Shown: one piece after another, positions 1-34,537 of the stretch | Numbering within the stretch: position 1 is the stretch's first letter | Layout: every line of letters starts with the position of its first letter | IMG/VR virus record: IMGVR_UViG_3300027996_000099 | Span: 1 to 34,537 of that record | Reading direction: 5' to 3' (one strand) | Source of the DNA: a virus | Length of the DNA stretch: 34,537 nucleotides | Notes under the pieces: generated by a model | Database searches by the model: none | The model's input: the letters and a program-made list of their open reading frames with translations, nothing else | What the model was told of the DNA's origin: nothing | Program-made: the position numbers and the translations under genes

Positions 1-1124
1 AAGGTGACAAGAAAGGTAGATTATTTTCTTTTCCTATTCCTACATATAATATAACTAAGAATTTTGATTGGAATAGACCGGTTGCTAATAAGTTATTTGA
101 AGTAACTGCTAAGTATGGCATTCCTTATTTTTCGAATTACATAAACAGCACGATGTCACCCGATGATGCTAGAAGTATGTGTTGTAGACTTCGCTTGGAT
201 AATAGGGAACTGAGGAAGCGTGGTGGCGGTTTATTCGGTGCAAATCCATTAACAGGTAGCATAGGTGTAGTTACACTTAATTTGCCTAAAATCGCCTATA
301 AATCAAAAAACAGAAAACACTTCTTTAATCTACTTGAAAGAAATATGGATGTAGCAAAGAAAAGTCTTGAAGTAAAAAGAACTTTCGTCGAGCAGTGGAT
401 GGAAAATGATCTATATCCTTATTCTAAATTCTTCTTGAGACAAACAAAAGAAGTTACTGGAAAGTATTATTCAAATCATTTTTCTACCATTGGTCTTATT
501 GGATCACATGAATGCTGTTTGAATTTTCTAGGAGAAGGAATTGAGACTAAGAACGGAAAGAAGTTTATTGAAGAAGTTCTCGACTTTATGCGAAATAAGA
601 TGCAAGACTACCAAGAAGAAACAGGAAATCTTTATAATCTTGAAGCAACTCCAGCGGAAGGAACATCATATAGACTTGCCAAAATAGATAAGGAAAGATA
701 TTCTGACATTATTACTTCAGGAGACGATGAACCATACTATACAAATTCTAGTCAACTTCCTGTTAATTACTCAAATGATATTTTTGATACTATCGAACAT
801 CAAGATAGTCTACAAACAAAATATACAGGCGGAACAGTAATTCATCTTTATAACAATGAATTAGGAATTGATTCTGATATGGTAAAGATGACTATTAAGA
901 AAATATGTGAAAACTACGAAATGCCTTATATATCATGGACTCCTATTTTCAGCATTTGTTCAGACCACGGATATATTCAAGGAGAATTTCATAATTGTCC
1001 TACTTGTAATAAAGAAACTGAGGTATATTTAAGAGTTGTTGGTTTTTACAGACCACTTTCAGCATTTAATAATGGCAAAAAAGAAGAACATTCTCAACGA
1101 GTTACATATAAAATCAAAAAATAA
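1..1124 (+). CDS. nrdD: Anaerobic (class III) ribonucleotide reductase, large subunit, C-terminal part
   Basis: This gene is cut by the left edge; the frame is open from base 3 and about 373 residues are visible. The family reduces ribonucleoside triphosphates to deoxynucleotides without oxygen, using a glycyl radical. Visible hallmarks are FPIPTYNIT, the MCCRLRLD segment holding the thiyl-radical cysteine, and GGGLFGANPLTGSIG. Near the C-terminus are a zinc site (CSDH then CPTC) and the glycyl-radical loop RVVGFYRP followed by NNGKKEE, with the radical glycine 27 residues from the end. The activase NrdG is not in the window. The gene suggests a host that grows anaerobically. Confidence 0.95.
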   Translation, partial: GDKKGRLFSFPIPTYNITKNFDWNRPVANKLFEVTAKYGIPYFSNYINSTMSPDDARSMCCRLRLDNRELRKRGGGLFGANPLTGSIGVVTLNLPKIAYKSKNRKHFFNLLERNMDVAKKSLEVKRTFVEQWMENDLYPYSKFFLRQTKEVTGKYYSNHFSTIGLIGSHECCLNFLGEGIETKNGKKFIEEVLDFMRNKMQDYQEETGNLYNLEATPAEGTSYRLAKIDKERYSDIITSGDDEPYYTNSSQLPVNYSNDIFDTIEHQDSLQTKYTGGTVIHLYNNELGIDSDMVKMTIKKICENYEMPYISWTPIFSICSDHGYIQGEFHNCPTCNKETEVYLRVVGFYRPLSAFNNGKKEEHSQRVTYKIKK

Positions 1125-1135
1125 TCATTTTATCC

Positions 1136-1164
1136 TTTACTTTCTCCAAAAAATAACATATAAT
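1136..1164 (+). promoter_or_regulatory. Sigma70-like promoter
   Basis: TTTACT (1136-1141), a 17-nt spacer and a perfect TATAAT (1159-1164) lie just after nrdD and upstream of the small gene and gp47 homologue. The leader contains TGATTAATT, a motif seen downstream of other promoters here. Confidence 0.65.
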
Positions 1165-1201
1165 ATTAACATGATGATTAATTTAATTGTTGGAGACTAT
1201 C

Positions 1202-1450
1202 ATGCTAAACAAATTATCAAAAGAACTAAACACATCATTACAAATTGTATGCGCAGCACAATCTCTATTAGGAGATAACGAGAACGAAATTAAAAAAGTA
1301 TTGTTGTATCCTGATAGTAGCGACTTATTCGTTGATATAATTCAACAGGCTTTTGATTTGACTAGTTCCAATGTACAAACATTGTTGTTGTGTGGAGTTG
1401 TATACGAACGTTCGATATATGCAAGAAAATTTAGGAGTTGTGAATTATGA
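1202..1450 (+). CDS. Small protein of unknown function (82 aa)
   Basis: I do not recognise this protein. An upstream in-frame TTG exists, but the ATG at 1202 is preceded by GGAG six bases away and is the better start. The product is soluble, has no membrane segment, and is rich in leucine and serine. Its 3' end overlaps the start of the gp47 homologue by four bases (ATGA), so the two are translationally coupled and share the promoter at 1136-1164. A role in DNA metabolism is suggested only by this context. Confidence 0.7.
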   Translation: MLNKLSKELNTSLQIVCAAQSLLGDNENEIKKVLLYPDSSDLFVDIIQQAFDLTSSNVQTLLLCGVVYERSIYARKFRSCEL

Positions 1451-2445
1451 AAAATTTGATAATTTCGGATTGGCATCATCATAACAATGATTATTTTATA
1501 AATTATCAGTTGAAATTGATGGACTCTATCATAAACTATGTCAAGAAGAATAATATTGACTCAGTTATTGATTGTGGAGACACATTAGATAAGAGAAGAA
1601 TTGCTGATATTAAACTGTTGAATCTATTTAGAGACAAACACAGAGAATTACTTGATTGTGTTGATAGGTACGTTGTAATACGAGGCAATCACGATACATA
1701 CTACAAAACTTCTGGTACAGTAAATTCACTTAAAATAATATATACAGACGATAGATATACATTAGTTGATACAGATCCACTCAAGATAGGTAACTTATGT
1801 TTTATTCCGTGGATTGATAGTAACAATAGAGAAATGATTACAAAATTTGTTTCTGAAAATAACAATAAAAATAATTATTTGTTTTCTCACTTAAGCTTAT
1901 CCGGATTTGATATTCCTGTTTCCGATCAACTTTACAAATCTGACTATCAAAATTATCAAAAAGTATTCTCAGGACATTTTCACAATAGAGCTGAGAGAGA
2001 TAATGTGTTGTACGTTGGCAATCCATATCAAAAGTCTTTTGGGGAGTTGGTTAAGAAAGGATTTCATGTGTTTGATGATGAAAGCGGACAAATAGAATTC
2101 GTTGAAAACAAAGCTGATATATTCAAAATAATAACAATAAATGAAGATAGTAATATAGATGAATGCGTAAAAGGAATAAAAAATAGAATAATAAAAGTAA
2201 AGATCAATTCAATTGATAAATCTTTTATCAATGAATGTATCAATAAAATAAATGACTTAGAGCCACATAAAAGTACTATAACAACTAGTAGTGTAGATAT
2301 AGATGATATTGAATTAAAAACTGACTTAAGCGAGGATAAAATAATAGATAATTATCTCGAATCTATACAGTTCGATGAAGACAATGAAAAGGAAATTTTC
2401 AAGAAGATATTTTTAAAAACATTAGAAAAGATTAAGGAGAGCTAG
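1447..2445 (+). CDS. 47: Recombination nuclease subunit, gp47/SbcD/Mre11-like
   Basis: This 332-residue calcineurin-like phosphoesterase is the nuclease half of the T4 gp46/gp47 complex, which resects DNA ends for recombination-dependent replication. The metal-binding motifs are in order: D8 and H10 in SDWHHH, D45 in GDTLD, N81-H82 in GNHD, H148 in SHLSL, and H177 and H179 in GHFHN. The family's usual C-terminal cap follows. The ATPase partner gp46 is not in this window. The gene begins inside the previous one (ATGA overlap) and is followed at once by a zinc-ribbon gene and regA. Confidence 0.9.
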   Translation: MKNLIISDWHHHNNDYFINYQLKLMDSIINYVKKNNIDSVIDCGDTLDKRRIADIKLLNLFRDKHRELLDCVDRYVVIRGNHDTYYKTSGTVNSLKIIYTDDRYTLVDTDPLKIGNLCFIPWIDSNNREMITKFVSENNNKNNYLFSHLSLSGFDIPVSDQLYKSDYQNYQKVFSGHFHNRAERDNVLYVGNPYQKSFGELVKKGFHVFDDESGQIEFVENKADIFKIITINEDSNIDECVKGIKNRIIKVKINSIDKSFINECINKINDLEPHKSTITTSSVDIDDIELKTDLSEDKIIDNYLESIQFDEDNEKEIFKKIFLKTLEKIKES

Positions 2446-2446
2446 A

Positions 2447-2620
2447 ATGCCAATGTATTCCATGAAATGTACACACTGCCCACATGAAGAAGCAATTTTA
2501 TGTCCGGTTGATCAGAGAGACGCCCAGGTTTGTAAAAAATGTGGAAGTTTACTTAAAAATATGCCGTCAGCAGTAAGTTTTAAAATTAATGGTGACAAAT
2601 GGTCACCCAATAGAACCTAA
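2447..2620 (+). CDS. FmdB-like zinc-ribbon protein (57 aa)
   Basis: This small gene starts two bases after the gp47 homologue stops; AAGGAGAGC precedes it. The N-terminus MPMYSMKC, the CTHC and CKKC pairs, and a C-terminal FKINGDKW segment match the layout of FmdB-family zinc ribbons (metal knuckles followed by a short F-x-l-x-G-x-G-W tail). The family is proposed to be regulatory but its biochemical role is not established. The gene is co-transcribed with gp47 and regA. Confidence 0.7.
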   Translation: MPMYSMKCTHCPHEEAILCPVDQRDAQVCKKCGSLLKNMPSAVSFKINGDKWSPNRT

Positions 2621-2649
2621 TAAGTTCTGAAGGATAAATGGAGGATGTC

Positions 2650-3081
2650 ATGAGTTTTAGGAATTTGATTGAAGTTGAATTAATTAAGCCGGTCCAAGTT
2701 GTAAGGGAAACTATTAGTAGATTGGGTATAGCTGACTCAAGTAAGAAAACATTATATCAGACATGTCATGTAATTGAAATGAATGGTAAGTATTATGTAT
2801 TACATTTTAAAGACATATACTCACTTAGAGGAAATGAAGTAAACTGGGTAGATGGGGACCTAGAGAGAAGAAACCATATAGCAAAATTACTAGAGGAGTG
2901 GGGACTATTAAAAATATTAAATAAAAATGATATATTAAGTTCATATGGACTAACTATCTCCGAAGAAAATCCATTTGTATTCAAGTTGTCATACGCACTG
3001 AAATCAAAATGGACAATTCAGGAAAAAATAGATGTCAAAAAATTCATACAAGATTTTAATGAGGCTAATCAATTAAAATAA
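2650..3081 (+). CDS. regA: Translational repressor RegA
   Basis: RegA is a small RNA-binding protein that represses translation of many early T4-type mRNAs by binding near their start codons. The 143-residue product has the family core: LYQTCHVIE, YYVLHFKDIY, RRNHIAKLLEEWGLLKIL. An ATG at 2638 is in frame, but the ATG at 2650 has a perfect GGAGG six bases upstream, gives a length closer to T4 RegA (122 aa), and is preferred. The gene lies at the end of the replication group and just before the first late promoter. Confidence 0.9.
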   Translation: MSFRNLIEVELIKPVQVVRETISRLGIADSSKKTLYQTCHVIEMNGKYYVLHFKDIYSLRGNEVNWVDGDLERRNHIAKLLEEWGLLKILNKNDILSSYGLTISEENPFVFKLSYALKSKWTIQEKIDVKKFIQDFNEANQLK

Positions 3082-3105
3082 TAAATAATAGTAATATAAA
3101 CTATT
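3080..3105 (+). promoter_or_regulatory. Late promoter with leader inverted repeat
   Basis: AATAAATA (3080-3087) resembles the T4 late element TATAAATA. It is followed by AATAGT (3087-3092), a 7-nt loop and ACTATT (3100-3105). The next ATG (3119) has no Shine-Dalgarno. The same block recurs before gp25 (19249) and before the gene at 26185. Confidence 0.6.
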
Positions 3106-3118
3106 CAATTATTTTAAT

Positions 3119-4042
3119 ATGGCAAAAGAAAAATGGACACCACAAAAATTAAAAGAAATATTTGAAACTACTTCAGATAATAAAGCTCTAGTATTTCCAC
3201 TTAAATTAAAGAATTATATAAATGAAGACGCTGATTTCGCATCATTTGTAAAATTTACACCAAAAGCAAGCAAATTTAAAATACCTACACTAGAAGATAT
3301 AAAGAAAAATGAAAATTCATCTTCTAAAAGCGAAGCAGGTAAAGTCGAGGAAGTACCTGTATCAGTTCCACTCGATTGTATAATTCTACCTATACGGCCC
3401 ACTGTAGATACATTGACTGCTAATTGGCAGGGTGTTGAAGGCGCTGGTGCTCTTGCCGGTGGATGGACTAACTATCTTACGTGGAAAGGAGCCAAGGCAT
3501 TATCAGGTATAGCATCTACTATTTTACCACAAGAATTAGTATTAGCATATAAAGCAGGATTTTTAGGATCAGCTATAGATAATCCACATGAAAAACTATT
3601 ATTTGCTGGACATGAAAGAAGAACTTTTGATATAGCATGGGAATTTCTTAAGCCTGAATCAGAAGAAGATGAAAAAGTATTATCAGATATAATATCAATA
3701 TTCAGGAAAACTAGTGTAGGAACATATGAAACTCTAGTAATAGGACCGCCACCTACATGGGAGATAGAATTCTATTCTTTTCCAATGACTGATCCATACT
3801 TGATTTATGAAAAATGTGGTGTTTCAGCATCCGTTGGTTTTGGTGGAGATGGAAACGAATTCAAAGCAATGGAATCAGGCATGCCGTTCATGTCTCTTTC
3901 ACTTTCTATTACTGAACTTGATTATCCAACTGAAAAAATACTAGGAGTAAATTCAAAGAAATCAACTACAAAAACAAAGAAGAACGTTGAAATCGAACCA
4001 ATTGATAAAAAAGCATTAGAGGAATTCAATGGCAAGTCGTAA
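3119..4042 (+). CDS. Baseplate tail-tube junction protein, gp48/gp54-like
   Basis: This 307-residue protein resembles the T4 tube initiator/cap proteins gp48 and gp54, which sit between the baseplate hub and the tail tube. The conserved core is NPHEKLLFAGHERRTFDIAW followed by LKPESEEDEKVLSDIISIFRK and a C-terminal YEKCGVSASVGFGGDGN / PFMSLSLSITELDYP segment, typical of tube-fold proteins. A glycine/alanine-rich stretch at about residues 100-120 may contact the tube. The gene overlaps the next by 14 bases. The start has no visible Shine-Dalgarno and sits 31 bases after a late promoter. Which of gp48 or gp54 it is cannot be settled by eye. Confidence 0.7.
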   Translation: MAKEKWTPQKLKEIFETTSDNKALVFPLKLKNYINEDADFASFVKFTPKASKFKIPTLEDIKKNENSSSKSEAGKVEEVPVSVPLDCIILPIRPTVDTLTANWQGVEGAGALAGGWTNYLTWKGAKALSGIASTILPQELVLAYKAGFLGSAIDNPHEKLLFAGHERRTFDIAWEFLKPESEEDEKVLSDIISIFRKTSVGTYETLVIGPPPTWEIEFYSFPMTDPYLIYEKCGVSASVGFGGDGNEFKAMESGMPFMSLSLSITELDYPTEKILGVNSKKSTTKTKKNVEIEPIDKKALEEFNGKS

Positions 4043-5150
4043 TGTAGGTCTAACCACTGTAGATATAACCACTGTAGAACTAATTAACTATGAAAATATT
4101 GCTGTAGATATAACAAAGATATTTAAAAGTATAAAATTAGTGGAACATATAGGAGATACTTTCATTACAGGAAGTATCCAATTAACAGAAGAATATTCAT
4201 TCAGAGAAAAGTTTCCTTTCAAAGGAAGAGAAAAACTTCGTGTAGTGTATTCATCAGGCGAAAGCACAATAAGGGACATTACATTTGATATAACCAGAAT
4301 CGCTTTTACAAAGGATACTCAAGAAAATCAAGTTAGAGCTATATTGATGGAATTTGCTTCTGAGAACTATAAAACATTTCTAACCAAGAGATATAACAAG
4401 ATGTATCTCGAGAGTATGACTAGAAATCAAATAGTACAAGATATATGTGATTTCCATGGTGTTGATGTTACAGTATTGAATCAATTTGACACAACCACTA
4501 TTAATCATTTCAATATGAATAAATCATCACTCAAATTACTTCAAGAAATAGCGTATAAAGGCGATAAACCATGTGTCCTATACCAGAGGGACGATACACT
4601 TATTTTCGACAGTCTGATTGATATGCTTAGTCAGAAAGACTATTATCAATTCACCATCAATCCTTTAAATAGAGAAGATGGTAAGTCAGACTTGTTTGTA
4701 TTAACTGATATTAAGAAATCCGATACATATGATTTCTTTGATGTTCATTATAGAGACGGTCAGAACGGATATAAATTATATGATTTTGATACGTACAATA
4801 AAACTTTCACAGAGACAGATAAAAAACTATCAGATAATTTTTCAACTAAACAGAAATTTGAAGTAGATGAAACAAATTTAATCAATAAAAAACTAAACAA
4901 GAATTCGAAATACTGTGAAGACTATACCTTAATGGATTTTATGGAAGCAAATATCAGATATGGTGTTTCAGACTTGATGGTCGGAGACCTAATAGGAATA
5001 AATCTATACTCTAGGCCTGATTCAGAAGAACTTAGTTTTTATTCAGGTAAATGGTTAGTGTGGCGAATAGTATCAACTATAACAAATGATTTTAAATATG
5101 ATCAACAGGTCGTATTAGTAAGAGAAAAAGGATTATACGAATTAATATAA
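4029..5150 (+). CDS. Baseplate hub protein, gp27-like
   Basis: This 373-residue protein has the layout of the T4 gp27 hub family: an N-terminal half with KLVEHIGDTFITGSIQLTEEYSFREKFPFKGREKLRV, a central LLQEIAYKGDKPCVLYQRDD segment, and a C-terminal VGDLIGINLYS...GKWLVWRIV strand pair. The length is close to T4 gp27 (391 aa). The hub joins the spike and wedges to the tail tube, which fits its overlap with the preceding tube-junction gene. The family assignment is from pattern and position; the sequence is divergent. Confidence 0.6.
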   Translation: MASRNVGLTTVDITTVELINYENIAVDITKIFKSIKLVEHIGDTFITGSIQLTEEYSFREKFPFKGREKLRVVYSSGESTIRDITFDITRIAFTKDTQENQVRAILMEFASENYKTFLTKRYNKMYLESMTRNQIVQDICDFHGVDVTVLNQFDTTTINHFNMNKSSLKLLQEIAYKGDKPCVLYQRDDTLIFDSLIDMLSQKDYYQFTINPLNREDGKSDLFVLTDIKKSDTYDFFDVHYRDGQNGYKLYDFDTYNKTFTETDKKLSDNFSTKQKFEVDETNLINKKLNKNSKYCEDYTLMDFMEANIRYGVSDLMVGDLIGINLYSRPDSEELSFYSGKWLVWRIVSTITNDFKYDQQVVLVREKGLYELI

Positions 5151-5162
5151 AAGGAGAATGAT

Positions 5163-5417
5163 ATGAATAAAATAATAAAAGAAAACGGGAAATGGTCGAT
5201 AAAAGATCTACCATTAACAGAGAAAGAAAATGAAAGATATACTTACTATAAAAAAGTAGCAAAGAAGCCTACTAACTGGGACTTTATGGATTTCATTGCT
5301 CAGATGAAAACACTTTATAATAAAAGTATAGGCAAATCAAAAGACCATGCCATAGAGAAACAAGATGAATTCACCGATTTTATATCAAAAAATTACAAGA
5401 AATTTAAATTGAGGTAA
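5163..5417 (+). CDS. Tagged small protein 1 (84 aa), candidate internal head protein
   Basis: The protein begins MNKIIKENGKWSI, the shared tag found on six late proteins in this window. The body is short, lysine-rich and soluble, and I do not recognise it. Candidate (I/L)-x-E cleavage points after the tag are I-K-D at residues 13-15 and L-T-E at 18-20. AAAGGAGAATGAT precedes the ATG. It is in the late operon after the hub gene and two bases before the second tagged gene. I infer packaging into the head; no function of the body can be given. Confidence 0.75.
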   Translation: MNKIIKENGKWSIKDLPLTEKENERYTYYKKVAKKPTNWDFMDFIAQMKTLYNKSIGKSKDHAIEKQDEFTDFISKNYKKFKLR

Positions 5418-5419
5418 TC

Positions 5420-5785
5420 ATGATTAAAATAATAAAAGAAAATGGAATATATTCTATAATGGAGAGCAGTGAGTCAAAGAAAATAGAAAAATTTGCTAAA
5501 AATCTTGGAGCAGATCTTATATTAATTGATTCTAATAACATAGAACTAAGCAAAATAGTTGTTCCAAAAGAAGCAAGAGGAACAGGTATAGGGTCTAAAA
5601 TTATGAAAGAAATAATAAAATATGCTGATTCAGTTAATAAAATAGTAACATTGACTCCGTCTAAAGATTTTGGTGGAAGTGTTCCGAAGCTTATAAAATT
5701 TTATAAGTCATTTGGGTTTGTCGAAAATAAAGGCAAAAACAAAGATTATGAAATATCAGATACAATGTATAGACTTCCTAAATAA
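5420..5785 (+). CDS. Tagged GNAT-family N-acetyltransferase (121 aa)
   Basis: The N-terminus MIKIIKENGIYSIMESS is the shared tag with an I-M-E|S site (residues 13-16) like a T4 gp21 cleavage site. The body is a compact GNAT fold: IELSKIVVPKEARGTGIGSKIM carries the acetyl-CoA loop R-G-T-G-I-G at 53-58, and PKLIKFYKSFGFVENKGK is the typical motif-B end. The family transfers acetyl groups from acetyl-CoA to amines; the substrate here is unknown. The gene is the last of the hub operon. If the tag directs packaging, this enzyme would be delivered with the DNA. Confidence 0.8.
   Translation: MIKIIKENGIYSIMESSESKKIEKFAKNLGADLILIDSNNIELSKIVVPKEARGTGIGSKIMKEIIKYADSVNKIVTLTPSKDFGGSVPKLIKFYKSFGFVENKGKNKDYEISDTMYRLPK
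5426..5453 (+). repeat. 28-nt identical tag-coding repeat, copy 1
   Basis: These 28 bases, coding for the core of the tag, are identical to 22224-22251 in the metallopeptidase gene, although the rest of the two genes is unrelated. This suggests the tag was copied or exchanged at DNA level. Confidence 0.8.
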
Positions 5786-5790
5786 ATATT

Positions 5791-5798
5791 AATAAATA
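5791..5798 (+). promoter_or_regulatory. Late promoter before gp4 homologue
   Basis: AATAAATA is followed by a TACTATATTAACTACT leader similar to the other late leaders, though the inverted repeat is degenerate here. The gp4 ATG is 28 bases downstream and has no Shine-Dalgarno. Confidence 0.5.
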
Positions 5799-5826
5799 AT
5801 ACTATATTAACTACTTTATAGATTAC

Positions 5827-6354
5827 ATGTCAAGATCAAAACCAAAATATCAGCAAGGATACATCAAACTATTCCACGAAGACCATATAAAAAAATATGT
5901 TGGCGATGCCTCCAAAATAATTTATAGGTCTGGATGGGAAAAAAGATTCTTTAAATATCTAATTAACAAAAAAGAAGTTGTTGCTCTTAACATGGAAGAA
6001 GTAGTAATACAGTATGTTAGTCCAAAAGATAATAAGTATCATAGATATTTTATGGATTTTTGGTTCAAGACAGATAAGGGAAAACAATTCATAGTAGAGG
6101 TTAAACCTTTTGCTCAGACGAGAAGACCAGAATTGAAGCCAACTAAAAACGGCGTACTAACAGCTAAAAGAAAACAATCATACGCAACACAAATGAATAC
6201 TTACTTGGTTAATCTATCAAAATGGAAGTATGCTAACATATATGCTAAGAAAAACAATCTTACTTTTTTGATATTAACTGATGATACAAACAATTGTAGT
6301 AGAAATTACATGAATTTTAAATTATGGACTTTAGACGAGTTAGGGATTAAATAA
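5827..6354 (+). CDS. 4: Head completion protein gp4
   Basis: The protein begins MSRSKPKYQQG, very like T4 gp4 (also called gp50/65), which acts late in head maturation before tail joining. It contains IIYRSGWEKRFFKYL, YHRYFMDFWF and FIVEVKPFAQT, the pattern of a PD-(D/E)xK/TnsA-like nuclease fold with D and E-x-K in the expected order. It is 175 residues against about 150 in T4. The stop codon overlaps the next start by one base. The start lacks a Shine-Dalgarno and follows a late promoter leader. Confidence 0.88.
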   Translation: MSRSKPKYQQGYIKLFHEDHIKKYVGDASKIIYRSGWEKRFFKYLINKKEVVALNMEEVVIQYVSPKDNKYHRYFMDFWFKTDKGKQFIVEVKPFAQTRRPELKPTKNGVLTAKRKQSYATQMNTYLVNLSKWKYANIYAKKNNLTFLILTDDTNNCSRNYMNFKLWTLDELGIK

Positions 6355-7031
6355 TGACATTAACAGAAGGACAATTACGCAAAGCGGCAAAGTGGTTCTT
6401 TGGTAGAGCTAAAGATCTTTTCTCTAAAAAAAGAGAGACTGAGAAAGAAAAGAAAAAATCAGGAAATATAACCGATCTTAAAGATATATCTTCCAAGATG
6501 TATAATTTCAACTTGTATATGACGCTTTATCCAGATCCTCTATACAAAGACACTCTTCCTGTATACGATCAGCTACCATTATTCTTCCCTATTAGTATGA
6601 CAGGCGCTGCTCATGGATCAGGACCAAAAATACAAGGACTGAACATTCACTATTTAAGCCCAGCCAATCGAAAAGTGTTTATGCAAGAAATACTATTCGT
6701 AATAAAGAAAAACGCTGTTAGGGCTGGATATGACCCTGATACACTAGATGATATACCTCCAACAGTTATCAATGGATGGGTGGGAAAATATATTAATGCT
6801 GTATATTCACAACAACAGAAATCTGCTGGTAGTAAGATAAAGGTAGCTTATAGATCATATCTATTAAATAGAATTAAAGGGAAGATGATAAAGATAAAAT
6901 TTTCTGAGTGGGATAATGCAGTAAATGTTGTGCTACCAAGATTTAAAAAGATGTCTCCATCAGCAACATATCAGTATGTAAATGAACAGTACGCCAAGTA
7001 TAAAAACAATCCTTGGGGTCCATTGAGATAA
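6354..7031 (+). CDS. Conserved virion-region protein of unknown function (225 aa)
   Basis: The central block LPVYDQLPLFFPIS followed by GLNIHYLSPANRKVF is a pattern I associate with a conserved family in T4-like phages, but I cannot name its role with certainty. The N-terminus is lysine-rich (residues 10-40) and the C-terminus ends NPWGPLR. There is no membrane segment. It sits between gp4 and the portal, starts within the gp4 stop codon (TAATG), and is therefore probably a head-, neck- or baseplate-associated structural protein. Confidence 0.6.
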   Translation: MTLTEGQLRKAAKWFFGRAKDLFSKKRETEKEKKKSGNITDLKDISSKMYNFNLYMTLYPDPLYKDTLPVYDQLPLFFPISMTGAAHGSGPKIQGLNIHYLSPANRKVFMQEILFVIKKNAVRAGYDPDTLDDIPPTVINGWVGKYINAVYSQQQKSAGSKIKVAYRSYLLNRIKGKMIKIKFSEWDNAVNVVLPRFKKMSPSATYQYVNEQYAKYKNNPWGPLR

Positions 7032-7039
7032 TATAAATA
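7032..7039 (+). promoter_or_regulatory. Late promoter before portal gene
   Basis: A perfect TATAAATA starts just after the previous stop codon, 38 bases upstream of the portal ATG. This leader does have a purine-rich ribosome site (AAAAGGG). Confidence 0.65.
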
Positions 7040-7069
7040 AGAATAGTATAAAAAATAAAAGGGTTTAAC

Positions 7070-8542
7070 ATGCTTTTACATGAAAATAAAATAACAAAGG
7101 CGATTGACAAAGGGAATTTTGACCAGGTAATAATCGATAAAGATAATAATGTTACTGGCGGATTCTTCTCTGGTATATATACAGGAAAAGACAATCCCGA
7201 GTGTATACTTGAAAATGAAAAAAATCTTGTAAAGACATATAGAAAATATGCCGCTATATCAAAAGTTGATGAAGCTATTCAAGATATCACAAATGAAGCT
7301 ATAGTAGTTGATGAAGAAGATTCATGTGCTATTCATACAGAAAGAATAGATTTTATGGGATCTCCTAGTGTAGCAAAAGGACTAAAAGAAAAAATCCTTC
7401 CAGAAATCTTTTCTAAAATTTACTCAAAATTAAAATTTGATCTACACGGTGACCAGTATTTCGAAAGATGGTATGTAGATGGAAGATTGTATGTATACGT
7501 GGATTCATCGAAAGAGGATGGAATTAAAGATATTAGAATACTTGATCCACTCCGATTGACTCTAGTTAGAGAAAATAAAAAATTACGTTATGACTATCAA
7601 ACAGGTGAGAAAGATGAAAACGGATGTAATAAGGAGCCTATGGAGATTCCTTTCAAAAATGTTATCTATATAACATCCGGCCTACATGACGCTGAAACAG
7701 GAGCCGTAATATCATATATTAATAAAGCAATAAAACCTATCAATCAACTTCAGATGATGGAAAATTCATTAGTTATTCATAGATTCATTAGAGCACCTGA
7801 GAGATGGCTATTCAAATTGGATACTTCTGGTATGTCAGATAGTAAAGCAACTGAATATATGAGAAAAGCTAGAGAACAGTTTAGAAGTAGATTTTCAGTT
7901 GATCCTATTACAGGAGAAACCAAAAGCCAATCACTTTTAATGTCAATGCAAGAGAATTTCTTTATCGCTAAGAGAAACACCCAAGGCGGCGGACATGAAA
8001 TAGATACAATTGGTGGTAGTTCACAGGGATTTGATAATATAGATCCTATAATATACTTTCAAAAAGAAATGTATAAAGCACTTAATGTTCCTGTTTCTAG
8101 ACTTGAACCAGAAAACACAACTTTCATAGGATCTAGAACAGAGGAAATAAACAGAGACGAATTAAACTTTTTCAAGTTCATTAAAAAGCTTAGAAAAAGA
8201 GGCATGCACGTACTATTCATGAAATTAATTGAACTCGAAGGAATATTAACGGGTAGAATCAAAAAAGAAGATTATGATGCAGTTGAAGATGATATCAGAT
8301 TTGTTTGGAGAAATGAATCCATCTATGAGCAAGCAAGAGAATCTTCAACAATACAATCTATAATAGAAAATTCCGGAATGCAAGCAGAAGAACTAGCACA
8401 TAAATACTTTTCAGTTGAATGGTTTAGAAAGAAAGTACTTAAACAGACCGATGAACAAATAGCTAAATATGATAAGCAACGACAACAAGAAATAAAAAGT
8501 GGAATAATTCCTGCTGATACTGACGAAGATGATGAGGAATAA
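7070..8542 (+). CDS. 20: Portal vertex protein gp20
   Basis: The portal forms the twelve-subunit DNA channel at the head vertex, nucleates head assembly and docks the terminase. The 490-residue product shows the T4 family pattern: LVKTYRKYAAISKVDEAIQDITNEAIV, YFERWYVDGRLYVYV, ILDPLRLTLVRE, LQMMENSLVIHRFIRAPERW, then IDTIGGSSQGFDNIDPIIYFQKEMYKALNVPVSRL and RDELNFFKFIKKLRKR. The C-terminus is acidic (DTDEDDEE), as in T4. The stop is followed two bases later by a tagged small gene, then gp21, matching T4 head-gene order. Confidence 0.95.
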   Translation: MLLHENKITKAIDKGNFDQVIIDKDNNVTGGFFSGIYTGKDNPECILENEKNLVKTYRKYAAISKVDEAIQDITNEAIVVDEEDSCAIHTERIDFMGSPSVAKGLKEKILPEIFSKIYSKLKFDLHGDQYFERWYVDGRLYVYVDSSKEDGIKDIRILDPLRLTLVRENKKLRYDYQTGEKDENGCNKEPMEIPFKNVIYITSGLHDAETGAVISYINKAIKPINQLQMMENSLVIHRFIRAPERWLFKLDTSGMSDSKATEYMRKAREQFRSRFSVDPITGETKSQSLLMSMQENFFIAKRNTQGGGHEIDTIGGSSQGFDNIDPIIYFQKEMYKALNVPVSRLEPENTTFIGSRTEEINRDELNFFKFIKKLRKRGMHVLFMKLIELEGILTGRIKKEDYDAVEDDIRFVWRNESIYEQARESSTIQSIIENSGMQAEELAHKYFSVEWFRKKVLKQTDEQIAKYDKQRQQEIKSGIIPADTDEDDEE

Positions 8543-8543
8543 T

Positions 8544-8849
8544 ATGAGACTAATAAAAGAAGATGGTAAATATATATTAAGTGAGATGTCTATATTTAAA
8601 TATATAGTTGTAGGCGGAATAGTATGGTCTTTCTTGAAGTGGAAAAACTCTTCAGAAAGACTTATGAAAAAGAATGGTCTCAAGTACGGAGACAAAGTAA
8701 AAAAGTACGCTACTAGTTCAATTGGACAAGAAATTGAGATATCAGGAACAATTATACAGAGAAACGGAATTCCTAAAGTAAAGCTTGATAAATCAATTGG
8801 TGGTAGAACTATTATTAATTGGGACACGAATTTCATAAAGAATAAATAA
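8544..8849 (+). CDS. Tagged small protein with membrane-like helix (101 aa)
   Basis: It begins MRLIKEDGKYILSE, the shared tag with a possible L-S-E site at 12-14. A hydrophobic stretch follows (about residues 17-31, IFKYIVVGGIVWSFL), so it may be a membrane protein. The C-terminal half has a beta-rich look (EIEISGTIIQRNGIPKVKLD). An ATG at 8529 is also in frame but overlaps the portal; GAGGA sits before the ATG at 8544, which is the tag start. It lies between portal and protease, so it is made during head assembly. Function of the body is unknown. Confidence 0.72.
   Translation: MRLIKEDGKYILSEMSIFKYIVVGGIVWSFLKWKNSSERLMKKNGLKYGDKVKKYATSSIGQEIEISGTIIQRNGIPKVKLDKSIGGRTIINWDTNFIKNK
8841..8848 (+). 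promoter_or_regulatory. Late promoter before prohead protease
   Basis: AATAAATA overlaps the end of the tagged gene, 33 bases before the gp21 ATG. Transcription from here would cover gp21 and the gp22 frame. Confidence 0.5.
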
Positions 8850-8880
8850 TTATATATTAATTATATTATAAGAGATAGAA

Positions 8881-9558
8881 ATGATTGAATTAAAAGAATC
8901 GATAGATAATTACGAGATAATAAAAGAAGGTGAAGGCACAGAAGAAACACTTCAATATAAGTTGAAAGGAGTATTCATGCAATCCGAAACTGTTAATAGA
9001 AATGGTAGAATGTATAAGCGACATGAGATGTTGAAAGAGATTGAGAGATATAATAGAGACATTATTTCCAATAGAGCTGGTTTCGGGGAACTTGATCATC
9101 CAGAAGGTTCATCTATGAATATGTCAAAAGCTTGTATATTTTTTAATAAGCCACTCACAATGGAAGGAGATGATGTTGTTGGCGAAGCACTTATTTTCGA
9201 CAATATATGGGGAAATCTTTTAATCAATTCTTTTATCAAACACGGAATACCTTTTGGAGTGTCTAGTAGAGGTCTTGGTGAACTATCTAGAATGAGAGAA
9301 TCAAAGAAAACTTTTTCAGTAGTCAATAATTTCAGAATCATAACACCTGCTGACGTAGTATCACATCCAAGTGCACCCGGAGCAATTCCAAAAGCAGTTC
9401 TTGAGCAAATAATGGAAAATGATAAAGATATTACAAAATTATTTGATGCTGAACTAATATTTAATATTCAAAAAGAAATTAATAAAACACAGTCCGCTAA
9501 CATTGATGAGGAAGTCATTAAGCAGTGGAATAACATATTAAACAGTATAAGAGGGTAA
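8881..9558 (+). CDS. 21: Prohead core protease gp21
   Basis: This serine protease of the herpesvirus-assemblin type matures the T4 prohead by cutting scaffold, internal proteins and capsid protein after (L/I)-x-E. The T4-like core is LKGVFMQSETVNRNGRMY, then H73 in GELDHP, the catalytic serine in GVSSRGLGEL (128/129), and D158 before SHPSAPGA. The 225-residue length is close to T4 (212). The N-terminus contains L-K-E|S (4-7) and I-K-E|G (14-17), plausible self-cleavage sites. Its presence makes protease-cut tags on the small late proteins credible. Confidence 0.93.
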   Translation: MIELKESIDNYEIIKEGEGTEETLQYKLKGVFMQSETVNRNGRMYKRHEMLKEIERYNRDIISNRAGFGELDHPEGSSMNMSKACIFFNKPLTMEGDDVVGEALIFDNIWGNLLINSFIKHGIPFGVSSRGLGELSRMRESKKTFSVVNNFRIITPADVVSHPSAPGAIPKAVLEQIMENDKDITKLFDAELIFNIQKEINKTQSANIDEEVIKQWNNILNSIRG

Positions 9559-9562
9559 TAGA

Positions 9563-10951
9563 ATGAAAATTGCGGATATTTTAAAGGATCTTCCTCTGAA
9601 TGAGGAAAAACTGAAAAACTTTATAGGTATTCTTAAAGAATGTTCAAATGAATATAATGAGAGTAACATACAAGAATGGTTAGAAGAGAATGTAAAAGAA
9701 TTAATAGAAGATGATGAAACATATTCTTCTGTTGTAGAAACTTTTTGTGAAAAATGTAAAGAGAATGCATTTGGACTAAAAAAAGAAGAAGAAACTAATG
9801 ATGAAACTGATGAAGTAAAAGAAAAAGAAGAAGAAGTTGTTGAAGAAACTAATGATGAAACTGATGAAGTAAAAGAAAAAGAAGAAGAAGTGGATGAAGG
9901 CGAAATTGGAAACAAGATAAGAAAGGTTGCTAATGAATCGGCTATAATACTTCGTAGACTCGCCGAGTTTCTAAAAAAGAAATCCGATCCTAAAGCAAAA
10001 AAGATAAGCAAAGAAATTTCAGACTTTATGAAAGTTATTAGTGAAATACAAGATTATTCAAATACAATAAAAGAAGAAAATATAAATAGTAATAAAGAAA
10101 ACAAAAATAGTGGAGAAAAACAAATGAGTAAACAATTTCATATTGGATTTGCTGAAGCAGTAAAAGATTTTGAAGCAAAAACAATTAAAGAATCTTTCGA
10201 AGATAAACACGAAGACTATCTTAAGGGATATGTGGACGGTCTTAATGAATGTGAAGAAGAAGTAAGAGAAGCTGAAGAAAATCTTTCTATTGCTGATGTA
10301 ATGAAAAAATTAAATGAACTATCTGAAGTAGTTGTTGCTTTATCTGAAGCAGTTACCAAGAAAGACGAAGAAAAAGTCGAAGAAGAAACTGAAGAAAAAG
10401 TCGAAGAAGCTAAAAAGAAAGATGACGACGAAGACGAAGAGGACGAAGAAGAAGATGAAAAAGACGCTAAGAAAAAAGTTAAAAAAGAATCTAGCGAAGA
10501 AGTTACTGAAGAAGAAATCGAGGGCGCTATTAAAAAATATAGAGAAGAAGAGATTAGCGAGGGAGAATTTGTTAAGTGGTTCAACGAAGTTTCAGAAAAA
10601 TTGGCTGAAAGTGACGAATACGAAGAAATGATAAGTAATATAGTTGAAAAAGTAAATGAAGGCGTCGAGAGTGAAGATGATAAATTTGTATTTGTAAATG
10701 AAGACGATGAGACAGAAGAAGTAAAAGAAGACATTAAAGAACAAGTTGAAAAGATAATCAGTGAATCTGTAGACGGATTAGTTGAGACAGATAAATTAAG
10801 AGTAGAAGAGTTAGTAGAAGGAATCGAATTCGAAACTATTGATAACTTCAAAGAACAACTTGATAAAATAATCAGTGAATTGGTAGAAGAGACACCAAAA
10901 TACAATTCACCTGAAGAAGAATATATAATGAACTTATTTAACGGTAAATAG
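9563..10951 (+). CDS. 22: Prohead scaffold, gp22-like, fused behind a second acidic protein
   Basis: Position between gp21 and gp23 and a very acidic, coiled-coil composition identify the main scaffold. The full frame is 462 residues, far longer than T4 gp22 (269). Met188 (base 10124) has GGAG eight bases upstream, and a perfect TATAAATA lies at 10081-10088; starting there gives 275 residues, nearly the T4 length. The N-terminal 187 residues look like a separate core protein joined through a low-complexity linker (ENINSNKENKNSGEKQ). The C-terminal RVEELVEGIEF...LDKIISELVEE end is scaffold-like. Residues 250-264 (LNELSEVVVALSEAV) recur in the protein at 18279. Confidence 0.8.
   Translation: MKIADILKDLPLNEEKLKNFIGILKECSNEYNESNIQEWLEENVKELIEDDETYSSVVETFCEKCKENAFGLKKEEETNDETDEVKEKEEEVVEETNDETDEVKEKEEEVDEGEIGNKIRKVANESAIILRRLAEFLKKKSDPKAKKISKEISDFMKVISEIQDYSNTIKEENINSNKENKNSGEKQMSKQFHIGFAEAVKDFEAKTIKESFEDKHEDYLKGYVDGLNECEEEVREAEENLSIADVMKKLNELSEVVVALSEAVTKKDEEKVEEETEEKVEEAKKKDDDEDEEDEEEDEKDAKKKVKKESSEEVTEEEIEGAIKKYREEEISEGEFVKWFNEVSEKLAESDEYEEMISNIVEKVNEGVESEDDKFVFVNEDDETEEVKEDIKEQVEKIISESVDGLVETDKLRVEELVEGIEFETIDNFKEQLDKIISELVEETPKYNSPEEEYIMNLFNGK
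9788..9895 (+). repeat. Tandem 54-nt repeat in the scaffold N-terminal part
   Basis: Two adjacent 54-base units differ only at their last few bases and encode EETNDETDEVKEKEEEV twice. The unit is in frame, so copy number could vary without breaking the gene. Confidence 0.9.
10081..10088 (+). promoter_or_regulatory. Late promoter inside the scaffold frame
   Basis: A perfect TATAAATA lies within the coding frame, 35 bases before a GGAG-preceded ATG at 10124. Together they look like an ordinary intergenic start region that is now read through. Confidence 0.5.
10310..10354 (+). repeat. Shared 15-residue coiled-coil module, scaffold copy
   Basis: LNELSEVVVALSEAV here and LNELSEVVVTLSEAV at 18738-18782 differ in one residue and are nearly identical at DNA level. 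Confidence 0.85.
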
Positions 10952-10957
10952 TAATAA

Positions 10958-10965
10958 TATAAATA
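10958..10965 (+). promoter_or_regulatory. Late promoter of major capsid gene
   Basis: A perfect TATAAATA is followed by ATAGAGTAAAAC and then a good ribosome site (AGGAG) before the ATG at 11002. Confidence 0.65.
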
Positions 10966-11001
10966 ATAGAGTAAAACAAAACTAAATAGGAGTAAGAAAA
11001 A

Positions 11002-12396
11002 ATGAACGAATACGAAAAAAATTTACTTGAGAAAGTAAATGAGAATGAAATTGTTAAAAAATATCAAACAGTTTTAGACGAAGCTAATGTGCCTGCTTCA
11101 AAAAGAGTTACTATAGCTTTCATGCTTGAAAATCAAATGAAGTATGGAAAATCTTTTTCAAAAGAAAAATCAGTAGTTAGTGAAGCAACTTCAGCTGCTG
11201 ACGTGGCAACAATGGACAAAAACATCATGAAAATGATCACTAGGGGAATGCCTGCTGTAATCGGAACTGAGATTTTCGGTAACCAACCACTCCAAGCTGA
11301 TACTGGTGTATTTTTCTATATGCAAAATTTCTATACCAATGACGGAGCTAATTCTGTAAAACCTGCTGACTCAAAAGTTATCATCGTTGCTAGTTCAACT
11401 GGTTTCACAGTTGGTGGCGGTATTTCTTCTACTGGCGACGCTGGTGTTGGTACAGTAAGAATAGTTGAAGACAATAAACTTCTTGTAGAGATCGTTTCTG
11501 GATCTTTCGCTAATGGCGATTCACTTGACAATGCAGCTTCTTTCACTGCTGAAGCAACTACAGCAGTAGCAGTAGAAGAATCAGAAGTAGCAAAGAAAAT
11601 TTTCAGAGATTACATGAAATTTTCTTCAATTGCTAATGCAGAAGCAGCAAGTACTGGTATGAGAGAAATCGAACTTGGTATCGGAAAAGAAACAGTTGAA
11701 GCTGAATATCACAAGCTTAAGATGAGATACACATGGGAAGTAATCAATAGACTTCGTGACTATCACGGAATCAATGGCGACGCAGCTACAGACGAAGCTG
11801 GTGCAATGGCTTATGCTCTTACACTTAATGCTCGTGCAATGAATGATGTTAACACATGGGCAACAGCTGGTGGAGTTACTAGTTTTGATTATGATGCACA
11901 AGACGGTCGTTGGGAACTTGAAAGATATAAAAATCTTCTTGCTAGTATTAACAGACGTTCAGCTGATATTCTTTCAGCTTCAAAAATGGGTCTTGGTAAC
12001 TATCTTATCATCTCTCCAAACGTATGGGCTAGCCTTGATGCACATGGATATATTGATAAAGCTGGTCTTCCAGGTGGAATGGCTGATCCTTCAAGAAATC
12101 CTTTCGTAGGAATCCTTCTTGGACGTTATAGAGTTTATGTTGACATTTGGGAAACAGGCGACATAGTAAACATGGGATACAAAGATTTTGCTGGAGCAGC
12201 TGATAGTGAACTCCGTGCAGGCGCTTTCTTCTGTCCTTACCTTCCAGTAAGTTCAATCAAAACAGTTGGCGAAGATGATGGACAACCTAGAAAATTCTTT
12301 ACTAGTTCATTCGCTACAAAATTGCACCCTTTCGCAACTAAGAATGGCGGAAATGATTTCTTTAGAAAAATTAGCATCTCTAATCTTCCAGCATAA
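11002..12396 (+). CDS. 23: Major capsid protein gp23
   Basis: The HK97-fold shell protein of T4-like phages. The N-terminus has the delta-domain pattern (RVTIAFMLENQMKYGK), then V-V-S-E|A at residues 58-62, matching the T4 cleavage position (E65|A66), and the mature start ATMDKNIMKMITRGMPAVIGTEIFGNQPLQ. Later landmarks are KLKMRYTWEVINRLRDYHGI, NYLIISPNVWASLD, and SSFATKLHPFATKNGGN. It is 464 residues, somewhat shorter than T4 (521). Codons are richer in GCT and CTT than in neighbours, as expected for a highly expressed gene. A strong ribosome site, its own late promoter and a downstream terminator frame the gene. Confidence 0.96.
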   Translation: MNEYEKNLLEKVNENEIVKKYQTVLDEANVPASKRVTIAFMLENQMKYGKSFSKEKSVVSEATSAADVATMDKNIMKMITRGMPAVIGTEIFGNQPLQADTGVFFYMQNFYTNDGANSVKPADSKVIIVASSTGFTVGGGISSTGDAGVGTVRIVEDNKLLVEIVSGSFANGDSLDNAASFTAEATTAVAVEESEVAKKIFRDYMKFSSIANAEAASTGMREIELGIGKETVEAEYHKLKMRYTWEVINRLRDYHGINGDAATDEAGAMAYALTLNARAMNDVNTWATAGGVTSFDYDAQDGRWELERYKNLLASINRRSADILSASKMGLGNYLIISPNVWASLDAHGYIDKAGLPGGMADPSRNPFVGILLGRYRVYVDIWETGDIVNMGYKDFAGAADSELRAGAFFCPYLPVSSIKTVGEDDGQPRKFFTSSFATKLHPFATKNGGNDFFRKISISNLPA

Positions 12397-12423
12397 TTCT
12401 AACTAGATCATAGATAATACTTA

Positions 12424-12447
12424 GGGACTCTTCGGAGTCCCTTTTTT
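12424..12447 (+). terminator. Rho-independent terminator after gp23
   Basis: GGGACTC (12424-12430), TTCG loop, GAGTCCC (12435-12441), then a run of six T. This is the clearest terminator in the window and closes the head operon. Confidence 0.95.
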
Positions 12448-12448
12448 A

Positions 12449-12476
12449 TTGACTTTTCATAAATATTCAGTATAAT
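12449..12476 (+). promoter_or_regulatory. Sigma70-like promoter of endonuclease gene
   Basis: TTGACT (12449-12454), 16-nt spacer, TATAAT (12471-12476), starting two bases after the terminator T-run. The leader contains GAGTTGATTA as in other early-type promoters. Confidence 0.7.
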
Positions 12477-12514
12477 ATAATTAGAGTTGATTATATTGTG
12501 TGGGAGGATTAGTC

Positions 12515-14485
12515 ATGAGTTTGAAAGAAAATATAATAGAAATTCTAGAAGTAACTAAAGGAAAATTCAAAAAATTCAATTTCAAATCTATAATGGATGA
12601 TATAATAGAAGCAACATCATTTCTAGATTCATATGATCCGAAACCACAAGAAAGAATATATCATATACTTAATGATATAAGTACTTCAATGATTTGTCCT
12701 GTATGTAACGATAAATTAAGATCATTTAGATCAATTAATAAAGGTTATGGAAAATATTGCTCAGTTCAATGTACAGGCAATTCAGAAGAATCTAAAAACA
12801 TTAGAAACAAATCACATAAAGAATATTACTCAGATGAAACAAACTATGAAAAAACACTATTAAATAGACAGTATAGTTTTTTAATCACAATGATAGAAAA
12901 ACATAATTACACCTATAATAGTATATTAGAAAAAACGCCTAATGAATTACATAACTACTTAATCGAAAATACATCAATCAAAATAGATTCATTACAAGAA
13001 TTATATTATGTTTATTGTGAAAGTATAATAGAACATCCAAAATGTTATTGTGGCAATGATTTAGATTTTATTAATATACACATGGGATATAAAAAATACT
13101 GTTCTACAGAGTGTCAAAACAAGTCACAAGAAAAATATGATAAGATGGCTGAAACAAATGAAGAAAGGCATGGAGTGGATCATTACTCAAAAACAATAGA
13201 GTTTAAAGATAAAACACGTAATACATGGAATAATAAGACTGATGAGGAAAAGAAAGAAATATATGAAAGAGCTGCTGATACATATAATAACAAGACTGAA
13301 GAGGAAAAGAAAGAGATAGTTGATAAACGCATACAAACTAATCTAAAAGAACACGGAGTAACTAATACATTGCTACTAGAAAAAAATAGAAAAAAAGCTG
13401 CTTATAGTATTAGGGAGACAAATTGGGAAAAACATGTTGATATGTTAATAGATAAAAAAATTACTCCATTATTTAATAGAGATGATTATCTAAACTTTTC
13501 AGAAGAGGATACAAAAAGATATAAATGTGATGTATGCGATAATATAATAGAAACTAATTCTATACAAGCAAAAGAAATATTTTGCATGAATCATGGAGGA
13601 AAATCTATAGCAGAACACGAAATAAAAGAATTTCTTAACAATAACGGAATTCATAATATTGAAATGAACAAAAGATTTTCTGTCAATGGAAAAGTAAGAG
13701 AAATTGATATATTTCTACCTGAATACAATATAGGAATAGAACATCACGGAATTTATTATCATAGTGAGAGCAAACTTAATACGAGAAAAGTAGGAGGAAA
13801 AATTTATCACTATGACAAGTACAAGTTTTTTAATGAAATTGGTATAAGGATTATACAAGTGTTTAGTAGCGAGTGGATTTTAAAAAGAGATATAGTAGAA
13901 TCAATAATAAAAAATTCATTGAAACTTAATAGCAATAAAATATACACTAGAAAATGTATATTAAAAGATATATCACATAAAGAGTTTGATAATTTTTTAG
14001 AAATTAATCATATGCAAGGCAATGTCAACTCCAAGTATAGATATGGATTATTTTATAATGATGAGTTAGTATCTGTATGCGGATTTAAAAAGAATAGATA
14101 TAGTAAGGATGATAATTTCGAATTGACTAGATTTTGTAATAAGATGAATACAAGTGTAGTTGGATCGTTTAGTAAATTTATTAAACATTTCACGAGAACA
14201 GTTTCCAGTAATATTATAACGTTCTGTGACTTAAGATACTTTGATGGACATGGATATGAAAAGAATGGATTCAAATTTAGTCGTATATCAAAACCAAATT
14301 ACTTCTATTTTAAAGATTCTACTTTAGTTTTAGAAAGTAGAATAAAATACCAAAAACACAAGTTGAAAGATACACTTCCTATATTCGATGAGAGCAAGAC
14401 AGAATACGAAAATATGATAGATAATAAGTATAGAAGAATATTTGATGCTGGAAATATTAAATATGTTTTCACAAAAAACTCTTGA
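12515..14485 (+). CDS. Homing-endonuclease-like protein, EDxHD/Vsr-type nuclease with zinc fingers
   Basis: A 656-residue protein starting at ATG 12515 (GGGAGG seven bases upstream). Two similar zinc knuckles occur at about residues 61-86 and 177-200 (C-x2-C or C-x-C, then GYxKYCSxxC), and a third at 338-357. A nuclease core follows: E367 in SIAEHEI, D398 in REIDIFLPEYN, H410/H411 in GIEHHGIYYHS, and HYDK at 432-435, the E-D-x-H-D order of EDxHD homing endonucleases, ending IRIIQVFSSEW. The middle holds repeated WNNKTDEEKKE-type segments, perhaps DNA-binding. It lies alone after gp23 with its own promoter, as expected for a freestanding mobile gene. Confidence 0.75.
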   Translation: MSLKENIIEILEVTKGKFKKFNFKSIMDDIIEATSFLDSYDPKPQERIYHILNDISTSMICPVCNDKLRSFRSINKGYGKYCSVQCTGNSEESKNIRNKSHKEYYSDETNYEKTLLNRQYSFLITMIEKHNYTYNSILEKTPNELHNYLIENTSIKIDSLQELYYVYCESIIEHPKCYCGNDLDFINIHMGYKKYCSTECQNKSQEKYDKMAETNEERHGVDHYSKTIEFKDKTRNTWNNKTDEEKKEIYERAADTYNNKTEEEKKEIVDKRIQTNLKEHGVTNTLLLEKNRKKAAYSIRETNWEKHVDMLIDKKITPLFNRDDYLNFSEEDTKRYKCDVCDNIIETNSIQAKEIFCMNHGGKSIAEHEIKEFLNNNGIHNIEMNKRFSVNGKVREIDIFLPEYNIGIEHHGIYYHSESKLNTRKVGGKIYHYDKYKFFNEIGIRIIQVFSSEWILKRDIVESIIKNSLKLNSNKIYTRKCILKDISHKEFDNFLEINHMQGNVNSKYRYGLFYNDELVSVCGFKKNRYSKDDNFELTRFCNKMNTSVVGSFSKFIKHFTRTVSSNIITFCDLRYFDGHGYEKNGFKFSRISKPNYFYFKDSTLVLESRIKYQKHKLKDTLPIFDESKTEYENMIDNKYRRIFDAGNIKYVFTKNS

Positions 14486-14510
14486 CATTTCCAGAAAAGT
14501 ATAGTATTAT
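14482..14510 (+). promoter_or_regulatory. Sigma70-like promoter overlapping endonuclease stop codon
   Basis: TTGACA (14482-14487) contains the TGA stop of the endonuclease gene. A 17-nt spacer leads to TATTAT (14505-14510). It drives the small genes and uvsX after a leader of about 150 bases. Confidence 0.7.
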
Positions 14511-14576
14511 ATTAATAGATTACTGATTTATTAAATAAATATGTGATATAGTAATAGAGTATTGGTTTTAAAATCG

Positions 14577-14633
14577 ATTCTGACTGTTCTAATACTTCGT
14601 CAGACAAGAGAAAACATAAAACTAATAGTAACG
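14577..14633 (+). ncRNA. Possible structured leader or small RNA, copy A
   Basis: This non-coding 57-base stretch aligns without gaps to 33774-33830 at about 38 of 57 positions, sharing ATTCTGA at the left and AAAACATAAAA-N2-AATAGTAA at the right. TCTGAC/GTCAGA can pair, and flanking GAGTATT/AATACTT can form a longer stem. It lies in the leader of the uvsX operon. It is not a tRNA. Confidence 0.35.
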
Positions 14634-14669
14634 CATAGATCATTGATTAACTTATAGAGAGGAAACAAA

Positions 14670-14774
14670 ATGAGAGATTACACAAGAGAAATCACAGACA
14701 TTAATTATCGCTTATCTGCAATCGAGGACCTCCTAAAAGAATTATTAAAAGAAATCAAAAAGAAAGAATCATGA
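14670..14774 (+). CDS. Small coiled-coil protein (34 aa)
   Basis: A short gene with GAGAGGAAACAAA before the ATG. The product MRDYTREITDINYRLSAIEDLL... is an amphipathic helix with heptad leucines and a basic end. Its stop overlaps the next start (ATGA), giving a coupled series of three small genes that leads to uvsX. No family is recognised. Confidence 0.6.
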   Translation: MRDYTREITDINYRLSAIEDLLKELLKEIKKKES

Positions 14775-14929
14775 TCAAAGAAGATTATTATTCTATACTT
14801 AGTAAATTAAGTAGTGAAGAAAGACAAAAATTAGACTATGATATGCTCATGTACGGAGAAGTCATATTAAAAGAAGTAGATGGAAAATATATTGTTGTCG
14901 ATCAATTAACAGTGGAAGTAACTAAGTGA
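14771..14929 (+). CDS. Small protein of unknown function (52 aa)
   Basis: Begins MIKEDYYSILSK and later reads VILKEVDGKYIVVD. Both stretches loosely recall the late-gene tag (IKE, then D/N-G-K-Y-I), but this gene is in the replication cluster and the match is weak, so I do not count it in the family. It overlaps both neighbours by four bases. Unknown function. Confidence 0.6.
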   Translation: MIKEDYYSILSKLSSEERQKLDYDMLMYGEVILKEVDGKYIVVDQLTVEVTK

Positions 14930-15198
14930 AATTTAGAAAATACCTTAAAAATAAGTATGACACCAAAGAAAAAATGGATGATTTTTTAAAAGGCTATGAA
15001 GAGTTTAAACTTGGTATAATTCTGAAAGATAAAAGGGAAAAAGAAGTGATGGAAGAAGATTCAAAAATTGTTGAGTTGTTTATATCAGGAGCAATAATAG
15101 CACTTATTATTGTATTCGGAGTAAATTTTATAAGCACTGCAAAGATTATTGAAATGCCTATTAGTAAACCAATCAGTAAAACAATTAAAGGAGGATAA
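14926..15198 (+). CDS. Small membrane protein (90 aa)
   Basis: Starts at a GTG overlapping the previous stop (GTGA), with GGAAG upstream. The first 45 residues are charged and basic; a single hydrophobic segment follows (about 48-68, VELFISGAIIALIIVFGVNFI), then a short tail with a repeated PISKP/ISKTI motif. A one-pass inner-membrane protein is likely. It ends one base before the uvsX start and carries the uvsX ribosome site in its last codons. Not recognised. Confidence 0.65.
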   Translation: MKFRKYLKNKYDTKEKMDDFLKGYEEFKLGIILKDKREKEVMEEDSKIVELFISGAIIALIIVFGVNFISTAKIIEMPISKPISKTIKGG

Positions 15199-15199
15199 A

Positions 15200-16327
15200 T
15201 TGGCAAAGAAAGGAAACTCTATTTTAAATAGATTGATAAAAGCATCGGGAAATAAATATGCGGCAGCAATTTTAGACTGCGATGTATATGACATTACCGA
15301 TTACTATGATACTGGTAGTTATATGATGAATATGTTACTATCAGGTGACATGTTCAGAGGAATGCCGGCAGGAAAAGTATTTGAATTGTCAGGAGAAACT
15401 GGAACAGGCAAATCTTATCTAGCAATGGCAGTATTATTTAATTTTGTAAAAACTTCTAAAAATAACTATGTATGGTTACATGAATCTGAGAAGTCAATTT
15501 TACAGGAAAAAATCAGACCACATCTAACAGAAGAAGAGAATCAAAGATTTGTTGTGGCACCGGTTGTTCACTTAGAAGAATTGATTACAGAATCAGCAAA
15601 TTTAATGAAAGAGTTTAAAGCGATTAAAGAAGAGACACCGGAGATTAATCTAATGTATTCTTTAGATAGTCTTGGAATGTTAACTTCTCGAGTGGAATTG
15701 GAAAAAGCTATTAAAGGAGATGAATCAAAAGTAATGTCAAAGCAAGCTAAAATTGCTGCTTACTTTAATCTTATTTCTATGGATCTTGCTAAGATGAAAA
15801 TTCCTTTCATTTACACTAACCATCTTTATCTTGATATTATGAAAGCAAGTCAGAAGTACGTTAAAGAAACTGATAAGCATATTACATCAGGCGGAAAAGG
15901 TGTTATGTTTTGTCCAGATGTTAAAATCAGACTCATGAAGAAAAGATTTAAGGATGAAGATACAGGAATACAATCAGGAATCACTGTAAAAGCAATTCCT
16001 ACTAAGTCAAGGTTTATTGCTTCTGATATATCAAAGATCGAATTTCAAATTCTTTTCAAAGTAGGTATGGACAGATATTCAGGTCTATTTGAATTTCTAG
16101 AGAATCATGATCTATTACAAAAGAAACGAATGGGACCACATGGAACAGAACTTTCTATTCCTGAGTGTGGATTTAAGACTACAACAAAAGAGATGAAAGG
16201 GAAACCTAAGTCAGAATTTTTTACAAAAGAAGTACTAGAGTTTATTAATAAGAAATTTCAATCGCTGTATCTTTTGGAATCACAAGAAGATACAAAGTTC
16301 ATTGATGGAATCGAAGGAGCGGAATAA
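15200..16327 (+). CDS. uvsX: UvsX/RecA-like recombinase
   Basis: UvsX forms filaments on single-stranded DNA and drives strand exchange in T4 recombination-dependent replication. The best start is TTG at 15200, with AAAGGAGG upstream, giving 375 residues (T4: 391). The opening RLIKASGNKYAAAIL resembles T4 UvsX. Walker A is GETGTGKS (65-72), Walker B is LMYSLDSLG (D156), and the strand-exchange loop contains ITSGGKGVMF. MDRYSGLFEF near the end matches the family's DPYSGLLD. An alternative ATG at 15149 would overlap the upstream gene by 50 bases and is unlikely. Confidence 0.92.
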   Translation: MAKKGNSILNRLIKASGNKYAAAILDCDVYDITDYYDTGSYMMNMLLSGDMFRGMPAGKVFELSGETGTGKSYLAMAVLFNFVKTSKNNYVWLHESEKSILQEKIRPHLTEEENQRFVVAPVVHLEELITESANLMKEFKAIKEETPEINLMYSLDSLGMLTSRVELEKAIKGDESKVMSKQAKIAAYFNLISMDLAKMKIPFIYTNHLYLDIMKASQKYVKETDKHITSGGKGVMFCPDVKIRLMKKRFKDEDTGIQSGITVKAIPTKSRFIASDISKIEFQILFKVGMDRYSGLFEFLENHDLLQKKRMGPHGTELSIPECGFKTTTKEMKGKPKSEFFTKEVLEFINKKFQSLYLLESQEDTKFIDGIEGAE

Positions 16328-16485
16328 TGTCAGTTATAACAGAAATTAAAGAATATTGTGAATCAGACGAATGGAAAGAGATTACGAAGAAACAAGAAAT
16401 GGTTAAACTCATGAAAGAAATTATAAAAGATCTCCCTGATGGATTGTGGATGGAAATGTACGATTCAATAGTTTTTAGAAAATAA
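16327..16485 (+). CDS. Small protein of unknown function (52 aa)
   Basis: Begins inside the uvsX stop (TAATG), with GAAGGAG upstream, and reads MSVITEIKEYCESDEWKEI. Soluble, charged, with a tryptophan-rich end (DGLWMEMYD). Position just after uvsX suggests a recombination accessory role, but it is too short and divergent to call UvsY. Confidence 0.6.
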   Translation: MSVITEIKEYCESDEWKEITKKQEMVKLMKEIIKDLPDGLWMEMYDSIVFRK

Positions 16486-16488
16486 TGC

Positions 16489-16517
16489 TTTACTTTTACT
16501 ATAATATATGTTATAGT
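16489..16517 (+). promoter_or_regulatory. Sigma70-like promoter upstream of gp41 operon
   Basis: TTTACT (16489-16494), 17-nt spacer, TATAGT (16512-16517). GTTAATTAATTT follows in the leader. Confidence 0.6.
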
Positions 16518-16549
16518 GATATGAAGTTAATTAATTTATGGAGGCAAGT

Positions 16550-16879
16550 ATGAATTACACATTTGTAGAAAAGTTGAGTGATACATCACATGTTTATGTA
16601 AAAGATGGAATAAACTTTGTATTTGAATATGAAGAAACAACAGTAGAGTTACTTTATGAAGGCAAATGGGAAGAAGTAAGAGCGGATCAATTAATTGAAT
16701 ATGATATAATTAGAAATTGTCACGAGGAAGTTGAAATGATAATGGGAGATCCAACTTTTATTGTTTTTGATGTAGACGGAACATTGAAATCATGTGCCAA
16801 ACTTAAAAGTGTTGATCTTGATGAATTTTACAATCATATTAGTAAATCAGTGCTTGCCGTTGATGAATTGGAGAAATAA
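16550..16879 (+). CDS. Small protein with isolated HAD-like motif (109 aa)
   Basis: Start ATG 16550 has GGAGG five bases upstream; the in-frame ATG at 16538 would contain the ribosome site. Residues near 70-79 read FIVFDVDGTL, the exact motif I of HAD phosphatases, but only some 35 residues follow, so the remaining HAD motifs cannot be present. The N-terminal part is beta-rich. It may be a HAD remnant or chance resemblance. It precedes the gp41 helicase gene by three bases and is co-transcribed with it. Confidence 0.65.
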   Translation: MNYTFVEKLSDTSHVYVKDGINFVFEYEETTVELLYEGKWEEVRADQLIEYDIIRNCHEEVEMIMGDPTFIVFDVDGTLKSCAKLKSVDLDEFYNHISKSVLAVDELEK

Positions 16880-16882
16880 AAA

Positions 16883-18268
16883 ATGATATCCGAACTCAAC
16901 ATTATGAGACTTTGTCTATACAATACAGAGTATAGATTGAAAGTATTTCATTCAATAAAACCGGAAATGTTTGATTCTATTCATATAAAAGAAATATATA
17001 AGATAGCTTATGATTTCGAAATGAAATATGGGACATTTCCGGAAGATAATATAGAAATTCTAATAATGAATAATCCTTGGAAGAACGAAGTAGAAGTAAT
17101 CAAACAAAAACTTGCTATTGTTAAAGAATGTGATAAGGATTATTTTAAGAATATAAATCTAGCACCTTATATAGAAGAAACTGAGAAGTGGTGGAAGAAA
17201 AAGAAATTTGGATTGATTCTGAGAGACGGTACAGACATGTTTCTTGGGAATGGAGATATTGACTTCGGATCTATTGATGATGGTATGTCAACATTACAAA
17301 CATTTTCTTATTCTAATGATGATTTTCTTTCTGTTAATGATATAGACGGAATGATTGATTATTATCTCGAGGATGAAAACAGACTCAAATTCTACAGTGA
17401 AGAATTGAATAAAATTCTTGGAGGTGGATTGATAAGAGAATCAATCAATGTTTTCATGGGTGGAACACACTCTGGTAAAACAAGACTATTGATTAATTTA
17501 GCAAATGATTTGACAATACAATCAAAGAATAATAATGTACTGTATATTACATTAGAGATACCTAAGATGAAAGTATCATCATTCTCTGATATGGTTAGAC
17601 TAGAAAAGAACAATTACAATATAAAAGATATTGTTAGAAATAATGTTGAACTGTACAGGAAAAAGAAAATAGAATACTCGAAAACAATGGGAACAATGTA
17701 TATTCTTGAGTATCCAGCATATTCAATTACTCCAGCAGTAGTAAAAGGAAAGATTACTGAAATGATCAGAAAAGGATTTGGTCCGTGTGCTGTATTCATT
17801 GATTATCTTACATTGATGGAACCAACACACAAATACAACAACTCATCGGAACGAGGAATCTTTCTAACAACTGAAACGAGATCGATAGCACAAGAACTAT
17901 CGATACCAATAATAACAGCAGTACAACCTAATAGAGGTGGTAATAAAGCGTTGGCATCTGGTATATCTGATATGATGGATGTAGGTGAGTCAAAAGGAAT
18001 GCCTGATGCTAGTGATCTATGGATTAATATTATCAATACAGAAGAACATAGAACAAATGGAACACAAAGTTTATTCGTCGAGAAAAACAGACACTCTGGA
18101 ATAATTAAACAATCGTTGTTAGCAGATGTCGGAAATGATTATTATAAGGTTGAAATAATATCAGCACAAGAAGAAGAGAAAGCAGATTTAAATGAATTTG
18201 ATACTATTGAAATCAAATCGGAGAAATCAGAATATTCTTCTTATGATTTTAGTAAGCCACAAGTTTAG
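16883..18268 (+). CDS. 41: Replicative DNA helicase, gp41/DnaB-like
   Basis: The ring helicase that opens the T4 replication fork and works with primase. The 461-residue protein (T4 gp41: 475) has an N-terminal helical domain and a RecA-like motor with Walker A GGTHSGKT (193-200), the DnaB-type LYITLEIPK, Walker B CAVFIDYLTLM (D307), and AVQPNRGG / FVEKNRHSG motifs. The acidic C-terminus is short. It is expressed from the promoter at 16489 with the gene at 16550, and is followed by a cysteine-rich protein gene. Confidence 0.92.
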   Translation: MISELNIMRLCLYNTEYRLKVFHSIKPEMFDSIHIKEIYKIAYDFEMKYGTFPEDNIEILIMNNPWKNEVEVIKQKLAIVKECDKDYFKNINLAPYIEETEKWWKKKKFGLILRDGTDMFLGNGDIDFGSIDDGMSTLQTFSYSNDDFLSVNDIDGMIDYYLEDENRLKFYSEELNKILGGGLIRESINVFMGGTHSGKTRLLINLANDLTIQSKNNNVLYITLEIPKMKVSSFSDMVRLEKNNYNIKDIVRNNVELYRKKKIEYSKTMGTMYILEYPAYSITPAVVKGKITEMIRKGFGPCAVFIDYLTLMEPTHKYNNSSERGIFLTTETRSIAQELSIPIITAVQPNRGGNKALASGISDMMDVGESKGMPDASDLWINIINTEEHRTNGTQSLFVEKNRHSGIIKQSLLADVGNDYYKVEIISAQEEEKADLNEFDTIEIKSEKSEYSSYDFSKPQV

Positions 18269-18278
18269 GAGGAAAAAT

Positions 18279-18956
18279 ATGGAAAGAATTATGTTAGAAG
18301 TAGTAGACAGCAACGGATACACTAGATTTATTAAGTCATGTCCTTGTTGTGGAAGTAAAGATATTGAAATTGTAAATAGCGGAGAAAAACTTTTTTATGC
18401 TCTATGCATGAAAGATGATTGTGGTCTTAGTGGACCAGAAGAAAAATCTAATTTCCGTAAATGGAATTCACTTCAAGTGAATTCCGATTGTAGTACTGAG
18501 GATTATATGGATTTAATAGAAAAATTCCACGAAATATCTTGTTCTATTAAAGATTCAAATAACTATATTGTTTTCGGTGTAGACGAGGAAGAGTCTGAAG
18601 GTTGTTCATGTGATACTGGAAATTGTCAAAAAGAAACTACTGGAAGTCCTTGTGATGGATGTACATGTGAACCAGAAATTGAACTTGAAGATTTAGTATT
18701 AGACTTGATGGACAGAGTTGAAGCTACTGAAAAACTATTAAATGAACTTTCAGAAGTAGTTGTTACTTTATCTGAAGCAGTTAAATACGCTTGCACTAAT
18801 TGCTTCAAAACAGAAGAAGAAGTGTCATATTATCCATGCAGTATATGTTATGACGTAATGAGGCCCACAGGAATAACATTTCATAGTTGTCCGCCTCAAT
18901 ACGAATACAAATGTACTAGATGCGGTAGTGTGAACACATATACCAAACTTATTTAA
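18279..18956 (+). CDS. Cysteine-rich multi-zinc protein with Lar-like domain and coiled coil (225 aa)
   Basis: ATG 18279 follows AGGAGG. Residues 20-66 resemble Lar/restriction-alleviation-type zinc ribbons: CPCCGSK, then CMKDDCGLSGP and a closing KWN. A second cysteine cluster lies near 110-128 (CSCDTGNC, CDGCTC). Then LNELSEVVVTLSEAV (154-168) repeats a module of the gp22 scaffold almost exactly. The C-terminus holds two more knuckles (CTNC/CSIC and CTRCG). The whole looks like a mosaic. It is downstream of gp41 and likely early or middle. No function can be assigned; anti-restriction is only suggested by the first domain. Confidence 0.75.
   Translation: MERIMLEVVDSNGYTRFIKSCPCCGSKDIEIVNSGEKLFYALCMKDDCGLSGPEEKSNFRKWNSLQVNSDCSTEDYMDLIEKFHEISCSIKDSNNYIVFGVDEEESEGCSCDTGNCQKETTGSPCDGCTCEPEIELEDLVLDLMDRVEATEKLLNELSEVVVTLSEAVKYACTNCFKTEEEVSYYPCSICYDVMRPTGITFHSCPPQYEYKCTRCGSVNTYTKLI
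18738..18782 (+). repeat. Shared 15-residue coiled-coil module, second copy
   Basis: Nearly identical at DNA and protein level to 10310-10354 in the scaffold gene. Confidence 0.85.
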
Positions 18957-18964
18957 AATATCTC

Positions 18965-18992
18965 TTGACATTTCTAAAAATATCCGTATACT
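18965..18992 (+). promoter_or_regulatory. Sigma70-like promoter
   Basis: TTGACA (18965-18970), 16-nt spacer, TATACT (18987-18992), then TATAATAGATTGATTA. The last stretch is shared with the promoter at 21479. Confidence 0.7.
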
Positions 18993-19025
18993 TATAATAG
19001 ATTGATTATTTGTTGAGGGACTATT

Positions 19026-19250
19026 ATGAATTTTAAATTGTGTACACTAAAAAATGAATTAAAAAACAAACTTTACTTGTGTGGAAGAAAAGCTCTATTA
19101 AATGGAATCGAGACTGAAATACTTGAAGATGAAGATAGGGTATTTGTTTTTATCGATAACGACTTAAGAATACTTACAGTTACATATACTGGAAGTGAAT
19201 ACTTACTTTTAGACGAAGATAATAATAGATATGATTTAGAATTAATTTAA
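19026..19250 (+). CDS. Small protein of unknown function (74 aa)
   Basis: Has its own promoter and TTGAGGGACTATT before the ATG. The product is acidic and beta-rich (VFVFIDNDLRILTVTYTG...YLLLDEDN), with two similar D-E-D-N/R turns, and may be a small beta-barrel. Not recognised. It ends at the late promoter of gp25. Confidence 0.65.
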   Translation: MNFKLCTLKNELKNKLYLCGRKALLNGIETEILEDEDRVFVFIDNDLRILTVTYTGSEYLLLDEDNNRYDLELI

Positions 19251-19274
19251 TAAATAATAGTAATATAAACTATT
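19249..19274 (+). promoter_or_regulatory. Late promoter with leader inverted repeat, before gp25
   Basis: AATAAATA (19249-19256), AATAGT (19256-19261), 7-nt loop, ACTATT (19269-19274). From the promoter to the end of the repeat it is the same sequence as at 3080-3105. Confidence 0.6.
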
Positions 19275-19287
19275 TTATGTGTATACC

Positions 19288-19674
19288 ATGACTATTAGAA
19301 GTGACATAGATCTAAATTTTAGAAAACTATCCGATGGATCAATTGCTATTAAGACAGGAGTTGATGCAATAAAACAATCAGTAGAATTTATTTTGTTTAC
19401 TCAGCCAGGTGAAAGACCTTATGATCCTGAATTTGGATCAACTATTCCAACATTCTTAGAAGGATCAGCAAATAGACTGAATTCGTTAATAATAAAAGAT
19501 ATCATATTCACCAAATTGAAAAACTACTTATCAGATCAAATAATCCTTTTTAAATCTGACATATCAGTGGAACCGAATTATGACGAGAATACATATGATA
19601 TCAGTATATATTATAGAGAAAATAAGATACAGACACCACAGGAGATAAATTTTAATATATCAGTTGAAAGATAG
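19288..19674 (+). CDS. 25: Baseplate wedge protein gp25
   Basis: The gp25/GPW family is a small lysozyme-like wedge protein linking baseplate and sheath. The 128-residue product shows IDLNFRKLSDGSIAIKTGVDAIKQSVEFILFTQPGERPYDPEFGSTIPTFL, where GERPYDPEFGS is the family signature. The ATG at 19288 gives a T4-like N-terminus; a GTG at 19279 is also in frame. Neither has a Shine-Dalgarno. It is a late gene separated from gp6 by an accessory block. Confidence 0.9.
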   Translation: MTIRSDIDLNFRKLSDGSIAIKTGVDAIKQSVEFILFTQPGERPYDPEFGSTIPTFLEGSANRLNSLIIKDIIFTKLKNYLSDQIILFKSDISVEPNYDENTYDISIYYRENKIQTPQEINFNISVER

Positions 19675-19692
19675 TTCATAAGGGAGGAAATT

Positions 19693-19902
19693 ATGTACGA
19701 GATTCAGGCAATTGTTTATTCAGTAGGAGAAGGATCAGAAGTAGTTGTAATATCTGATTCAGACTTGTATTACCATTGTACAAGAGAAATAGCAGAACGT
19801 ATAGAGCACGTTGAAGGACAAACGTATAGAGCTTTTTGGCCCGATGGAACATTTTCTGATTATCTTACTGTATTCAAAGTCGACAAGGCTCTACTCAACT
19901 AA
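19693..19902 (+). CDS. Small protein of unknown function (69 aa)
   Basis: AAGGGAGGAAATT precedes the ATG. The product begins MYEIQAIVYSVGEGSEVVVIS and is soluble, acidic, beta-rich, with FWPDGTFSDYLTVF near the end. It is 18 bases downstream of gp25 and probably shares its transcript. No family recognised. Confidence 0.65.
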   Translation: MYEIQAIVYSVGEGSEVVVISDSDLYYHCTREIAERIEHVEGQTYRAFWPDGTFSDYLTVFKVDKALLN

Positions 19903-19955
19903 TTATTCAAATCATAAATATAATTAAGTGAAATCAATACATTATAAAATACTTC

Positions 19956-19984
19956 TTTACTTATTAGTATTAATGTATTATAAT
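19956..19984 (+). promoter_or_regulatory. Sigma70-like promoter of first protease
   Basis: TTTACT (19956-19961), 17-nt spacer, TATAAT (19979-19984). Nearly identical across its length to the promoter at 20772-20800. Confidence 0.7.
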
Positions 19985-20021
19985 ATAATTGAACGTTATC
20001 AATTTCCAATGGAGGAAGAAC

Positions 20022-20732
20022 ATGAAAATTAAAAGTATACTATTACTTATTTTAGCAACTGGATTATTAGTCCGTTGTTGTACTGTGAGGTATGTTGGGG
20101 ATCAAGATCAGATTGATGAAGTTGTTCAGAACGGCTCCAAGTCTGTAGGTTACATTGAAGTTACTAGGCTATTTAACTATTGTACCGCATTTAATAAATG
20201 TGAGTTGGTAGAGAAAAAGTATACTGGTACTGGGTTTGTTGTTGACGATGACGAAGGATATGTAATAACAAATAATCACGTTATTGATCAAGCTGTGCAA
20301 ACATTTATTACTATTGATGGCAATAGAATGTCACTGAAGTTATTAAAAACATATCCAAAGCAAGATGTAGCAATTCTAAAAATAATTCCTATTGGTACAC
20401 TTGACATAGAAGAAGTTAAATTAGCAGAAGAATCTAGAACAGGTCAAAAGATTCTAGTATGTGGTAATCCTTTTGGACTTAAGTTCTCATGGTCACACGG
20501 AATTATATCAGCAAAAAGAACGTATGAGAAAGACAATCTGTTTATAGGAGATTTCATTCAAGTCGATGCAGCAGTAAATCCAGGAAATTCTGGAGGTCCT
20601 ATTTTTAATTATGATGGAGAAGTAGTTGGCATAGTATCATATGGACTGACTCCAACAGGAAGTAATGTCGGAACTAACTTCGGAGTTGACTCTGCAGTAC
20701 TTAAAGTCCTTTTCAAAGAATATCTAGATTAA
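20022..20732 (+). CDS. Exported HtrA/trypsin-like serine protease 1 (236 aa)
   Basis: Start ATG 20022 follows GGAGGAAGAAC. The N-terminus MKIKSILLLILATGLLVRCC is a signal peptide, possibly a lipoprotein (cysteines at 19-20, atypical lipobox). The catalytic triad is complete: H86 in TNNHV, D115 in QDVAIL, S190 in PGNSGGP. There is no PDZ domain, so it is a bare protease domain. It would act in the periplasm or on the membrane. It has its own promoter and is followed by a paralogue. Possible roles are superinfection exclusion, envelope remodelling or lysis timing; none is shown by sequence. Confidence 0.88.
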   Translation: MKIKSILLLILATGLLVRCCTVRYVGDQDQIDEVVQNGSKSVGYIEVTRLFNYCTAFNKCELVEKKYTGTGFVVDDDEGYVITNNHVIDQAVQTFITIDGNRMSLKLLKTYPKQDVAILKIIPIGTLDIEEVKLAEESRTGQKILVCGNPFGLKFSWSHGIISAKRTYEKDNLFIGDFIQVDAAVNPGNSGGPIFNYDGEVVGIVSYGLTPTGSNVGTNFGVDSAVLKVLFKEYLD

Positions 20733-20771
20733 ATCATTCATCAGTCAAATCAGTCACTTACAAAATATCAC

Positions 20772-20800
20772 TTTACTTATTAGTATTATTATATTATAAT
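20772..20800 (+). promoter_or_regulatory. Sigma70-like promoter of second protease
   Basis: TTTACT (20772-20777), 17-nt spacer, TATAAT (20795-20800), followed by ATAATTGAGTTGATTAATT. Confidence 0.7.
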
Positions 20801-20836
20801 ATAATTGAGTTGATTAATTTTTTGCTGGAGTGTGTC

Positions 20837-21511
20837 ATGAAAAAGATTCTTACTTTAATCGTTTTATTATTTTCTTTAGTATCATGTCAAAAATCTGAAA
20901 TGGATTCTATAAGAGAAGTTGTCAAAAAGAAAAGTTCTGTGGTAGTTATTTGGAATAACTCTATTATAGAAGGAGAAACAGTAGTTAATTATGGAACTGG
21001 ATTTTGTGTAGGTAAAGGATTGTTTCTAACTGCTCAACATGTAGTTGCTAATAGCAGCTTTTCATTTGTTGAAACCACGGATCTTGTATTACATAAGTCA
21101 GTAGTGGTATTTGAAGATATTGAAAATGATGTCGCTCTTTTAAAAGTAACTGAGATTATCGATTCTAAGCCATTAGAATTCGCATTGAATAGTGAAGTAG
21201 GAGAAAAGGTTATTATCATGGGACATCCGGGTCTACTTAGGCATACGACTAGTTTCGGAAGAATAACAAGAAAATACATCTTAAACGAAAAACAATTGAT
21301 TCAAACAGATGCTTCAAATGATAGAGGAGGATCAGGCAGTCCTATATTTAACTATGATGGAAAAATTGTTGGTCTATCACACTCAATGAAAACACAAACA
21401 TGCAACTTTGGATTGTCATTAGAATATCTTAAAGAAGTATTAGCCAATTATAATAATCAAAAAAATCAAACAAAACCCTTGACAATTAAATTTGATGCAG
21501 TATACTTATAA
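20837..21511 (+). CDS. Exported HtrA/trypsin-like serine protease 2, lipoprotein (224 aa)
   Basis: Start ATG 20837 with GGAG upstream. The signal ends in a classical lipobox, L14-V15-S16-C17, so the protein should be lipid-anchored. The triad is H68 in AQHVV, D98 in ENDVALL and S166 in GGSGSP; the last replaces the usual GNSGGP. IFNYDGKIVG matches IFNYDGEVVG of the upstream protease, supporting an old tandem duplication. No PDZ domain. The end of the gene carries the promoter of the next transcript. Confidence 0.88.
   Translation: MKKILTLIVLLFSLVSCQKSEMDSIREVVKKKSSVVVIWNNSIIEGETVVNYGTGFCVGKGLFLTAQHVVANSSFSFVETTDLVLHKSVVVFEDIENDVALLKVTEIIDSKPLEFALNSEVGEKVIIMGHPGLLRHTTSFGRITRKYILNEKQLIQTDASNDRGGSGSPIFNYDGKIVGLSHSMKTQTCNFGLSLEYLKEVLANYNNQKNQTKPLTIKFDAVYL
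21479..21506 (+). promoter_or_regulatory. Sigma70-like promoter inside the end of protease 2
   Basis: TTGACA (21479-21484), 16-nt spacer, TATACT (21501-21506), then TATAATAGATTGAT. It lies within the last codons of the protease gene. Confidence 0.7.
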
Positions 21512-21543
21512 TAGATTGATCATTTATTTGATGGAGAGAGATT

Positions 21544-21744
21544 ATGACACTAACTGAAAAATTGAGAGTATACGACAAAGCATGTAAGGCAAGAAATGAA
21601 ATGAATGCAAATCATAACAAGTATACTGATGCTACTAAGAGAAAGTTGAAAGATCTATACCACAGTCAATACTTAAAGAAAAGAAGTGAATTAAGAGAAT
21701 TGGAATTAGTTTTAGAAGATATGAACAGTGGATTATATCAATGA
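21544..21744 (+). CDS. Small helical protein (66 aa)
   Basis: GGAGAGAGATT precedes the ATG. The product is charged and almost wholly helical (MTLTEKLRVYDKACKARNEM..., KKRSELRELELVLEDM), probably a coiled coil. Its stop overlaps the next start (ATGA), so the two are translated together. Not recognised. Confidence 0.65.
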   Translation: MTLTEKLRVYDKACKARNEMNANHNKYTDATKRKLKDLYHSQYLKKRSELRELELVLEDMNSGLYQ

Positions 21745-22190
21745 ATTGTATGAATATACTAGATGAAATAAGAGGAAGAAAAAGATTATTAATTAATTTT
21801 ACTGATTCCAGAATGATATTATTACGCTGGTATAAAGACGATCAATTGATGCATTTTAAATATTTTATAGATGATTTTATTAAAGTTACTAAATATAATA
21901 GAGATGGATCAAAGACATCTGAGGGATATTTAACTATTGGTACTAACTTGCACATGGATTCAGATGAAATAAATCATTTTAAACTTAGAAGATATAATGT
22001 AAGAGATATAATTACTGAAATATCTCCTGGATCAAGAGATAATACAGAAATACATGAAATGAACTATACTATAAACGGCAAATCATATAGGTACAGGCAG
22101 GAGTTCAGAAAGAATACTGAGCAAGATACTTTTAGGTATATGAAAGATGAAATCATTAAAGAACTGGATAGTAAAAGAATTAATAAATAA
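21741..22190 (+). CDS. Protein of unknown function (149 aa)
   Basis: Begins MNCMNILDEIRGRKRLL and has a mixed, basic composition with WYKDDQLMHFKYFIDDFIKV and a beta-rich YTINGKSYRYRQEF. No signal peptide, membrane segment or known motif is seen. It overlaps the upstream helical gene by four bases and ends at a late promoter. Expression from the 21479 promoter suggests early or middle function. Confidence 0.65.
   Translation: MNCMNILDEIRGRKRLLINFTDSRMILLRWYKDDQLMHFKYFIDDFIKVTKYNRDGSKTSEGYLTIGTNLHMDSDEINHFKLRRYNVRDIITEISPGSRDNTEIHEMNYTINGKSYRYRQEFRKNTEQDTFRYMKDEIIKELDSKRINK
22182..22189 (+). promoter_or_regulatory. Late promoter before tagged metallopeptidase
   Basis: AATAAATA lies inside a 23-base stretch (22179-22201) that is repeated exactly at 22811-22833 upstream of gp6. 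Confidence 0.6.
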
Positions 22191-22217
22191 GTCTAGTATT
22201 ATAATAGGATAGTATCA

Positions 22218-22811
22218 ATGAGAAAAATAATAAAAGAAAATGGAATATATTTATTGAAAGAAAAAATATCTTTCAATAAATTAACAAAAAAATGGATGCA
22301 GATGATTATTGAATCATATATTAATTTTATATTTAAGAAAAATAATGTTTCATTTGATTTGAAAGTAACAACAAAGAAACGTCTAAAAGGAAATATGATT
22401 GGATATATTGATATGGTAAAAGCAATTAACGAAAATAAGTATGAACTTGTAATTGCCGACTCATCTTTGGACAGTATATATGAATCAATAGCACATGAAT
22501 TGACTCACGCAATTCAAATATATAAAGGATTTTTATCTTTCACTGACGATATGAAAAATATTATATGGAAAAAAGAATTATTTCCAGTTAAAGACTATGA
22601 AAAACTTCAGAGTGTTAAAAACTTCAAAAAGTACAAAGAAATTCCATGGGAAAAAGAAGCATATAAAAATCAAGACAAATTACCGGATGCATACAAAAAA
22701 ACAGATGAATTGAAAAAATTAGCCGATAAAGACGCTACTATAAATTTCATGATTAGTAATAATGATGATGTTGTCAGAACAGTTACAAATAAAACAAGTA
22801 TGATAGGATAA
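22218..22811 (+). CDS. Tagged zinc metallopeptidase-like protein (197 aa)
   Basis: The N-terminus MRKIIKENGIYLLKE is the shared tag, with L-K-E at residues 13-15. The body has SIYESIAHELTHAIQ, a textbook HExxH zinc site (H93, E94, H97) preceded by the usual hydrophobic/acidic pattern. A third ligand is not obvious. The rest is lysine-rich and helical. It has its own late promoter and directly precedes gp6, so it is made with virion parts. Its core tag codons are identical over 28 bases to those of the acetyltransferase gene. I infer a packaged protease; the target is unknown. Confidence 0.8.
   Translation: MRKIIKENGIYLLKEKISFNKLTKKWMQMIIESYINFIFKKNNVSFDLKVTTKKRLKGNMIGYIDMVKAINENKYELVIADSSLDSIYESIAHELTHAIQIYKGFLSFTDDMKNIIWKKELFPVKDYEKLQSVKNFKKYKEIPWEKEAYKNQDKLPDAYKKTDELKKLADKDATINFMISNNDDVVRTVTNKTSMIG
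22224..22251 (+). repeat. 28-nt identical tag-coding repeat, copy 2
   Basis: Exact match to 5426-5453. Confidence 0.8.
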
Positions 22812-22813
22812 TT

Positions 22814-22821
22814 AATAAATA
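22814..22821 (+). promoter_or_regulatory. Late promoter before gp6
   Basis: AATAAATA within the 23-base repeat 22811-22833, 31 bases before the gp6 ATG, which has GAGGATAATC as ribosome site. Confidence 0.6.
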
Positions 22822-22851
22822 AGTCTAGTATTAAATATTTAGAGGATAATC

Positions 22852-24927
22852 ATGGTCATTAAAATAAACGAAAGTGATTTCACCAAAGTAAGAAAATCAT
22901 TAAAGGAGTATCTAAACACATCTGGTTCACCTTTCGAGAACTATAATTTCGAGACTTCAGGGCTATCCGGTATGTTGGATTTCGGTTCATCAATAATTCA
23001 GTACCTATCATATCAAATGAATAGAAGCGTATCAGAAATATTCATGAATACAGCTTTACTAGATGAAACGGTATATACATTAATGTCAAATTTCAATTAT
23101 CTTCCTTTTATGAGAAAACCAGCAAAGAAATACATGAAGATAAGATACAATTTGAATTCAACTGCTACAGCCAATAGTTCTACTGATAGTTATACATTGA
23201 CTTTAAACAATGGCCTATATACAGATGACTATAAAATGATTCCCACTTTCAGAGATAAATGGCAATCAACTGATTATGAAGATGCTAATCCAAATGCATT
23301 CTTAAATCAAAATGTAGCATCATTTAATATGGATCATATTGAAGTTGGTGGAATAAAATATGCTCAGGCTATTATTCCAATGTTTCAAGCTGAGTGGGAC
23401 GTGAATGAATATGTTGCTGTATCAGGATTCGATAACACATATTTTCTAAGAGACGGATCCGGAGACTCTTATAATGATAAAGTTGTAGCAGATACTATTA
23501 GAGTTTTTGTAAAAGAACTGGATACTAACTGGTACGAATATAGTAACATTAGAGATGGACTATTTGATGAGAATGAAAGATCATATAATTTGACTTACGA
23601 TCAGACAAATGGATTGACTGTTGTTATGGGAATAGATAGAATATCAAGAGAACTTGAAATCGGAGAAACATTAAGAATATTCTTCGCTGTTACTGAAGGA
23701 GAAGATATTAACACTGTTTCAGGTTCATCAACCTTTAATAATACCAAGTATGAAACCATAAAGGTATATAATGATACTGATTCTGCGTATGTACTTGAAT
23801 CTGAAGGCGGAGACGGAACAACAGCAACTGTTTCAACTGGTACAGCTGGACTATTAGAAACTTTTTTGCTAGAAGAAATAGATACTGATTCTGATTCAGC
23901 TATTTTTGATAACGGTGCGGCAATGCAAACTCTAGCATCAATCAAAACAGCGGCTCCATTGTTTCTAACAACACAAGGAAGAGTTGTAACAGAACAAGAC
24001 TATAATACAGTACTACAAGCTAAATTCACTGAGTACGGCGGAATATATGCATGGTCAGGCGGAAGAGAGTTTATAGATATAGAACAAATGCTTACAGATA
24101 ATATTGGTGCAGGAACAACTTTTACACTTGCTCAGTGTCTAACAGCAATGAAATCAACAATGGAAGAAATGAATACAGGAAATGATTTTGTTATTGATAT
24201 GGTATCATACAATGATCTACAAGACGGTAAATATGTAAAAGACAAAGGATGGGTTTATGTAACATACTATAACGACGGATTCAAATTTGCTAGAAGTACT
24301 GCCAATGATACAGAAATAGAGACTTTTCTATCAAATAAAAAGATCCTTACTATATTTCAAAAGTTTATGAATCCGAATTTCTGTTTACTTAAACCTGAAA
24401 TAACTGTAAAAGCTGCCTCAGCATATAGCTCAGAAATAAGCTCATTAACAACAAAACAAAAAATAAGAGACTTTGTTAATGATAATGTAGAATTCAATCA
24501 GATTTTCAATACTAACGACATTTACGACTATCTAGTGTCATTAGATGAGATCGATCAAGTTAGTAATATTTCATTCACTGTAAAAGATAAATTCAAGAAC
24601 AATGACGATGATGATTATATATACGTTAGATTGTTTACTCCAATAGCCGCTGATTTGAATACTAAACTAACAACAGCGGATGGAACAGAAGTTGCTGATA
24701 TAACTAGTAGTGGTACCGTTGTGTCTATTGATGGAACAGTTGCCGGTGATATAAACAAGAGTTTGGGATTGATGAGATTCAAAACAACTGGAAATGTTAC
24801 AAGCAATTCTAGTTATACAGAACTATACATTAAAAATATTTCTATAACAGGAAATAGAATATACGCTTTTAGAGAAAATATTGTAGGAATCGAAGGTGTA
24901 GCAGATATTAAATTAGTAATAGAATAA
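22852..24927 (+). CDS. 6: Baseplate wedge protein gp6
   Basis: The gp6/J family forms the ring of wedge dimers that holds the baseplate together. The 691-residue protein (T4: 660) has the characteristic N-terminus: LKEYLNTSGSPFENYNFETSGLSGMLDFGSSIIQYLSYQMNRSVSEIFMNTALLDETVYTLM. In the middle is FLTTQGRVVTEQDYNTVLQAKF, the second family landmark, and further on VKAASAYSSEISSLTTKQKIRDFVNDN. It lies in the late operon with tagged genes on both sides. Confidence 0.88.
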   Translation: MVIKINESDFTKVRKSLKEYLNTSGSPFENYNFETSGLSGMLDFGSSIIQYLSYQMNRSVSEIFMNTALLDETVYTLMSNFNYLPFMRKPAKKYMKIRYNLNSTATANSSTDSYTLTLNNGLYTDDYKMIPTFRDKWQSTDYEDANPNAFLNQNVASFNMDHIEVGGIKYAQAIIPMFQAEWDVNEYVAVSGFDNTYFLRDGSGDSYNDKVVADTIRVFVKELDTNWYEYSNIRDGLFDENERSYNLTYDQTNGLTVVMGIDRISRELEIGETLRIFFAVTEGEDINTVSGSSTFNNTKYETIKVYNDTDSAYVLESEGGDGTTATVSTGTAGLLETFLLEEIDTDSDSAIFDNGAAMQTLASIKTAAPLFLTTQGRVVTEQDYNTVLQAKFTEYGGIYAWSGGREFIDIEQMLTDNIGAGTTFTLAQCLTAMKSTMEEMNTGNDFVIDMVSYNDLQDGKYVKDKGWVYVTYYNDGFKFARSTANDTEIETFLSNKKILTIFQKFMNPNFCLLKPEITVKAASAYSSEISSLTTKQKIRDFVNDNVEFNQIFNTNDIYDYLVSLDEIDQVSNISFTVKDKFKNNDDDDYIYVRLFTPIAADLNTKLTTADGTEVADITSSGTVVSIDGTVAGDINKSLGLMRFKTTGNVTSNSSYTELYIKNISITGNRIYAFRENIVGIEGVADIKLVIE

Positions 24928-24943
24928 ACAAAAGGGAAATAAA

Positions 24944-25219
24944 ATGAAAAAACTAGTAAAAGAAGACAATGGAAAATGGGCTATTAAGCAAGAAAATATT
25001 GAAGAAGCTGAACAAGAAGAATTAGTAGAGCAGGAAGAATTTGATGTATCTAAAGATAAACTATTAAAATTTAAAGATACGCTTATCAAGCTAATGAAGC
25101 AGCATAAAGCCGAAGTTCAATTTTTATCTTCTGGGGAAGGATTTCAGATTGGATCAGCATATATAAAATTTGAGCACATAATTAAGAAAAATCCAGTCAT
25201 TAAAAAATTAAATGTATAA
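24944..25219 (+). CDS. Tagged small acidic protein (91 aa)
   Basis: Begins MKKLVKEDNGKWAIKQEN, the shared tag with one extra residue. I-E-E|A at 19-22 matches the gp21 cleavage consensus well. The next stretch is glutamate-rich, and the rest (KLLKFKDTLIKLMKQHKAEVQFLSSGEGFQIGSAYIKFEHI) looks like a small folded domain. AAAGGGAAATAAA precedes the ATG, 16 bases after gp6. Body not recognised. Confidence 0.75.
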   Translation: MKKLVKEDNGKWAIKQENIEEAEQEELVEQEEFDVSKDKLLKFKDTLIKLMKQHKAEVQFLSSGEGFQIGSAYIKFEHIIKKNPVIKKLNV

Positions 25220-25291
25220 TTATAAAACACTATAGAGAAATTCCAATTAATCCTTAATAAAATCAATCATTTAAAAAATCAATAAAAACTC

Positions 25292-25320
25292 TTGACTTAT
25301 CTATAAAAATAGTGTATTAT
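25292..25320 (+). promoter_or_regulatory. Sigma70-like promoter
   Basis: TTGACT (25292-25297), 17-nt spacer, TATTAT (25315-25320). It heads a block of four small genes between late genes. Confidence 0.65.
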
Positions 25321-25358
25321 TATATTAGAAAGTTCGTTGAATATTTTTGGGGGTTATT

Positions 25359-25565
25359 ATGAAAAAGTTCGAAAGAGAATATACATCAATTAGCAGAAGT
25401 GAGTATGATAAAATTGTAGAAGAACTTCATAAAGAAGGATATACATGGAACAATGAATCCAAATTAGCAGATTTTAATCCTTTCATAGACGATGAAAATA
25501 TGAATCAAGAACGTATTCACTTAACACTAAGAGAAGAAATAAAAACTGTAGTGTATGATTATTAA
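25359..25565 (+). CDS. Small protein of unknown function (68 aa)
   Basis: ATG 25359 has GGGGG upstream; a TTG at 25347 is less likely. The product MKKFEREYTSISRSEYDKIVEELHKEGYTW... is acidic with an alpha-beta look (a regulator-like small domain), and ends REEIKTVVYDY. No motif recognised. First gene of the 25292 transcript. Confidence 0.65.
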   Translation: MKKFEREYTSISRSEYDKIVEELHKEGYTWNNESKLADFNPFIDDENMNQERIHLTLREEIKTVVYDY

Positions 25566-25578
25566 ATAAGAGGTTATT

Positions 25579-25740
25579 ATGAAAAGAAGAATAATAAATT
25601 TGATGAGAAGTTTAATTAAAGAAAATATTAGCAAAGAAGATGTTGTGGACGGAGTCAATATATTATATATCAACGAAGATATAGATTTTAACTATCTATA
25701 TAATATAGCACTAAGAGAAGAGAGTTTTGTAGGAGACTAA
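25579..25740 (+). CDS. Small protein of unknown function (53 aa)
   Basis: AGAGGTTATT precedes the ATG. The product MKRRIINLMRSLIKENISKEDVVDG... starts basic and ends acidic. It contains LIKEN, but without the following G-K-W it is not counted as a tag. The last codons carry the ribosome site (AGGAG) of the next gene. Unknown. Confidence 0.55.
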   Translation: MKRRIINLMRSLIKENISKEDVVDGVNILYINEDIDFNYLYNIALREESFVGD

Positions 25741-25741
25741 T

Positions 25742-25846
25742 ATGATATTCATTAAATGTGATAAATGTGGGAAACATCATGTGGACTGTACAGTTAAATA
25801 TGTAAAAGACCAAGATATGTTTATATGTAAAGGTTGTAGAGATTAA
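25742..25846 (+). CDS. Small zinc-ribbon protein (34 aa)
   Basis: A very short gene with AGGAG upstream. CDKCG and CKGC form one C4 zinc ribbon that makes up nearly the whole protein. It starts one base after the previous stop. Such mini-ribbons are common phage accessory proteins; the role is unknown. Confidence 0.6.
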   Translation: MIFIKCDKCGKHHVDCTVKYVKDQDMFICKGCRD

Positions 25847-25862
25847 AGGGGGAAGGTTAATT

Positions 25863-26153
25863 ATGGGAATGTTTGATTATGTAAATTATAGTTGTAAGTG
25901 TCCCAATTGTAATCATACAATGGAAGATTTTCAAACGAAAGATATGGAATGTGATTTGATAGTAGTTGAGATAGAGAATGTAGATAATTTTTATGATTTT
26001 TGCTCAGAATGTGATTGCCGAGTGGAATTTTGTAGAATAGACAAGGAGAGATTCGAGAGAACTATTTTAAACAAAGATTTAAATATACGTTCAATAAGAG
26101 TTGTTAGAATTGTTCCTAAAAGAGAGTATATTACCACTGAGATCAATATATAA
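25863..26153 (+). CDS. Zinc-binding phage protein, MGMFDY family (96 aa)
   Basis: GGGGGAAGG precedes the ATG. The opening MGMFDYVNYSCKCPNCNHTMEDFQTKD is a pattern that I recognise from small phage proteins with a zinc knuckle and a FQTKD motif. A second pair, CSECDC, lies at about 47-52. It is the last gene of the small cluster and ends in a late promoter. Function unknown. Confidence 0.65.
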   Translation: MGMFDYVNYSCKCPNCNHTMEDFQTKDMECDLIVVEIENVDNFYDFCSECDCRVEFCRIDKERFERTILNKDLNIRSIRVVRIVPKREYITTEINI

Positions 26154-26173
26154 ATAATAGTATATTAACTATT
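26149..26173 (+). promoter_or_regulatory. Late promoter with leader inverted repeat
   Basis: TATAAATA (26149-26156), AATAGT (26156-26161), 6-nt loop, ACTATT (26168-26173). The ATG at 26185 has no Shine-Dalgarno. Confidence 0.65.
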
Positions 26174-26184
26174 AACTAACTAAT

Positions 26185-27171
26185 ATGACAACCTACAATA
26201 AAAGTCTAAAACCAAATATAGAAACTCTTTTCTCAGAGTATAATAGAACAGCCTATCCAACGTTTGTCCAATTCGCTGAAGAAGTACTTGGATATATGGA
26301 AGAAGAAAATTCTCTAACATATTTTACAGATGAATCGGACTCAGTTAAGAAAACAAACTCACTATATCAAAACATTGTAAGTTTTTCTAAATTCTTTGAC
26401 TTTGATAGTATACCAACAATAAACACAGAATTTTTCAATGCTGCTTTCAGTGATTATGCTAGTTCAGTTGATTTTAGAGAAGTCAATTTGTATGTATCAG
26501 TAGAAAAATTAAAAAGAATAATGCAATATGCTACCATGATGTACCGATTAAAAGACTCATGGAGAGGATATAATATGTTCGTCAAACTTATAGATGAGTA
26601 TATTTCCATATCATCCACCAAAGAAATAGATTTCAGAGTTTATTTCCATGATGATTTTACCACCCAGCCACCAGACTTTTCATCTATACCAGAAGATCAA
26701 ATTATACTATGTGAAATACCAACTTATTCTTTAACCAATTTAGTATTTTCCGGATCAATTTATGTGGCATCAGATTTTCCTACTACTGCTGATGTAGTCA
26801 ATGGAATGTCGTATCTTGTAAAAACGTCGGTTACTGATAATGATGCTACAAAGACAAATACAGGACAATCATTCACTTTAGATCAACAGATAAAATGGAA
26901 TGGAGCAACTTGGGATGTCTTCACGGACCTAACAGTTAATAGGACAGCCATAACAGCAGCAGACAAAGGAAAATATCTTTTTGAATATCAAATAGCAAGT
27001 AATTCTGATTTGACTCGTACAGGTAGATTTTCAAGGTCTATGATAGATAATTTTCATCCAGCTGGTTTTGTTGTTGATAATATAGTACAGATAAACGATG
27101 TAGCAACAAATGTAAAAATAGAAAATAAAAATTTTCAAGTAACAGAATATATAATAGAATGTGAAACATAA
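26185..27171 (+). CDS. Baseplate or tail-associated structural protein (328 aa)
   Basis: The N-terminal part (FSEYNRTAYPTFVQFAEEVLGYMEE) and YATMMYRLKDSWRGYNMFVKLI recall baseplate proteins that connect wedges or fibres, where a 'yr-KGS-x-f' helix is typical. The second half is beta-rich, with VASDFPTTADVVNGMSYLV and LDQQIKWNGATWDVF, a small domain often seen in tail proteins. It lies between gp6 and the fibre gene. The exact T4 counterpart is not clear. Confidence 0.55.
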   Translation: MTTYNKSLKPNIETLFSEYNRTAYPTFVQFAEEVLGYMEEENSLTYFTDESDSVKKTNSLYQNIVSFSKFFDFDSIPTINTEFFNAAFSDYASSVDFREVNLYVSVEKLKRIMQYATMMYRLKDSWRGYNMFVKLIDEYISISSTKEIDFRVYFHDDFTTQPPDFSSIPEDQIILCEIPTYSLTNLVFSGSIYVASDFPTTADVVNGMSYLVKTSVTDNDATKTNTGQSFTLDQQIKWNGATWDVFTDLTVNRTAITAADKGKYLFEYQIASNSDLTRTGRFSRSMIDNFHPAGFVVDNIVQINDVATNVKIENKNFQVTEYIIECET

Positions 27172-27192
27172 ATTAAATAAAAGGAGACAAAA

Positions 27193-27432
27193 ATGAAAGT
27201 AACAAAAGAAAACGGTAAATGGAATTTAACTGAAGCAAAAGGACACAAAAAAGAGTATGCTAGTATGAAAAAGGATATTCAAAAAAAATTAAAGGAATTG
27301 AGTAAATTACTTGATATCCACGAGAAAGAGTTTTTAGATGATTCTGGAAATTTTGGTTTTGTTGGTGATTTGGGTAGAATTAGCAACGATTTGTCCGATT
27401 TATTACAATCCCTTAAATCAAATAAAAAATAA
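27193..27432 (+). CDS. Tagged small helical protein (79 aa)
   Basis: Begins MKVTKENGKWNLTEAKG. This is the shared tag with L-T-E|A at 12-15, the best match here to a T4 gp21 cleavage site. The body is helical with heptad leucines (IQKKLKELSKLLDIHEKEFL, DLGRISNDLSDLLQSL). AAAGGAGACAAAA precedes the ATG. It lies between a baseplate gene and the fibre gene in a late operon. Body not recognised. Confidence 0.75.
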   Translation: MKVTKENGKWNLTEAKGHKKEYASMKKDIQKKLKELSKLLDIHEKEFLDDSGNFGFVGDLGRISNDLSDLLQSLKSNKK

Positions 27433-27450
27433 ATTCTTCACAATCTTTTT

Positions 27451-27458
27451 TATAAATA
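27451..27458 (+). promoter_or_regulatory. Late promoter of fibre gene
   Basis: A perfect TATAAATA with a T-rich stretch upstream; AAAGGAG lies before the ATG at 27495. Confidence 0.65.
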
Positions 27459-27494
27459 ATATCAGATAAAATTATAAAAAAGGAGATTCATATA

Positions 27495-30400
27495 ATGAAA
27501 AGATCAGGAACCGGCTGTATAACTGACAAAGGTCAAGCGATAGCATTGTACTGTAAGACCAATACTGTAGCATTACCATTCACAAACTTTTATTTCTCAG
27601 AGTATAGTTCAACATTAGATGTATTGACCGACTCATCATCAATTTTCGATGATATGACCGCAGCAACTCTAGAAACAACTTTTGGAAGTTCAGCATTCTA
27701 TAACAATGGTCCTACTACATATAACGATTCATTATTTGCCGGCGACGCTACAGTTCTTCCTTTACTCTGTTCATTGCCTTCAAATGCATTTGTTCAGGAT
27801 GTAAATCTCAAGACAATATTCATAACAGTAACGGATCCAGTAGATTCAATAGAAAAAGTCTTCTACACTGGATGTTTTTCCTACTCTGAACTATTAGATA
27901 TTCTCGTTGTAGATGCTTCAGCTATTTCAGTTGGAGAATTTATTATCAATAATGGTAATGGTGCTGTAGGCGAGGTTATGGGAAAATCAACCAACACTCT
28001 ATCTATAGATATGCAAGACACTAATGATTTTGCTGCCGCTGATTCAATTGATGATGTTGCTACGGGAACAGTTAGACTGACCCTAGACGCTGTTACCTCT
28101 TATGCTGTTGGTGATACTATTACTGGAGATACTTCTGGTGCTAGTGCTGTTATTACTAATAAAGATGTGCCAAATAAATATCTATATGTTGGTACAGTTA
28201 CAGGTGGTCCTTTTCAGGTAGAAGCTGTTGATACTGCTACAGCAAATATTACTGTTGCTGACGGCCAATATCTCACAGAAACAACTACTGTCACCACTGT
28301 ATCAACTAGTCTAACAGATTCTACTATACTGACACACGAATATATTTCTGGTACTCAAATCAATATGAGAATCAATTTAAGATATACTAGTGGATTTCCT
28401 GATGACATTTCTTTTATTAATACTCAGATAATAGAAATCAATGAACATAATTTCGATGCCACTTCTCACTCAACTACTCATTTAGCAATTGCTGGAACAA
28501 ATTCTCCAACAACTGATATTGATTGGGATGATAATAAGATAGAAAATCTTGCTGATGGTACTGTTGCTACTGATGCAGCAAATTGTGGAGTTGTTCAAAC
28601 ATACTCAGCGGAGTTGCTAACAGGACCAACTTTCACAGAAGCACAAGCATATATTAATGCATTACCAAAAACACTCAATCATAATATAGAAATAGTACTT
28701 AATGCATCATCAACCGGATTTGATACGAATTCACTAGTAATAAGTGGATTTAGTGGTGTGGGAGGTATTTATATCGACGGTGCAGGACTAACAACAGAAG
28801 CACAAGGAATATTTATAACCGATTGTAATTGTGTAGTGACAATTCAAGATTTTTCACAATTGAGTGATGGTTCAGTAGGCTATTGTTTGAATGTTGATAA
28901 TTCTCGAAATATATATGCAAGTACAAACACTTTTAAAAATTGTGATTACATTTGCCATGCTTCTAACAATTCATACATCAATTTTACTGGTAATACAATA
29001 GGAACATCTGTATTAAATGGAATGAAAGCTTCTAACAATTCAGCAATAGATTCTGAGAATTGGACAGCAACTAATACTATTACTAATGAGGTTTTTATAT
29101 CAGAGAGCTCCACCATCAAAATAATAGATGAAAATCAGCCAATGACTGCCGGATCAAATTATCAATTGATAAGCGAAGGTGGTCAGATAATTGGTATACT
29201 CGGAAGTGGAAGAAGCGATACAGATATCACTTTTGTATTAGATACCACTGCCAAGTTCGATAACTCACAACAAATACTCAAAAACTTTGGACCGGAAATT
29301 CCAGAAGGAATGACTTTCAATATAGATTTTTCGGGTACCACATCGGTCGGAAAAGATCTTGTAATAGATGGGTTTTATGGATTGGGTACAATCGAGATAA
29401 ATGGAAATGGGGCAACATCAACAATTAAAAGTATTAGCATACAAAATTGTAAGTGTGCTGTTTATATCGATGATGTGTGGTTTAATACTTCTGGATCTTT
29501 ATCATTGAGCATTAGTAATAGTGAACGTGTATATTTAAATGGTGGAAAATTCGTGTCAAATGATGATCCAAATACGATCGAGATAGATAATTCAAATCTA
29601 ACTGTACAGTCAACGCCCGTTATAGCTAAAGATACATCTGCACATAGTATTTTTATGTCTGTCAATTGGAATTCAACTGTTATTTCCGGAGCATGGAGTC
29701 AACCAGATGATGCTGCTATTACAGCATTAGTTTTTGATGTTGATAACGGTGGAAGAGTGTTAATTGGCCATGAAGACCAACCTTATTCATCTGCTGGTAT
29801 ATTTTCTGATATTTCTAGTGGTGGAGATATTATTGGTCTACTCGGAAGAAATCAATCAATACCATATGGCGCAACACCAACGTTCACCATAACAAAATCT
29901 ATATCCACATCTGCTGATTTTACACAAGCTGAAGTTTCAAAAATATTTAATGCATATGGTAGAGAAATACCAGCAGGAACAATATTCAGACTTGAATTAG
30001 CGGCTGCGACTTTCACACAAGCCTCAGACATAACAATTGGATCTGTCTATGGTGCAGGAACATTACAAGTGATAGGAGCAACAGCAGCAACAACTCATGT
30101 AGATGATTATGGACTTATTTTTGATAGAATATTGTGTAAATTAGAAATATCAGAAATTGGCGTCAGAGAAGCGAATGATAATGGAATTCAGTGTTTAGAT
30201 TGTTCAGATGTTTATGTATATCACATGTTCATTGATAAATCGACTAGTAATGGAATTTATTTGTCTGGATGTCCAAAAGTGGAAATAGCATCATGTACTA
30301 TAGAGGAAAATGTTTGTGCTATTTCAGCAGCAAATAATTCAAATGTCTATTCATATTCAAATACATACGCTGTTGATGCGAATGGGACGGATTTTGAATC

Positions 30401-30521
30401 ACACTCAGGATCAAAAATTGCAAAGGGTGTGGATGCTGTATCCAGTCCTCTGACAACTTCATCGACAACAGTTGATACAGGCGGAATGATTATATCAAAT
30501 ACAGGAACAGTAATAACATAA
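27495..30521 (+). CDS. Tail fibre or tailspike with beta-helix repeats (1008 aa)
   Basis: A long, serine/threonine/asparagine-rich protein with few charged residues, typical of host-binding fibres. The N-terminal 130 residues resemble fibre attachment domains (GTGCITDKGQAIALYCKTN). From about residue 388 three large repeats begin (near 388, 597 and 820). Each has a 'P-x-x-(L/F)-x-hydrophobic' strand, a G(F/V)(S/Y)G(V/L/A)G block, a cysteine segment (ITDCNC, IQNCKC, DRILCK), and parallel beta-helix turns with N-S ladders. No chaperone domain is obvious at the C-terminus. It probably sets host range. Confidence 0.75.
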   Translation: MKRSGTGCITDKGQAIALYCKTNTVALPFTNFYFSEYSSTLDVLTDSSSIFDDMTAATLETTFGSSAFYNNGPTTYNDSLFAGDATVLPLLCSLPSNAFVQDVNLKTIFITVTDPVDSIEKVFYTGCFSYSELLDILVVDASAISVGEFIINNGNGAVGEVMGKSTNTLSIDMQDTNDFAAADSIDDVATGTVRLTLDAVTSYAVGDTITGDTSGASAVITNKDVPNKYLYVGTVTGGPFQVEAVDTATANITVADGQYLTETTTVTTVSTSLTDSTILTHEYISGTQINMRINLRYTSGFPDDISFINTQIIEINEHNFDATSHSTTHLAIAGTNSPTTDIDWDDNKIENLADGTVATDAANCGVVQTYSAELLTGPTFTEAQAYINALPKTLNHNIEIVLNASSTGFDTNSLVISGFSGVGGIYIDGAGLTTEAQGIFITDCNCVVTIQDFSQLSDGSVGYCLNVDNSRNIYASTNTFKNCDYICHASNNSYINFTGNTIGTSVLNGMKASNNSAIDSENWTATNTITNEVFISESSTIKIIDENQPMTAGSNYQLISEGGQIIGILGSGRSDTDITFVLDTTAKFDNSQQILKNFGPEIPEGMTFNIDFSGTTSVGKDLVIDGFYGLGTIEINGNGATSTIKSISIQNCKCAVYIDDVWFNTSGSLSLSISNSERVYLNGGKFVSNDDPNTIEIDNSNLTVQSTPVIAKDTSAHSIFMSVNWNSTVISGAWSQPDDAAITALVFDVDNGGRVLIGHEDQPYSSAGIFSDISSGGDIIGLLGRNQSIPYGATPTFTITKSISTSADFTQAEVSKIFNAYGREIPAGTIFRLELAAATFTQASDITIGSVYGAGTLQVIGATAATTHVDDYGLIFDRILCKLEISEIGVREANDNGIQCLDCSDVYVYHMFIDKSTSNGIYLSGCPKVEIASCTIEENVCAISAANNSNVYSYSNTYAVDANGTDFESHSGSKIAKGVDAVSSPLTTSSTTVDTGGMIISNTGTVIT

Positions 30522-30624
30522 TCGAAAATAAGAAAAATGTTTGAAATAAAAGAACAATACATTCTTTTATAGTTTCTCTTAATTTTTTTTCATCTTCCAA
30601 TTTTAATTCTTCAATATTTTTCAT
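30490..30624 (-). CDS. Small membrane protein (44 aa), antisense to fibre end
   Basis: This short minus-strand gene has a full promoter (30657-30685) and AAGGAG ten bases before its ATG. The first 21 residues are charged (MKNIEELKLEDEKKLRETIK), followed by one hydrophobic segment to the end (about 23-44). It overlaps the last 32 bases of the fibre gene. A single-pass membrane protein; function unknown. Confidence 0.6.
   Translation of the reverse strand: MKNIEELKLEDEKKLRETIKECIVLLFQTFFLFSIMLLLFLYLI
30547..30569. terminator. Possible AU-rich hairpin after fibre gene
   Basis: TAAAAGAA, 7-nt loop, TTCTTTTA, with a T-run only 12 bases further on. Weak because it has few G-C pairs and lies inside the minus-strand gene. 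Confidence 0.3.
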
Positions 30625-30656
30625 AAATAATTCTCCTTAAACAATTCAATAATTAT

Positions 30657-30685
30657 AATATATCAAAATTTCGATAATATGTCAA
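30657..30685 (-). promoter_or_regulatory. Minus-strand sigma70-like promoter
   Basis: On the minus strand TTGACA (30685-30680), 17-nt spacer, TATATT (30662-30657), ahead of the small membrane protein gene. Confidence 0.65.
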
Positions 30686-30694
30686 TGTTTTTTT

Positions 30695-30702
30695 GATAAA
30701 TA
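30695..30702 (+). promoter_or_regulatory. Late promoter before truncated terminase
   Basis: GATAAATA, one mismatch to TATAAATA, 34 bases before the ATG at 30736 and divergent from the minus-strand promoter at 30657. Confidence 0.4.
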
Positions 30703-30735
30703 ATTTTATAATAAATTGTAATAAATGGGTAAAAT

Positions 30736-31092
30736 ATGTTTGGCCGAATTAAAAAGAAAAAGAATAAAAAAAATAAAAAGAATAAAAAAACAAAGTCTAT
30801 ATGGTATAATGGCATTATTGGTGTCAAAAGATCAAATGTACGAATTGATTTATCTGAAGCACAGGAAGCTGAAATTGAAAAATGTGCATGTGATCCCATT
30901 TATTTTATTGAAAAATATGTAAAAGTTAAAGTATCAGACAAAGGTATTATTAATATAAAATTACGTGAATATCAAAAAGATTTCATTAAAAGAATGTTAA
31001 AAGATCGTTTTTTGATAGCAAAAGGAGATGCCACACAACCAAAAGGAAGTACCAGCGATGAAAATACTGCTACTGGTGGTATAATTAGATAA
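30736..31092 (+). CDS. Truncated paralogue of terminase large subunit (118 aa)
   Basis: Residues 23-94 align with residues 22-100 of the full terminase at 32120: WYNG-x-x-GV, KC-x-x-DP-x-YFI, II-x-x-x-LR-x-YQ-x-DF and RFLI are common, while other positions differ. The match stops just before the Walker A motif, and 24 unrelated residues follow (KGDATQPKGSTSDENTATGG...). The N-terminus is a lysine-rich run. It cannot be an ATPase or nuclease. It may be a relic of a duplicated or replaced gene 17, or a small regulator of packaging. The ribosome site is weak. Confidence 0.6.
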   Translation: MFGRIKKKKNKKNKKNKKTKSIWYNGIIGVKRSNVRIDLSEAQEAEIEKCACDPIYFIEKYVKVKVSDKGIINIKLREYQKDFIKRMLKDRFLIAKGDATQPKGSTSDENTATGGIIR

Positions 31093-31093
31093 T

Positions 31094-31258
31094 CTATCCA
31101 AATTTCATAAATTCAACTAAGAAACTCACAACAAGAAAAGAAATCCCGACATATAACAAAACGACTCCAGTAGAAAACAATGTGTCGGGTATTTCTTTTT
31201 CCAAATATTTAAGTAATAATATTAATATTAAACTAGATATAGCAATAATCCAAATCAT
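31094..31258 (-). CDS. Small two-pass membrane protein (54 aa)
   Basis: On the minus strand AAGGAG lies seven bases before the ATG. The product has two hydrophobic segments (about 2-16 and 32-50) around a short charged loop (KYLEKEIPDT). It follows the gene at 31346-31921 on the same strand and is probably co-transcribed. A long inverted repeat (31136-31199) lies within it. Not recognised; small membrane proteins of this sort are often lysis or exclusion factors, but nothing here shows that. Confidence 0.55.
   Translation of the reverse strand: MIWIIAISSLILILLLKYLEKEIPDTLFSTGVVLLYVGISFLVVSFLVEFMKFG
31136..31199. repeat. Long inverted repeat, possible bidirectional terminator
   Basis: A 16-base arm (31136-31151, containing CCCGACA) pairs with 31183-31199 (TGTCGGG, one bulged T, ATTTCTTTT) around a 31-nt loop. 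Both strands end the stem in a T-rich run. It lies where the plus transcript of the truncated terminase meets the minus transcript. Confidence 0.5.
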
Positions 31259-31345
31259 TTTTATTTCTCCTTGTAATTCTTTTTTACATTCAAAATTGAA
31301 GCAGTTATTTCAATTTCTTTCCAATAATCATTAACGATTATACCT

Positions 31346-31921
31346 CTAATCTATTTCCATTAATTCGTGACTGATTAAATGCCACATCTTACTTTCACAA
31401 TAATAGACTTCCAGCTCAATTATATCTTCATTAGAATCTTTAATCTTTACCTTATAGTTTCCTTCAATTGTTCCTTCAACTAATTCTACTTCTTCATGTT
31501 CAACTATAGTCAAATTATTAAAATAATCAACAAATTCTTGATTATCTATATAGCATGATTCTTCATGTCTCTCAACAACAATTTTTTCTGTTCCTGGTCT
31601 TGGTTTAGATCTTCCTTTAGGTAGATAAGAAATCATTATCAAGTGTCTTCCTTTAGACTTGCCTTTCTTATCTTCTCTATAGTCTATAATCATTGCCTGG
31701 TCAAGTGATTTTGAATAAAACAAATAAAGACCGTCTTTTTCTGTATAACTTCTGCCTCTCTTTATCAACTCTTTTATTGATCTTTTGAAAAGAAGCTCAA
31801 TTTCTCTCTCTTCCAATTCGTTTCTCTCAACTTTTCTTTGAACTGAATGCTTAGTATCAATAATCCACTTTCCTTTGAATGAATACAGGTATTCGTTTCC
31901 CAGATCCAGTGATTCAATCAC
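31346..31921 (-). CDS. Unknown protein (191 aa or more) with cryptic tag upstream
   Basis: The first standard start is GTG at 31921, but the strong ribosome site AAAGGAGG is 35 bases further up. In frame from an ATC five bases after that site (31951), the sequence reads INIKKENNIYVIES, closely like the late tag (compare IKIIKENGIYSIMES). So translation may begin at ATC, or an ATG was lost. The body has DTKHSVQRKVERNELEEREIELLFKRSI, a helical H-x(3)-R-x(3)-R pattern, then an alpha-beta region and an acidic C-terminus. I recognise no family. Its promoter (32055-32083) and 72-bp repeat are described separately. Confidence 0.65.
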   Translation of the reverse strand: MIESLDLGNEYLYSFKGKWIIDTKHSVQRKVERNELEEREIELLFKRSIKELIKRGRSYTEKDGLYLFYSKSLDQAMIIDYREDKKGKSKGRHLIMISYLPKGRSKPRPGTEKIVVERHEESCYIDNQEFVDYFNNLTIVEHEEVELVEGTIEGNYKVKIKDSNEDIIELEVYYCESKMWHLISHELMEID

Positions 31922-31925
31922 ATAG

Positions 31926-32078
31926 ATATTATTTTCTTTCTTGATATTGATAACAACCTCCTTTAATCAATGATCTACTATAAGTATACACGATTTAATA
32001 TTATTTTCTTTCTTGATATTGATAACAACCTCCTTTAATCAATGATCTACTATAAGTATACACGATTTAATATTATTT
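31926..32078 (-). repeat. 72-bp tandem duplication of a promoter and ribosome-site region
   Basis: Two identical 72-base units (31926-31997 and 31998-32069) plus nine further bases. Each contains, on the minus strand, TATACTTATAGTAGATC, AAAGGAGG and the start of the cryptic tag. Only the outer copy has a -35 box. Confidence 0.95.
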
Positions 32079-32083
32079 GTCAA
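32055..32083 (-). promoter_or_regulatory. Minus-strand sigma70-like promoter
   Basis: On the minus strand TTGACA (32083-32078), 17-nt spacer, TATACT (32060-32055), then TATAGTAGATCATTGATTA. It is divergent from the terminase late promoter. Confidence 0.7.
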
Positions 32084-32090
32084 CATATAT

Positions 32091-32098
32091 TATAAATA
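32091..32098 (+). promoter_or_regulatory. Late promoter of terminase gene
   Basis: A perfect TATAAATA, eight bases from the minus-strand -35 box. GTGGAGG precedes the ATG at 32120. Confidence 0.65.
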
Positions 32099-32119
32099 AC
32101 AGTATGTGGAGGAAATATA

Positions 32120-33769
32120 ATGGCTAAACGTAAAACTAAAAAGAAGAAACAAAACAAATCTATACTAGAGTGTGATTCAACGTGGTATAATGGAATGACT
32201 GGCGTACTCAAAGCGGGCGTAGATGTATCAGAGTTTTTTCATGATACAGAAGAAGGTCATTATCGTATGGAAGAAGTTCAGAAATGCATGAAAGATCCAA
32301 AGTACTTTATAAACCACTATGTACATATAAGAACCGCTGATGGCGATATTATTCAAGTAACACTTAGAGACTATCAAGAAGATTTTGTTGAAAATATATT
32401 AAACGAGAGATTCCTCATTACAATGATGGCAAGGCAGATGGGTAAAACTTCAACTGTATCAATGTGCTTCCTTTGGTATCTTCTTTTTAAAGATAACTTT
32501 AGAATACTGGTACTTGCTAATGTAGAAGATAAAGCAAAAGAAATCATAGAAGAAATAAAAACAATGATTGAGCATCTTCCTGTATGGCTACAAGAGGGAA
32601 TAAAAGCATGGAATGAGAAAACAATCTCACTTGCTAATGGATCTAAAATATCAGCAAGAGCTACAACAAAGAAATCTGGCCGTGGATCTGTAAACAGTAT
32701 AGTATATGTTGATGAGCTCGCGTTTATCGATGAAAATATTGTTTCTGGATTCATGAAATCAGCTTTACCATCTATCACTGCTGGTAAAGATACTAAAATG
32801 ATTATAACATCTACTCCACAAGGCAGAAACTATTTCTGGAAGATGTACACAGAAGCTAAGAATAGAATATCAGAATTCAAGCATTTATTTTATGAGTGGA
32901 CTCGACATCCTGATAGAGGAGAAGATTTTAAAAATACAATAATAAGTACTCTTGGTGAACGGGCGTGGAGAGGAGAATATCTATGTGCCTTTGAAGGTTC
33001 TTCTGCTACACTAATAAAAGGTGGTACTCTTGAAAAACTAGTTTCAATGGATCCAATTGAAGTAAGAGACTTATTTAAATTCGAAGAAGTATTGAATATA
33101 TACACACTTCCTCAAGAAGGTCATAACTATTTTGTTACACACGATCCATCGGAAGGACTGGGCGACGATTGGGATTATTCAGCAATCCATGTATTTGATG
33201 TTACAGATAAACATAGATTAAAACAAGTAGCAACAGTATATAACAATACAATTGGAGATGAAGACGCCCCATATGTATTAAATGAAATATGTAGATTATA
33301 TAATGATGCTTTTGAAATATCAGAAATAAACGTTTTCCCAGAAATACCTAGAAATCTAATAAAAAATTGTGATTACGATAATGTTTATTTTCATAACGAT
33401 GGAAGATGCGGACTGAAGATGGAACAATCAAAACGAAACAAAGGTCTTAAACAGATGCAAGACATGTTTGATAATAATTTTATAGAAGTTGTTGACTATC
33501 ACACTATACACGAATTAAATACTTTCATAAAAATACGAAACAAGTATCAAGCTGATAACGGAGAGCATGATGATTTAGTTACTTCAATGAACTTATTGTG
33601 CTATTTGTACTCGGATAAAGAACTATATAAACAACATATTGAAGACAAAGTGCAGTATATGAAAAAAGTTAGGCAAATGGATGTCAGCGATGAACCAGTA
33701 ATAATTTCTGATACCAGTGATCCTTATCATGGATTTATATCTGAAAGTGAAAGAGGAATGCTCGTTTAA
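32120..33769 (+). CDS. 17: Terminase large subunit gp17
   Basis: The packaging motor that pumps DNA into the prohead and cuts it. The 549-residue protein (T4: 610) has a lysine-rich start, the N-terminal block WYNGMTGV and LRDYQEDFVENILNERFLI, Walker A ARQMGKTS (104-111), Walker B VYVDELAFI, and coupling motif IITSTPQGRNYFWKMY. The C-terminal RNase H-like nuclease has acidic residues in HDPSEGLGDDWDYSAIHV and EHDDLVTSM. It is followed, after a minus-strand islet, by the tail sheath, as in the T4 order 17-18. The N-terminal block also occurs in the truncated paralogue at 30736. Confidence 0.95.
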   Translation: MAKRKTKKKKQNKSILECDSTWYNGMTGVLKAGVDVSEFFHDTEEGHYRMEEVQKCMKDPKYFINHYVHIRTADGDIIQVTLRDYQEDFVENILNERFLITMMARQMGKTSTVSMCFLWYLLFKDNFRILVLANVEDKAKEIIEEIKTMIEHLPVWLQEGIKAWNEKTISLANGSKISARATTKKSGRGSVNSIVYVDELAFIDENIVSGFMKSALPSITAGKDTKMIITSTPQGRNYFWKMYTEAKNRISEFKHLFYEWTRHPDRGEDFKNTIISTLGERAWRGEYLCAFEGSSATLIKGGTLEKLVSMDPIEVRDLFKFEEVLNIYTLPQEGHNYFVTHDPSEGLGDDWDYSAIHVFDVTDKHRLKQVATVYNNTIGDEDAPYVLNEICRLYNDAFEISEINVFPEIPRNLIKNCDYDNVYFHNDGRCGLKMEQSKRNKGLKQMQDMFDNNFIEVVDYHTIHELNTFIKIRNKYQADNGEHDDLVTSMNLLCYLYSDKELYKQHIEDKVQYMKKVRQMDVSDEPVIISDTSDPYHGFISESERGMLV

Positions 33770-33773
33770 ATCA

Positions 33774-33830
33774 ATTCTGATCGGTCTAGTTCTTTATCTA
33801 TTGAATAAAAACATAAAATGAATAGTAAGT
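33774..33830 (+). ncRNA. Possible structured RNA or paralogous non-coding element, copy B
   Basis: Gap-free partner of 14577-14633 (about two thirds identical), immediately after the terminase stop codon. TCAAT/ATTGA can pair across its left half. No open frame. Orientation is taken from copy A. Confidence 0.35.
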
Positions 33831-33867
33831 GTCGGGTAGAATAGTTTTGACGCTTAGAAACGATTTA

Positions 33868-34119
33868 TTAAAAAACGTCATAATCCAGTTTATAAGTTTT
33901 TCTCCAGAAAGATTTTTTCTCTACTCTCTCACCTACTTTTGTCAATTGCTCATCCGTAATATATTCAGGGCTTCCACAGAATCTTCCATCTGAAAAAATT
34001 CGTATAATTATACAGTATCCATCATCATTATATCCAACAACAACATGTTCTCCTATAATCTCTCTTTCAAATATATATACACGGACTCCTTTCACAATAT
34101 CATTTTTCTTAAATTTCAT
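33868..34119 (-). CDS. Small protein of unknown function (83 aa)
   Basis: On the minus strand GGAGGCAAT precedes the ATG. The product MKFKKNDIVKGVRVYIFEREIIGEHVVVGYNDDGYCIIIRIFSDGRF has the look of a small SH3-like beta-barrel, followed by a basic C-terminus (KKSFWRKTYKLDYD). It is the second gene of a two-gene minus transcript and ends facing the terminase gene. No family is certain. Confidence 0.65.
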   Translation of the reverse strand: MKFKKNDIVKGVRVYIFEREIIGEHVVVGYNDDGYCIIIRIFSDGRFCGSPEYITDEQLTKVGERVEKKSFWRKTYKLDYDVF

Positions 34120-34131
34120 ATTGCCTCCAAA

Positions 34132-34266
34132 TTAATTAACATTCTCAATATTAAAATTCTTAATCATCTTTAAAGCTGTATTTCCATTTCCAACTCTATC
34201 TGATATATATGTTATAGCTCCAAAAACTATCATGCTTAAAACTGATACTTTAATTAAAAATCTCAT
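34132..34266 (-). CDS. Small membrane-anchored or exported protein (44 aa)
   Basis: On the minus strand GAGGG precedes the ATG, and a full promoter lies at 34305-34333. The N-terminus MRFLIKVSVLSMIVFGAITYI is a signal anchor; a short polar tail follows. It starts the minus transcript that also carries the gene at 33868-34119. Unknown function. Confidence 0.6.
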   Translation of the reverse strand: MRFLIKVSVLSMIVFGAITYISDRVGNGNTALKMIKNFNIENVN

Positions 34267-34304
34267 TCTGAACCCTCAAGTATTAATCAATCAACTCTAG
34301 TATA

Positions 34305-34333
34305 AGTATACAGTATAATTAATCAAATGTCAA
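34305..34333 (-). promoter_or_regulatory. Minus-strand sigma70-like promoter
   Basis: On the minus strand TTGACA (34333-34328), 17-nt spacer, TATACT (34310-34305), then TATACTAGAGTTGATTGATTA. Divergent from the sheath late promoter. Confidence 0.7.
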
Positions 34334-34341
34334 GAGTTTTT

Positions 34342-34349
34342 TATAAATA
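34342..34349 (+). promoter_or_regulatory. Late promoter of tail sheath gene
   Basis: A perfect TATAAATA eight bases after the minus-strand promoter; the sheath ATG is 31 bases further and has only a weak AAAAGAAA site. Confidence 0.6.
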
Positions 34350-34380
34350 AAAGTAATAAAAACTTTTTAAAAGAAATCAA

Positions 34381-34537
34381 ATGATAAATCTAGGAAAAAT
34401 AAAATTTTCGACAGAAGTAAAACAAGTACAAGAAGAGCAGGGAAACTTCTATGGCTGTAGTTGGATGCAAACTAACTGGGGTCCTATTAAGCAACTTGTA
34501 TCTGTTAGAGACAATAAAGAATTGGATTTACTTTTTG
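34381..34537 (+). CDS. 18: Tail sheath protein gp18, N-terminal fragment
   Basis: Only the first 52 residues are in the window; the gene runs off the right edge. After a short variable start, TNWGPIKQLVSVRDNKELDLLF matches the N-terminal pattern of contractile sheath proteins (T4: GKFQWGPAFQIKQVTNEVDLVNTFG). Location directly after gp17 fits T4 gene order. The sheath contracts to drive the tube through the envelope. Confidence 0.75.
   Translation, partial: MINLGKIKFSTEVKQVQEEQGNFYGCSWMQTNWGPIKQLVSVRDNKELDLLF

Follow-up and report, generated by a model that had tools for sequence, protein, structure and literature searches.

Six late proteins encoded in the window, i.e., the whole 34,537-nucleotide DNA stretch analysed here, share an 11-residue core at their N-termini (genes at 5163, 5420, 8544, 22218, 24944, and 27193), and this tag probably represents a lineage-specific capsid-targeting sequence (CTS) cut by the gp21-type prohead protease. 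The window phage has a T4-type gene set and is a distant relative of T4 that infects bacteria; an S77 prohead protease, a scaffold protein, gp20, and gp23 are all encoded in its genome (Table 1). The proposed function is supported by this set of head genes (gp20, gp21, gp22, and gp23), by analogous tag sets in other phages, by the likeness of the tags within the genome, and by the kinship of one cargo enzyme, a GNAT acetyltransferase, with known or suspected injected proteins.

Table 1. Tagged genes, head genes, and predicted cut sites of the window phage (a slash marks the predicted cut)
Feature	Position	Strand	Remarks
Tag MNKIIKENGKWSIKDLPLTE	5163..5222	+	Predicted cut after residue 20, LTE/K; site further along than usual
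Cargo 1, 64-aa basic protein, pI 9.7	5223..5417	+	No known family match
Tag MIKIIKENGIYSIME	5420..5464	+	Predicted cut IME/S; 27 core bases the same as in 22218
Cargo 2, GNAT acetyltransferase	5465..5785	+	PF13508, E 1.8e-8
Tag MRLIKEDGKYILSE	8544..8585	+	Predicted cut LSE/M
Cargo 3, small basic protein between gp20 and gp21	8586..8849	+	Orthologous in L027 and G001
Tag MRKIIKENGIYLLKE	22218..22262	+	Predicted cut LKE/K
Cargo 4, HELTH (HExxH) protein	22263..22811	+	Motif read from sequence; phrog_16532, E 4e-10, no function annotated
Tag MKKLVKEDNGKWAIKQENIEE	24944..25006	+	Predicted cut IEE/A; one inserted residue, site displaced
Cargo 5, 70-aa protein	25007..25219	+	No known family match
Tag MKVTKENGKWNLTE	27193..27234	+	Predicted cut LTE/A
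Cargo 6, 65-aa basic protein	27235..27432	+	No known family match
gp20-type portal	7070..8542	+	PF07230, E 4e-100
gp21-type prohead protease (S77), presumed cutter	8881..9558	+	PF03420, E 1e-25; phrog_207, E 7e-45
gp22-type scaffold/core protein, presumed tag receptor	9563..10951	+	PF25623 (T4-phage-like scaffolding), E 3e-6; between gp21 and gp23
gp23-type major capsid protein	11002..12396	+	PF07068, E 2e-61
Predicted gp23 propeptide cut VSE/A, residues 59-61	11176..11184	+	Glu invariant in clade alignment

All six genes of the original prediction were found at the starts and with the N-terminal sequences that it gave, and its claim that the proteins show no evident similarity beyond the tag agrees with the dissimilar cargo bodies, among which only that of 5420 (GNAT) has a clear Pfam match. 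In a leave-one-out analysis, a profile was built from five tags and 9,992 positions were scanned for the sixth; the left-out tag ranked first for each of the six, with a narrow margin for 24944 (10.5 vs 9.8) because one residue is inserted in its tag. The tag profile found these six copies only, with no seventh in any of the six frames of the window. Comparison of N-termini gave 11 of 1,081 pairs with a score of at least 36, and internal control segments gave none. Five of the tagged starts are preceded by a clear 4-5-base Shine-Dalgarno motif, and 24944 by a weak one. As for 8544, the longest ORF begins at 8529, and the start that aligns with the other tags is at 8544.

The original prediction also noted an (I/L)-x-E site soon after most of the tags. 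In its loose form, this observation says little, since (L/I/V)xE occurs within residues 9-21 in 21 of the 47 window genes (45% background), and such counts were discarded as evidence. The claim is stronger for a fixed place: glutamate follows the core after one intervening residue in four of the six tags vs a 10% background for E (P ~0.0014), while the tags of 5163 and 24944 have the site 5-7 residues after the usual place. The predicted cuts of the capsid proteins in the clade are VSE/A, LGE/R, IAE/A, and LDE/A, with one invariant Glu common to all.

In other phages of the same T4-like clade, small proteins encoded at matching places bear different tags that end in (L/I/V)xE, the motif of the predicted gp23 cleavage site; all ten tags of these relatives end in the expected gp21 site. 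The tags of L028 are MLSRRRNLSE, MLSRRRNLRE, and MLKRRRMNLRE, with the predicted cut after the final residue, and one of its cargo proteins is a pentapeptide-repeat protein. L027 has MKYQKNAEGKFIKIDE, likewise ending at the cut, and three other tags; G001 has MKLVFKNNKFNLYE, also followed by the cut, and its tags are weakly similar to one another. Tag pairs had a mean score of 38 within the window and of 12-20 when matched with other genomes. The gene lying between gp20 and gp21 is shared as an orthologue by three phages of the clade (the window phage, L027, and G001), and its tag scores 32-40 to the tags of its own genome vs 14-20 to those of the orthologues. It is this evidence from relatives, drawn from sequence comparison, that decides in favour of a putative capsid-targeting role. 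The sister contig L026, which has the closest capsid protein (51%), contained no tag set within 20 kb.

Parallel tag sets were found in T4, in a 214-kb T4-like phage, and in Agrobacterium phage Atu_ph07. As a control of the method, T4 IPII and IPIII were recovered by the N-terminal pair comparison. In the 214-kb phage, 19 proteins, including two ADP-ribosyltransferases and two GNATs, begin with M(I/K)xF(K/R), and residue 10 is Glu in 17 of them. Among T4-like loci whose start is of the helical type, Glu occupies P1 in 37 of 57 cases vs 2-8 at other offsets. Atu_ph07 encodes about ten tagged proteins; its CDS 63, which starts with MRLFQLLE/T, adjoins genes starting with M(R/K)WxQL(T/N)E, again with the predicted cut after Glu. 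By gene place, CDS 63 and its tagged neighbours lie inside the CDS 31-76 cluster, for which proteomics identified 29 virion proteins (PMC6102473).

It is unlikely that the tag addresses the baseplate, the tail tube, or a phage assembly site rather than the head core. Several tagged genes do lie beside gp6, hub, and fibre genes; however, the tags end in the motif of the head protease, gp20 and gp21 flank one of the tagged genes, and the closest functional match is with the T4 internal-protein tags. Gene neighbourhood is a weak guide to location, because head-packaged Alt-family genes have been reported beside baseplate genes (PMC5512222).

A second explanation, raised in outline in the original prediction itself, is an aid to translation: A-rich codons after the start would keep the mRNA open, the peptide being a by-product. 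The A content is higher in tagged than in untagged starts (0.59 vs 0.45), but equally A-rich window starts at 3119 and 32120 have no tag. Codon identity among the window tags is somewhat above the codon-usage expectation (74 of 104 vs 58.7 expected), whereas that in L027 is at the codon-usage level (17 of 37 vs 19.0 expected), and third-position differences in the tags of the 214-kb phage (614) are about twice those at the first (326) and second (246) positions. These codon counts speak for the peptide in the 214-kb phage and L027, while the window codons alone are compatible with an aid to translation. Since the tags of relatives are different peptides with the same final cut motif, this explanation is poorly supported and very improbable.

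Genes 5420 and 22218 agree at 27 of 27 bases of their tag cores and have dissimilar flanks; therefore, tag DNA was copied, and the tag probably spread from gene to gene through recombination. The same identity might suggest that the N-termini are leftovers of gene duplication or a functionless mobile start cassette, which we judge slightly less probable still: the bodies lack similarity, the upstream regions are not shared, and independent counterparts, i.e., other peptides with the same ending in at least four other phages, would not be expected of a functionless copy. In a scan of 2.9 million viral contigs, the exact-tag DNA pattern matched only contigs of the window phage and some unrelated proteins with chance KENGKY starts, so the exact tag is lineage-restricted. 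Chance likeness of common beta-hairpin N-termini with KENGKW-like turns can practically be dismissed: viral contigs other than these do encode unrelated proteins with such starts (MRQRNYIKENGKY), but the first rank obtained six times and the excess of high-scoring N-terminal pairs speak against it.

If the tag is a capsid-targeting sequence, its 13-21 N-terminal residues would bind the prohead core late in infection, with the gp22-type scaffold as the presumed partner, and the six unrelated proteins would thereby become trapped inside the head. Cleavage after (I/L)xE by the gp21-type protease would then release the mature proteins; having been packaged, these would be injected together with the DNA when the next host cell is infected. 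The 8544 product may instead be a core component, by analogy with T4 gp67/68. We lean slightly towards a more general view, in which each T4-like lineage would have its own N-terminal targeting peptide. Recombination and co-evolution with the core receptor would keep this peptide uniform across all cargo of a genome, and only the protease motif would be common between lineages. With the same slight preference, the code of the window clade is regarded as beta-hairpin-like, unlike that of T4. A search of the available literature gave no paper describing such lineage-specific tags.

The CTS of the T4 internal proteins (IPI, IPII, and IPIII, with MKTYQEFIAE before the cut) and of Alt is cut by gp21 according to the L/I-x-E rule (PMC9026906). 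Like the window tags, it is short and N-terminal, occurs on small basic proteins that are otherwise dissimilar, has L/I-x-E at its end, and is accompanied by the same head-assembly gene set; some cargo of the relatives is of the same enzyme kind as Alt. In contrast to the amphipathic helix of T4, the window peptide resembles a beta-hairpin whose turn is ENGK, and among its cargo, for which packaging is predicted from genes, are a GNAT and an HExxH protein. The window tags show no sequence similarity to the T4 IP-type family, which has aromatic/hydrophobic residues at positions 4 and 7: the mean window-T4 tag-pair score was 12.9, the level of unrelated sets, vs 23.6 between the 214-kb phage and T4. 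Therefore, the window tag is either analogous to the T4 CTS or a strongly diverged version of it. No homology with the mature domains of IPI, IPII, and IPIII was detected, and no cargo matched T4 internal proteins in PHROG or Pfam.

Similarities extend to other systems. The injected protein DarB of phage P1 has an N-terminal head-address signal; in other phages, DarB-like proteins contain a domain related to the window GNAT. The P1 literature examined reports no L/I-x-E motif for this signal, P1 lacks a separate scaffold, and no common tag was found among the Dar proteins (PMC9024508). GNAT domains also occur in the head-packaged multidomain polyvalent proteins of phages, and packaging was predicted for solo GNATs encoded close to late genes (Iyer et al. 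2017, PMC5512222); unlike these giant fusions, the window GNAT is a single domain with a predicted removable tag. The head propeptides of SPN3US and phiKZ are likewise N-terminal, are thought to direct proteins into the prohead, and are removed by a gp21-like protease, but they are long (e.g., 111 residues in SPN3US gp47, PMC7411985), with no short tag repeated across proteins.

Proteins injected first by a phage are difficult to identify, since their fast-evolving bodies have no matches. A tag that varies between lineages and is recognisable within a genome would allow prediction of injected proteins from sequence alone: six here, 19 in the 214-kb phage, and about ten in Atu_ph07. The T4 mechanism would thus cover tags of unrelated sequence and new kinds of cargo, namely, acetyltransferases, a pentapeptide-repeat protein, and arrays of ADP-ribosyltransferase-like proteins, which points to a putative general route by which proteins enter the virus head and are delivered to the host. 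This raises the question of tag-receptor co-evolution and, if private codes are real, packaged effectors of uncultured phages could be read directly from sequence.

As for individual cargo proteins, the 5420 GNAT matched PF13508 with 35.1 bits (cut-off 27), and its nearest phage relatives (50-60% identity) lie within DarB-like/PLxRFG proteins; relatives of this GNAT are located in a 3,764-aa DarB-like protein and in Atu_ph07 CDS 63. The HELTH motif makes 22218 a possible zinc peptidase; no Pfam peptidase match was found, and the structure model (pLDDT 35) was too poor for a fold call. Homologues of 22218 occur in phages pT24, Melnitz-3, and 207E48.1, where the neighbouring genes have no clear tag set. 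The resemblance of 27193 to an L028 cargo protein and that between two tagged GNATs were not significant. Relatives of the gp6 gene, which together with hub and fibre genes adjoins several tagged genes, were not found among the genome contigs searched. The structure model of the 8544 product gave no significant fold match; it shows an unstructured tag and a body consisting of a helix and a small beta domain.

All six late genes named in the original prediction begin with a common N-terminal peptide (the tag) at the positions proposed, and the protein sequences that follow it are unrelated among the six. An 11-residue profile was built from five tags, and the left-out sixth was scored against the predicted proteins of the window, each tag being left out in turn. 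The omitted tag came out top among 9,992 positions in all six rounds, usually with 21–31 bits vs. 8–10 bits at the best other position; the tag of the gene at 24944, which contains one inserted residue, had a narrow lead (10.5 vs. 9.8). Searching every frame of the window with the full six-tag profile revealed no seventh copy. When all gene starts of the window were compared pairwise, 11 of 1,081 pairs scored at least 36, vs. none when internal segments of these proteins were compared. The tag cores of genes 5420 and 22218 are identical at 27 of 27 DNA positions and differ in their flanks, suggesting recent copying.

The tag is very likely a lineage-specific capsid-targeting sequence (CTS). 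In phage T4, internal proteins carry a CTS of 10–19 residues that binds the prohead core and is removed by the gp21 protease, which cleaves after L/I-x-E (PMC9026906; PMC3012670). The window tag is proposed to work alike: tagged proteins would be packaged, the tag cleaved and the cargo injected. However, it lies outside the T4 sequence family, and tag-pair scoring did not link it to the T4 CTS. The principle of a capsid-targeting tag is thus already known from T4; new are a tag sequence unrelated to that of T4, new cargo, and evidence for tag uniformity within genomes and difference between them.

The window contains a T4-type head module (gp20, gp21, gp22-like and gp23). Four capsid proteins from the clade, when aligned, share one invariant Glu directly before the mature domain; the cuts predicted there, placed by alignment position, are VSE/A, LGE/R, IAE/A and LDE/A (slash, predicted gp21-type cut). 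The predicted cut in the capsid protein of L028, a contig of the same clade, is VAE/G. The original prediction also pointed to an (I/L)xE site shortly beyond most of the tags. Mere presence of such a site is not evidence, since 21 of the window's 47 called genes have an (L/I/V)xE within residues 9–21. What held was a fixed place, two residues past the last hydrophobic residue of the tag core, where 4 of 6 window tags have Glu vs. a 10% background (P about 0.0014). With ten tags of three relatives added, the count is 14 of 16; the nominal P of about 1e-12 is too favourable, as this Glu had itself helped to draw attention to the tags of the relatives.

The exact window tag is confined to contigs of the same phage. 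Phages of the same clade, whose gp6 proteins are 38–42% identical, mark small proteins at corresponding places with different tags (Table). In the L027 set the (I/V)-x-E frame is constant and the penultimate residue is free, the three tags of G001 (a 76.9-kb contig, that of L029) show weak mutual similarity, and 20 kb of L026 show no tags.

Table. Features of the window and of related contigs (slash, predicted cut)
Source	Position	Feature	Details
Window	5420	Tagged protein	GNAT acetyltransferase
Window	22218	Tagged protein	HELTH motif
Window	5163, 8544, 24944, 27193	Tagged proteins	Small, without known family; three of four basic
Window	7070	Portal gp20	PF07230; starts MLLHE
Window		Prohead protease gp21	S77, PF03420
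Window		gp22-like scaffold	PF25623
Window		Major capsid protein gp23	PF07068
Window	12515-14485	656-aa Cys-rich protein	Between gp23 and uvsX-like gene; endonuclease-like by eye; no Pfam match; absent from corresponding place in L026, L027, L028
Window	20022-20732, 20837-21511	Tandem trypsin-like proteins	PF13365; lipoprotein-type signal peptides; among late genes
Window	30736-31092	Truncated copy of terminase N-terminus	Upstream of full terminase gene
Window	32120-33769	Full terminase gene	
L028		MLSRRRNLSE/G	On pentapeptide-repeat protein, PF00805, E 1.5e-64
L028		MLSRRRNLRE/M	
L028		MLKRRRMNLRE/G	
L028/L003	499-1949	Capsid gene	Two overlapping frames, split near base 715; sequencing error or real frameshift
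L027		MKYQKNAEGKFIKIDE/A	
L027		MKYYKDESGSFQKVDE/Q	
L027		MRYELNENKELVKIEE/A	
L027		MKYVLNENKEVVRIFE/R	
G001		MKLVFKNNKFNLYE/D	
G001		MKLYMENKKFVLIE/F	
G001		MLLIIHDGKIDLIE/K	
L177 (G001)	14595-14945	Tagged protein, candidate DNA-binding head protein	Tail very Lys/Arg-rich; weak match to head scaffolding PHROG, E 0.002
L029	6911	Signal-peptide protein	Similar to the trypsin-like pair
L196 (Agrobacterium phage Atu_ph07)	1845-10593	CDS 54–63, about ten genes	All annotated hypothetical; most have a YRGM-type ADP-ribosyltransferase-like start after the common tag

The window, L027 and G001 have orthologous genes between gp20 and gp21; the L027 and G001 products share 24–27% identity with that of the window and 34% with each other. 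The tag of the window copy scores 32–40 to the other window tags vs. 14–20 to the tags of its orthologues, and the L027 and G001 copies show the same tendency towards their own genomes, less sharply. Tag and body are uncoupled, as one common receptor per genome would impose, which is hard to explain by chance, paralogy or a folding role within each protein. Since the core proteins gp67 and gp68 occupy the equivalent position in T4, this cargo could, by analogy, be a core part instead of an injected protein.

As a control, the same method was applied to T4 and picked out IPII and IPIII (MKTYQEFIAE/), plus two starts that resemble them. Of the proteins encoded by a 214-kb T4-like contig, 19 begin with M(I/K)xF(K/R); Glu is at residue 10 in 17 of them, and (V/L)xE occurs slightly later in the other two. 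Their bodies include two GNATs and two ADP-ribosyltransferase domains (PF18760), the latter in keeping with T4, whose cargo protein Alt is such an enzyme. Third codon positions of these tags differ about twice as often as first or second positions, showing that the tag peptide is under selection. Of 57 T4-like loci whose start is of the helical type, 37 have Glu at P1 (other offsets, 2–8).

The alternative that the tag aids translation has some support: window tag codons are identical in 74 of 104 cases vs. 58.7 expected, partly because of the identical cores of 5420 and 22218, and the A content is 0.59 in tagged starts vs. 0.45 in other starts. However, it leaves unexplained L027 (codon identity 17 vs. 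19.0 expected from usage), the 214-kb phage and the common end motif. An address elsewhere in the particle, an unlikely but conceivable alternative, would explain neither the head-protease motif nor the gp20–gp21 gene.

As for the cargo, the nearest phage relatives of the window GNAT (50–60% identity) sit within large proteins, including the 3,764-aa DarB-like antirestriction protein of Serratia phage Parlo. DarB of phage P1 is packaged in the head and has a targeting signal at its N-terminus (PMC9024508), and packaging of solo GNATs near late genes was predicted earlier (PMC5512222). Another relative (51%) is CDS 63 of the jumbo phage Atu_ph07 (CDS numbers counted from the record start), which starts with MRLFQLLE/T; after it comes an array whose members begin with M(R/K)WxQL(T/N)E/. 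CDS 54–63 fall inside the CDS 31–76 cluster (46 CDS), in which mass spectrometry identified 29 virion proteins (PMC6102473); proteomics thus supports packaging of tagged proteins at the level of this cluster only.

In every portal of the clade the N-terminus is a short stretch of the form (L/I)(H/S)E with an invariant Glu (MSFVLHE, MAVLISE and MGINISE in L026, L027 and L029, respectively), and LHE also occurs near the N-terminus of the L027, L028 and L029 capsid proteins. These are possible extra protease sites; T4 gp20 is listed as uncut. The pair of trypsin-like proteins with lipoprotein-type signals is unusual in a T4-like phage.
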